A DNA stretch of 64,000 nucleotides, from NCBI GenBank assembly GCA_017311185.1, contig JAESUZ010005166.1, positions 124,001-188,000 on the forward strand, given 5' to 3'. The DNA comes from Proteles cristata cristata. Its lineage: Eukaryota > Chordata > Mammalia > Carnivora > Hyaenidae. The notes under the pieces are model-generated. The model saw nothing but the letters and a program-made list of their open reading frames with translations, ran no database searches and was not told the origin of the DNA. Positions 1-64,000 of this stretch are shown here, piece by piece; position 1 is the stretch's first letter; each line of letters starts with the position of its first letter. The translations under genes and the position numbers were made by a program.

Positions 1-669
1 GAAGTCGCAACTAGGAGATCTTCCAGCACGGACTGCAAACTGTAGGGAAGTAAGCAATTTAGAATCAATGACCTACTAAGAGAACACACTCAGAAAGCAA
101 GGAGTATGAATATAATGGCTCTGGAGAATATTCATGTAGAGTGGATCATGAAACCACTTACAAACTGTCACTTATCTACAATTTAAGTATCTAGGGGCTT
201 CATCTTTGTATAACTGAATCTAGAATCAAAAATTCTGGGTGAAATACAAGACTATGGGCAGCCATCGTCATGAACTTGATCAACTTGGTTAAAACTAGAA
301 ATACTCAAACAGCAAATTCAAAGATGAAAATTGATAACTGACAAGAAAGGAAAAAGGCAAAGAAACCATAAAAAGAACAACTTATGACAGGCTGGCAATC
401 TGGAGCTATAGAGTACAGAGATAATAGTCCTCTAGCTCTGGCCACCAAAACCTCCTCAGTGATGGAAATGTGTTATCAGACATGGTAAGCAGCAGGCACG
501 TGTGGTGACTGCACACCTCAAACATGGCTAGTGTGACAGAAGAATGTATTTCTTAATTTTGCTCACTTTTAACTAATCGAAATTCATCAAGGAACTTCAT
601 TTGACTAGAGGCTACTTTACTGGAGCACACGGTTCTAGATCCCTGTATTTCTGGAGTACTGCTGAGCCT

Positions 670-800
670 GACGTTCATTCATACAACAAGCATTCATAAA
701 GCCCATGCTCCATGACAGGCCATGTTCTGGTTGGAGATTCCGAGGTGGGAACAACAGTTCCTCCTTTCAGAAGACCTCTCAGTTGACTTAAGTGAGAATT
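670..800 (+). mobile_element. L2-like relic
   Basis: GTTCATTCATACAACAAGCA followed by a segment similar to the L2 3' end (CATGTTCTGGTTGGAGATTC). Old. Confidence 0.45.
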
Positions 801-1126
801 ATGGAGTATGATCTCCACACTTACTTGTTTACAAAGAGACTTAACATTTACTTAACTAATGGCAAATAAATGTCCACCTTGCTCAACTCTTATGTGTCCA
901 GCCCCTAAGGCAGTGCTAGTTACACATGGCATGAAATGTTTGTGAGAGGAGGGAAAAGGGGAGAAAGGGAAAGAGGAAAAGGGAACCCAAGAATGATAGT
1001 GCAAAGGTACTGGCATAGAGGAAGAAAAAGAGAACAGGGAACTAGTGGAAATTGACATCAAAGAGCCAATGGAGTAAGATGGATGGAAAGTAAGGTGGAA
1101 AGCATACTCAAGAGTATCAAATGCTA

Positions 1127-1327
1127 GGGGTGCCTGGCAGGCTCAGTTGGTTAAGTGTCTGACTTTGGCTCAGGTCATGATCTTATGGGTCATGAGTTCG
1201 AGCCCCGCACCAGGCTTTGTGCTGACAGCTTAGAGCCTGGGGCCTGATTCAGATTCTTTGTCTCCCTCTCTCTCTGATCCTCCCCCACTCATACTCTGTG
1301 TCTCTCAAAAAAAAATAAATAAATAAA
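1127..1327 (+). mobile_element. Carnivore tRNA-Lys SINE
   Basis: Head GGGGTGCCTGGCAGGCTCAG, CT-rich stretch and AATAAA/A tail. Full length, moderately diverged. Confidence 0.93.
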
Positions 1328-2638
1328 AATGCAAGTGTAAGAAAGAATGAAAAAATGAAAAATGTGGTGTCCATAATATATACTCCCTATTATATTAATA
1401 CTATTAAAATTCTTTTCATGCTTAAGAAGAGTAAATTTCAGGAACAGTTTAATCCATAATGGTGGGGCAAAAGTTTTTAATGCTTTAATTCTTAAAGTAA
1501 GCCTCAATCCTTTAAAAATCATTCACCAAGGATCTCAGACAATGAAGAAGGGTTTTCTTCCCAACTATAAAAATAATAAAAGAGTAGAATGACATATTCT
1601 CTTACCCAGATCCATCTCTTGAACTTCAGAACATCTGCAATCAACTGAGTTTACAGAAAGTTCACTTTTTGAAGTATTATATATTATTCCCTTTCAAATT
1701 TGTATTTCAGTGCAAAATGTGCATGTAGCATGCAGTAAGTAGAATATAAAAACTTTAGGGGTTAAATCTGCTACATGTCAGGAGAAGCAATTTAGTGGAG
1801 TAGTCATTGGCTTACCAGTGATTTTCATTCAGCAGGAGTCAGCCTAGGTTTTTTCCAACTACATTCACCCTCTCCCCTGTTTCTATTTCCCTAGAAGAAT
1901 CACTGCATATGACAGTTAGAAGGAAGATCAAGGTTATCTTACAGGGATTTAACTACCTCCTAGGCAAAACTCAGCACTCTTCTGACAAACTTAACAGAAA
2001 TCAAGAATCTCTACATTGTCATCTCCAGCACTAGGACAAAAATGACTAGATGTGTCGGGACAGGAAAATGTCATCCAGAATCGAGAGAGAAATCAATCAA
2101 TATAAATATACTCTGTCAATCCTGATGTTGGAATTAAAAGATAATGACTTTAATAGAACTATGATAAATATGACGAAGAATCCACAGGAAAAGTTAGATC
2201 CTCCTCATTCAACTGGAAGTAAGCAAACTCATTAAAACGAAGGCTGAGGTCACTTGTTAAATTATGGAGTACTTCCCTAAGGTTAGTAAACAGGCCTTGC
2301 TCCAACCATGCAACTATGTGCCCACTGACTGCCAATGCTACAAAGATCTAACAATTAAAGATTAATTCTTGGAATAAGGAGATATCAGGATTCTCTACCA
2401 ATAATCACTATGACATGTCTTTTCATGATGCACTGGTTTTTAAGTATTTTGAAAATCACTGCTGGGTATAAATACACACAAAATATACATAAATATACTC
2501 TAAGTTATGTCCTCAGAGAGCTCCTCCAATCACTGATTTCATGGGCTTTTTAACAGCTAACTGATATGACAGAGGTGCCTTCCCTCCCCCCTTAATTTAG
2601 GATCTTGGAAGCAGCATAGCATCATCTTGAAAGCAGAT

Positions 2639-2861
2639 GGGGTGCCTAGGTGGCTCAATCGATTAAGTGTCTGTCCGACTCTTGATTTTGGCTCAGGTCA
2701 TGATCCCAGGGTTGTGGGACAGAGCCCCATGTTGGGCTCTGTGCTGAGCATGGCGCCTGCTTGGGATTCTCTCTCCCCTCTCTCTCTCTCCACCCCTCCT
2801 CCGCTCAGGTACGCACTCTCTCTCTCAAAATAAATCAAATTTTAAGAAAACATTTAAAAAG
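2639..2861 (+). mobile_element. Carnivore SINE, older subtype
   Basis: Head GGGGTGCCTAGGTGGCTCAA with the longer ACTCTTGATTTTGGCTCAGG box typical of older carnivore copies; CT tract and A tail. Confidence 0.9.
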
Positions 2862-3779
2862 TAGACTAGCATTTCTCATTAATCAAATAGTCTTAATAAT
2901 AATGGGAAATATATCATTCATAATCACCAATTCTCAAATATGTAAATATATTTAATATCTAACAAATATTAAATACTATAAACTATATAGGGTTTTCCTA
3001 AGCGCCGGGATGAAGGAAGATAAGTAACAAACTGTGGTATTTACTAGTATCATATGGTACTGGTTAGAAACAGACTAAGAATTTTAACTACAGATCATAT
3101 CCATACTTTTCACCTTCTAAACACTCTATCCTCAATTAATAACACACACTGGATGCTTACCATTAATCCTAGTCTTTCTTCAAGCAAAAATTAAAAGATG
3201 GCAAGAGTTTTTGCCATATTATGCCTACAAGCAAAAGTTTAACTATTATCTCTAATTTCACAGGACTTGTATTTTTGGTGGTGAGCGGGAAGATGGTTGG
3301 TTACAAAGGTCAAATATCGTGTCTTCTCCTTCAATGCAAAATCCACACAGGATATCCAACCACATTTCCAACAAGTATGCATTACAGGTGCTAATAATAC
3401 TGCTCTGAAAAGCAATTATTTTTCAGAAGTCTCAAGATAAACCCTACAGATCTCCTTCTATCACCTAAATTTGTTGTGTATATTAAAAACTAGCACCTCA
3501 TTAAAACAAATAAAACCTCTTAGCATCTGACAAGTTAAACTTGTATAAGATGACAGGATTTCCTTTTTTTCAGAGCCTATTTTTCTATTCCATCCCCATG
3601 ATCCATACAGTCTGCCACTGGATGCAGGTAGAAAGCCACGCTTGTACAAGTCCACGTAGGCTGTACCCACAGACATTCCAAATTCCTCACGTACCGAGTT
3701 ACATTCTTAAAAAGGATGTCTGTGCTGAAATAACATCTGAGGTCAAGAGTAACTTTCTGATCAAGGTGATCATAACTTA

Positions 3780-3810
3780 GACAATAAACTATTTGTAAAA
3801 AACAAAAAAA
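3780..3810 (+). mobile_element. 31-bp L1 3' micro-insertion
   Basis: The insert is GACAATAAACTATTTGTAAA plus an A-rich tail, identical to the last bases of the young L1 at 42141-42810. It is flanked by a perfect 18-bp direct repeat, CAAGGTGATCATAACTTA (3762-3779 and 3811-3828), as expected for target-primed reverse transcription that stopped almost at once. Confidence 0.9.
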
Positions 3811-4260
3811 CAAGGTGATCATAACTTAAAGTCAATCCTGTGTAACCCGGATCACATTGATGCAAATAAGGAGAACAAAACAATCTTATTTTTCTTTGAA
3901 GAAAATACATAAAAAGATGGACTAAACATGGCGAGACAAAAGCCAGGCACTTGCAAACGATTTTATTTACTTAATGTGTACCAGTATCTGTACTGCAGTC
4001 TAACAAAAGTAATGGTGAAAATAGCCTTTTTTTTTAGAAATGCGACTGAGATGAATTAAAAAACACTAGCATTACATTCATACAGTTCAATATATTCGTA
4101 TGTTAGATCCCTAAAATTCAATATTTAATGAGACTACACTGTAAAAAATCATTTTCCCCAACTTGTGGCCTATCCACTAATTTCTCATAATGTTTCTTAT
4201 ACATTTTTCCAGAACAATACATATTCTAACATTACCAGCTCCCTTTTAAAAATAAATATT

Positions 4261-4456
4261 GGGGCATCTGGATGGCTTAAGTTGGTTAAGCAACCGACTT
4301 CGGCTCAGGTCATACTCTCGTGGTTCCTGAGTTCGGGCCCCGCTTCAGACTCTGTGCTGACAGCTGGGAGCCTGGTGCCTGCTTTGGATTCTGTGTCTCC
4401 CTCTCTTTGCCCCTCCCCCACTCTGTCTCTGTCTCTCAAAAATAAATAAATGTTAA
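4261..4456 (+). mobile_element. Carnivore SINE
   Basis: Head GGGGCATCTGGATGGCTTAA, CT tract, AATAAATAAATG tail; short AT-rich flanking duplication. A younger SINE follows it directly. Confidence 0.92.
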
Positions 4457-4470
4457 AAACAAATATTAGC

Positions 4471-4700
4471 GGGGCGCCTGGGTGGCTTAGTCAGTTAAGC
4501 GTCCGACTTTCGCTTGGGTCATGATCTCACAGTTCGTGGGTTCGAGCCCCGCGTCGGGCTCTGTGCTGACTGCCAGCTCAGAGCCTGGAGCCTGTTTCAG
4601 TCTGTGACTCCCCCTCTCTCTGACCCTCCCCTGCTCACGCTGTCTCTCTCTCTCTCTCTCTCCTAGAAATAAATAAAAAAAACATTAAAAAAAAAAAAAA
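4471..4700 (+). mobile_element. Carnivore SINE, young CCTAG-tail subfamily
   Basis: Head GGGGCGCCTGGGTGGCTTAG, tail CTCCTAGAAATAAA and long A run. Perfect target duplication CAAATATTAGCG on both sides, created inside the tail region of the preceding SINE. Confidence 0.95.
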
Positions 4701-4779
4701 CAAATATTAGCGTTATTACAGAGTACAACTTGCTCTTTTCACCCGAGAACACATTTGGGAAGTGTTTTCAGTAAAGAGT

Positions 4780-5084
4780 GCCCTCAATGTTTCTACAGAT
4801 GCATACTGTTCCCACTGTGCAGAAGGTAAGAAAAGTTATTTAACCAGCTCCCTAGTGACTGACATTTAGGTGGCTTTTGATCTTCTGTTATTATAAACAA
4901 TGAAAAACCCTATGAGCATGTCATCTAAATTATCACATTTGTATGATTAATTCCTAACAACAGGCATGCTGGACAAAGACCATGAGCTTATGTAACTTTG
5001 ATAGACACTGTTTAATTAATTTCCATAGATATTGTATAAATTTATATTCCCACCAGCAGTGTATAAAGTTCTTACCCTTGAGAG
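4780..5084 (-). mobile_element. Old L1 relic
   Basis: Contains ATTCCCACCAGCAGTGTA, the complement of the well-known L1 ORF2 end region, and the ATAAACAATG stretch. Similar minus-strand L1-like text may continue to about 5640 (GGTTTTTTCCCTCTAG; TCTAATTTATCAATG). Edges are uncertain. Confidence 0.45.
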
Positions 5085-5245
5085 ACTCTTGAATGCTGAG
5101 AACAAACTGAGGGCTGATGGAGGTGGGGAAAGGGAAGGGGGGTGATGGGCATGGAGGAGGGCACTTATGGGGATGAGCACTGGGTGTTATATGGAAACCA
5201 ACTTGACAATAAACTATTAAAAAATAAAAATAAATAAAATGTTAA
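5085..5245 (+). mobile_element. Young L1 3' end, 5'-truncated
   Basis: Starts GAGACTCTTGAATGCTGAGA and ends CTTGACAATAAACTATTAAA with an A-rich tail; matches the 3' end of 42141-42810. Flanks AAAGTTCTTACCCTTGA and AAAGCTCTTATCCTTGA are the target duplication with two differences. Confidence 0.92.
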
Positions 5246-5699
5246 TTTAAATAAATAAATAAAGCTCTTATCCTTGATCTCCCCGAAAACAGTATTTTAC
5301 CTAACTGTTCAGACATGTAAGTCATTTAATTACTCTCCTAAAGGAGATTATTTACTATATTAACTGAAATGTAGACAACTAAAAGAAACTGTTTACATTC
5401 TGTGTCCCTTTGTTTTATTGTTTTTTTTTCTTGCTATGAGAAATCTTTATGTATTGTAAAAACTGGACTTTTGTGATATTCACTACAAGTATATTTCCTT
5501 GTTTTCATAGTTTACGTTTTCCTTTGATCATACTTAAGGTGGTTTTTTCCCTCTAGTTTCTTTTTTTAACTTTTATATAATCTAATTTATCAATGTTTCT
5601 TTTCATAAGAAATTATTTGCAGACATTTTGACAGAAGATTTTAATGACTCCTAACAAAATGAATTTTCAATTACAATATTTTTGCTAATATTTATCATT

Positions 5700-6477
5700 T
5701 TTTAAAGTAAATCATATCATCAGAGGTAAGAATTACTGGCTATTTTGATGCAGACAAGGCTGGAATATCACCATTGGAATTTCATAATCATATATGATTT
5801 GGCACAATGACAGCAAAACGTTCTTGAAGGCCAGTTTTAACTCTGAATTCAGTTGAAAAGAACTCTTTGTTTAAAAAGAAACAAAAAAATTACTGTTATA
5901 GTAAAAGCTTTGTTAAAAAATACACTTTTAACAAGAAACACACATTACAGACAACTAAAATGTCATGCCGTTTTATACATACACTAATGTCAAATTACAC
6001 ACGCACTTATTTTTTCTTCCAATGGATATGAAATAAGTTTTTTACTTTGATAATTCTGGCCTTATCATAAAACCTTTATTCATACTTAGATCAGAAAGCT
6101 TAACTTTCTTCCAAGTACTCAAATATTTCCCCAAAACTTAAAAAGTATTGGAAATAAGTCACTATTCCTTTTCCTCAACTGCTGTGATTTTTATCAGTAT
6201 CATTTCAAGTAACTATGCTATCATTCAAACAGTTCCAGTTCTTCCGAAAAATATACATTTCTTAATAAGATTATAGTTGGCATGCTCAATTTATGGGCTT
6301 TATTTAATAAATAACTGAAGTATAACAACGTACTAACGGTTTATCAAGCATTTAAAGCTAAAGATATTATTCTCAATGTAAAAAATGAAATAAACTTTCT
6401 TACTGATCATGTGATTAATCAACTACATTGTATAAATTTAGCATCACAAAATGCTAAATTTAACCAAGGTACTATAC
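5700..6477. other. Intronic stretch beside exon 4, unclassified
   Basis: AT-rich, no repeats recognised. It follows the donor of exon 4 on the minus strand. Confidence 0.55.
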
Positions 6478-6585
6478 CTCATGATGGGTGCTTGCAAATC
6501 CAGTACTTTTCTCATTTCTAAATTTAATGCTGGAGCACACTGTTCTTCCTTAAAATGAGGTGTCCCCTTCATTTGTGGACTCCCT
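6478..6585 (-). CDS. RIC1: RIC1 coding exon 4 (partial gene)
   Basis: This 108-bp exon completes the lysine codon split at the end of exon 3, then reads [15 protein letters not shown] and [15 protein letters not shown] up to QAPIM, and ends with AG, the first two bases of the next codon. The acceptor is a long T-rich tract ending in TTTTTTAG and the donor is GTATAG. Phases are 2 at entry and 2 at exit, consistent with exon 3 upstream. By memory of the family the next exon begins in the SLQSVLEDLL region, so the split codon would be serine; I did not find that exon between 1 and 6477, so it should lie to the left of the window. The exon belongs to the N-terminal WD40 propeller of the RAB6A exchange factor subunit. 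The sequence is intact. Confidence 0.93.
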
Positions 6586-7338
6586 CTAAAAAAAACAAAA
6601 CAAAACAAACAAATATATACGATTAAAGAGAAAGATATGAATTCTCCCCCACTCTGTGACTCATATATACCCAGAGTAAACATAACCAAACTTACAAATC
6701 AGGCACTAATCCCTGAGGTTCTGAAATGAAAAATGGACTTCAATTCCCTTGAAGCAGAGTGAGCACTTACAGAAAGGGGTTTAACCAATGTAACTAGTTG
6801 GGGGGGAGGTAGGAGTAGAGGCAGGAGAGCAAAGAATCTAAAAAACAGTAAAAGCAAATTCTCAAGAGAACCAACAAATGTTTTTAAATAACTGATGGCC
6901 CTTTCTGAGGTGGGCAACTTTGGGAGATATACACATTTCTACATAGTGCATGTCCAAAGTGATCCAAATCCTCACCTCATTTTACCTTATGCCGTACAAC
7001 ATCCTTGTTCTTCTATCCTTTGGGTATGTATCGGAATTAAGGTCAATTCAGGGATACAACAGGAAATATTTCACATAAAACTTGATAATAAATAGCAAAA
7101 TGGCTAAACCTGGTAGCTCCCTGCTACATGAGAGTACCTAGATCAACAGCCACCACACACAACCCCTCAAAAGGACCAGATGATAGTGCTGTGATCTTTA
7201 TCTCTGCATGTTTGGGACCACTCTTTCTCAATTCCTGTGCTGGGGTTTAAAAGCTATCCATCTCTTCTCTTACTGTCAGCTGTCGCTTACTCTTGGCAAC
7301 AATGAGCCTGCCATTTCTCCATCTCCAGTCACCTATAC

Positions 7339-7593
7339 CTTTACAGTTATGTGTAAATAGTCTAACACGTTCAACAGCCTTTAAGCTTCCTGGCTTGGTG
7401 AAAATTATTTTGATACTTTTCCTGCTTTCTGGTTTTAGGTAACTTTCCATATGGAAGCTTGGTGACACTTTACCCTGTTCTGCTACACTGTGACCTGGAA
7501 TATTTGACTCCTTGTGGATGTCTGAATGGCTAAACTGGTTAATGTTAAACCACACAGGTTCAGATTCATTTAACGTGCTTGCTGTGATAGCTA
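7339..7593 (-). other. Unrecognised exon-like open segment in intron 3
   Basis: I do not recognise this segment. On the minus strand a 255-bp stretch is bounded by an acceptor-like CTTTCTTAG and a donor-like AAAG/GTATAG. One frame is open across it and reads through ITASTLNESEPVWFN and SIKIIFTKPGSLKAVERV; the same frame remains open beyond the donor-like site, giving a 120-codon ORF from an ATG at 7609 to 7247. It has no SINE or L1 similarity that I can see and its composition is richer than the surrounding intron. It cannot be a simple RIC1 cassette exon: in the RIC1 phase a stop is reached soon after entry, so inclusion would truncate the protein. It could be an exon of an unrelated nested transcript, a fragment of a processed pseudogene, or a chance ORF. 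Confidence 0.3.
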
Positions 7594-8554
7594 CTAAGAA
7601 AGACAACATGAGTTATTAGTTTACAGGACTCCTATCTGGACTGCTAATCAAACACACTATAATGAATTTCCTAAGATAATTCTCCACATTATCTAGTTTT
7701 AAAGTTATTTTTCAAAGCACTACATATACGTGACTTAAACAAATAGTGCTAGAAGCTTGAAGCTTATGACAAAGGGGAAAAAGCAGGTTGTTATGGGGTT
7801 TTTTTGGTGAAGATACAACTAGCTTCAGTTTTGTTTTTTGGTTGTTGGTTTTTTTTTTTTTTTTTAGCTATTACCTTCTTCTATATACCTGGATATTTTT
7901 TCCACAATACACTCAAGCTGCTTCAGTATCATTATTTAGACATTATCTACTAACTTCCCACTCTCATTCTCCATTTTCTCCATCTTCCTAAGTATGCAAG
8001 AATGTTTTCATTACGACGATCGAATAAATAATTTTTACTTCCCGGTCAAGAAGTACTGAGTGATTACATTTCTTTTCTTACACAGCTTGCTAATTTTTCT
8101 GATGTTGACTTTACTGCATACTTCCATTTAACTGTTTTGTACCTAAGTTTTCTCTGACTCCTTATAAGCTCTGACAAAAACAACTCTCAATACAACTTTC
8201 TATGCGGTCAAGCCTGTGACAATAACGTAACATCTCTCCTGCTGCCCAGCGCCCTAATGACTAAGTCTAATGCACAGTATTATCCTGGTAATTCCCTTTG
8301 TCATCATCCTGATGATTTCTTTGCTTCTTTCCTATAAGCCTTTATTTTCTTTATTCCTCTTACTGGGGTCACATATTCTTGTGGCTTCCTGGAAAAGAGT
8401 ATGTGGAGTGAGTGGGCAATTCCCAAGTCCACTGTCTTTATTTTGACACCTGCATGAGTACCTGGGTAGAGAGTTTTAAGCTGCATATCCCAACACAAGA
8501 TGATGCTCACAGAAAGAAACTTATTACATCAAAAGACTGCTGCAAACAAAATAT
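7594..8554. other. Intronic stretch, unclassified
   Basis: A T run near 7850 and otherwise ordinary intron; nothing recognised. 9467-10088, 10299-11170, 12021-12364, 12731-13259 and 13840-14340 are similar. Confidence 0.55.
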
Positions 8555-8830
8555 GCATCTCAAGAATAAAATATTATGCAGCCAAAAAACAAAGGAAAGG
8601 TAGAAGAACTCTCTAGACTCCTTGGAATGACTTCAGGATCTCTTGTGAGAGAAATCAACGTGCTCAACACTGTATGTAATCTGCTACATTTGTATGACAG
8701 GGAAGGAAAAAACAAATGTTCATACGCCTGTGCTAAACTTAAAAATGAAAAGAAGACCCAAAACTAAAATGAAAATGGTGACCTACAGGGGAAGACAGAA
8801 TATAAGGTAAGGAATGCCACATTTTTTTAA
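8555..8830 (+). mobile_element. Old L1 3' relic
   Basis: AAAATATTATGCAGCC followed by a segment reading like the L1 3' region around GGAATGACTTCAGGATCT and CATTTGTATGACAGGG. Diverged. Confidence 0.55.
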
Positions 8831-9237
8831 ACTTTGGGACATTAAAGTATTTTATATAATAAACCAAATTAAAATTAAAAGCAACAACAAAAGCCAATCT
8901 CTAAAAACAGAAAAGAAACAAACCTAATTATACATCAAGCTGAAAGCACAAATAAGAATTATTTCAAGTAACTTTGAAATACAGTAGTTTGTGCATCCTT
9001 AATGGAAAATTTCTAAGGATAAAAATCCTAAAAGAATCAAACTGTAATCAGTAATAATACTGTTATAATAATAGTGATATTATTTTGGAGCCACTCTGTA
9101 TACAAAAGGATGAACCAAGTAAGTGATTATGTTTACATTATTAGGAACCAAGATTATCAGTAAGAGAAAATATACAAATATAAAGCTAGAGAAGTAAAAC
9201 TCAACTTTCAAAACTTTAAAAAGTTTTATTTTATTTA

Positions 9238-9466
9238 TTTATTTTTTTAAAATGTTTTATTTATTTCTAGGAGAGAGAGAGAGAGAGACACACACAAGGT
9301 GAGCAGGGGAGGGTCAGAGAGAGAGGGAGTCACAGACCGAAACAGGCTCCAGGCTCTGAGCTGGCAGTCAGCACATAGCCCGACGCGGGGCTCAAACCGA
9401 CGAACCGCGAGATCATGACCTAAGCGAAAGTCAGACGCTTAACCGACTAAGCCACCCAGGCGCCCC
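9238..9466 (-). mobile_element. Carnivore SINE, young CCTAG-tail subfamily
   Basis: Reverse orientation: T-rich start, TTATTTCTAGGAGAGAG, then GCCACCCAGGCGCCCC at the head end. Carries the subfamily marks. Confidence 0.94.
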
Positions 9467-10088
9467 AATTTTAAAGCTTTTAAAAACTTTAACTTTTAAC
9501 TTAATCTTTAATTTGAATTAATGATATCAGTATTAACTCACAATATGTTTTCCTATTTCTAAAATTTACTCTTTATCTCTGTGCACTAAAAAGTCCTAAA
9601 AGCAAATATAACCAGTAACAATCAGCATCAAGTCACAGTCTTCAAAATATTAATTTGCGCAGAAGGAAGCCAAAGGTCTTTGGAGCGCTGACTTACTCCA
9701 ATATAGGGGGAAGACCTGGTAACATGAGCCTTGGGTCTGAAAAGCAAGGATGCCATTTAAATAATACCATTTTTATGGGCTCTCCAACAGGCTAAACATG
9801 TGACAGTCTGATCAGAAAGAAGACTGCAATTGGTTAAAACCCAAAAATGTAAACCCCCCACATTTACAACACTAACAGCACTCGTTAGTTGGTTCCTCTG
9901 GAAGTTCTTAGGACACACTGGTTACTGCAAGAAAAGGGAAAGGATCAATATCTCTTCTTTTTTCCCATATGGACTAGATTTCAAGGTAAGTGTCAAACAG
10001 ACCACGAAAGAAGTTTTTCTTTATGTAAGGATAGCTACAGAATGCAGAACGAATGGTAGAATTTAAAAAAAACCTATTTTTAAATTTT

Positions 10089-10298
10089 GGGGGTGTCTGG
10101 GTAGCTTAGTCAGTTAAGCGTCTGACTTCAGTTCAGGTCATGATCTCATGGCTTATGAGCTTGAGCCCCGACTGGGGCTCTGGGCTGGCAGCTTAGAGCC
10201 TGGGGCTGCTTCACATTCTGTCTCCCTCTCTCTCTCTGCCCCTCCCCTGCCTGCTCACTGTTTCTCTCTCTCAAATATAAATAAACATTTAAAAAAAA
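10089..10298 (+). mobile_element. Carnivore SINE
   Basis: Head GGGGTGTCTGGGTAGCTTAG, CT tract, ATAAATAAACATTTAAAA tail; flanks share AAATTTT. Confidence 0.93.
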
Positions 10299-11170
10299 TT
10301 TTAATCACAATTTTATAATCCCTATCAAAATAACAGACACAGGGAATAAAATTAATAAATGCATACAACACCAGTAGGTAGGTTAAAAAGTACAAACTTA
10401 ACACATATACACCAAATGAAATAGATCTTGGTTTGAACAAATTCCTAAAAAGACAGCTTTGCATTAAAATGGAGACTGATATTAATAAATTATTAATTTT
10501 GTTAGATTTAATAGCATTATAGCTTTGTTTCTTTAAAATGTCTACTCGTTACTGATAAAGCTATTTGAGGCTGAAATGATACAGTATCTGAAATTTGTTC
10601 AAAATACTAAAAGCGTACATATATAGGAGAGATATCGATAACTTGTGAAGGTGGGAGATGGGTTCAGAGTTTACCATTATACTGTTATACTAACAAATTC
10701 CTTAACAAGAGCTTAAACTGATGTATTTCTTTCAGCATTTTAAAGCCTTTCCGAAAATGTCTTTTAGACTCTAAAGTCTAATGTGGAGTCCAATGACATT
10801 CTTATTCAAAGACTTTATTTTTGATCTGTTTTTCCCATCAGGAAGTTCTTGGGAGTGACCTTCCTTTGATTTCTAGGGAGTTACAAAATTTCAGGACAGT
10901 GTACCTTTTTTTTTTTTTTTCAAGTATGAGGACTTATCATTGTTTGCACCAAGCAAGCTAGTAACAGTCTTTAGTTTAGGTCTGGCAAGTTTACATATTT
11001 TGTTTTTTCAACATACTAAAAAGATTCTCTACTTCCTCCTCTTTCTGGAGCTCCTATGAGGTTAGATACTGGACCTCAGATGAACCTCTAATTCTTCCTT
11101 TTTGCCCCTCTTACCCAGAGAGCTCCCCAACTGTTTCTTCCAATGCTTCACTGAATTTGAAATTTCTACT

Positions 11171-11387
11171 TTTTTTTTTTTAGTATTTTTTATTTCTAGG
11201 AGAGAGAGAGAGAGACAGCATGAGCAGGGGAGGGTCAGAGAGAGAGGGAAACACAGACTGAAACAGGCTCCAGGCTCTGAGCTGGCAGTCAGCATAGAGC
11301 CCGATGCGGGGCTCGAACCCACGAACCGCGAGATCATGACCCAAGCGAAAGTCGGACGCTTAACTGACTAAGCCACCCAGGCGCCCC
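11171..11387 (-). mobile_element. Carnivore SINE, young CCTAG-tail subfamily
   Basis: Reverse orientation, head end CCACCCAGGCGCCCC. Flanked by the target duplication TGAAATTTCTACTT at 11158 and 11388. Confidence 0.95.
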
Positions 11388-11790
11388 TGAAATTTCTACT
11401 TTTGTCCTTTCTTCCCAGGAACACTGTCGCCCACCTTCCCTTTCTTCTCACACACCAGTTTTAATTAGATAACACCTGTCTGAGGTTGTGAATTTTCATT
11501 TCCTCAAAATGTTTTTGTTCCCTGTACTATTTCTTTTGAGTTTCCTTTTTCTGCTGTGTGTCTCTCCTTCACCCTGGAAGCTTTCCTAGGATGCCTAACA
11601 ATTCCTGGCTGTCCATCCATGTTGAAGAGGTTAGCAAGAAAAATTATGAGCTCTAATTCTAATTACAAGGTCTGTGTGTTCAAGTTGGGCTTTTCAACTG
11701 GTAGAAACCAGCTGGCATTTTTGTTGAGGTCTTCAAATATCAGGGCCTTTTCAGTCATTTTTCTGGACTCATTTAATTTCCCCAGGAAAA

Positions 11791-12004
11791 GGGGCGCCTG
11801 GGTGGCTCAGTCATTTAAGCGTCCGACTTTGGCTCAGGTCATGATCTCATGGTTCATGGGTTCGAGCCCCACATCGGGCTCTGTGCTGACAGCCAGCTCA
11901 GAGCTTGGAGCCTGCTACGGATTCTGTATCTCCCTGTCTCTCTGACCCTCCCCTGCTCACACTGTCTCTCTCTCTCTCAGAAATAAATAAAACATTAAAA
12001 AAAA
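11791..12004 (+). mobile_element. Carnivore SINE, young
   Basis: Head GGGGCGCCTGGGTGGCTCAG; target duplication TAATTTCCCCAGGAA on both sides, perfect. Confidence 0.95.
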
Positions 12005-12364
12005 TTAATTTCCCCAGGAAGGATCCCTCAATCTTGCCGGGGATATCAAGCACAGAAGCTACAAGTCTAGAGCCAAGCAGAGGAAGAAGGCTTGCCATCC
12101 TACTGTTCAGTGTGACAATTTTCATTTAATCCCCATCTTTAGTTCAGCAGCTCACCCTTGCCCTACTCTGTGTCTGGAATCCCTCTGGCTTATCAGACAA
12201 TATACTTCCTGTCACTTGTGATGTGGAAACATAAAACTCCTCACACCTTATTCAAATTTTCAAAACAACTCTCCTGTTTATGGCTCCTGAGTCACTCCTA
12301 TATTCTATGGTACTACTGTATCTAATTCCTGGGTCTTTCCAAGATTTTGAAGGTCTAACAAGTT

Positions 12365-12730
12365 GTTTTTCTTTTTCTTCCTATTTTTTGAAAACTGAAA
12401 TTCAGTTGATACACAATGTTACATTAGTTTCAGGTGTACAAAACAGTGATTCATTAAGTCCATACATTATGCTATGCTCATCCCAAGTGTGGCCACCATC
12501 TGTCACCACACAACACTATCACAATACCACTTACTTATATATTCCCTAATCTGTACCTTTCATCCCTATAACTTATATATTCCATGACTGGAAGCCTGGA
12601 CCTGCCACTCCCTTCCCCCATTTTGCCTACCCTCCACAGGTCCCCCCCCCGTCCCGCTGGTAACCATCAGTTTGTTCTGCTGTATTTACGGGACTCAAAC
12701 AAGTTGATTTTTATCAGTATTATGTAACTA
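12365..12730 (-). mobile_element. L1 3' UTR relic
   Basis: Antisense L1 tail with ATTAGTTTCAGGTGTACAAA and TGGTAACCATCAGTTTG. Confidence 0.7.
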
Positions 12731-13259
12731 ACCTTAGGCTCTTGAGTTTCATATTCTTCCTTTGTCATTTATTCTTTCTCATCCAATGTTTAGCTCAGGG
12801 TTAAAGAGGCCTCTCACTTTCATTAAAGATAAAAATAGTATTTCAACTTGTTATTCTGCTGGTTATTTTCAAAAGAAAGGATGAAAAAAGTCTTGTTACC
12901 ATCTTCAAATTGGAAGCCATCTATTTTTCTTTATATAAATACTCTCATTGATTAGAGCGCTGAAGTAGTATATGAATTTCAAAGCAAATTTAAGTAAATC
13001 CTGACTCAATATTCCCATTATAAAAATTAGAGATAAATGTCACACACAAGTTTCCATGTCTTCTTCCAAATTAAGTAAAAAATAGAGTTAGAAGTTATAT
13101 TAATAAAAAAACTAAATTTCTGATAAAAATACTATTATTTATAGTTCAACAACAACTTGAGTGTACAGTATCAGACTTTTGGAAGGGAATCACAGAAGAT
13201 GAGGCTGGAACAATAAAACGAGATTATAAAGAGCACTCAATGTCAGGAAAAGGAGCAAT

Positions 13260-13450
13260 AAATTGAGCATTTACTATGTATGAGTGTACAAACTGTTCTG
13301 CACATATCTCACATAAATGCTAATAATCCTCTGAGACAGGTATTATTTTCCCCCTTTTCTCAGAAAAGAAACTAAAGCTTTGGCTCATGGTCACAGAGTT
13401 GGTAAGTGAAGGAACTCATGTGTGAGCCTGTGGCTTCAATTCCAGATTCT
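13260..13450 (-). mobile_element. MIR SINE relic
   Basis: Complement of the MIR core: AAACTAAAGCTTTGGCTCAT, GGTCACAGAGTTGGTAAGTG. Confidence 0.7.
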
Positions 13451-13616
13451 AGGACACGGACAACTACTAGAGAGTTAAGGAGACTAAGAATAACCTTTGT
13501 CTGCAGAAAAAAATATGAGAATGAACGCTAAAGAACAGACAGGGGAATGAAGTGGGGAGAAGGAATGGAACCTGTAGACTAGTTAGGAGACTGTCGGTAA
13601 GAGTACACAAGGAATC

Positions 13617-13822
13617 GGGGGCCTGGGTAGTTCAGTTAAGCATCTGACTTCGGCTGAGGTCATGATCTTGCAGTTTGTGAGTTCAAACCCCGCATCAGGC
13701 CCTGCGCTGACAGCTTGGAGTCTGGAGCCTGTTTCAGATTCTGTGTCTCCCTGTCTCTGCCCTTCCCCCACCTGTGCTCTTCTCTCAAAAATAAACAAAC
13801 GTTTAAAAAATTTTAAAAACAA
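13617..13822 (+). mobile_element. Carnivore SINE
   Basis: Head GGGGGCCTGGGTAGTTCAG with a small head deletion; target duplication GAGTACACAAGGAA on both sides. Confidence 0.94.
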
Positions 13823-14339
13823 AGAGTACACAAGGAAGGACTTGGACAGTGGCAACAGAAATGTGTTTTCAGACATCTTTCTCATGGCCTTGTTTGAAAA
13901 GAGATAATAAAAGCATACTGAGAATTCTCATTCCTGCTCAGTAATAGAAGCTCGTCAGAGACAGGTACAATTGCACTGTACACATTCCGGGTGGTCATTT
14001 AAGCTACTGAGAAATATGATATTCTTCATCCTGGGCACAGAAAACTGTGTTTTCCTGACCACTTAAAAAGGAATGGTCATGTGACTGACTTTGTCCTATT
14101 ATAAACCACAAGGGGGAGTTATTTGTGTCACCTCTGGGCAGAGGCTTTAAGTGCCAAAACTGGCCCACAACGCTGTTTCATCCTCTACCACAGGGATATG
14201 GCCTGTGCCAGCTCATACAGTATACTACATCAAATAACTTGGGGACTATGGTCCACTAAAACTCAACAAATATTATTGTTCATATGTGACTTTATTAAAT
14301 ATACAGTCTGAGAAGGAGAAAGAAAAAGAATTAAGAAAA

Positions 14340-17180
14340 AGCGCAGCTTAAGAGACTTGTGGGACACTACCATGCATACCAACATATGTAAAGTGAGAGT
14401 CCCAAAGGCAAGGCAAGAGAAAGCAGAAAAAATAACCGAATAAATGATGGCTGAAAATGTCCCTAGTCTGGGAAAGACATAAATCTAATCATCCAGTTAA
14501 GGTCAGAAAACTCCAAATACAATTTTAAAAGACCCACACCATGATACACTATATTCAAACTACTGAAAGACCAAGTATCTTGAGAGCAGTGAGAAAAGTG
14601 ACTCATCATTTACAACAAGGGGTTCTCAGTAAGATTAGCAACCAACTTCTAATCAAAAACCATGGAGGCCACAGGCAGTGGGATGACATACCACAAGTGC
14701 TGAAAGAAAAAAAAGTCACCAAGAATTCTATATCCAGAAAAATTATCCTTCAAAAATAAAAGAGAAAGATTTCCAAACAAACGGAAGTGGAGAGATTTGC
14801 TGCAAGCAGACCTTACCAACCAGAATCCCTAAAAGGAGGCCTTCATGCAGAAACAAAAAGACACTAGAGCATACTCCAAAGTTTTAGGAAAAAATAAAGA
14901 ACAATGGTAAAAGTACAGGTAAATATAAAGCCAGCAGTGCTGTATTTTTGGTTCAACAATCCACCTTTTTACCTATGTGACTTAAAAGACTAAGGCCTAA
15001 AATAGTAATCATAAATCTGTTATGGGTACACAAAGTATGAAGATGTAATGTGCGACAATAAGAACATAAAAAAGGGAGGGATGGATATGTACTCCTGTAC
15101 ATACTCCTGAATATACTGTTTATGTACTAATGAAGCTAAATTATTTTTAATGCAATTTAGGTTACTGTGAGTACAAGATGTTAAATGCAGCCCTCAGGGC
15201 AACCGCTAAGAAAATAACATACAGAAAATGAAATGAGAAAGTAATCAGAATGGTACATCACAAAAAATCAAACAAAAGAAGGCACTGATGGAAGAACTGA
15301 GGGACAAAAAAGATATGACACACAGAAAACAGCAAAATGGCAGAAGTCCTTCTTTATCAGTAATCACTTTATCGCTGGGTCAAACATTCCAATTAAAGGC
15401 AAACACTGTCAGAATGGATTTTTAAAAAACCATAGGATTCTATGTCTAAGTTGTCTAAAGAGACTTACTTTAGATCCAAAGCCAGATAGTCGACATTGAA
15501 AGGATGGAAGAGATCTTCCATACAAACAGCAATTAAACACAGCAGGGTGTTAATAATAAGACGTGACAAAATACTTTCGATCAAAAATTGTTACAAGAGA
15601 CAAAGAAGGGCATCACAGACAATCCTCAACTTAAAATGACTTAACTTACATTTTTCCAACTTTACAACAATGTGAAAGTGCTACACATTCAGTAGAAACC
15701 TTATTTCAAATTTGATGTTTTTTCCAGGCTAGGGAAATGTAGTACGATAATCTTGTAACGTTAGAGGCAGCAAGCCACAGCTCCCAATCACCCAGGAGAT
15801 CCCAAAGGTAAACAGCTGATACACTTACAAAAATTCTAGACCTGGGGCACGTGGGTGGCTCAGTGGGTTAAGCAACAGACTCTGGATTTTGGCTCAGGTT
15901 GTGATGTCACAGTTGTGAGATCGATTCTTGCCTGAGTGTGCAGGCTACTTGGGATTCTCTCTCCCTCTCTCTCCCTTTCTACTTGTGCTCTCTCTCTCTC
16001 AAAATAAATGAATTAAAAAAAAATTCTGTTTCTATACAGCCACTCTTCTTTTCACTCTCGGTACAGTATTCAATAATTTACATGAGCTATTTGGCACTTT
16101 ATTAAAAAGCAGGCTCTCTGTTAGATGATGCTGCCCAGGTGTAGGCTAATGTAAGTGTTCTGAGCACATTTAAGGTAGGCTAAGCTAAACTCTAATGTTT
16201 GGTAGGTTAAATGCCATTTTCAACTTGCAATGGATTTACTGGAATAAAATCCCACTGTAGGTCAAGGAAGATCTGTATATGTAATAAAAAGGTCAATCCA
16301 GCAAGAAGGGATCACAATTACAAACAGATACACCTCAAACATATGAAGCAAATACTGACCAAACTGAAGGGAGAAACAATTCTATCCTAACAGCTGGGAA
16401 TTTCAATGTCCCACTTTCAATCATGGACAGAACCAGACAGAAGTTCAGAGGGAAAAAGAATCTAAACACTATATACCATTTAGACCTAAAACACATATGA
16501 ACACTCCACCCAACAGCAGCACAATACATGTTCTTGCTCAAATGCACGTGAACATTCTCCAGAAGAGAACATACATTTGGACAGAAAAACGTCTCAATAA
16601 ATTTAAAAAGACTGAAATCCTACAGAGTGTCTTCTCTCACCACAATTTAGTAAAAACAGACATCAATAACAAAACGCAAACTAGAAAACTCACAAATATG
16701 GAAATTAAACATCTCTTAGCCAATAGACCAAAGAGAAAACCAAAAGGGAAATTAGAAAATACTTTGAGACTCATGAAAATTAAGACACAACATCATGGTA
16801 TGAGTAAATGCAGTACTTATAGGAAATTTTATAGCTAAAATGCTTACATTGAAGAAGAGAGATCTCAAATCTATAACTTAATTTTATACCTTAAGAAACT
16901 AGAAAAAGAGAAAACTAAACTCAAAACTAACAGAAGGAAGGGTATAAAAAAGATTGGATATGAACCAAATTGAAAAGAGAAAAAAAAATCAATGAAAACA
17001 AATTAGTTCTTTGAAAACTAAAATTTTTAAAAAACTAAGGAAAAACGAAGACTTAACTAAAATCGGAAATTAAAGTGGGGACATTACTACTGGATTTGAG
17101 AAATTAAAGAGATAAGGGAATCCACATATTTAGAGAACTTAAATCCCCTACTTCTCCTGACATAATTTGCCCTAAATATC
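14340..17180 (+). mobile_element. L1 body (ORF1 to early ORF2), old
   Basis: Order of L1 landmarks: ORF1 C-terminal region (GGGATGACATACC, TATATCCAGAAAAATTATCC at 14680-14760), the ORF1/ORF2 gap, endonuclease region (ACAAGAGACAAAGAAGG at 15590, TGGGAATTTCAATG at 16395, ACATTCTCCAGAAGAG at 16550) and AATTAGTTCTTTGAAAA near 17000. Many stops; split by the SINE at 15844. Confidence 0.8.
15844..16022 (+). mobile_element. Carnivore SINE, older subtype, inside L1
   Basis: Head GGGGCACGTGGGTGGCTCAG, TCTGGATTTTGGCTCAGG box, CT tract and A tail. It splits the L1 at 14340-17180. Confidence 0.9.
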
Positions 17181-17229
17181 GAGTAGAAGCAGATTATGTT
17201 TAATAATTCAGAAGGCAGCCTAGACAACA

Positions 17230-17362
17230 ATATCAACTGCAACTTATTAAGAACACGCTAACTCGTTTTTCTCATTTTATAGGCACACAAAAGCATAAAA
17301 ATGGACTTAAAAAGCAGCTTTACCAAAGTGACTGGCAGTGAAAAGTAGAATCAGACTAGACT
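17230..17362 (-). mobile_element. MIR-like relic
   Basis: CTCATTTTATAGGCACACAA and AAAGTGACTGGCAGTG resemble antisense MIR. Weak. Confidence 0.4.
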
Positions 17363-17391
17363 GAACCCAGTATCTGTAATTTCAAATGAGT

Positions 17392-17488
17392 TCTCCACAT
17401 CTGTAAACTGCTGTATCTTTATCTAAGATAGTAACATCAAGTCCAATATCATAAAAAAGTAGGAAAAATGAAATCAAGCCAATTCCAG
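17392..17488 (+). repeat. Inverted repeat arm A (source copy?)
   Basis: A 97-bp segment starting TCTCCACATCTGTAAACTGC and ending AAGCCAATTCCAG. Its reverse complement occurs at 19397-19493 with three mismatches. It sits in ordinary intron next to a MIR-like relic, so this is probably the original. Confidence 0.9.
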
Positions 17489-19396
17489 AGTTCTGTTTTA
17501 CTAACGTATTTCTCATGAATCAAGTTTCTCAGTGCCCCATTCTAACAAAAGCAAGGCATTCTTGGCAACAAGCAGCCCCCATAGGGCAACAGGGCAATAA
17601 AATTCCTATAGGGAAGGACAACTATTAATCAAACTTCCCATAGCCTGAGGAAGCATATTCCCACCAAACTGACAAAAATCAAAACTCAAACACAACAATC
17701 AGAAATAGGTCATAAAAATTATAGGAAAAGTCTTCAAAAAAAATTGCCTCTAATTTATGTCAACTCAGACTTGGAGGGCTAAATAAGGTCATACAGAAAA
17801 CGGTCAGTATAAATTAAATTCAGCAGGCATTTATTGCAACAATCTCTATTTGGTAGGAGATCTCAAATACTTTCAGTGCCAGCTAAAGAAAATAATAATG
17901 TAGTAGATAATCGAATGAATCTGGGAGGTGGAGAGGATGGACAGGAACTTCAGAAATACAGCTAGCTGATTATGCAGTATTTCTCCTGTCAGTATAACGA
18001 AATTAAGTCCGGTTTTCCTCACAAGTATAGTTGGAATCCTGTACACAAAACTGACAACTTAGCACATTCTCCTAACTGCCATTCCCACTTTGGGGGTTAT
18101 TTATTCACTTAGCATCTGCTGCTTTTTATCACCATTACCTTTAAATAGTTCTCTCTTCACTAGCATCTTATATCTCTTTAGCACTCTATACAAATAATAG
18201 GAAGCATATAACAAATGTTTGATAATGATAATGAAGATTTCATTCCAGGTTTTCAATCTTTTCCCCCCTGATTTTACTGAGGTATAACTGCCATAGAACA
18301 CTGATATTACGAGATAAAACCGAACTTGATATATGTATATATTATAAAATGATTAACACATTAGTTAACAACCATCACTTTGTGATGAAAACTTGTAAGA
18401 TCTACTCCCTTAGCGACTCATATTTTTTTTAATCTTAAAATTATTCTAGAACGTGCTATGCTTAATCTAGGAACTTCTGGCAATTCTAAGTGGTGAATTC
18501 TGGCACCAAGAGGATTCGGTTCTCCAATTAGTTACAGAAAGGCTCATCTTTCCTCAAACTCCATATCTCATATTTCATCATTTGTAGTCAACACAACTGT
18601 TTACTAGAGTATCAATTATGAAAGTATTTCTGGGTGAAATAAAATGATGATCCTGGATGTGCTAAAACACACTCTAGTGGAAAAAAATGGAAAACTGTTA
18701 AAGTGTCTTCCTTTAAGGAATGTTGAGATTTTTTTATTTTGAGTGGCTGTTAAACTCTAGATCTTGAACTTTTCACAGCATGTTTGTACGTTTTTAGGGT
18801 GGGTTCAACCTTTACTTTAGGCTAGCTCAGCCCTTCTGAGCTCTCCACTGAAAGTTCTAGTCCTAAAGGACTAAAGGTCCTAAAGGCACCAGGTGCCTTC
18901 TCCCTGGGTGGTCAGCAATGGAATGTCTCCCAGGCGTGTATAAGCTTTACAGCTGAAAACCCTGGCAGGTATCCTTTGGCAGAGATCGTGGGGTCACACC
19001 ATATATGTCCACATAGCTTAATATTCATGAAGACTCCAGGGGACCTGAAAGGTTTCTAGAACTTTTTCTCTGTACCTTCTACCTCTAATACTCCTCCACA
19101 AATGGCCGCTTGTAGTTCCCTGAACTTTATAATCTTTTTTCCAAGCATAGTTGGGCACTCTTGTTACATTGAGGGGAAAAAAGAGGCTGAGCTAGCTGAC
19201 TGATGGGGACACACGCAGCCAGTTTATTATTATACTCAGAGTAACTAGTACCAAAGTAGCCCTCCACAAACCACAAAACCCTGGCCAAAATTTATGCAAT
19301 AACTATATTCAGAAACTAGAAAATGGGCAGCCCAGGGCTGTGATCCTAACTGAACAAAGCTTTCTGACAGCAGACACTTTTCAAACACCACGTAGG
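17489..19396. other. Intronic stretch between the inverted repeat arms
   Basis: Contains only a short L1 relic (18262-18470). A small local repeat of CTAAAGG occurs near 18864. This 1.9 kb would form the loop if the inverted arms paired. Confidence 0.6.
18262..18470 (-). mobile_element. L1 3' relic
   Basis: GATTTTACTGAGGTATAACTG and GTGATGAAAACTTGTAAGAT are antisense L1 tail landmarks. Diverged. Confidence 0.6.
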
Positions 19397-19493
19397 CTGG
19401 AATTGGCTTGATTTTATTTTTCCTACTTTTTTATGATATTGGGCTTGATGTTACTATCTTAGATAAAAATACAGCAGTTTACAGATGTGGAGA
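19397..19493 (-). repeat. Inverted repeat arm B, abutting the duplicated core
   Basis: Reverse complement of 17392-17488 with three differences. It ends two bases before the first base of the duplicated Tigger1/SINE core at 19496. Neither neighbour of arm A is copied with it. Confidence 0.9.
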
Positions 19494-19495
19494 GA

Positions 19496-19660
19496 GGCTC
19501 AGGTCATGATCTCACAGTTTGTGAGTTCGAGCCCCACGTCAGGCTCTGTGCTGATAGCCTGGAGCCTGCTTCCGTTTCTGTGCCTCCCTCTCTCTCTGCT
19601 CTACCTCTGCTTGTACTCTGTCTCTCAAAAATGAATAAACATTAAAAAAAAAAAAAAAAA
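19496..19660 (+). mobile_element. Carnivore SINE, 5' end missing at duplication edge
   Basis: Starts abruptly at GGCTCAGGTCATGATCTCAC, lacking about 40 bases of head. It is the copied part of the SINE at 55776-55972. Confidence 0.93.
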
Positions 19661-19872
19661 GACTAGAATCGACCTCTTCCAAATTCCTAATAGCGCTGGT
19701 ATTTTGAGCTTTCCCCATGAATCATGAATGTTCTTCACGGCATCTAGGATGGTGACTCCTTCCCGGAAGGTTTTCAAGTTACTTCTACCAGATCCATCAG
19801 AGGAACCCTACCTATGGCACATATAGTCTTACAAAAGGGACTTCTTAGGCAAGAAGACTTGAATAAGAAATA

Positions 19873-20042
19873 GAGACGCCCGTGGGTGACTCAGTCGGTT
19901 GAGCATCCGACTCTTAATTTAGGACCAGGTCATGGTCTCTTGGCTCATGGGTTCAAGCCCTTTGTTGTTTGGGATTCTCTGCCTCCCTCTTTGCCCCTCC
20001 TCTGCTTGTGTTGTCTTAGAAGACTCTCAAATACATACAACA
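19873..20042 (+). mobile_element. Carnivore SINE inside Tigger1 copy 1
   Basis: Head GAGACGCCCGTGGGTGACTC, older subtype, tail CAAATACATACAACAAAC. Same insertion as 56189-56360. Confidence 0.88.
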
Positions 20043-20219
20043 AACGGGTCGTCATCAGAGGGAAGACGGGTGGGTGACAGGGATGAAATAAAGGGAATTA
20101 AGAGGATACATAACTTGAGGTGCACCGAGTAATGTACAGAATGGTTGAATCATTATACTGTACTCCTGTACCCTTGAAACTAGTGTAACACTGTACGTTA
20201 ATTATACTCCTAAAACAAA
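20043..20219 (+). mobile_element. L1-like 3' tail inside Tigger1 copy 1
   Basis: Begins GGGTCGTCATCAGAGGGAAG and ends in CCTTGAAACTAGTGTAACAC and AATTATACTCCTAAAACAAA, the pattern of an old L1 3' end. A decayed target duplication (AGAAGACTTGAATAAG and AGAGAACACTTGAGAG) brackets this tail plus the SINE before it. Same as 56361-56537. Confidence 0.65.
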
Positions 20220-20419
20220 CAGAATTAGCTAACAAAGAGAACACTTGAGAGTGGAAATGCCTCCTTGATCCGTGGGCTGCAGAACGGACGTTGTGTTAGC
20301 AGGCACGAGACGACGTTACTCCCACCGGCCAACTCCATCAGAACCCTGGTGTCATCGGACGCAGGGTCAGTAGTGACACTGCTTTGACAGGGAGCTTTCC
20401 TATTTCTGAGCAGTCCCAG

Positions 20420-20985
20420 CAGCGGCGGGAAGCCTTCAGGGCACCAGGCTGTGAGCACACCGCCGTCCTCCAGGCTTTGTCGCCACACGGACAGAGCAGG
20501 GCACGGCGGCTTCGCCGTCGCTGTGAAGGCCCAGGGCCTGGGAAGGGGCGACCAGGCGCCGCCACAACCTGCAAGTCACCGGCTGCATCCGCCGCGACCA
20601 GCCAGCCTGTCCTTGGAGGCCTCGAAGCCGGGTGCGGACTCCTCTCCAGCCACGCAAAGCGCTAGGCGGCATCTCCCTCCGGCCACGCGGGGCGCTGGCG
20701 GCGTCTCCTTCCGGCCACGCGGGGCGCGAGGCGGCGTCTTCCTGCTGCGGGAGGCTCGCGCCCCGCCCTGAAAACCCGCTGCTGAGCGCAGGCGCCGCCG
20801 GGGACGCCCGCGGAGACGCCCCCAGAACGCGCCGCAGCCCCTCCGTGTCCCTGCGCTGCCGCGTCCCGGCGACGCTTCCTTCCCGCCGCCTCCCGGAACC
20901 ACCCCCGCCCGCTTCAGACCCGGCCTCCGCGGCCTCCCCACCTCCCGCGGCCTCCACAGGATGCAGGAGTCGGGCCTCGCTCTGG
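20420..20985. other. GC-rich CpG-dense block in Tigger1 copy 1
   Basis: GC content rises abruptly from AT-rich intron to around 70-75% by eye, with close to fifty CpG in 20641-20940 by rough hand count, so CpG is not depleted. It meets the usual look of a CpG island but lies inside a transposon remnant in an intron, not at the RIC1 promoter. I see no TATA box or other promoter motif I could defend. Confidence 0.8.
20650..20747. repeat. 33-bp minisatellite, 3 units, in Tigger1 copy 1
   Basis: Three units of the same repeat as 56968-57264 (33, 32 and 33 bp). They correspond to the first and the last two units of the nine-unit array; the second has lost one base, which breaks the frame. Confidence 0.9.
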
Positions 20986-21654
20986 CTTCTCTGAAGGGAT
21001 TGTCCTGGCTTGTCTGGGCTTCTCTCCAGACACTAAAACGCTCCCCATGTCAGCAATGACGCCGTTTTGTTTTCTTACTCTTATCTGCTGTGTGTCACGG
21101 GGGCAGCACTCTTGACTTCCTCCAGGAGCTTTTCCTTCGCTGCCACAACTCGGCTGATTGGCACAACAGACTTACCTTTCAGCCTAGAAAGGCTGACATT
21201 CCTTCCTCAGTAAGTGTAATCATGTATAGCTTCTGATTGCAAGTGAGAGAAGTGTGACTTTTCCTTTCAGTTGAACACTTATAAGCCATTGTGAGGTTAT
21301 GAATGGCCCTGATTTCAATACTGTTTTGTCTTAGGGAAGAAAGAGACGTGGAGGACAGAGAAACGGCTGGTTAGTGGAGCAGACAGAATATACACAACAC
21401 GTATCAACTGAGTTTACAGTCTCACATGGGCATCTCAAAACAATCCCATTAGTGACATGAAAAATCACTGACGACAGGTCACCGTAACAATAATTTAGAA
21501 GTCTGAAATACTGCAAGAAATACCAAAATGTGATAGACATAAAATAAACAAGTGTTGTTTGGAAAAGGACACCAGTAGACTTGCTCAACACAAGGTTGCC
21601 AAAAACCTTCAATTTGTATTAAAAAAAAAGAGTATCTGTTAAGTACAAAGTGTG

Positions 21655-21697
21655 CCTATATATATAAATGTGTGTGTGAGTGTATACATATATATAA
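21655..21697. repeat. TA/TG simple repeat
   Basis: TATATATATA then GTGTGTGTGAG then TATACATATATATA, at the end of Tigger1 copy 1. Confidence 0.85.
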
Positions 21698-21800
21698 TGG
21701 GGTATTATTCAGCCTTAAAAAGTAAGGAAATGCTACAAAACGGATGAACCTTGAGGACATTATGATGGTAAATGCTATGTTTACCATAATCTAAAAAAAA
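21690..21800 (+). mobile_element. Short L1 3' relic
   Basis: GGGGTATTATTCAGCCTTAA and GATGAACCTTGAGGACATTA are L1 3' region landmarks. It follows a TA/TG simple repeat. Confidence 0.65.
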
Positions 21801-21947
21801 TGAAAATAATAAAGTTCAGTAATAGTCTAAAATATTATTATTCCAGAAAGCAGTGATGCATAATGTTAGTGGTTTTGTATCTTTAGAATCAAGTGTTAAA
21901 ATGATTTAGAATAAAGTTCACACAAACCTTTAAAAAGAGTTTCTGAG

Positions 21948-22152
21948 GGATACCTTGTAGGGTAAGCATCCAACTTCCGCCTAGGTCATACTCTTGTGGT
22001 TCATGAGTTCCAGTCCCACATCGGGCTCTGTGCTGACCGCTCAGAGCCTGAAGCCTGCTTTGGATTCTGTGTCTCCCTCTCTCTCTGCCCTTACACCACT
22101 CGTGCGCTTTCTCTCTCTCAAAAATAAATAATTAAAAAAATTTAATAAAAAA
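21948..22152 (+). mobile_element. Carnivore SINE, head diverged
   Basis: Head shortened (GGGATACCTTGTAGGG), then GCTCTGTGCTGACCGCTCAG, CT tract and AAAAATAAATAATT tail. Confidence 0.88.
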
Positions 22153-22259
22153 TGTTTGAGACAAGAATCTACATATCAAGACCGTTTTGAAAAATAAATC
22201 TGGTATGAGTGCAAAGGATGGATTTCTGTATGTAATAGAAAGGAAGAGAATGAGTTAGT

Positions 22260-23120
22260 AAATAAACTTTTTACTAACTGAGGCAAGGGAAGGCCAAAAA
22301 GGCACCTACCAGGACAAGGAGAGTGAAGCAGAGAAAGGCAAATTCTAGATATAATGATGACCTGTAATCAGTCAATTCAACTTGATTAGCAAACAAATAG
22401 GAGAAGTGAGAAAATAAAGATTCCAAGGTTTTCAACCTCATACAACTGTACAAAAGAGCATGGTAACTGCAAAAATGTTAGAAACACATCAGCCATGTTT
22501 GGCTTGGAAGGGAGAAAATGAGTTAGGCCGAGACATGACTCATTTGAGACTCCCTGCAGGGCCATCGAAATGGATTTGTCCCGGAAAGGTGAGCATGAAG
22601 CTCAAGAAAGTAGTACTAAACTAAAGAAACAGATCTGGATCTCATCCACATGTACTCGATAATTAAAACCAAGTAGAATATGTAGAAGAGAACTCAGAAC
22701 AAAACCCTAGGGAGCACCAAAGCATTACTGTGGGTACTATACAGTAATTGAAGGAGTTGATTTAATCCTGATGGTATCTTTATGAAGTAGAAAGCATTAA
22801 CTCTGTTAATAATGATAATTATCAGATGAGTAAAATAAAACTCAAACAAATAAAGCAACAAAATCCTGAAAGCTAAGGAAAACAATCGAAAATTTTTATG
22901 TAGGGAAAGGGCAAGTAAATTTTATGTTAACAAATACATTTGGAGGAAACTAAATTCTAGAACAGTATTACAACAATCCAGGAAAAAAGTGACAAACCCA
23001 AGCTAAAGCAGTGTTGCTGGGAATTAGGAAGAAGTAAAAGACACGAGAGATACACACAAGGTAGAGTACGTAAAATATAGAAAGCAGAATATACTGGATA
23101 TGATAGAGACTAGTTCCGAA
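22260..23120 (+). repeat. Diverged ancient interspersed repeat, family not named
   Basis: AAGATTCCAAGGTTTTCAAC and CAAAACCCTAGGGAGCACC belong to a common mammalian repeat I recognise but cannot name with confidence. 37500-37640 may be another piece (GGGGCCAGATCACAGTAGAT; GCAATGGGAAGCCACTGAAA). Confidence 0.35.
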
Positions 23121-23327
23121 GTTATCCAGCAGGAAAAGCAAATAAACTCAATTAAATGGTGGTACCATCTACAGAAAAAGGAAATTGGCCATAGGCTTTC
23201 CTAGGATTAAGTTATTTAAAAATCAGAACATAATTTTTCATTTTTCACACCTAATAAAAATTTTTTCCACTTTAAAGTTTTAAACTAGAAGTTATTATAA
23301 GACAGAACCTAAAATTTATTCACAATT

Positions 23328-23534
23328 TTTCTTTTTTAGAGACAGAGAAAGGGAGAGCATGCATGCATATGTGCATGAGCAGGGGAGGGGGAGAGGGACT
23401 GGGAGAAGCAGAGAGAATGTTAAGACGACACTGTGTGGAGCCAGACGGGAGACTCAATCTCATGACCTTGGAATCATGACCTGAGCCAAAATCAAGAGTT
23501 GGACACTTAACTGACTGAGACACACGGGCACCCC
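23328..23534 (-). mobile_element. Carnivore SINE, older subtype
   Basis: Reverse orientation, GA-rich start, CCAAAATCAAGAGTTGGAC box and GGGCACCCC head end. Confidence 0.88.
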
Positions 23535-24091
23535 TTTATTCATAATAATCCTACTTTCTTACTTGCTAAATCTCACCAATCCAGAAGCCTACTCCCCTCG
23601 TATGTTTTGTTCCTCATCTCTCTGAGATCATTTCAAATGTCATTTTCCCAGTGAAGACCCAGACTACTCTATTTCAAACTGTGTCTCCAACTCCCTAATG
23701 CCTTTCCCTACTTTATTTTTCTCCACAGAAATGATATCAGTTCACTTGTAACATACCTTCCTTAGTTATCACATCTACTAAAAGGGTGCAAGCTCTAGGA
23801 GAACAGTTTTTCATCTGGGTTTTTTTCTTCCTTTTCCCACCACAGCAGCATCACCAGCATCTACAACAGTTCTGACACATCACAAAATTCAAAACTTAAA
23901 TGAACAGATGTATGGATAAAAACAATTTTTTACAAGAGCTTTCTGAAAGATGTAGTATCCTTACCACTGGGCCTTTTATACACATACACACACAAAACCA
24001 CTGTGCTTATATTATCACACATTTAGAAAGCCTTCAGTTGGATTAGAACAATGTGACTTTCTCATTTGAGCAGATACTTTAACATTTCTAT

Positions 24092-24314
24092 GATTTTTTT
24101 TTTAATGTTTTTTTTATTTACTTCTGAGAGAGAGAGAGATAGTGTCAGCAGGGAAGAGTCAGAGAGAGAGGGAGACACAGAATCCGAAGCGGCTCCAGGC
24201 TCTGAGCTGGCTGCCAGCACAGAGTCCACCGCGGGGCTCGAACCCACAAACCGTGAGATCATGACCTGAGCCGAAGTCGGATGCTTAACCGACTGAGGCA
24301 ACCAGGCGCCTCCA
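24092..24314 (-). mobile_element. Carnivore SINE
   Basis: Reverse orientation: T run, GAGAGAGAGAGAT, GAGATCATGACCTGAGCCGA, head end CAACCAGGCGCCTCC. Confidence 0.93.
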
Positions 24315-24479
24315 TAATTCTTTAGATTCAGGTTCCAGTGTTAGAAATGTGGCCAACAGGGGAGTAGTTTTCGGTGCCCAGAATTTATATACAGTTACAC
24401 TGCCATCAATGTCATTAGTAAGTGCTTATGCAATTATCATGTAAGCTAACAGACACATAAAATATGTAAACTTCAATAC

Positions 24480-24560
24480 ATATGTACATTTACAGAATAT
24501 ATACATACTGAATATACAACAGCATATTACATATATACTGAGTATATACATACTGAAATC
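24480..24560. repeat. AT-rich short tandem repeat
   Basis: Imperfect repeats of ATATATACATACTGA (at 24498, and again at 24542 after ACTGAGT). Confidence 0.7.
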
Positions 24561-24895
24561 AAATGACACATGTAATATTTTGAGAAGACCTAAGGGAATA
24601 AAAAATGTCAAGATAACTAACATACTTTTCAAGTTTATAAAATGAATTTAGAACAAGGTGCACTATTAGAAATAATACTCTAAAGCTATAGAACCTGAAT
24701 GGAAAAAAGCAGTTAAGTTTGTTTTCCAGAAAACACTGGAAAATGTTGGGGGAAATGTTGGAGGAAACTTTTACAACTGTAATTCAGATCTTTTCTCCTC
24801 CAAATGTGATGTAATTTCAGTAAAATTTCTGTCCCTTAAATGTTACAGGATTTTTGAAAGGGCAAGTTGTGTTGAGATTAGAAAATGTGAACCTC

Positions 24896-25115
24896 GGGGC
24901 ACCTAGGTGGCTTGGTCAGTTATGCATCCAACTTCGGCTCAGGTCCCCATCTCAGAGTTTGTGAGTTCGAGCCCCATGTACTTCTCTGTGCTGATAGCTC
25001 AGAGTCTGGAGCCTGCTTTAGATTCTGTGTCTCTCTCTATCTCTGCTCCTCCCCCATTCACATTGTCTCTCTCAAAAATAAACAAACATTAAAAAATTAA
25101 AAAAAAAAAAAAAAA
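24896..25115 (+). mobile_element. Carnivore SINE
   Basis: Head GGGGCACCTAGGTGGCTTGG, CT tract, AAAAATAAACAAACATT tail and long A run. Confidence 0.94.
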
Positions 25116-26239
25116 GACAACCTAAACATCAAAGAGCTATCCCGTTCTTGCTTCCCACCTGACACTAGTTCTTTAAGTCATCCGGTAAAAAGTCTGAAAT
25201 CTAATACACTAAGTTGGGGGTGAGGAAAAGGAAATGAGAAGTTGAGTTTTTATAGTTCTTTTGGAGGATTTTTTCAGTGAAGATCATCTGTATATTTTTA
25301 ATATTTGATAATTAAATTTACTGAATTTTAGAACAATTAATTCTTTTTCTTAATAGAACTCTGTCCTTAGGAAGGCTGGTCTCTCACAAAAGAGGTTGAC
25401 AGAGTGGAAAGACAGAATAAAAGAAAAAATCTCTACTCTCAACGAAGTATACATTATGCTGAGGTATTTGTTTCAATGATTTTTATTATGATAAAATTAA
25501 ATGATTTGCAGGTTTAAGATCTACTAAACTCATATGTAAACATAAACAAATGAAAACATTCTAAAGCTAAACACAAGTTATTTCTGATTTATCCCTGGCA
25601 GAGTTTCCTCCATTACTTCCAATGCCAGTTCCAAGACATGAAAGAAAAAGCCAAGATGACCTTTAGTGGAGAGTCCATCCACTGGTCTGTGTAGCTCACA
25701 TGAAGGGACATTTTAATACAGAATAAAATGCACAAAGGCACAAAAGATGAAAGAGGTGAAACATTTATTAATCGAAGAAATAAATGACCTCTGACAGTAA
25801 AGAGTCATTTGATAAGACTGTCACCAATGCTAAAGGCCGACTCAAAGCATCGCCAGGAAGGATGCTGGAAACACTATGTGGAAACTACAAAACATGTTCT
25901 CAGGTGGAGCATAATGGAAAATGACACGCAGGCTAAGGTTAAGATGCTGTCGCATAATACAAGGAAGCTGAGATACTCTAGGAAAACTTACGTGATGAAC
26001 TCATGAAATGTAGAGAAGACAAGGGACGACAGTGTTTCTATAACAGCAGAATACAACTAACTACTGCCTCAATTACACTGCTGCTACTCTTCAGAACTAC
26101 TACATATAAACCACTTCAGATTCTTGGTCCTACTGTTGACTCCCTACTCCCCAAATAAACACCAAGCTAACAGGTGACTAGATGGGCATAAATAAGTTGG
26201 CACAGTAAAGTATCAGTCGCTAAGAGAAATATACTATTC
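25116..26239. other. Intronic stretch, unclassified
   Basis: 1.1 kb between two SINEs with nothing recognised. Confidence 0.6.
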
Positions 26240-26432
26240 GGGCACCTGGGTGTCTCAGTCGACTGAGGCCTCTCAATTTCAGCTCAGGTCATAATCTCAT
26301 GAGTTTGTGGATGTGAGCCCCTCATCGGGCTCCACACTGACAGTACAGAGCCTTCTTGAGATTCTCCCTCTCTCCTTCTCTCTCTGCACCCCACCCATCT
26401 TTCTCTCTTGATAAATAAACTTAAAAAAAAGT
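26240..26432 (+). mobile_element. Carnivore SINE
   Basis: Head GGGCACCTGGGTGTCTCAG, box TCTCAATTTCAGCTCAGG, CT tract, GATAAATAAAC tail. Confidence 0.92.
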
Positions 26433-26439
26433 TATAAGC

Positions 26440-26612
26440 AACAAGACTTATGTCTGAATCATGGCCATGCCACTTCCTCGTGTGTGACTATCGATTGGTC
26501 AGTTACTTAGCCTCTCTGTGCCTTGGTAATTGTACCTAACTACCTCACAGGGTTGTTACAGGATTAAATGAATTCGAAAAAGGGCTCAGAACACTGTGCC
26601 ACTGTGCTTACA
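26440..26612 (+). mobile_element. MIR SINE relic
   Basis: TCAGTTACTTAGCCTCTCTG and CACAGGGTTGTTACAGGATT are sense MIR landmarks. Confidence 0.8.
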
Positions 26613-26689
26613 ATGGCACAGATGGTGATGATGATACACTGTCAAAACTACATTTTTAAAACTCTCCTCAAATCCATGTATGAATCACT

Positions 26690-26880
26690 TTCCCAAGTTT
26701 TAAAAACATCAACTCCTATAATCCTCCAAACAAATGAAGAAAAAATATTCTTATTCCCATTTTATAAATAGGTTCTACAGAAAATCTAAGGAACTAACCA
26801 GGCTAAGTAACCTGACTACAGCAGTCCAGCACTCAAATACACAAGCGGATTCTAATTTGTTCTGCTCTGCAAAACTGTTG
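26690..26880 (-). mobile_element. MIR SINE relic
   Basis: CTTATTCCCATTTTATAAAT and GGCTAAGTAACCTGACTACA resemble antisense MIR. Confidence 0.6.
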
Positions 26881-27109
26881 CCCTGTAAGATATGTTGTTT
26901 GAGTTTATGTACCAATTACTAGAAGTTAAACTGGGAAACAATTACATTATCAAGTGAAATATTAAAAAGCTAAAACTCACTTAACATAGACATACAAAAT
27001 ATGATTTGCACATTAAATCGCTTTTTATATATTTATACATACAAAATCGCTTAAAATATTAGAAACAAAGTAAAAGTTTGGTGAAGGAAAAAGTATTTGA
27101 TAATAGTAT

Positions 27110-27335
27110 TAACAGCAGCTATCCTTTATTAAGTTTCTCACAAGCTAGGAAGCTATGTAAGCACTTAACATGCATGATCTCATGTAATCCTATGAAATAA
27201 TTACTATGGTTATCTTACTGTACAGATGAGGAAACTGAGGTTTGGAAGGTATTAAATAACATGATAGAAGTTACACAGCCGAAAAGAGGAAGAATAGACA
27301 TTCAGTCCCAGGTCTACAGGACGTCAAAGCCTAGA
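27110..27335 (-). mobile_element. MIR SINE relic
   Basis: CAGATGAGGAAACTGAGGTT and GAAGTTACACAGCCG are clear antisense MIR landmarks. Confidence 0.82.
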
Positions 27336-28550
27336 CCTAGTACACATTTTATTGAGCCACAAACTAAAACCCATATAGTCAACAGAGAGGAAGAAAGCCC
27401 ACACTTTAAAAAAATAAAATGTGTTTTATTTAGTTCTCTAGCCTATAAACTGTCAAACAGAGCAAAGTTCATGCACTATCAGAACTACTACTCAGTTAAG
27501 GGGTGTCCTCTCTTAATATTTTTTAAATAATAATTTTTTAAAACCCAGAAACTATCTTTACATAGTCAAAGTGTAGGTTTCTAAAAAATTTATTTTTAAT
27601 GTTCTGAGCTACTAGTGTTTAGTTTGCGTTACTAATTAACACAAGTTTCTTTTGTGTTTGTTAGTTCTATTTCCTCTTAGGAGATTACTTTTACCTATTT
27701 ATCTTTTAAAAATCTTTGTGTTTCTAAGTAGTTTGCTCCTTAAAATATAAGATATATTTTATACATAAAATATATTTTATAAAATTTACAAATAGAAAAT
27801 TGGTCCTCTTTACTGAAAAAAACTTTCCCCAGTTACGTTTAACGTTTTTCTTTTTTTTTCTGTTAATTTTCAGAAACTTAAACTTTCATATGATGAAATG
27901 TATTTTCTGTCTAATTTCTTACATACCTAATAAACTCTGGCCATCTTCTACCATCTAGAAATGTGATAAGTATTCATTTATACATTCACCCAGCTTTAAT
28001 GGTTTGATCTTTTGCTTTAAAATTAGGATGTTCTTTTATTTCAAAAGTTCTTTCAAAAAATGTTCTTTTATTTCCGAAGTAAGGCAAAAATCTTAAGGAC
28101 AAAAATGCAAAGCATACACAACAACACAGTTTAAAGATCAAGTTCTAACGAAGAGATAACCACTGCTTGGGGTATACTTTTTTTCTATGCATGTATAAAA
28201 ATATACAGGAAAAAGTGCCAGTAACTTATACTGACACTTCATTTCTTCCCCTCCTGATGTTTTAGCTCCTCCCTAGTAAGGCCTAGAGAATGCTAGAGTG
28301 TATTAGTAGTGATTCTGAATGTCCAAGAAGGGATACAGTACATTCACCCAAGATTCCCAGAATTATTTACTTAGAGAATTCTTTATTGAAATAATGATAG
28401 TTCGGAGACCTTGTTATTTTTGATATACGATTTTTAAAATACTGGCCTGGCTTTATTTTATTCACTTCAGACAATGCAAAACTGGGATATTTTTATGAAT
28501 ATAAAGTGTATGCAAGTCAATTGTTAAAAGAATGAAAGACAATGAACTTA

Positions 28551-30207
<1,657 letters not shown>

Positions 30208-30436
30208 GGGGCGCCTGGGTGGCTCAGTCGGTTAAGCGTCCGACTTCAGCTCAGGTCATGATCTCACGGTTCATGGGTTTGAGCCCTGCATCGGGCTCTG
30301 TGCTGACGGCTAGCTCAGAGCCTGGAGACTGCTTCAAATTCTGTGTGTGTCTCTCTCTCTGACCCTCTCCTGCTCACGCTGTCTCTCTCCCATTCTCTCT
30401 CAAAAATAAAAAAATAAAAAAGTAAATTTTTAAAAA
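30208..30436 (+). mobile_element. Carnivore SINE, young
   Basis: Head GGGGCGCCTGGGTGGCTCAG nearly consensus; flanks share AAAAAGTAGTATCTT with one mismatch on the right. Confidence 0.95.
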
Positions 30437-30617
30437 AAGTAGCATCTTTATTGTTAACTATACCCAATCTTTTATTATGCAGTGTTATGAGAGCCCTTCC
30501 CTTCCCACCTTCAAAATACTGCCAATAAGCATACAACTGTCTAATCTATAGGCAACAGTTCCAACACCTTCTTACACATTCTTATTCACCTTATGCATAC
30601 ACATTGTCTTTCACTCC

Positions 30618-30635
30618 ACACACACATGTGCGCAT

Positions 30636-30674
<39 letters not shown>
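30618..30674. repeat. (CA)n microsatellite
   Basis: About 28 CA-type dinucleotides, interrupted near its start by TGTGCGCATG. Likely variable in length between individuals. Confidence 0.95.
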
Positions 30675-30676
<2 letters not shown>

Positions 30677-33335
30677 TTTTTTCTAAGAAAATGAAAAGAC
30701 AAAATGAAGCTCAGAGTTCTCTTTCCTGGTATCATTTCCTATCTTAATTTTTTTTTCTTTCTCCAAGGCATACTACGGGATTCCGTGGTTGTCATTACGG
30801 AGGCCGAACAGTTTCTGTAGGCAACTTGAATGGCAAGTCCTCATATTTCTTTCTTCAGTATATCATGAATAAGGGTCACAGATATATAAGAATAAAGGCT
30901 ATTAAGAGGATGAAAGAAATCAGTACTTAAATGGACAATGCAACAAAAAGGCTTGTCTCTAATAACACGACTTAAAAGAAATGGAAACAATTTTAAAGGA
31001 TATTAATAATGCATCAAACATTCAGTCACAGAGTATGGATATTCAGTCAGAGAAGTATCATTTTTTTTTAATCGCAAACTGTAAATGGAGATTTGAAAAA
31101 TTCTGCCAACTACCTCAGATAATTTCACAGTTTGAAAGACGAGTTTAAAATCTGGAGGTGGCAGCGTGGTTGATGGCATCAATATTATTAATTGCTTGCT
31201 TGTATTTTGCTTTGTTTGTTGTTGTTTTGTTAGGCATTTGGGAAGTTTCCCTTTGCTACTCAAAATTAAAAACATTTTAAAAATTATTCTATGTCTGTAT
31301 GACATAAATACAAGTAACTGCATCATTACGCGAATCAACTGTTCGGTACAACTATTGCTTCACCTGCAGGAAGCAATCCCAATACCTTGCTCTACCATTA
31401 TCCAACGCTTCTAACTGGACATTCACCATATGCATTCACCATATGCTTCAGAATTTAAGTCCCTGTGCATTTCTTCCTTAGGACATACCATTTTTATCAT
31501 GAAGAATAAGACAGATTCATGCATCTAGCCCTAATGATGCATCACAAAGATTTCTATAATAATTAAGAGAGAAGCAATTGATGATTTTAGAGATGTAACT
31601 TCTACCCCAACACCTGGTCACATTAGGCTTCAAAGGCTGAAGTAACAGATTAGCACCTTTTAATTCTTTACACTGGTTTGTAAATGTTGTTTACAGGAGT
31701 TAGCTTTATTATACATGTTCAAATACATAAAATTAATCACCAAATCCTAACACGAAGATAATTACTTAACACTTCTGTATAATCTTTCAGACTCTATACA
31801 TTCAGATACATGAATCTATTTAAATGGGAAATGATTAAGAACCGCTACACATCAATCACACTCAAAAATAGGTGATGGCTCTTTGGACATGAATATTCAT
31901 CAAAGATTATCATTCCTAATACTTACTACCACATTTTTATACCAGAGCACTAATTTAAAAAAAAAAATGTCTTCTGCTTCCAACCAAGATGATTTAAATT
32001 GAAACCAATTTATGCTCTTCTCTGAAAACAAAACAAATACCTGGACAAAATATGAGAAACAATGGTTTTCAAAACACTAACATGAAGCACTGAAGACCAG
32101 TGATCCCTGAGAGAGGAGAAACTGACAGGAGTCCTGTAAGTCCTTACTCCCGTGGGGAAGCTTCCAGGTCACAGCACTGAGAAGAGGAAGCTGGGCCGAG
32201 CCTGGCAGACCCCCTGACTTGAGGAGGTGAAGCTGAGAGCTCAAGCAGTCCTGAGAACAGCGCCTGTCCCACAGACTGAAGACCTCATAATTCACAGGGA
32301 ACTGGGTAGAACACTCAGAAATGTGGTCCTCGGGTATTCTTGTGGTAATCCTAGAAAGGCATTGCCTCATAGTGGGGGATAATTACCTTCAGACTGAGCA
32401 CTGTTCAAAACCCGCATTACAAAGCATAAAATAAGACATGGACATACACTGTCTCCAAGTAATGCACTTCATCCCAGACTAAAGCTCAACTTATAGGACC
32501 ACAAAAAATATCCAGCACATTACAAACTAAAATAACAACGTCTGGCAATCCAATCAAAGATTACCACATATGCAGATCAGCAAAAAACCATGAGAAACAA
32601 TGAGAAGAAAAATCAACCAATCAGGAATGAATCAAAATTCAATTAAATGTGAGAATTAGTACAGAGGGGCATCAAAACAGTTAAAACTATATTCCACATG
32701 TTCAAAAGGTTCTATATTCTAAGGAATATAGAAACCATATTTGAGAGGCAGAAACTAAAACATGAGACTAAAAATATACTGGGTGTGATTAACTTGCAAA
32801 AGAAAAACTCACTGGTCATAAAAGCATAGCAGTAAAGATTATCCAAATGAAACACATACAAAATAAACAAACAAACAAATAAATAAATAAAACTGGAAGA
32901 GCACTGGTGAACTGTGAGACAACTTCAAATGGCCTAATGTATGTGTAAACCGAGTCCCCAAAGGGAGGGGTAGAAGTCAGAAAAAGCAGTTGCATTAATT
33001 TAATCCAAATTTTATTTGTTTCGGTTACACTTTTTAAAAAAGTAATTCCATTTTTAAACAAGAACAAGAGCAATCTATGTTGTGCTTTTACCGTATGTAA
33101 AAATAAAATGTGTACAATAGATGTTCCTTGACCTCAGAAGAATTAAATTAGAAATCTGTAACAGATTTCTGGAAAACTCTCCAATATTTTGAAACTCAAT
33201 AATTCTTAGATCAAAGACATAAAAAGGAAATTGAAAAAATACAGTGTATTAAAATTTATGGGATGTTGCTATAGTAGTACCTAAGGGGAAATTTTAGAGC
33301 TTTAAAAAGCTGTATTAGAAAAAAGAAAAATCACT

Positions 33336-33566
33336 GGGGCGCCTGGGTGGCTTAGTCGGTTAAGCGTCCGACTTTCGCTTGGGTCATGATCTCACAGTTC
33401 GTGGGTTCGAGCCCCGCGTCGGGCTCTGTGCTGACTGCCAGCTCAGAGCCTGGAGCCTGTTTCAGTCTGTGACTCCCTCTCTCTCTGACCCTCCCCTGCT
33501 CACGCTGTCTCTCTCTCTCTCTCCTAGAAATAAATTAAAACATTAAAAAAAAAAAGGAAAAAAAAA
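33336..33566 (+). mobile_element. Carnivore SINE, young CCTAG-tail subfamily, inside L1
   Basis: Head GGGGCGCCTGGGTGGCTTAG, tail CTCCTAGAAATAAA; target duplication AAAAGAAAAATCACT on both sides. Confidence 0.95.
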
Positions 33567-33752
33567 AGAAAAATCACTAATCAATGACATCAGCCTTTAC
33601 CTTAAACTAGAAACAGATGAGCAAATGAAACCCAAATTTAAAAAAAAAAAAAAAAGGAGGCAACAATACAGATCAAATTAGAAATCAATGAAATAGAAAA
33701 CAAAAATAAACTCAATGAAACCAAACTCTGGGTTTTTTAAAATAAGATCATT

Positions 33753-33935
33753 AGGGTGCCTGGGTAGCTCGGTCAGTTAAGCGTCTGACCCTTGATTTTG
33801 TCTAAGGTCATGATCTCACAGTCATGGGATTGTGATTCTCTCTCTCTCTCTTTTAGACATTCTCTCTCTTTCTGTCTCTCTCTCCTCTCCTTTCCTCTGC
33901 TTGCTTTCTCTTTCAAAACAAATAAACATTAAAAA
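33753..33935 (+). mobile_element. Carnivore SINE, inside L1
   Basis: Head AGGGTGCCTGGGTAGCTCGG, internal deletion before the CT tract, target duplication AAAATAAGATCATTA on both sides. Confidence 0.92.
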
Positions 33936-34179
33936 AATAAGATCATTAAAACTGATATGCCGCTAGTCATATTGGTCATAGGGGAAAAAAAAGATAAAAA
34001 CTATCAGAAATGAGAGAGGTGACACCACTAAATATTCTAGCGATATTAAAATAATGAGGGGGTACAATGAAAAACTGTGACAGAAAGTTTACGGCTTGGA
34101 TAAAATAGACAAATTCCTTGAAAGACACAAACTGCTAATACAAGCACTTTGCATAAGCCTACTATATTCAAGAAACAAG

Positions 34180-34430
34180 GTTTTTTGGAGAGGGAGAGAG
34201 AGAGAGAGGGAGGGATGGATGGAGGGAGGGAGGGAGGGAGAGAAAGAGAGAGAGAGAATGAATATGAGCAGGGTAGGAGCAGAGAGAGAGGGAGACACAG
34301 AATCTGAAGCAGGATCCAGGCTCTGAGCTGTCAGCACAGAGCCTGATGCGGGGCTGGAACTCATGGCCCATGAGATCATGACCTGAGCCAAAGTCGGATG
34401 CTTAACCGACTGAGCAACCCAGGCGCCCCC
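34180..34430 (-). mobile_element. Carnivore SINE with expanded GA tract, inside L1
   Basis: Reverse orientation; the CT tract has become a 75-bp GGGA/GGAT/GA simple repeat. Target duplication TCAAGAAACAAG at both ends. Confidence 0.94.
34184..34258. repeat. GA/GGGA/GGAT simple repeat
   Basis: Purine-only tract grown from the SINE tail region at 34180-34430; includes several GGGA units in a row. Confidence 0.9.
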
Positions 34431-35827
34431 TCAAGAAACAAGTTTTAACTGAAATCCTTTCCACAGGAAAACTAGGCTCAGATGGTATCACTGGTGAATT
34501 CTACCAAATATTTAAGAAATAATAATTCAACACAAAATTTTCTAGAAAACCAAAGAGGAGGAGATACTTCTCATCTCATTTTATGAGGTTAGCATTGCCC
34601 TAATCCCCAAATCAAAGACATTATAAGAAAATAATCTACTGACCACATCTCTTATTAACATAGATGTAAAACTTCTAAACAAAATTTTAGCACATTAAAT
34701 CTAACAAAATATTACCAGGAAAATACATCATAAGTAAATGAGGTTTATTCAGAAATGCAAGGTTGGTCTAACATTAAAAAAATAATAAATGTATTTCACC
34801 ATATTAATAAACCAAAAAAAAAAAGTAATAGTCTCAAATGCAGAAAAAGCATTAAACATCCTACAAAGCATTCCTGATTAAAAACGGTCAGATAATTAGC
34901 AAAAAAGGGAAAACTTACACAACTCGATAAAGGAGATCTGCAAAATCCCTGTAACATTCTTAATAGTGAAAGACTGAATGCTTTTCTTCTGTTCAACACT
35001 GTAAAGGACAATCTAACCAGTAAAATCAGGCAAGGAAAAGAAAGAAAAGGTATCTAAATTAGAAAGGAAAAAGGAACACTGTCCTTTGACATCGTCATCT
35101 ATGTAGAAAAATCTGGTGGAAGCTACCAAAAACGTACCAGAGTTTAACATGACTAGAATACACAAGATCAATACAGAACAATCAAGTGCATTCCCATATA
35201 TGTAAAGAACCACCAGAAAATTAACATGTTGTTTTCAATAGGATTACTTAAGAAGAAATCTAGAAGATGTGAAATAGCTGTACACTGATGGCAAAACACT
35301 GAAATTATAAATATCTAAATAAACAAAGAGATTTATCTTGTAGGTCAAAAGATTCAATAGTGCTATCGTGAGAACTCCTCCTGAATGGGTCCACAGATTC
35401 AATGCAATCTCGATAAAAATCTAAGCAGGCACCCTCATCAAAACGGACAAGGTTATTCTAAAATTCACATGGAAACAGAAGGTCCTACAATGGTGGAAGC
35501 AACTTTGAAAACAAAGAACGAAGGTGGAAAATTAACACTGACTTCAAAAATTATTACAAACCTAAAGTAATCAAAATGATGCTGAATTAACATAAGGGCA
35601 GGCAAATAAACACATCACAGAATAAAAGCAAACACAGACAAAACCACAGATATATGTGGACAAAGGTGCAAAGAAATGTAGGATAGAAGCAAGAGCCTTT
35701 TCAACAAACTGCAAAAATTCAACTTGGATCCATATGTTGCACCATGTCAAAACTTAACTCAAAATATATCACAGACTTAAATCTAAAACCTAAATAATAA
35801 AACCTTCAGAAGAAGATATAAAAACAA

Positions 35828-35892
35828 GAGCATTGGGTGTTATATGGAAACCAAGCTGACAATAAACTATTAAAAAAATAAAATAAATAAAA
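35828..35892 (+). mobile_element. About 60-bp L1 3' micro-insertion inside older L1
   Basis: GAGCATTGGGTGTTATATGG through GACAATAAACTATTAAAA is the extreme 3' end of the young felid L1. Flanks share an A-rich ATAAAAACAAG-like repeat, less clear than at 3780. Confidence 0.7.
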
Positions 35893-36765
35893 GTAGATGC
35901 AAAATAAAAAAACAAGATAAAAAAACAAGCATAAAATAAAAAACTGATAAACTGGACTCATCAAAATAAAGTACCTCATTCAAAAAACATGGTTAAGAGA
36001 ATGAAAAGACAAGTCACCCATTAGGAGAAATTCTTTATATGGTATATGCATAATACAAGACGTATACCCAAAATACATTAAGAACTCTAGGACTCTGACA
36101 ATAAGAAAACAAAGAACCCAATCAATCAAATGAGTAAATGACCTGAAAACATACTTTAACAAAGAAGACATACAAGGCAAATAAATAAAAAGATGTTTAA
36201 GATCATTTTTCATTAGAGAAATACAAATTAAAATTATAATGAGATACTACTGCACATCCATTAGAATGGCTAAAACTAAAAAACCATACCACAGGTTGGC
36301 AAAGGGGAATGAGAACTCTTATACACTGTGGGTAAGAACATAAAACAATACAACTTCAAAAAAAGTGTGGCATTTCCTTAGAAAGTTAAACATTCACCTC
36401 CCTCATGATTTAGCTATTCCACTCTTGAGTACTGATCCAGTACTCTTATGAATGTTCGTAAGAGTTCTGCCTGTAATAGTCAAAAATTGAAAACAACTCA
36501 AATGTCCATCAAGAGAGGAATATTCAAACCAATGTGGCTTTTCTATAGTGACAGAAAGCAAATCAGTGTTTGAAGGGAGGTGGATCACAGCATGAGGAGG
36601 GAATTACAAAAAGGTACAAGGAAACTTGTAGGAATGACGATCTGTTCACTATCTTGATTGTAGTGATGGTTTCAAAAGTTATCAAATTGTACACTTCAAA
36701 CGTGTTTACTGTAGATAAACTATACTTCAATAAAGTTATTTAGAAATAAGAAATGAAAGTGATGG

Positions 36766-38504
36766 TGAGATCTGTAGCAGAAACTTTTGCTCTCTGGAAA
36801 AGCTTCCACCATCACATAAAAAGCTTCATGTAGCCTCCTGGAGACTAAGAGGTCACAAAGGAAATCAAGGTGGGCACTTCCAGTCCAGATACGGACAGAA
36901 AGCATTCGGACCATTAAGCACCAGCGAGCGGCCAGGTAAGTACTGTCATATCAGTGACCTCAGGTGAAACCAGCAGAACTTCTTGACCAAACCTAGTGCA
37001 AGTCACAGAACAAAAGTAAACAAATAGTTATTTTAAAGCACTAAGATCTGACATAATGATTCAACAAATATTACATATGAAGAATAATAATCCTAGCAAA
37101 TATAGTGTGGTTTAAGGAAAGGCTAAGAATATCAAGTTATGGAGTTGAGAGCAAACTTCAAAGATATCCAGGAGAGCTATACCATAATCATTTCCAAACC
37201 AGAGTCTGGTCACACCAGCATGAAAGGAAAAAATGAGATGAACAGGTACTACGTACAGAACAGTGCTCCTCAGCAATTTGCTCTATCTCACTCTATCAGA
37301 ATACTGCGCTTTGAGCTGTTATTTGGGGACTCAATATATTAACATGCTGGAAAGGAAAAATAATCACAATAAAACAAGGAATTCTAAGTTAAACTATCTT
37401 TCCATTATTCACAAATAAGTTAGATTCTAACTTGTGTTACACTTTCAGATTGTGGTAGAACAGGCTGTACATCCACGGACCTAGGTAAGAAGGGGAATAA
37501 TACTGCAAGTAGCAGCGGAAAACTGAGTTTGGAACGGCAGGTGGGGCCAGATCACAGTAGATCCTGAGGACTAGGCTAGGCAGTTTGGGACACATTTTGA
37601 ATGCAATGGGAAGCCACTGAAAGGCTTGAAAATAATAATAAGAGCCTTGATTTAGAAGTAGCTATACATAATTAAGATGCACTTTAAGTGGAGAAAAAAG
37701 AATAGCTAGACGTTTCAAGTGCTAGGCAATCTATACAAGATATAAAAAGACCTGTACTCAGGTTATGGAAATGAGAATAAAGAGAAAATCATGGTAGTAA
37801 ACTAAAGACAGGACTCAGCACCAAGTTGGTGACTGAATGGGAATGCAGACTCAAAGGACTCCAGTGGTTTTTCTTATTATAAGTTGCAATAAAAATATCT
37901 ACACATATGCTTAAATACACTGGTGCTCCTATCTGTCAGAGTCCTAAAGATGAGACAGTACTTAAAATTTATTTTAATGCTCCGTGTGCCTGGCCATCTA
38001 TTAACAGTCTAAAATTGAGGAAAATCTGAGGGATAATTCTGGCCAGATATCATGTCTCCAAAAATGATATTCTACTTCTGACATTCAGAGAAAATACTCT
38101 CCCCAAAAACACTATAGACCAATTCTTAAAATGGTAAAGGGTTTTCTTTCCTACAGCCCATTAAGAAAGCCAGTAAGATTTCTTTTTAAGTTATCAGTTG
38201 ATAAGGAGGTAACTATGGTTTTGTTGATGACACAGAAATAGAATGTTCTATTAACTGATGAGTGAGAGCACACGATGATGATACTTGAGTGGGGAAGGTC
38301 AAGCAGTAAGAAAAATACACAGGGTGGCTGCTTTGGCCTTGACTTAATTTGCAGAAAGAGAATTATGTTGTATTGCTCTACAGATATTAGAATTGCATAT
38401 TGTTCCCTACACATTCTATCAATGATATTTTATAAAACCAAGTTTCAAAGTAACTCCTAGATTCAGCTTCATTCCACAATAGCTGGTAGGATTAAACAAT
38501 CGTG
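36766..38504. other. Intronic stretch, mostly unclassified
   Basis: 1.7 kb between an L1 and a MIR. Only a possible ancient repeat near 37500-37640 was noticed. Confidence 0.55.
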
Positions 38505-38740
38505 TTAATAATGAAAGGCAGTAAAGCAGAATTATTAAGACTCTGGAATTCTAGAACCAGGCCTCATGGCTCAGAATCCCATTACCAGAAATATGATCTT
38601 TGGTATAGAATGTACCTCTGTAATCTAAGGCAGTTACTTAGGTTCCCTCTTGGTTTGTTCAGCTGTATGATGGAAAAAAATATTATCTACCTTTAGTGCA
38701 CTGTTATGAAGCATTAATTTTAAGAGACATAAAACACAAT
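38505..38740 (+). mobile_element. MIR SINE relic
   Basis: GGCAGTTACTTAGGTTCCCT and TTCAGCTGTATGATGG are sense MIR landmarks. Confidence 0.7.
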
Positions 38741-38980
38741 AATGCATACCCCATACTAGACACACCAAAAAATGTACTGCCATACTAAGTCTGAATCTTC
38801 AATAGTTAACTTATAATCAATGTATTTCATGTAAGAAGCTAATAAAATGTATAATGCATTCAAGAAAAAGGACCATCAAAATTACTAAAGCTTCAGAATC
38901 CAATCAAAGTATGGTTACTTAGAAAGTTCACTTATTTAATACCCATTGCAAAATAGTATACAATTCCTTAACATTATTTT

Positions 38981-39183
38981 TCTTTAAATTTATTATGAAA
39001 GAGAGAGAGAGAGAGAGCGCTCATGCGTGTATAAGTGGGAGAGGGGTTAAAAAGAGACTCCCAAGCAGGCTCTATGATGTCAGCAAGGGACCCAATGCAG
39101 GACTTGATCCCATGAACTGTGAGATCATGACCTGACCTGAAATCAAGAGGTGGATGTTCAACCAACTGAGCCACCCAGGCGCC
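38981..39183 (-). mobile_element. Carnivore SINE
   Basis: Reverse orientation, head end GCCACCCAGGCGCCCC; perfect target duplication CCTTAACATTATTTT. Confidence 0.95.
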
Positions 39184-39436
39184 CCTTAACATTATTTTAA
39201 ATGCACCTTGATAGATTATCTTTTAGTACATATGGTTATTTGCAAAGAGTGACTACCTTACTGAACATATCACAAAGGTATCAGTGGCCTTTCTCAACTA
39301 GTACCACATGACTCATGGTTCTCCATGTATTTTAGTCTACACTACAATGTCAAATAAGAATTAAAAATAACCTCTTTTGCAGGCATAGGTGAACAAGAAG
39401 TTGGACAACAGGTAGATATTGTTTACGTTAGCTTCT

Positions 39437-39627
39437 GGGGATACCTGAATAGCTCAATTGGTTAAACGTCCAACTCCTGTTTCGGCTCACGTCATTATCT
39501 CATGGTTCATGAGTCTGAGCCCCACACTGGGCTTGGCGTCAATGGCAAGGAGCCTGCTTGGGATCCTCTCCAAACCCCAATTCCTCTCCACTTGCACACT
39601 CTTTCAAATAAATAAAAACTTTAAAAA
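39437..39627 (+). mobile_element. Carnivore SINE
   Basis: Diverged head GGGGATACCTGAATAGCTCA; target duplication GTTAGCTTCTGG on both sides. Confidence 0.92.
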
Positions 39628-39639
39628 GTTAGCTTCTGG

Positions 39640-40870
39640 ATTCTGTTAAAATGGAAAGACTGGGCCTACATTCCTAATCTCTCCTCCTTGTCTCAGAAGA
39701 CAATTGCCAAAGAATGTGCTGGATGAGTCTGGAGGATGTCCGAGTCATCAAGATCTCTTGAGTTCTCATGGGAGAGAATACATGCTAAGGGACCAAGCAG
39801 AGGGAAAGCTTTGCTTTGCGATTCCGTGAGGCACTGAGCCAACATCCAAAACTCAAAGTCCTCTAAGTAACTTAAAAAGTAGAACCCCTTCCAAAAATGG
39901 CTGAGTGAATGTGACTTATCCTGGAAGCAGACACTGACAGGGCTGTCCACACAACCCTGCTGACTTTAGCACGCTTACAGTAGAGGCCGTGGTGGTGAAC
40001 TGAACTGCTCCCACACCTCCTGGTCTGGAGAAGCACTTAGCTTAAGGCCCTTATACTCGGAGAAACCACCTGAGAGTAGAGGAGACCTATCCTAAGCCTC
40101 AACAGAGCACAAGAGCTTATGAGCTTGTCTTCCTCTGCCAAATGCCATTTTAGTGACCATCTATCTGCTGGTGTGCATTCTTAGAGACCCACATAAAAGC
40201 CTCACCTCTGGGTGGTTAACAGAACACAACAAAAGTACCATTTCTACTGGGGACTCAGCAGCAAATGAAACAGCTAAAATATATGGATCCTACCGATGAG
40301 TCACACAGATGAGAGAGCAGAATGTAAGCAAATTATGGGAAGAAAAAAATTAAGGACGTTCAGGATATACCATTAGAACATAAAGAATAATAAAGAATAA
40401 CCTTTACAGGAGGTGAACCTTTTATTCCAGAAGATCAAATGGAAACAATTCCATGACATAAAACATAAAGAGTTAAAATCACTATTGAAAGATAAGATAC
40501 TTGAAGAAGAAACTCAAACTTATTATTTAGAAAATAATAGAAGAAAATGGCCTTAGTTGTAGAAATAATAGAGCTGAGATCCAGGTTTAATATGGGGGTG
40601 GGTGAGGGGGTAGAGAGGGAGATGGTTTAGTGAAAAAGAATCTGTATCTACAGATAACAAGAAGAAACAACTGAATTTCAATCATAAAGAGAAAAATCAT
40701 ACAGAGAAAAAGATCACTTGCCTACAAAGGACAGAGAATAGATCAGCACTAGACTCCTCACTAGTAACACTAGAAACCAGAAGGCCCTGGAACAGTATTA
40801 CATGGCTAGAAGAAAAAGAATTCCAAATCTAAGAATCCTACACCTAGATAGGATCCTTTACTATGGCTAA
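39640..40870 (+). mobile_element. L1/HAL1 5' part and ORF1 relic
   Basis: The 40680-40870 part matches the ORF1 C-terminal pattern (ACTAGAAACCAGAAGGCCCT, then CTAAGAATCCTACACCTAG). The part before it reads like an L1 5' UTR but this is less sure. Confidence 0.45.
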
Positions 40871-40904
40871 AGAATGGAATGTTCTGGTATTATTTACTTC
40901 AATT

Positions 40905-41000
40905 AATATGTGAATGCTTACCATGTGCTGAAAATGTTCTTGGCACTGGAGCTAGAGCAAAGAGAACAAGCAAACAGACATGGAATATTCTAGGTTTGAA
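40905..41000 (+). mobile_element. L2-like relic
   Basis: TGAATGCTTACCATGTGCTG and GGCACTGGAGCTAGAG resemble the L2 3' end. Confidence 0.45.
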
Positions 41001-41019
41001 AATCGAACAAACACAGGCA

Positions 41020-41990
41020 ACCTGATATAACAGAACTTCAAAGGGCCAATTCATACATCAAAAGATGTTGAACCTCACTACCAAGGAAACAAATGAAAAA
41101 AACAAGACCATTTTTCATCAATCTAATTTAGACATACATGCAGAAAAACAAGAATCTTAAGAAGAACTCTGGAACAGGGGCGCCTGGGTGGCTTAGTCGG
41201 TTAAGTGTCCGACTTTCGCTTAGGTCATGATCTCGCGGTTCGTGGGTTCGAGCCCCGCGTCGGGCTCTGTGCTGACTGCCAGCTCAGAGCCTGGAGCCTG
41301 TTTCAGTCTGTGACTCCCTCTCTCTCTGACCCTCCCTGCTCACGCTGTCTCTCTCTCTCTCTCTCTCCTAGAAATAAATAAAATAAAATAAAAAAAAATT
41401 AAAAAAAAAAAAAAAAAAAAAGAAGAACTCTGGAACTGATAAAATTTTGCTGAAAAACAATGGGGCAACATTAAAAAGAATAAAGGTATATACTTTGACC
41501 CAGCACTACTACATAGGGGAAACTGCCCTAAGGTAATAAATGTACCAACACAAAAAGGGTGTATGTATAAAATTACTGTGGCATTGTGTGTACTTGCCAA
41601 AAATCCATCAAAGAAAGTTTAACAAAGAAAATAAGAAACTTCCGCACTATGAAGTATTACACAAATACTAAACTTAGTAAGCCAGAAGTTTACTAAGTAA
41701 ACTAAGTAAGTCCATTCCTCTGGAAGGACAGTCGTAATATGCTAAGTGGAAAAAAAAAATCAAACTGCAAAGTAATGTGTAAATTAAGTTCTCAATTTTG
41801 GAGAAAATTATGAAAAGTCTTAAACCTATTTATCAACTTAAAAATCCATTTATCTAAAGTTATAATCAAATTATAACTTCAAAATCAAGTTAAAGAGGAA
41901 TCCTGAAGTCACACAATGTTCATGATATATCAAAAAAGCAGACTATGGAACTGTATGATAGCTTTGTATGTTTTAGATAATCCTCTATTT
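41020..41990 (+). mobile_element. Diverged L1 ORF2/3' relic
   Basis: TACTTTGACCCAGCACTACT and GTGTACTTGCCAAAAATCCA recall the L1 3' end. Split by the SINE at 41177. Edges are guesses. Confidence 0.4.
41177..41420 (+). mobile_element. Carnivore SINE, young CCTAG-tail subfamily
   Basis: Head GGGGCGCCTGGGTGGCTTAG, tail CTCCTAGAAATAAATAAA and long A tail; perfect target duplication AAGAAGAACTCTGGAAC. Confidence 0.96.
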
Positions 41991-42140
41991 ATTAAACTCA
42001 CAGACTTCTCAAATATGCTCCCCCTCCACAAGTGGCATTAGCAGTCACTTACAGTAATATCACTTTGTGTTTAAAAATAAATAGACTTTAATTAACTTTC
42101 AAATTCTAAATGCTATTAAGTATAAGAGTATTTGCAAATA

Positions 42141-42810
42141 CCCTCCTACACTGTTGGTGGGAATGTAAACTGGTGCAGCCCCTCTGGAAAACAGTGTGGA
42201 GGTTCCTCAGGAAAATAACACTAGAACTCCCCTATGACCCAGCAATAGCACTGCTAGGAATTTACCCAGGGATACAGGTGTGCTGATGCATAGGAGCACA
42301 TGTACCCCAATGTTCATAGCAGCACTCTCCACAATAGCTAAACCATGGAAAGAGCCTAAGTGTCCATCAACTGACAAATGGATCAAGAAGATGTGGTTTA
42401 TCTATACAATGGAATAGTACATGGCAATGAGAAACAATGAAATCTGGCCATGTGTAGCAACATGGATGGACCTTGAGGGTGTTATGCTGAGCGAAATAAG
42501 TCAGGCAGAGAAGGACAAATACCATATGTGTGCACGTATAGGAGGATTAGGAGGAACTTAATTGAGGATCATGGGGGAGAAGAAGGGGTGAAATGGTGGG
42601 GGAAAGGGAGAGAGGCAAACCATGAGAGACTCTTAAATGCTGACAAAAACTGAGGACTGATGGATGTGGGGGGTGGGGGGTATGGGCATGGAGGAGGGCA
42701 CTTGTGGGGATGAGCACTGGGTGTTATGTGGAAACTAAGTTGACAATAAACTATTTGTAAAAAAAAAAAATAAAAAATAAAAAATAAAAACAAAACAAAA
42801 CAAACAAAAG
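42141..42810 (+). mobile_element. Young felid L1 3' end, 5'-truncated
   Basis: Covers the end of ORF2 (GGTGGGAATGTAAACTGGTG, TGACCCAGCAATAGCACTGC) and the 3' UTR to GACAATAAACTATTTGTAAA and an A/AAAAC tail. Perfect target duplication GAGTATTTGCAAATA (42126-42140 and 42811-42825), so insertion is recent. Confidence 0.95.
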
Positions 42811-43246
42811 GAGTATTTGCAAATATACATAAAGATATAAATAAAACCTCATAATTATCTCTGGTAGAATTCTTTTGTGCTTCTCGGGTTTTCCTCACTA
42901 AACATGTACCACCCTTATAACTTAAAAAATTAAAACTTTAGAAAAATCCAATTCTTAAAATCATAAAACTCTAAAAGGTAACAAGAGAAAATCTAGATGA
43001 CTTGGGTTTGGCAATAAGGTTTAGATTCAACACCAAAGGCATGATACAAAAGAAGAGGTAAGATGGGTTTCATTAAAGTTAAAAACATATGCTCTACCAA
43101 AAGACTTGTCAGAAGAATTAAAAGACAAGCCACAAACTGGGACAAAGTATTTGCAAAAGATGTTTGTGAGAAAGGACTATTACTTAAAGTAAACAAAGAA
43201 CACAAAAAGTTCAATAGTAAGAAAACAACTCAATTAAAATATTGAT

Positions 43247-43376
43247 GGGGTACCTGGGTGGCTCAGTCAGTTAAGCATCCAGTCACTCTTGATCTCACCT
43301 CAGGCCTTGAACTAAGGGTTGTGAGTTCAAGCCCTGCACTGGGTTCCACATTAGGCATGAAACCCAGTTAAGAAAA
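43247..43376 (+). mobile_element. Carnivore SINE fragment
   Basis: Head GGGGTACCTGGGTGGCTCAG; lacks the CT tract. A younger SINE inserted just after it. Confidence 0.88.
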
Positions 43377-43383
43377 CAAAAAT

Positions 43384-43600
43384 GGGGCGCCTGGGTGGCT
43401 TAGTCGGTTAAGCGTCCAACTTTCGCTCAGGTCAAGATCTCACGGTTCGTGGGTTCGAGCCCCGCGTCGGGCTCTGTGCTGACTGCCACCTCAGAGCCTG
43501 GAGCCTGTTTCAGTCTGTGACTCCCTCTCTCTCTGACCCTCCTCTGCTCATGCTGTCTCTCTCTCTCTCCTAGAAATAAAAACAGTTAAAAAAAGAAAAA
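43384..43600 (+). mobile_element. Carnivore SINE, young CCTAG-tail subfamily
   Basis: Head GGGGCGCCTGGGTGGCTTAG, tail CTCCTAGAAATAAA; target duplication AGAAAACAAAAATGG on both sides. Confidence 0.95.
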
Positions 43601-44769
43601 AGAAAACAAAAATGGGCCAAACACCTGAACAGACACATCATCAAAAATAAACAGTGGGCAAATAAGCATTCAAAAAGATGCCCCACATTGTATGTCATCA
43701 GGAAAATGCAAATTAAAACAATGCGATATCACCATACACCTATTAGAAAAGCCAAAATCCAAAACATTAACACCACCTACTGAAGATACAGAGCAACAGG
43801 GACTCTCATTCATGGCAGGCAGGAATACAAGATAATGCACTCACCAGGAGGAACACGAGACAGTGCATTCACCATGCAAGGCAGTTTGGCAGTTTCTTTC
43901 AAAACTAAGCATACTCCTACCATACAATCCAGCAATCACACTTTTTGGTATTTATCCAAAGGAGCTGAAAACATAAATCCATACAGAAACCTGCAAACAA
44001 ATGGTTATAGCAGTTTTATTCACAACTGCCAAAACTTGGATGCAACCAAGATGTTCCTCCGTAGGCGAATGGATAAAAAACTGATCTATCTAAACAATAA
44101 CATATTACTCTGTGCTAAAGAGATGAGCTATCAAGCCATGAAAAGACATGAAGAAACCTTAAATGCATGTTACTCAGTGGAAGAAACCAATCTGAAAAGG
44201 CTATATACCATATGATTCCAATTATAGGACATTCTAGAAAAGGCAAAATTAGGAAGACAATCAGAAAAATCAGTACTTGCAAAGGATTACACAAAAAGGG
44301 ATTATACGTGGAGCAGAGATTTTTGAAGCAGTGAAACTACACTGTAGATATACTGGCAGATACACACCATTATGCATTTGTCCAAACCCACAGAATGTAC
44401 AACACCAGGAATGCTCCATAATGTATGTATGCAATGGACTCTAGGTGATAATGATGTATGAATGTAGGCTCACCAACCATAGCAAATGTACCACTCCGGT
44501 GGGGGAGGGTGATAATGGAGAGGGGTGTGCATGTATTGGAGGAGAAAGTATAAAGGAAATCGCTATACCTTCCCTTCAGTTTTGCTATGAACCCCAAAGT
44601 ACTCTAAAACATGTTTATTTTTCATAAACTCCACTTACGTGATGATCCTATATATATTTTAAAATTCATAACCTAAAACGTTAACTCATCTTCTAAATTA
44701 TACAAATAGAGATAACTTAAATCACTTGGATCAGGTCAGCATTTACTCAATACACTTAATACAAGCCAG

Positions 44770-44950
44770 GTGTGCCTGGGTGGCTCAGTCAGTTAAATAT
44801 CAGGCTCTTGATTTCAGCTCAGGCCATGATCTCATGGTCATGTTATCGAGCCCCTTGTCAAGGCTCTGTACTGGGCATGGAGCTGCTTGAAATTTTCTCC
44901 TTCTCCTCCGACCCTGCTCACTCTCTCAAAACATGAATGAATTAATGAAT
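44770..44950 (+). mobile_element. Carnivore SINE, older subtype
   Basis: Head GTGTGCCTGGGTGGCTCAG, box GCTCTTGATTTCAGCTCAGG, reduced CT tract. Confidence 0.88.
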
Positions 44951-45034
44951 AAAATTATTACAAACCATGCTATAACAGCTAAAATTACATTCATCATGAC
45001 ATCTCCACAAAGTTGCAGATAAAAACTATAAGCT

Positions 45035-45155
45035 GGGGTGTCTGGCTGGCTCAGTTGGTGAAGCATGCAACTCTTGATCTCACGATTCTGAGTTTAAGCC
45101 TCATATTGGGCGTAGAGATTACTTAAAAATAAAATCTTAAAATTTAAAAAAAAGA
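45035..45155 (+). mobile_element. Carnivore SINE, old short form
   Basis: Head GGGGTGTCTGGCTGGCTCAG, then GGGCGTAGAGATTACTTAAA, an older tail without a CT tract. Confidence 0.85.
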
Positions 45156-46954
45156 CTATAAACCATAACCACATGAAATAAAAACTGGATTCTCAATATT
45201 AAAAAATTTGTTTTATTTTCTCTTCTGTATATGCATTTTATCTCTCCAAACTGAACACAGGAATAATTTCTTCTAACTTCTCTGTTTTCTTAGTACTTAG
45301 TACCATTCCAAAGGTTAATAAATTAACATGTGATTATTTTTGCTCTAAAAATAAAGCTAATAGACTATTTTCTCTTTACTAGGATATAGGGGCTATCTCT
45401 AGTTATCTCTTCCCGGGTGTGGCATACATAGGGCAGGAGAACAGTGGCCCAAAGTGTAAGAGCTCCATAAAGATGTTAAGGGGTATTGGCTATGGAATGG
45501 TTGGTCTGCATATCCAAGATGTACTACACAGGTCAATCCTCTACTATCTCTAGAAATTGCCTGGCCTTGGGAGGGGCAGTCTTTCCAAGGTCAACAAGGC
45601 CTCAAGATGATAAAGCATCATATATACACAAATATAAAAAAGGATAATTATTTTTTTGAGTGTGACTCTTAGTTTATTTATTATATGTTTATTTTTGTGT
45701 TTCCTATCATCAAAATTGATTGTAAAGGTTTTTCTATTAATGCTGGCCTGTAATGAGATCTTACATATTCATTTTTGAAATGTCTTTTCACACAAGTAGT
45801 ATCAATCCATGAGCACATGATTTTAACTGAATACAGTCATCAACTAGTAGGTAAGTACACAAGTCTACCAGACTCTTCTGATGTTTGTCGCTATAAATCA
45901 TTTTAAATTGAAGGGTGGTTGAAAGCATTCTTCATTTGTACAATTAAGTGGATTGTGAAATGTGCACATCTCCTTTACAATTGCATCAAGTTCTGAAATA
46001 TACTACTGGAACTCAGTATGAGCTCAGAAAACATACCTATTGCTAATTTTTGTTGGGAAAACAGGTGTTACTTTTTAACTTTTGACAGCAGTAGAAACAC
46101 AAAAAGCAGCCTGACACTGTGATTCAAAGAACATTAGCTGTCACCAAAATGACTTGACCACATGTAAATCTCTCACACACAAGCATTGTTTTGTAGATTT
46201 GACTGAATCCATGTAGAAACATTACTAAGCCTATAGCAAAAATTATCTATCAAATCATTCAGTATCTAGTAAGTGCTTAAGGTGGTTCTCCAAGTTCAAA
46301 AAATTTTCAGTCTCACCCCAATGTAAAAAGAATTCACAATAAACCTTTACCACTGACTACTAAGATGTCAAAGACCTGTGGAGCTTGGCAAGTGAGGATT
46401 TCCAGCTTCTATTTCTAAAAACATAAACTGGCCATAGGCATTAAACACTTCTATGTGCGCTAGGTTTTGTAAACTGCCCAACTAAGCCTTTTACCGCTTC
46501 TCGTATATTTTGTCGCTATCAGTTAAAACACACCTTAGTGTACTCTACTCCAGGTTGTACTGATTAGTGTTTTCGCAACTTCATAAAAATCTTTTCACCT
46601 GAAGTTCTCCCATACGTGTTACTTACAAGGGTTAATTCTCAGTCATTTCACACTCTACAATGACTCTTCAAATACACAGAGCAGGACTATAACATTTCTA
46701 AATTCATCAAAAAAGAGCTAAACTTCCTTTGGCTGTACCTTCATTTTCATTTTTTATTATTGTTAAGATATGATTTTAAATTTTCTAATTTTTCTATTAA
46801 TTTCAATGAGTTGGGAATACTGTGATAAATACTAAGCTAGATAATGTCAACTTTTATTGTCTTTTTTTTTTGGCTTTGCTATAGGGTCACTGCATAATTA
46901 AGACAATAATTCTCCATTTAATCCAGTAAGGTAATCCACACTCCAATGTAACTT

Positions 46955-47175
46955 TTAAATGTTTTTAAATGTCTATTTTTGTGAGAGAAAGAAAGGAGAG
47001 GGAGAGAAAGAATGAGTAGGGGATGGGCAAAAAGCAAAGGAGACACAATCCCAAAGAAGCTCCAGGCCTGGAGCTGTCAGCACAGAGCCTGATGTGGAGC
47101 TCGTACCCACGAACTGTGAGATCATGACCTGAGCCCACATCGGACGCTTAACCGACTAAGCCACCCAGGTGCCCC
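46955..47175 (-). mobile_element. Carnivore SINE
   Basis: Reverse orientation, head end CCACCCAGGTGCCCCC; target duplication CACTCCAATGTA on both sides. Confidence 0.94.
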
Positions 47176-48698
47176 CACTCCAATGTATTTTAAAACCATG
47201 ATATTCAAAACCTGTTTTCCTCTTCTTTTCTTCTTTTGATGTGATAGGTATGCACTAGTAATAAAAATTATACAAAACATCACTGTATGGCAACATGTGT
47301 GGCACTTGAGACACGTTATTTATAAAAGTCTTACGATCATTTACAGTGTGCGCTGAGCAAAAACGAGATGAAGTGTCACATATGGTTGCTGTCAGGACTA
47401 CCTGACTCAGCTATTGCAGCTTGAAAGCAGCTATAGAAATTATGTAAATAAACTAGCATTTTCATATTCCAACATTACTTATGGACAATGAAATTTAGAA
47501 TTCATTCAATGATGGAAGATACACCTAAATAACAGGCACATTAGTACAACTAACTCAGAAAACCACCTGAATACTGGGAAGACAGATTTTCCACAGCTAA
47601 TCAGAGAGAAGACACATCAAAAAGGGTAGGAGGGGTGGAGACTTCAGTGGGAACCAAACCCCCAGCGCTGACTAACCACAAATGGGAGAGTCACTCTAAG
47701 TATGGAGAAAGGAGAGAAGCAGACCTCACACCACGAACCTCAGGCACAGAAGACCTGTTCAAGGAAGAGGAGCCCCTGTAACACCTGGTTTGGAAACCTG
47801 CAGGGCTTAACTTCAGGTACTTTAAAACTGGCTTAGACTTAGCTCTGGAAGAAGTGGAGGGTAACAGGAGACTGAATTACTGCCCTTAAAGAGCCAGCCT
47901 AACAAACAAGCCCAAGGAGATACAGCACAGAAACAGCAGTCTGAAAAGAGCCTGGGATGTACAGAGGCACATGTATTAATCTCGGAACATGTGCTGAAGG
48001 GGCAGGAATCTTTAGGAGACCTGTCCAAGAACAAAGGGCTGGTGGACACCGCTTCTCTACTCCCCACCCCGGCGTAGATAACCTGACACTTGGAGACATC
48101 AGCCTGAACAGACTCCACCGCTCTACCTCCCTGCCCAGTCCCTGCCCAACCCATCAGGGCTCCTGCCCAAACACGCCCCACAAACCGTCCAGCAGGGACG
48201 AGTGCCACTCTGAAGTGATGCCTGCTCTGGAGAGCGTGGGAAAGAACCACACACACTAGTGCGACTACAGCCCCGGCAGACACGTATTGGGGCAAACATC
48301 TATTTGCCTGCGGGCCCTGCCCACAAAGGAAAGCATCTGAGGGGCAATATAGGGATGGCACCCTGCAGTTTGGTGCAGCTGAAGATCGAGCAGATGGGCT
48401 GAGGACAGGTCTCTGGTCTGACTGCTGACACCACCCAATAAGCCCATGGCAGCCCCAGAACGGCTCTTTAACAGCTCAGGGACCACGCCGTGTCCAGTGC
48501 ACCTACAACAGGCAGCATGGGCCACTCACTGCAGCAGCCTGGACTGGAAGTGAACATGGCCCAGCCAGGCCAGTGGGGTGCATGCCACCCTCACAGCAAA
48601 CACCTGTGAAATGCCTGGTTCTGATAAACAGGGGACACTGTGCTAGTGGACACCACAAGGTCTTTTCTTCTTAAGGCCACTACTTTCAAGATGAAGAG

Positions 48699-48895
48699 AT
48701 ATAGGTGGCTCAAGTCGGTTGAGCATCGGACTTTAGCTCAGGTCACGACCTCACGGTTCACGAGTTCGAGCCCCACATTGGGCTCTGCACTGACAGCACA
48801 GAGCCTGCTTGGGATTCTATCTCCCTCCCTCTCTGCCCCTAGCCCACCTGCTTTCTCTCTTGCAAAAGATAAAAATAAGCTTAAGAAAATAAAGA
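48699..48895 (+). mobile_element. Carnivore SINE, inside L1
   Basis: Head partly lost (ATAGGTGGCTCAAGTCGG), then GCTCAGGTCACGACCTCACG, CT tract and A-rich tail. Confidence 0.9.
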
Positions 48896-49141
48896 ATGGG
48901 TTCAAACTTAAGTGACTATCACCTTAATTAAGACTATCATATGCATAAGATACTACATGCGTCTAATGATAACTACAAATCAAAAACTTATGACACACAA
49001 AAAATAAAGAGAAAGGAATCAAAGCATATTATTAAAAAAAGACATCAAACCACAAGAGAAGAGAGCAAGGGAAAAACAGAAGAGAAAAATGAAACAACCA
49101 TAAAACAAGTAACAAATGGCAGCAAGTACACATCTAATGAT

Positions 49142-49288
49142 TTAGAGAGACAGAAAGAGCAGAGGAGGGGCAGAGAGAGAGAGGGAGAGAAAATCCCAAG
49201 CAGGCTCTGCGCTGTCAGCACAGAGATCACAACCTGAGCAAAAATCAAGAGTCTGATGCTTAACCCACTGAGCCACCCTGACACCCCA
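49142..49288 (-). mobile_element. Carnivore SINE, internally deleted, inside L1
   Basis: Reverse orientation, GAGAGACAGAAAGAGCAGAG start, central deletion, head end GCCACCCTGACACCCC. Confidence 0.88.
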
Positions 49289-49342
49289 ATAATTACTTTA
49301 AATGTAAATGGAATAATGCTCTAATCAAAAGATATTGGCTGA

Positions 49343-49522
49343 GGGGCGCTGGGGTAGTTCAGTCATGATCTCATGGTTCATAAGTTCGAGCCCTGTATCA
49401 GGATCTCTCCTGCCAGCACAGAGCCAGCTTTGGATCGTTGGTCCTCCTTTCTCTCTGCCCTTCCTCTGCTTGCTCTCCCTCTCTCCTTTCTCTCTCAAAA
49501 ATAAACAAACATATAATAAATA
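49343..49522 (+). mobile_element. Carnivore SINE, inside L1
   Basis: Head GGGGCGCTGGGGTAGTTCAG, head deletion, CT tract, AAAAATAAACAAAC tail. Confidence 0.9.
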
Positions 49523-51112
49523 AACTAAGAGTCACACTCAAAAAAATTTTTTTTCAAAGATACTGATTGACTGGATGGATAAAAAGCAAGATCCATCTCT
49601 ATGCTGCCTAAAGAAGACTCCCCTGAGACCTAAAGACACATGCATATTCAAGGGGAAGGATGGAAAACCAGTTACATGCAAACATAAGTGAAAAGAAAGG
49701 TGGGGTACCAATACTTATACATCCAACAAAACAGATATTAAAACAAAGGCTCTAACAAGAGACAAGGGATACTACACAATGATAAAGGGAAGGATCCAAA
49801 AATAGTATATAACAATCATAAATGTTCATGCATCTAATGTGGGAGTGCCTAAGTTCATTAAGCAACCATGAACAGACATAAAAGAAAAAACTGATGGTAA
49901 TGTAATAAATGGCAAGGGACTCTAACACCCTATTTACATCAATAGATACAACATCCCAATAGAAAAACAAAAAAAAATAATGGCTTTGAATAACACATTG
50001 GGCCATAGGAACCTAAGAAATGTATTCAAAATGTTCCATCCAAAAACAACAGATTACACATTCTTTTCATGTACATGTGGAACATTCCCCAGAATAGCTC
50101 ACCCTTGAGGCCACAAATTTCAGTAAATTAAAAAAAAGATTGAAATCATACCATGCATCTGACCATAAGGGAACAGAAAATTAAAAATCAATCACCAGAA
50201 AAAATCTAGAAAGCACACAAATACATGGAGGTTAAATAACAAGGTACTATATACTGAATGGGTCAATAAAGAAATCAAATAGGAAATCAAAACATATATG
50301 GAAACAAATGAAATTTAAGAGATCTCTAGATGCAGCAAAAGCTATTCTAAGACATAAGATTATAGCAGTATCAGTCTACCTTAAGAAACAAGAAAAATCT
50401 CAAATTAACCTTATGTATAGGAAAGAGGGAAAGAACAAATAAAACCCAAAGCCAGTAGTAGGAAATAAGTAATAAAAACTAGAGCAAAAATAAATAAGAC
50501 TAAAGAAACCCAAAAGAAAGGTCAATGAAACCAAGAGCTGGTTCCTTGGTTCTCTGGAAAGATAAACAAACTTATAAACTTTTATCCAGACTCATCAAAC
50601 AAGAGAGAGAACTCAAATAACTAAAATCAGATGAAGGAGAAGTAATAACTGATACCATAGAAATACAAAGGACTGATTACAAGAGAATATAAAAAATGAC
50701 ATGCCAATAAAATGGACAATTTAAAGGAAATGGACACATTCCTAGAAATATATAACCCTTCAAAACTAAATGAGGAAAAAATCCAAAGTCTGAACAGATC
50801 AATTACTAAAAAGAAAATGAATCAGTAATCAAGAAACTCCCAACAAACAAAAAAATCCAGAACCAGAAACCTTCACAGGTAAACTCTACCAGTTACAGAC
50901 AAGTTAATATTCTTTCCAAACTATTCCAAAAAACAGAAGAGGAAGGGAAGCTTCCAAACTTATTATCTAACAGTAGCATTACCCAGATACAAAAAGTACA
51001 TAAAGACATTATGAAGAAAGAAAATTAGACCACTACCTCTGATGAACATATATGCAAAAATCCTCAACAAAATACTGACCAACTGAATCCAACAAGAAAT
51101 GTTGGTGGGGAG

Positions 51113-51330
51113 AGGGCACCTGGGGGGCTTAGTTAGTTAAGCATTCAACTTCATTCTCAGGTCATGATATCACAGTTCATGAGTTCAAGCCCCGCACTGG
51201 GCTCTGTGCTGACTGGTCAGAGCCTGGAGACTTCTTTGGATTCTCTCACTCTTTCTGCCCCTCCCCTGGTCATGCTCATGTTCTCTCTCTCTCTCTCTCA
51301 AAAATAAATAAACATTAAGGAAAAAAAAAT
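51113..51330 (+). mobile_element. Carnivore SINE, inside L1
   Basis: Head GGGCACCTGGGGGGCTTAG, CT tract, AAAAATAAATAAACATT tail; AAATGTT repeated in the flanks. Confidence 0.92.
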
Positions 51331-53639
51331 GTTAGAGGGAATTTCTTTAAATTAAAAAAAATCATTCACCACCCATCAAGTGGGATTTATTCCAGGGACC
51401 CAGGGTGGTTGAATATGCCCAAATCAATCAATGTGATGTATCATATTAACAAGAGAAAGGATAAAATCACATGATCATCTCAAAAGATAGAAAAGGAATT
51501 GGAAAACATACCACATTCATGTATAATAAAAACTCTCAACAAAGAAATTTTAGAGCAAACATACCTCAACATAATTAGGACCTTAAATGAAAAATCCACA
51601 GCTAACATCATTTGCAACTGGGAAAAATAGAGTTTTTCCTTTAAGATCAGGGACTAGACAAAACTGCCTGCTCTCACCACTTTTATTCAACGTAACAGTC
51701 AAAGATCTAGCCATAACAATAAGAAAAAGAAAATCCAAAATACTAAAGTAAAACTTTCACTATTTGCAGATGACATACTATATATAGAAAACCCTCAAGA
51801 CTACCAAAATACTACAAAAGAACTGATAAATGAATGCAGTAAAGTCATATGATGCTAAATTAACATTCAGAAATTTGTATATCTCTACATTAATAACGAA
51901 GCAGAAAAAGAAGAAAACAACCCATTTACAATTGCACTAAAAAGAATAAAATACCTAAGATTAAACTTCACCAAGGAGGTGAAAGTCTTGGACTATGAAT
52001 ACTAGGAAGCACTGACGAAAGTAACGGAGGATGACACAGATGGAAAGACATGCCATGCTCATAGGTTGGAAGAAACAATGCTGTTAACGTGCCAATAATG
52101 CCCAAAGCAATCTACAGACTTAATGCAATACCTAACAAAATATCAACAACTTTTTTTTTTTTTTTTTTTACAAAGCTAGGATATATAATCCTACAATTTG
52201 TATAGAACTGCAAAGGACCATGAGTAGGCAAAGCAATCCTGAAAGTGAGGAACAAAGATGGAGAGATCACAATCCCAGACTTCAAGATATACAATGAAGC
52301 TGTAGTCATCAAAACAGTACAGTACTGGCAGATAAACACAGAGATCAACAGAACAAAGAGTCCAGAAATAAGCCAATAATTATATGGTCAATTTATTTAA
52401 GAAGGAGGTAAAAACATACAAAGGAGAAAAAGACAAATGATGCTGGGAAAACTGAAGAGCTACACACAAAAGAATTATACTGAACTACTTTTATACACCA
52501 TTATAAAAACTTAAAATGGATTAAAGACTAAATGTGAGACCTGAGATCATAAAATTTCTAGGTAAACAACATAGGAAGCAATTTCTAACTTTGGCCGAAT
52601 AATCATTTTTCTCAATTATCTCCTCTGACAAGGGAAATGAAAGTAAAATGAAACTATAGAGACTAAACCAACACAAAAAGCTTTTGGTCAAAGGAAGGAA
52701 ACCATCAACAAAACAAAAGGGCAATCTACTGAATGGGAGAAGATATCTGCAAATGATCTATCTGATAAGGAGTTAATATCCAAAATATATAAAGAAGTTC
52801 TAGAACTCAGTAACTTAAAAAAAAAAAACAACTTAACTTATACAACTCCATTCAAAACCCCAAGTAATGCAATTAAAACTGGGCAGAGGACTTGCACAGA
52901 CATTTTTCCAAAGAAGACACATATAAAACAGACATGAAAAGGTTCTCAACATGACTAACCATCAGGGAAATACTAATCAAAACCATAATGAGATACTTTA
53001 CACCTGTCAGAATGACTGGAATCAAAAACAAAAAAGGCCCTACCCCTGAAGCCATCTTATGAACTGTCATATGCCACCTGAGGCTCCAGTAAAAACAAAA
53101 ATAGGCAAAGCAAACAAAAACACAAGAAATAATAGAGGGTGAGGGTATGGAGAAAAAGGAACCATCATGCACTTCTGGTGGGAACTGAAACTGGTGCAGC
53201 CACTATGGAAAACAGTGTGGATATTCCTTAAAAAATTAAAAATAGAATTCCCATCCGATCTACTAACTCCACTTCTGTGCATTTACCCAAAGATTACGGA
53301 AACACTCATTTGAAAAGATATATGCACCCCTATGTTTACTGAGTCATTATTTACAACAGCCAAATTATGGAAGCAACTCAAGTATTCAACCCTAGATGAA
53401 AGGATAAAGAAAATACGGTGTGTCTGTGTATATATACATGTCTGTACATACATATATATGTGCAAAGTAGTATCAGCCATAAAAATGACTGAAATCTTAC
53501 CATGTGTCACAATACAGATGGAACAAGAATGTATTATGCTAAGTAAAATAAGTCAGAGACAAATACCGTTATGATTTCACTCAAATGTAATAATTTTAGA
53601 AACAAAACAAATAAAGAAAAAAGAAAAAAAAACAGACTT

Positions 53640-53856
53640 TTTATTTTTTACATGTATTTATTTTTGGGGAAATGAGTGAGACAGAGCATAAGTGGGGGAG
53701 AGGCAGAGAGAGCAGGAGACATAGAGCCTGAAGCAGGCTCCAGGCTTCAAGCAAGCACTGAGCGCAGAACCCAATGTGGGCCTTGAACCCATGAACCGTG
53801 AGATCACGATGTGAGCTGAAGTTGGTCACTTCACCAGTTGAGCCACCCAGGTGCCC
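53640..53856 (-). mobile_element. Carnivore SINE, inside L1 3' end
   Basis: Reverse orientation: TTTTTATTTTTTACATG start, GGCAGAGAGAGCAGGAG, head end GCCACCCAGGTGCCC. Confidence 0.92.
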
Positions 53857-54074
53857 TAAAAAAAGACGCTGGAGAACTAGTGGTTGCCACAGAGGAGGTG
53901 TGCAGGGAGGATGGGTGAAATAGATAAAAGGGGATGAAGAGAACACTTATCTTGGTGAGCAATGAAAAATGTAGAGAACTGAATAACTATTTTGTGCACC
54001 TGAAAATATAACAATGTATGTTACTTATACTTCAATTAAAAAAAATTCATACAACTTTCAGATGTCAAAAATAT

Positions 54075-54800
54075 TATTTCTGAGAGTAACCTTTTGCACT
54101 GCTGATGCAGCCATTGCAAACCGATGCAGCCATTGCAAACCGATGCAGCCATTCTGGAAAACACTGTGGAGTTTCTTCAAAAAATTAAAAATAAAATTAC
54201 CCTACAATCCAACAATTGCACTATTAGGTATTTATCCAAAGGATACAAGAGTGCTGATTCATAGGGGCGCATGTACTCCAACGTTTATAGCAACACTATC
54301 AACAATAACCAAATTATGGAAAGACTGCAAATGCTCATCAAATCATGAGTGAATGGATTAAAGATGATATAGGTATATAATGGAATACTATTCACCAAGA
54401 AAAAGAATGCAATCTTGCCATCTGCAACAACATGGATGGAACTGGAAGGTACTTTGCTAAGTGAAATTAGTCAGAGAAAGAAGACGTATGTTTTCACTCA
54501 TATGTGGAATTTGAGAAACTTAACAGAGGACCATGGGGAAAGGGAAGGAAAAAATAGTTACAAGGAGAGAGGGAGACAAACCTTAAGACACTGAGAACAA
54601 ATGCAGAAAACTAAGGGTTGACAGGAATGGGGGCGGGGGGGCACGGGAAACGGATGATGAGCACTGAGGAGGGCACTTGTAAGAAAGAGCACTGGGTGTT
54701 GTATGTAAGTGATGTATCATGGGAATCTACTCCTGAAGCCAAAAGCACACTGTATACTCTGTATGTTAGCTAATTTGAGAATACATTATAAAAAAAAATA
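54075..54800 (+). mobile_element. L1 3' end, 5'-truncated, inserted at the end of another L1
   Basis: ORF2 end to 3' UTR (GAGCACTGGGTGTTGTATGT; AATACATTATAAAAAAAA). Flanks share TTATTTCTGA. Intermediate in age. Confidence 0.82.
54103..54152. repeat. 20-bp tandem repeat, 2.5 units, in L1 ORF2 end
   Basis: GATGCAGCCATTGCAAACC is repeated twice and followed by GATGCAGCCATTCTGG, a local duplication in the L1 at 54075-54800. Confidence 0.92.
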
Positions 54801-55775
54801 CATGTATATGTTATTTCTGATTTTTTAAATAATTTAAATATGTTGAACTAGTCTTAGTTCACTGTCCTTACAAACACAGGCAGGAGGGTAGAGCTGGTAC
54901 GTAGTTGGTAGTCTGTAGAAGTAACGAACTATTTAATACTGTGATCATGTGGATCATTTTCCAATGATTATCTGGTCAGTATTACATAGCAGACTAAAAA
55001 ATGGACAGAAAGCAGAGAGATAAGTTAATTCAGAAGTTAAGAATAGAGACATCCTTCTGAGATAGTGCATCTACAGTTTCAGAACACTTCAGTAGTGAAT
55101 TTCCCAATAAGCCCAAGTCAGATGAATTTTTTGGTATTCCAGTGCATATAAAGTTACATTCACTAAACACTGTGGTTTTTTAGAACTGCAAGAGCATTAT
55201 GTTTACAAATACAATGTACATACTTTAATTTATCAATATTTGATTGTCAAAAAAAATGCCAACTATCATCTGAGCTTCAGCAGCTAGAGAATTTCTTGCC
55301 AGGGATGGCTGCTGACTGAACAGGGTGGTCGCTGTGGCAATTTCTTACAATAAAACAATAACAGAGTTTGCTGCCATCGACGGACTCTTCCTTTCACGAA
55401 ACTCTCTGCAGCATAGAGTGCTGCTTGATAGCATTTTACCCACAGAACTTCTTTCAAAATCAGACCCAATCCTCCTAAACCCTGCTGCTGCTCCATCAAC
55501 CTAGCTGATGGGACATTCTCAATCAATCCTTCGTGGTCATTTCGACGGTCTTCACAGCACTTTCACCAGTGGTAGATCGCATCTCAGGAAACCACTTTCT
55601 GTGCTCATCCATGCGCAGCAACTCCTCACCTGCTCGTTTATGACACTGCAGCAGTTCTGTCCCATCGTCAGGGCCCACTTCCAATCCTAATTCCCCCGCT
55701 GTTTCTACCACATCTGCATCTACCTCCTCCCCTTGTCTCAAACCTCTCAAGGTCATCCATAAAGACTGGAATCGA

Positions 55776-55972
55776 GGGGCACCTGGGTGGCTCAGTCAGT
55801 TGAGTGGCCGACCTCGGCTCAGGTCATGATCACACAGTTTGTGAGTTCGAGCCCCATGTCAGGCTCTGTGCTGATAGCCTGGAGCCTGCTTCCGATTCTG
55901 TGCCTCCCTCTCTCTCTGCTCTACCTCTGCTTGTACTCTCTCAAAAATGAATAAACATTAAAAAAAAAAAAA
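55776..55972 (+). mobile_element. Carnivore SINE inside Tigger1 copy 2
   Basis: Complete head GGGGCACCTGGGTGGCTCAG; perfect target duplication AAAGACTGGAATCGA. Its 3' four-fifths recurs at 19496-19660. Confidence 0.96.
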
Positions 55973-56188
55973 AAAGACTGGAATCGACCTCTTCCAAATT
56001 CCTAATAGCGCTGGTATTTTGAGCTTTCCCCATGAATCATGAATGTTCTTCACGGCATCTAGGATGGTGACTCCTTCCCGGAAGGTTTTCAAGTTACTTC
56101 TACCAGATCCATCAGAGGAACCCTACCTATGGCACATATAGTCTTACAAAAGGGACTTCTTAGGCAAGAAGACTTGAATAAGAAATAA

Positions 56189-56360
56189 AGAGACGCCCGT
56201 GGGTGACTCAGTCGGTTGAGCATCCGACTCTTAATTTAGGATCAGGTCATGGTCTCTTGGCTCATGGGTTCAAGCCCTTTGTTGTTTGGGATTCTCTGCC
56301 TCCCTCTTTGCCCCTCCTCTGCTTGTGTTGTCTTAGAAGACTCTCAAATACATACAACAA
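56189..56360 (+). mobile_element. Carnivore SINE inside Tigger1 copy 2
   Basis: Same insertion as 19873-20042, directly followed by an L1-like tail. Confidence 0.88.
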
Positions 56361-56537
56361 ACGGGTCGTCACCAGAGGGAAGACGGGTGGGTGACAGGGA
56401 TGAAATAAAGGGAATTAAGAGGATACATAACTTGAGGTGCACCGAGTAATGTACAGAATGGTTGAATCATTATACTGTACTCCTGTACCCTTGAAACTAG
56501 TGTTAACACTGTACGTTAATTATACTCCTAAAATAAA
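56361..56537 (+). mobile_element. L1-like 3' tail inside Tigger1 copy 2
   Basis: Counterpart of 20043-20219 with a few single-base differences (CACCAGAGG against CATCAGAGG; GTGTTAACAC against GTGTAACAC). Confidence 0.65.
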
Positions 56538-56739
56538 CAGAATTAGCTAACAAAGAGAACACTTGAGAGTGGAAATGCCTCCTTGATCCGTGGGCTGCAG
56601 AACGGACGTTGTGTTAGCAAGCACGAGACGACGTTACTCCCACCGGCCAACTCCATCAGAACCCTGGTGTCATCGGACGCAGGGTCAGTAGTGACACTGC
56701 TTTGACAGGGAGCTTTCCTATTTCTGAGCAGTCCCAGCA

Positions 56740-57502
56740 GCGGCGGGAAGCCTTCAGGGCACCAGGCTGTGAGCACACCGCCGTCCTCCAGGCTTTGTCG
56801 CCACACGGACAGAGCAGGGCACGGCGGCTTCGCCGTCGCTGTGAAGGCCCAGGGCCTGGGAAGGGGCGACCAGGCGCCGCCACAACCTGCAAGTCACCGG
56901 CTGCATCCGCCGCGACCAGCCAGCCTGTCCTTGGAGGCCTCGAAGCCGGGTGCGGACTCCTCTCCAGCCACGCAAAGCGCTAGGCGGCATCTCCTTCCGG
57001 CCACGCGGAGCGCGAGGTGACATCTTCTTCCGGCCACGCAAAGTCCTCGGAGGCATCTTCTTCCGGCCACCCAAAGTGCTAGGTGGCATCTCCTTCCAGA
57101 CACTAAGAGTGCGAGGTGGCATCTCCTTTCGGACATGCACAGCGCTAGGCGGCATCTTCTTCTGGCCACGCAAAGTCCTCAGCGGCATCTCCTTCCGGCC
57201 ACGCGGAGCGCGAGGCGGCGTCTCCTTCCGGCCACGCGGGGCGCGAGGCGGCGTCTTCCTGCTGCGGGAGGCTCGCGCCCCGCCCTGAAAACCCGCTGCT
57301 GAGCGCAGGCGCCGCCGGGGACGCCCGCGGAGACGCCCCCAGAACGCGCCGCAGCCCCTCCGTGTCCCTGCGCTGCCGCGTCCCGGCGACGCTTCCTTCC
57401 CGCCGCCTCCCGGAACCACCCCCGCCCGCTTCAGACCCGGCCTCCGCGGCCTCCCCACCTCCCGCGGCCTCCACAGGATGCAGGAGTCGGGCCTCGCTCT
57501 GG
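56740..57502. other. GC-rich CpG-dense block in Tigger1 copy 2
   Basis: Same composition as 20420-20985, plus the longer minisatellite. The block ends sharply near 57502; the next bases of the same transposon (57503-58143) are AT-rich. Compared with Tigger1 as I know it, the changes are mostly A to G and T to C (for example GAAGCTGCAGAAG has become GAGGCCGCGGAGG). Confidence 0.82.
56968..57264. repeat. 33-bp minisatellite, 9 units, in Tigger1 copy 2
   Basis: Nine consecutive 33-bp units, each starting like CCACGCGGAGCGCGAGGCGG and ending near CTTCCGG. On the minus strand each unit encodes 11 residues of the type MPPRTLRGRKK or TPPRAPRGRKE. These align with a single 11-residue stretch of the Tigger1 transposase just before the PGFEASKDRL motif, so the array is an expansion of transposon coding sequence. 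Units differ from each other by several bases; the third and seventh are especially alike, hinting at higher-order copying. Because the unit is a multiple of three the frame stays open, producing a spurious 234-codon ORF. Confidence 0.93.
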
Positions 57503-58227
57503 GTTAGACGTATCTGAACGGAATTTTGGGGTGGGTTTCCTCTTCTATCCAGATAGCTACCACGTTCTCCATATCGGCAATGAAGCGGTTTCATTTTCTT
57601 ATCTGTTGCGTGTCACGGGGGCAGCACTTTTCATTTCTTTCAGGAATTTTTCCTTTATTTCCACAACTTGGCTAATCGTTTAGCATAAGAGGCCTCAGCT
57701 TTCAACATGCCTTCCTCACTAAGTTCTATCATTTCTAGTTTTCGACTGAAAGTGAAAGGGGTGCAGCTTTTCCTGTCAGCTGAACACTTCAAGGCTACTG
57801 TGGGGTGACAAGCTGTCCTAATTTCAATATAGCTGTGTCTCAAGAAATAGGAAGGCCCAAGGAGAGAGAAAAAGAGAGGGAAAGAGTGAGTTCAAGCCCC
57901 ACATCAGAGCCAGCAGAGCAGTGAGAACACACCCAACATTTATCGATTAAGTTTGCCATCTCATACGTACAGTTTGTGGTACCTCCAAATAACTTCAAGA
58001 GTAACAACAAGATCACTGATTACAAATCACTGTAACATAATAATAATGAAAAGTTCGAACTATTTTGAGAATTACCAAAATTGCCAAATATTCGATTTGT
58101 AAAATGCAGTATCTGCAAAGCACAATAAAGTAAAGTACACCAGAAGTTATGTAGAATATAAATACCTCTTTTAATCTCTTTGCTCTGATATATGTCATCC
58201 GTAGAACTCTGGCTAAAACTTAATTCC

Positions 58228-58432
58228 TAGGCAGTGATTCAGTGGCTCAGTTGGTTAAGCCTCCAACTCTTGATTGTAGCTCAGGTCATGAACTCATGGT
58301 TCATGAGATACTACTATTTGGGCTCTGTGTTGATGGTGTGGAGCCTGCCTGGGATTCTCTCTCTCCCTCTCTCTCTACACCCTTCCCCTTGCTCATATGC
58401 AAGTGTTCTCTCTCTTTCAAAATAAATAAAAA
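58228..58432 (+). mobile_element. Carnivore SINE, older subtype
   Basis: Diverged head, GTGGCTCAGTTGGTTAAGCC, ACTCTTGATTGTAGCTCAGG box, CT tract, AAAATAAATAAA tail. Confidence 0.9.
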
Positions 58433-58484
58433 ACAAAACAAAACAAATCCTCAGATCTTCAATACAACTTCATTTACTATGAAG

Positions 58485-58600
58485 GATAACAGTATCTACT
58501 TCAAAGTGTCAATTTAAAATTAAATGAGCCGATCCATGTAGAATAGTTACCACAGTATTCACAAAGAAGGTGCTCAATAAAGATTAACCATATATAGGAT
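58485..58600 (+). mobile_element. MIR 3' end relic
   Basis: ATTAAATGAGCCGATCCATG and AAGGTGCTCAATAAAGATT match the MIR 3' end. Confidence 0.6.
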
Positions 58601-59107
58601 TGCTAACTGAAATTAGGTTATAATGATAGTCCAAGAGATGACAATGACAAAACATAGATTGAAAAGGTAAAATTAACCAGATGAAAGCACACTAACTGAA
58701 CACAGGAGAAATGCAGAAATAGATCCAAACAGGTATGAGAATTCAGTGTGACATTAAAAACATAAAGGTTGCAATTTTTGTGAGATATCCTTAAGGATGG
58801 AAGACAGGTCCTTCAGACAGAAACGTGGAGTACTGGGTGAACAGAGATAAAAGTTTTACAATTTTGGATTAGAATTCAAGGACAAAACAGAAACGTGAGA
58901 AATTTAGGAAAGGGAGGAAGCAGAAGAATCACAAAACGATATGGTAAGAGAACCCTGAATAGAAGAATCAGTTTAGCAATTCCTATCCCAGAAGATAAAT
59001 GCTAATGGGTGGGAAAGACCGAAATGAAATCATCTAAAAGAATCAATTTTAAACGCAACATAATGATTTAATAACAAAACACTATTAAAATAAAAAATTC
59101 TACTTAC
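58600..59107. other. Intronic stretch next to exon 2 donor, unclassified
   Basis: About 500 bases of AT-rich intron downstream of exon 2 on the minus strand, nothing recognised. Confidence 0.55.
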
Positions 59108-59215
59108 TGACACAGCTATCATGGTACTATCTGGCCTCCATTCAGCTTGTTTGTAGAATCCAAACTGAGAAGATGATTTTTCAGGTTCCTTATAGGTTAC
59201 AATTAACACACTAGG
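59108..59215 (-). CDS. RIC1: RIC1 coding exon 2 (partial gene)
   Basis: This 108-bp exon encodes 36 residues beginning [15 protein letters not shown] and containing [15 protein letters not shown] recognise it as the N-terminal WD40 region of RIC1, roughly residues 49-84. Known family role: RIC1 with RGP1 forms a Golgi-associated guanine nucleotide exchange factor for RAB6A in retrograde endosome-to-Golgi traffic. Seen here: on the minus strand the exon is preceded by a pyrimidine tract ending in CCAG and followed by a consensus GTAAGT donor; both ends are phase 0. The next exon downstream (28552-28631) continues the same protein in frame, which supports the call. The start codon exon must lie beyond base 64000. 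A few residues differ from the human protein as I recall it (for example [10 protein letters not shown]), as expected for a species difference. No frameshift or stop is present. Confidence 0.93.
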
Positions 59216-59451
59216 CTGGAAAAAAAGAGATTTATTTCATTATTATCCCCCCAAAAATATATATAAAACAAATTTAATTTATCATGGAGCATTCTGAAAA
59301 TATTTTAATAATTCCAAATGTGTACAAAAGATAATATTAAATCATCAGCCCTAATTAGCTCAAATAAATCAACTAAAAAGAACCAAAAAAAAATCTGAAA
59401 AGGACTATACTTATTTAAGCTACTGAACTCATAACTAATCAACTAATCAAC

Positions 59452-59675
59452 TTTTTTTTTTAATATTTTTTATTTATTTCTAGGAGAGAGAGAGAGAGAG
59501 ACAGCATGAGCAGGGGAAGGTCAGAGACAGAGGGCGATACAGACTCTGAAATAGGCTCCAGGCTCTGAGCTGGCAGTCAGCACAGAGCCCGACGCGGGGC
59601 TCGAACCCACGAACCGCGAGATCATGACCTAAGCGAAAGTCGGACGCTTAACCGACTAAGCCACCCAGGCGCCCC
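59452..59675 (-). mobile_element. Carnivore SINE, young CCTAG-tail subfamily
   Basis: Reverse orientation, TTATTTCTAGGAGAGAG and head end CCACCCAGGCGCCCC; target duplication AACTAATCAACTT. It lies about 240 bases upstream of RIC1 exon 2. Confidence 0.95.
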
Positions 59676-59983
59676 TCAACTAATCAACTTCTAATCAACT
59701 TCAAAAACTGAAGAGTAATAGGCCCAGATGGTTCACTGGTTGATTCTATCAAACATTTAGGAAATTACACAAATTAAATTCTCTATAATCTATTCTAGAA
59801 TATAGAAACATAGAGAATACTTCCTAACTCTACGAGGCCAGAATTGGCCAATTAAGAAAATTAAACAAAAATATTACAAGAATATAAAACAGCAGACTAG
59901 TATCTCTCATGAACATAGCTCAAAAAAATTGTCAGCAAAACATTAGCAAATCTAATCCAGCAATGTTTAAAAAGAATTCTACA

Positions 59984-60200
59984 GGGGTGTCTGGGTAGCT
60001 CAGTCAGTTAAACGTCCAACTTTGGCTCAGGTCATGATACCACAGTTCATGGGTTCAAGCCCCACATCAGGCTCTGTGCTGATAGCCCGCTCAGAGCCTG
60101 GAACCGGTTTCAGATTCTGTGTCTCCCTGTCTCTCTGACCCTCCCCCACTCACACTCTCTGTCTCAAAAACAAATAAACATTAAAAATTTTGTTTAAAAA
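59984..60200 (+). mobile_element. Carnivore SINE, inside L1
   Basis: Head GGGGTGTCTGGGTAGCTCAG; flanks share AAAGAATTCTACA / AGAAGAATTATACA. Confidence 0.93.
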
Positions 60201-60220
60201 AAGAAGAATTATACATAATA

Positions 60221-60412
60221 GTGTGCCTAGGTGGCTCAGTCAGTTAAGCATCTAACTTTGGCTCAGGTCATAATCTCATGGTGCCTGAGTTCAAGCCCCA
60301 CATCAGGCTCTTTGCTGACAGCTCAGAGCCTGGAGTCTGTTTCAGATTCTGTCTTCCTCTCGCTCTGTCCCTACCCCACTCAAAATTAAATAAATATTGA
60401 AAAATTGTAAAA
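60221..60412 (+). mobile_element. Carnivore SINE, inside L1
   Basis: Head GTGTGCCTAGGTGGCTCAG; flanks share AAGAATTATACA. Second of three same-strand SINEs in 700 bases. Confidence 0.92.
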
Positions 60413-60491
60413 ATAACAATAAAAGAATTATACACTATAACCAAGTGGGATTTATTCCAGGTATATGAGGCTGGATCAACATGTAAAAACC

Positions 60492-60697
60492 AGGGCACCT
60501 GGGTGGCTCAGTCAGTTAAGCGTCCACCTCTGGATTCCGGGTCAGGTCATTATCTCACAGTTATGAGATCAAGCCCCATGCCAGGCTCCATGCTGACAGC
60601 ACAGAGCCGGCTTGGGATTCTCTCTTCCTCTCTCTCTGCCCCTCCCCTATTCATGTGTGCTTTCTTCCTCCCTCCCTCAAAATAAACAGTGGAAAAA
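60492..60697 (+). mobile_element. Carnivore SINE, older subtype, inside L1
   Basis: Head GGGCACCTGGGTGGCTCAG, box CTCTGGATTCCGGGTCAGG; flanks share a diverged AAAAACCA. Confidence 0.92.
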
Positions 60698-62429
60698 AAT
60701 GCAAAAACCAATTAATGTAATCTATTACCTATCTACAGGCTATAGAAGAAAAACCACATAAACAACAATAGATGCAAAAAAAAAAAACAAAACTTGATAA
60801 AATCCAGCAACGGCTCATGATAAAAACTCTCAGTAAACTAAGAATAGGGGAATTTCTTCAATCTGACAAAGAATACTTACAAAGAACCTAAAATGTCATA
60901 TTCACTCATAAGAAACTGTAAGCTTTCCTGCTAAAATCCAGAACAAGGTACAGATACCTCCCTCTTACATTCTTTCTCAAAATCACAATGGAAGTCCTTG
61001 CTAATGTAATAAGACAATAAAAGAAAATAAGAGATATACAGATGGGGGGGTAAAAAAGTACAACTTTATTTATATATGACATGATTGCCTACAGAGAAAT
61101 CCAAAAGAATTAACAGCAAATAACATAGAAATAATCATTATTAGTAAGGTTACAGAATACAATGGTCACATAAAAAATCAATTGTTTTTTCATACAACAG
61201 CAATGCACAAGTAGAATCCAAAATTAGAAACAATACTTTTTTGTTAGCAACCAAAAAAATATATTTAGGCATAAATCTAATAGTATATTTGTATACAACC
61301 TATATGAGGAAAACTAAAAAATTTTGATGAATAAATTTTTAAAATAACCAAATAAATGGAGGGATATTCCAAGTTCATGGTGGGGAAGATCCAATATTGT
61401 CAAGATGTTAGTTCTTCACAACTTGAACTACAGATTCAATACAATCCAGATCAAAATCACAACAAGTTATTTTAGAGATATCAATAGGCTGACTCTAAAG
61501 TTTATATGGAGAGGCGAAAGGCCAGAATGGCCAACTCAATACTGAAGGAGAAGAACTAAGCTGAAGGAGTTGATGCTTCCTCAAGACTTTACTATAAAGA
61601 TACAATAATAAAGACAATGTAGTACTGGACAAAGAACAAAAATAGATCAACAGAACAGAATACAGAGTATCAGACACATAAATACAGTCCAGTGACCTTC
61701 AACAAAGGAACAAAAGAAATATAATGGAGAACACATGGTCTTTTTATCAAATGGTGCTGGAATAACTGGACATAACTTTCATGTAGGATAAGAAGCTCCA
61801 AAGGCCCATCTTGTACTTTTCTTGCTGTTGCCCTGCCACTTTTCCAGGCACACCTGTTCCATTTCTTGTTAGAGAACAGTATTCAAAAAACAAGATCTGG
61901 AAACAAGATGCTTGTTGCTAATGGGGTATCACTGCTTCTAGGTCCTCCCAGTAAACACAGTAGGTAACATACACATCTATACTAACCTATATATGAAGGA
62001 ACATGTTATCTCCATTTTTTTCTGTATATGCATATGTATATATTTGCAGACAGGAACATAGGAGTATAATCAAGCACAATGTAGTTCATTCTAGCCTTTT
62101 CCCTTCCTTGTAACTTTTTTCTGGTTATCATCTCATACAATTAATTTAGTTCTTTGTTCAATTCTACTGTATGTATAGAGTAATTTGGAACTGCTAAGTA
62201 TATTCCTATAGTAAGCAAACTCACCAACTATAATAGTTTTTATAGCTTCTTTTACATTAGCCTTTGGAAAACAGTATTACATAGGCCATTCCCTTAAAAT
62301 CTTTTTTTAATCTCTAAAATGAAAATATAAACATTTCCAAGAAGCTAGCAATGTTCCAAATGCATTAAAACTGCTAGACATCAGTTGTTTGTACTTAAAG
62401 CATCAATTAAAAGTTAAAAATCTATACCT

Positions 62430-63560
62430 TGGGAGAAGTGACATCAACAAGATGGGAAAGTAAGAAGCCCTGGACTCTCCTTCACACCACAAACACATAT
62501 ATTCAGCGAAAATTCAAAGAAAAAATCCCTATGGTGAGAAATCTACAAATTAACTGAAAGGCACCTGAAGGCTAGATGCACAGAATCAGACTCACCAAAA
62601 CTGGTATGGAGATTTGGGACAACCAAACCCCAGCCCCCAACACAGGATAAAACCCTCTGGCCCCAGCTTCTTCTTGGGAAGGGAAAGAGTCCTCAAGTCC
62701 AATGCCCCAACTTTCCTGGAAGCTGTCCAAAGCGGGGAAAGAGGGTATGGCTTGCCTTTCATGAGGCAGTGATTAAATGTGGCATAATATAGCCACCAGG
62801 GAGGTCATGAGAACAGAGACAGAGTTTGGGCTAGGAGTTGCCACAGCCCCTCCCCTGACTCAGTGAAGAGCAAGTGGATGGAAAAAAACAAAAACAAAAA
62901 GACAACTTCCACCTCTCCCCATGGAAACAGTTGGATGGAGCTTATAGCAATCCAACATTTCTGAAGGGTGACTGGGGAATTGCTTCAGTTCACTTATTAC
63001 AATGCACTGAGGGGATTCAGCATACCCTAGACGCTTGGGAATCACAAAAAACAAAAGAAGCATATTGGACGAGCATGAAGGTTTGAGGGGCCGCCAAAAT
63101 CTCTGGCCAGGGTAACTGAGGTCAGTCTTTGAACATGCGAGACCATTCCATGAAGACTGGGAGAGGTGACTCTTTTGTCTAATGCACACACACCAACACA
63201 GAGAGTCAAGGAAGATGAAGAAACACATCAATGTGTTCCAAACAAAGGAAAGAAGATAAATCTCCAGACACAGACCCTAATGAAACAGAGCTATATGATT
63301 TACAAGAAAAATAATTCAAAATAACCATCATAAAGATGCTCACTGAGGATGGAAGAACAACAGATGAACAAACTAAGAATTTCAACAGAGATAGAAAATA
63401 TACAAAAGAATCCAACAGAAATGATGAAGCTGAAGAATATAACTGAAAAAATTCATGAGAGGCTCCACATAAAACTAAATCAAGCAGAAGAAAGGATTAG
63501 CCAGCTCTAATAAAGGCCACTGGAAATCATTCAATCACAAGACCAGTAAGAAAAAAATGA
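62430..63560 (+). mobile_element. L1 5' UTR and ORF1 start, old
   Basis: GAAGTGACATCAACAAGATG at the start is typical of an L1M-type 5' end; 63240-63540 reads like an ORF1 coiled-coil region. Broken by the young L1 that follows. Confidence 0.6.
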
Positions 63561-63562
63561 AG

Positions 63563-64000
63563 ATAGGAGCACATGTACCCCAATGTTCATAGCAGCACTC
63601 TCCACAATAGCTAAAACCTGGAAAGAGCCTAAGTGTCCATCAACAGATGAATGGATCAAGAAGATGTGGTTTATCTATACCATGGAATACTACATGGCAA
63701 TGAGAAACAATGAAATCTGGCCATGTGTAGCAACATGGATGGACCTTGAGGGTGTTATGCTGAGCGAAATAAGTCAGGCAGAGAAGGACAAATATCATAT
63801 GTGTGCACGTATAGGAGGATTAGGAGGAACTTAACAGAGGACCAAGGGGGAGAAGAAGGGCGGAAATGGTGGGGGAAAGGGAGAGAGGCAAACCATGAGA
63901 GACTCTTGAATGCTGACAAAAACTGAGGACTGGTGGATGTGGGGGGGAGGAGGGGTGGGCATGGAGGAGGACACTTGTGGGGATGAGCACTGGGTGTTAT
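63563..64000 (+). mobile_element. Young felid L1 3' end, cut by window edge
   Basis: Starts ATAGGAGCACATGTACCCCA, aligns with 42291 onwards of the L1 at 42141-42810 with few differences, and is cut at GAGCACTGGGTGTTAT, about 50 bases short of its tail. Confidence 0.92.

Follow-up and report, generated by a model that had tools for sequence, protein, structure and literature searches.

How two stretches of DNA lying 36 kb apart, in the same orientation, could share a nearly identical core while the older sequence around them has clearly diverged is the question raised by a window of the Proteles cristata cristata genome, by which we mean the whole stretch of 64,000 nucleotides analysed here (positions 124,001 to 188,000 of contig JAESUZ010005166.1, forward strand). 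Copy 1 of the core (19496-20985, plus strand) is composed of a left-truncated SINE (SINE1), a Tigger1 piece, an insert made of a second SINE (SINE2) and an L1 tail, GC-saturated Tigger1 sequence and about 3 minisatellite units, and copy 2 (55816-57502, plus strand) matches it in content but has about 9 such units. We take these elements to be Tigger1 and their ancestral sequence to be that of an assumed, approximate Tigger1 consensus; the names SINE2 and L1 tail are likewise presumptive. With the array (20635-20745; 3 substitutions and one 199-bp indel) left out of the count, 8 substitutions and 4 small indels, one of the latter a poly-A length change, separate the copies over 1379 usable copy 1 bases. 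Alignment by BLAST and by a global method gives 98.0% identity over the 1229 columns pairing 19496-20720 with 55816-57039, and homology runs on from there through the minisatellite to 20985/57502. All 12 counted differences are confined to the left 807 bp; the right 572 usable bp, with their 61 CpGs, have none, and this clustering has a P value of 0.014 for substitutions and of 0.0016 when indels are added. Inspected by eye against the assumed consensus, the change at 19665 is private to copy 1 and that at 20302 to copy 2.

The right limit of the core is a seam (20985/57502), a single homologous Tigger1 position where full identity (100%) gives way to about 70%. Beyond it lie the Tigger1 5' arms of copy 1 (20986-21640) and copy 2 (57503-58130), both on the minus strand and with approximate right ends. 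Of 613 three-way columns, in an alignment that takes in 20 bp of core, 189 (31%) differ between the arms, and each arm departs by 23-24% from the assumed consensus. Exact matches between the two reach at most 19 bp, and their identity is about 69%. The copy 1 arm alignment contains 11 indel events in total, among them a gap at the seam itself, since copy 1 is without 6-7 bp at precisely this point, with GG, by eye, as the most that could be an overlap. Outside the elements, a BLAST comparison of 19000-22500 with 54000-59500 yields only short matches in SINE-like sequence, and this lack of matching flanks, together with the 31% divergence between the arms, indicates that the two loci arose independently and that their identity does not come from a recent duplication of the whole. 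Much of this agrees with the initial annotation of the locus, which had counted about a dozen differences outside the minisatellite, listed the shared SINE, SINE/L1 tail and Tigger1 content (all present in both copies, the SINE being cut short in copy 1) and seen both copies go on as Tigger1 at the homologous position. Its estimate that the arms are about a quarter apart was right as to divergence and somewhat low, and the edge that it called seamless does lie within 7 bp of the homologous position, the missing 6-7 bp of copy 1 being the exception. Conversion was to be superfluous if the arms proved as similar as the core, and at 31% they are not. A high-identity core that on its right ends homologously against such arms supports the non-allelic copying between Tigger1 copies proposed there, and homology-guided copying between non-allelic loci appears, from the sequence, to be well supported.

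A second property of the core is its base composition. Its right part is GC-saturated in copy 1 (20380-20985; 73% GC, CpG observed/expected 0.90) and in copy 2 (56698-57502; 70% GC, CpG observed/expected 0.91), and where the windows of the assumed consensus have about 40% GC, this part of copy 1 has reached 73%. Relative to that consensus, the five windows within 20385-20951 sum to 176 W>S changes at 300 sites (~59%) and 7 S>W changes at 202 (~3.5%), as compared with 36/267 and 55/197, respectively, in the distal arm of copy 1. Measured against an assumed consensus, this clustered W>S excess with an S>W deficit is the pattern by which GC-biased gene conversion is recognized. In both copies the change point that fits the bias best coincides with the seam, at 57504 in copy 2 (2-lnL support 57492-57506); the support in copy 1 is broader (20961-20990), and hence a gradient of bias is possible there. 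Nor is the bias confined to the shared core, since it extends left into copy 2 DNA that is absent from copy 1 (55485-55774; W>S 43/170, S>W 13/116). The zero differences in the right half of the core may themselves result from GC-biased conversion purging S>W mutations rather than from a newer event. A recent second conversion of this half is not claimed as their sole reading, given that GC bias would itself eliminate the majority of S>W changes newly arising in it.

The arms carry signals of their own. Over the 180 bp of the copy 1 arm nearest the seam, private changes number 16 W>S versus 2 S>W, whereas the distal part has 23 of each kind (P 0.0045). With the cut set at 120, 150 or 165 bp, P becomes 0.29, 0.036 or 0.017, respectively, and we regard this as moderate evidence for private GC-biased changes in that arm. 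The copy 2 arm shows no private GC bias beside the seam, and total bias does not differ significantly between arms (P 0.34, 0.11 and 0.059 for 100, 150 and 190 bp). The two arms also have derived changes in common: within the first 180 bp, 14 of 168 sites bear shared derived non-CpG changes where 3.4 are expected (about fourfold, a count reached in 0 of 20000 shuffles), and 10 of these 14 are W>S. In copy 1 coordinates this stretch is 20986-21165, with 21092-21112 as one place where such changes occur. The distal arm is also above chance, with 14 of 369 against 7.0 expected (twofold, P 0.005), and part of the shared signal may hence stem from a subfamily or from errors in the assumed consensus; near and far arm differ in this respect only with P 0.036 or 0.068.

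The repeats embedded in the core help to place the copying in time. SINE1 occupies 55761-55987 in copy 2 (plus strand), flanked by 15-bp target-site duplicates (55761-55775 and 55973-55987), and only its 3' part is found in copy 1. It lies 11-14% from the consensus of 14 length-filtered SINE copies of the window and its own two copies differ far less, so that the last copying is much younger than SINE1. The older shared insert of SINE2 and L1 tail interrupts the Tigger1 alignment at 19864-20239 in copy 1 (plus strand) and at about 56179-56557 in copy 2. The minisatellite, situated inside the right half of the core that is otherwise free of differences, does differ between copies: on the plus strand, it spans 20639-20743 in copy 1, where 3.2 units grown from a Tigger1 segment are reported with period 32 because one unit lacks a base, and 56957-57256 in copy 2, with 9.1 units of 33 bp and a period of 99 also reported.

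On the left, unlike at the right seam, copy 1 has a non-homologous edge, where the core is cut within SINE1; the initial annotation does not mention it. An inverted 97-bp insert (19397-19493, minus strand), 94/97 identical to 17392-17488 (plus strand), is joined there to the left end of the core through 2 nt, GA in direct reading (19494-19495, plus strand), which may be filler or slippage. Microhomology, judged by eye, is about 0 bp at 19396/19397, and the 2 nt stand as filler at the other junction. A junction insert copied from another site is a feature of break-induced replication with template switching (MMBIR), and its template, about 1.9 kb left (upstream) of the junction at 19396, falls inside the resection range of about 2 kb that a study of meiotic-break structural variants gives (PMC7615360). 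Copy 2 holds SINE1 with both target-site duplicates and also a Tigger1 3' half (55141-55773, minus strand; BLAST of the assumed consensus 3' half against the window), a half found in copy 2 only, and copy 1 is thus the damaged side on the left.

The account that we favour, and to which we give about an even chance, is that interlocus gene conversion between two old Tigger1 copies, inserted independently of each other, gave rise to the core, most likely in several rounds. After a break within the core or close to it, the other copy would have served as the repair template, and mismatch repair favouring G/C would have left the core's right half saturated in GC, with a minisatellite growing out of a Tigger1 segment. 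Tracts would usually end at the seam, since the arms beyond are too diverged to pair, and the boundary would return there each time. On the left of copy 1, end-joining repair may have removed a former Tigger1 3' half, cut SINE1 and inserted the inverted 97-bp piece, for which the flank of copy 1, at a distance of about 1.9 kb, would have been the template. As a tentative extension of this account, the two dispersed DNA-transposon fossils might have been in long-term concerted evolution, biased conversion producing a GC-saturated core that is a better substrate than the diverged arms, so that the boundary fixes itself and a self-reinforcing 'conversion island' results, together with a minisatellite and a new CpG-rich block.

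Among the alternatives, the single event from copy 2 into copy 1 put forward by the initial annotation survives best, and we consider it doubtful. A broken end in the 5' arm of copy 1 would have copied leftwards from 57502 to 55816 in SINE1, switched to the inverted 17392-17488 and been end-joined at 19396, with loss of the 3' half of copy 1. Such an event would yield both edges at once, including the template-switch insert on the left, and the completeness of copy 2 (both SINE1 duplicates and the 3' half), the damage on the left of copy 1 and the seam gap with its possible GG overlap, reminiscent of a repair scar, do favour copy 1 as the recipient. Nonetheless, the bias pattern of copy 2, supposedly an untouched donor, changes at the seam, which a mere donor should not show, and neither the private GC bias in the copy 1 arm (16 W>S versus 2 S>W in 180 bp) nor the excess of derived changes shared by the arms fits a single transfer. 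The proposed priming in the 5' arm is not supported either, for the poor homology of the arms offers at most the 19-bp exact match, and sequences of about 69% identity are too diverged for efficient homologous recombination in mammals. The reverse direction, in which the GC-saturated core of copy 1 was copied once into copy 2 up to 57502 and the left half of copy 1 was later lost by end joining with the 97-bp piece as a snap-back insert, seems unlikely: it would account for the sharp bias edge in copy 2, for the private bias in the copy 1 arm and for a left junction resembling end joining with a locally templated insert, but it requires two events, the seam gap sits in copy 1 and not in copy 2, the change point of copy 1 also lies at the seam, and the shared derived arm changes are left unexplained. 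That both cores derive from a third Tigger1, GC-rich and located elsewhere in the genome, would explain a bias edge at the seam in both copies, but this is very improbable, as two separate transfers would have had to end at the same base and to carry SINE1 and SINE2/L1 alike. Within the window, neither half of the assumed consensus revealed a third Tigger1, other matches having E values of 0.13 or worse; the match nearest to the GC-rich bin 48001-48500 is a weak one of 35 bp (47850-47883, E 0.13), and no Rfam family matched over 47000-49000, around that bin. Plain segmental duplication, already dismissed in the initial annotation, or an assembly duplicate, suggested by the high identity, spacing and common orientation, is scarcely credible and was rejected because the core ends on the right no more than 7 bp from the homologous Tigger1 position instead of joining unrelated sequence and the flanks are unmatched beyond SINE-like hits, with at least one private change per copy (by eye) also counting against it.

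Searches of the literature on Tigger elements, minisatellites and interlocus or GC-biased conversion in mammals returned no report of this locus. What was found on Tigger1 and minisatellites concerned cancer transcription, what was found on Tigger and conversion concerned pig interferons, and other matches gave background. If the favoured account of recurrent GC-biased conversion is true, ordinary dispersed repeats can remain conversion partners long after their flanks diverge, and an AT-rich transposon can become a CpG-rich block through nothing more than GC-biased repair. It would also serve as a warning that internal divergence is not always usable to date repeat copies. GC-biased interlocus gene conversion between duplicated sequences is reportedly described, to go by their titles, in papers on histone and Hsp70 genes. 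Conversely, the title of Assis and Kondrashov 2012 declares non-allelic conversion not GC-biased in Drosophila or primates, and it counts against our reading. The sharply bounded pair described here would thus provide a natural test of whether mammalian non-allelic conversion is GC-biased, a matter on which that title and a paper on the human Y palindrome P6 (PMC3723533) disagree.

In P6, according to that paper, fixation is GC-biased, the mean tract is 2068 bp and the arms have 38.8% GC versus 37.0% in the spacer (PMC3723533). As in P6 and, presumably, the histone and Hsp70 genes, non-allelic copies are here kept similar by what appears to be conversion, with a W>S excess in the converted part; unlike there, the pair consists of old DNA-transposon copies at dispersed sites instead of long duplicates, and the increase in GC far exceeds the P6 contrast. 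The locus resembles structural variants at meiotic hotspots (PMC7615360) in its locally templated insert, with a template within about 2 kb, and in its changed tandem repeat, whereas its junction overlaps are only 0-2 bp. Concerted evolution, according to a review (PMC3924837), persists where copies pair and ends where divergence or insertions block pairing. The same would hold here, with a core kept alike and a tract that ends at diverged arms, but the pair that evolves in this manner is not a gene duplication: it consists of two interspersed repeats of separate origin.

The two Tigger1 copies, 36 kb apart, share a core (19496-20985 in copy 1, 55816-57502 in copy 2) that proves as near-identical as the initial annotation proposed. 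Pairwise BLAST alignment yields 98.0% identity over 1229 columns, with homology then running through a minisatellite to the right edge, or seam, at 20985/57502. Across the 1379 usable copy 1 bases outside this array, the cores are separated by 8 substitutions and 4 indels; the array's own 3 substitutions and one 199-bp indel are not counted here. In windows running rightwards from the seam, the identity of the Tigger1 5' arms is 71, 81, 67, 65, 67, 67 and 41% per 100 columns (the seventh window having only 78). A three-way alignment with a working Tigger1 consensus, which may contain errors and which we take as the ancestor, comprises 613 columns: 384 unchanged, 86 changed in copy 1 only, 83 in copy 2 only, 40 with shared changes and 20 different in all three. 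This puts the divergence between the arms at 31% of columns, rather than the rough quarter first estimated, and that of each arm from the consensus at 23-24%, as expected of old insertions that arose independently.

At copy 2 almost all of a Tigger1 survives in antisense, with its 3' half at 55141-55773 (BLAST with the 3' half of the working consensus) and its 5' arm running from the seam to about 58130. Inserted inside it is SINE1, an element common to both cores and presumably of feliform type, flanked by 15-bp target-site duplicates (55761-55775 and 55973-55987). Copy 1 consists only of the core, which begins within SINE1, and a 5' arm that ends near 21640; for the 3' half of the consensus, BLAST found nothing there but weak 15-bp matches (E 5.3). 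At 22 of 156 sites in copy 2 and 13 of 116 in copy 1, SINE1 departs from a consensus built from 14 other SINEs in the window, yet up to 19644 its two copies are separated by just 3 substitutions and 2 indels, so SINE1 long predates the most recent copying between the loci. The minisatellite (56957-57256 in copy 2, where it was also found with period 99, and 20639-20743 in copy 1) arose by expansion from a part of Tigger1 that we take to be coding; its first unit, through which BLAST aligns the consensus, is by eye the closest to it. Another repeat, a perfect 19-bp tandem of 2.6 copies, occupies 54104-54153, in what by eye resembles the 3' region of an L1.

The core edges differ in nature. At the left of copy 1, 19397-19493 is an inverted copy (94/97 identical) of 17392-17488, a template 1.9-2.0 kb from the junction, and is linked to the SINE1 fragment through the two bases GA. 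Rather than a boundary set by homology, this edge is a scar of end joining or template switching, and the 97-bp inverted pair, 1.9 kb apart, marks templated repair. A study of meiotic breaks describes structural variants that involve template switching and end joining and whose sizes are enriched within the ~2 kb range of resection (PMC7615360). The scar may stem from the core transfer or from a separate event. The right edge does fall at the homologous Tigger1 position, but it is not quite the seamless edge first described: exactly there 6-7 bp are missing from copy 1, a gap that resembles the scar of a repair and speaks for copy 1 as the recipient.

In both cores, Tigger1 DNA has become a block rich in CpG (20380-20985 and 56698-57502; observed/expected about 0.9), in a window of 38% GC; in copy 1 the block holds 72 CpGs in 606 bp (0.90, versus 0.32 for the window). 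Stop-free frames of up to 249 codons cross these blocks, probably a consequence of how seldom stop codons occur in GC-rich DNA. When the window is cut into 128 non-overlapping 500-bp bins, GC exceeds 50% only in the cores and at 48001-48500 (58%), which has no Rfam match and where a minus-strand frame of 217 codons without a stop begins at 48475. Relative to the working consensus, five windows across 20385-20951 (one spanning the array, with 40 gap columns) show A/T to G/C (W>S) changes at 176 of 300 A/T sites and the reverse (S>W) at 7 of 202 G/C sites, compared with 36/267 and 55/197 in copy 1's distal arm. In a two-state change-point fit, the bias of copy 1 ends at 20987 (2-lnL support 20961-20990) and that of copy 2 at 57504 (57492-57506).

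Further signs come from beyond the seam, where the measure most robust to errors in the working consensus is that of private changes, counted only where the other copy matches it. For W>S, copy 1 has 16/82 in its first 180 arm bases and 23/188 distally; for S>W it has 2/51 and 23/111 (direction P 0.0045). The corresponding copy 2 figures are 8/73 and 28/192 for W>S, and 10/60 and 28/116 for S>W (P 0.79). The copy 1 value varies with the cut (0.29, 0.036 and 0.017 at 120, 150 and 165 bp), and total bias compared directly between arms is not significant (P 0.34, 0.11 and 0.059 for 100, 150 and 190 bp), so that the apparent private GC bias in copy 1's near arm offers moderate evidence. Shared derived non-CpG changes number 14 at 168 sites of the first 180 bp (3.4 expected; reached in 0 of 20000 shuffles), or 11/147 without 21092-21112 (3.0 expected), and 14/369 distally (7.0 expected, P 0.005); contrasting near with far sites directly gives a weak difference (P 0.036 or 0.068, depending on the alignment option). 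Within the core, all 12 counted differences fall in 19496-20302, leaving the 572 usable bases further right free of them (P 0.014 for substitutions, 0.0016 with indels), although strong GC bias would by itself suppress new S>W differences there.

Conversion-type copying between the two loci, as initially annotated, is well supported. A one-off transfer leaves something unexplained in either direction. The single copying from copy 2 into copy 1 originally put forward agrees with the gap at the seam and predicts the bias edge in copy 1; it makes the edge in copy 2 a coincidence and does not explain the private bias in copy 1's arm. The opposite transfer predicts the copy 2 edge, but makes that of copy 1 a coincidence and explains neither the gap nor the shared arm changes. 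Repeated GC-biased exchange explains most signs: exchange between the copies would recur, and divergence beyond the seam would act as its barrier. Against it count the extension of W>S bias into copy 2 DNA absent from copy 1, and the disputed GC bias of non-allelic conversion, a title among the references of PMC3723533 stating that it is not GC-biased in Drosophila and primates. Non-allelic conversion in the human Y palindrome P6 is reported to be GC-biased (PMC3723533), and a review describes conversion as continuing until substitutions or insertions disrupt pairing (PMC3924837).
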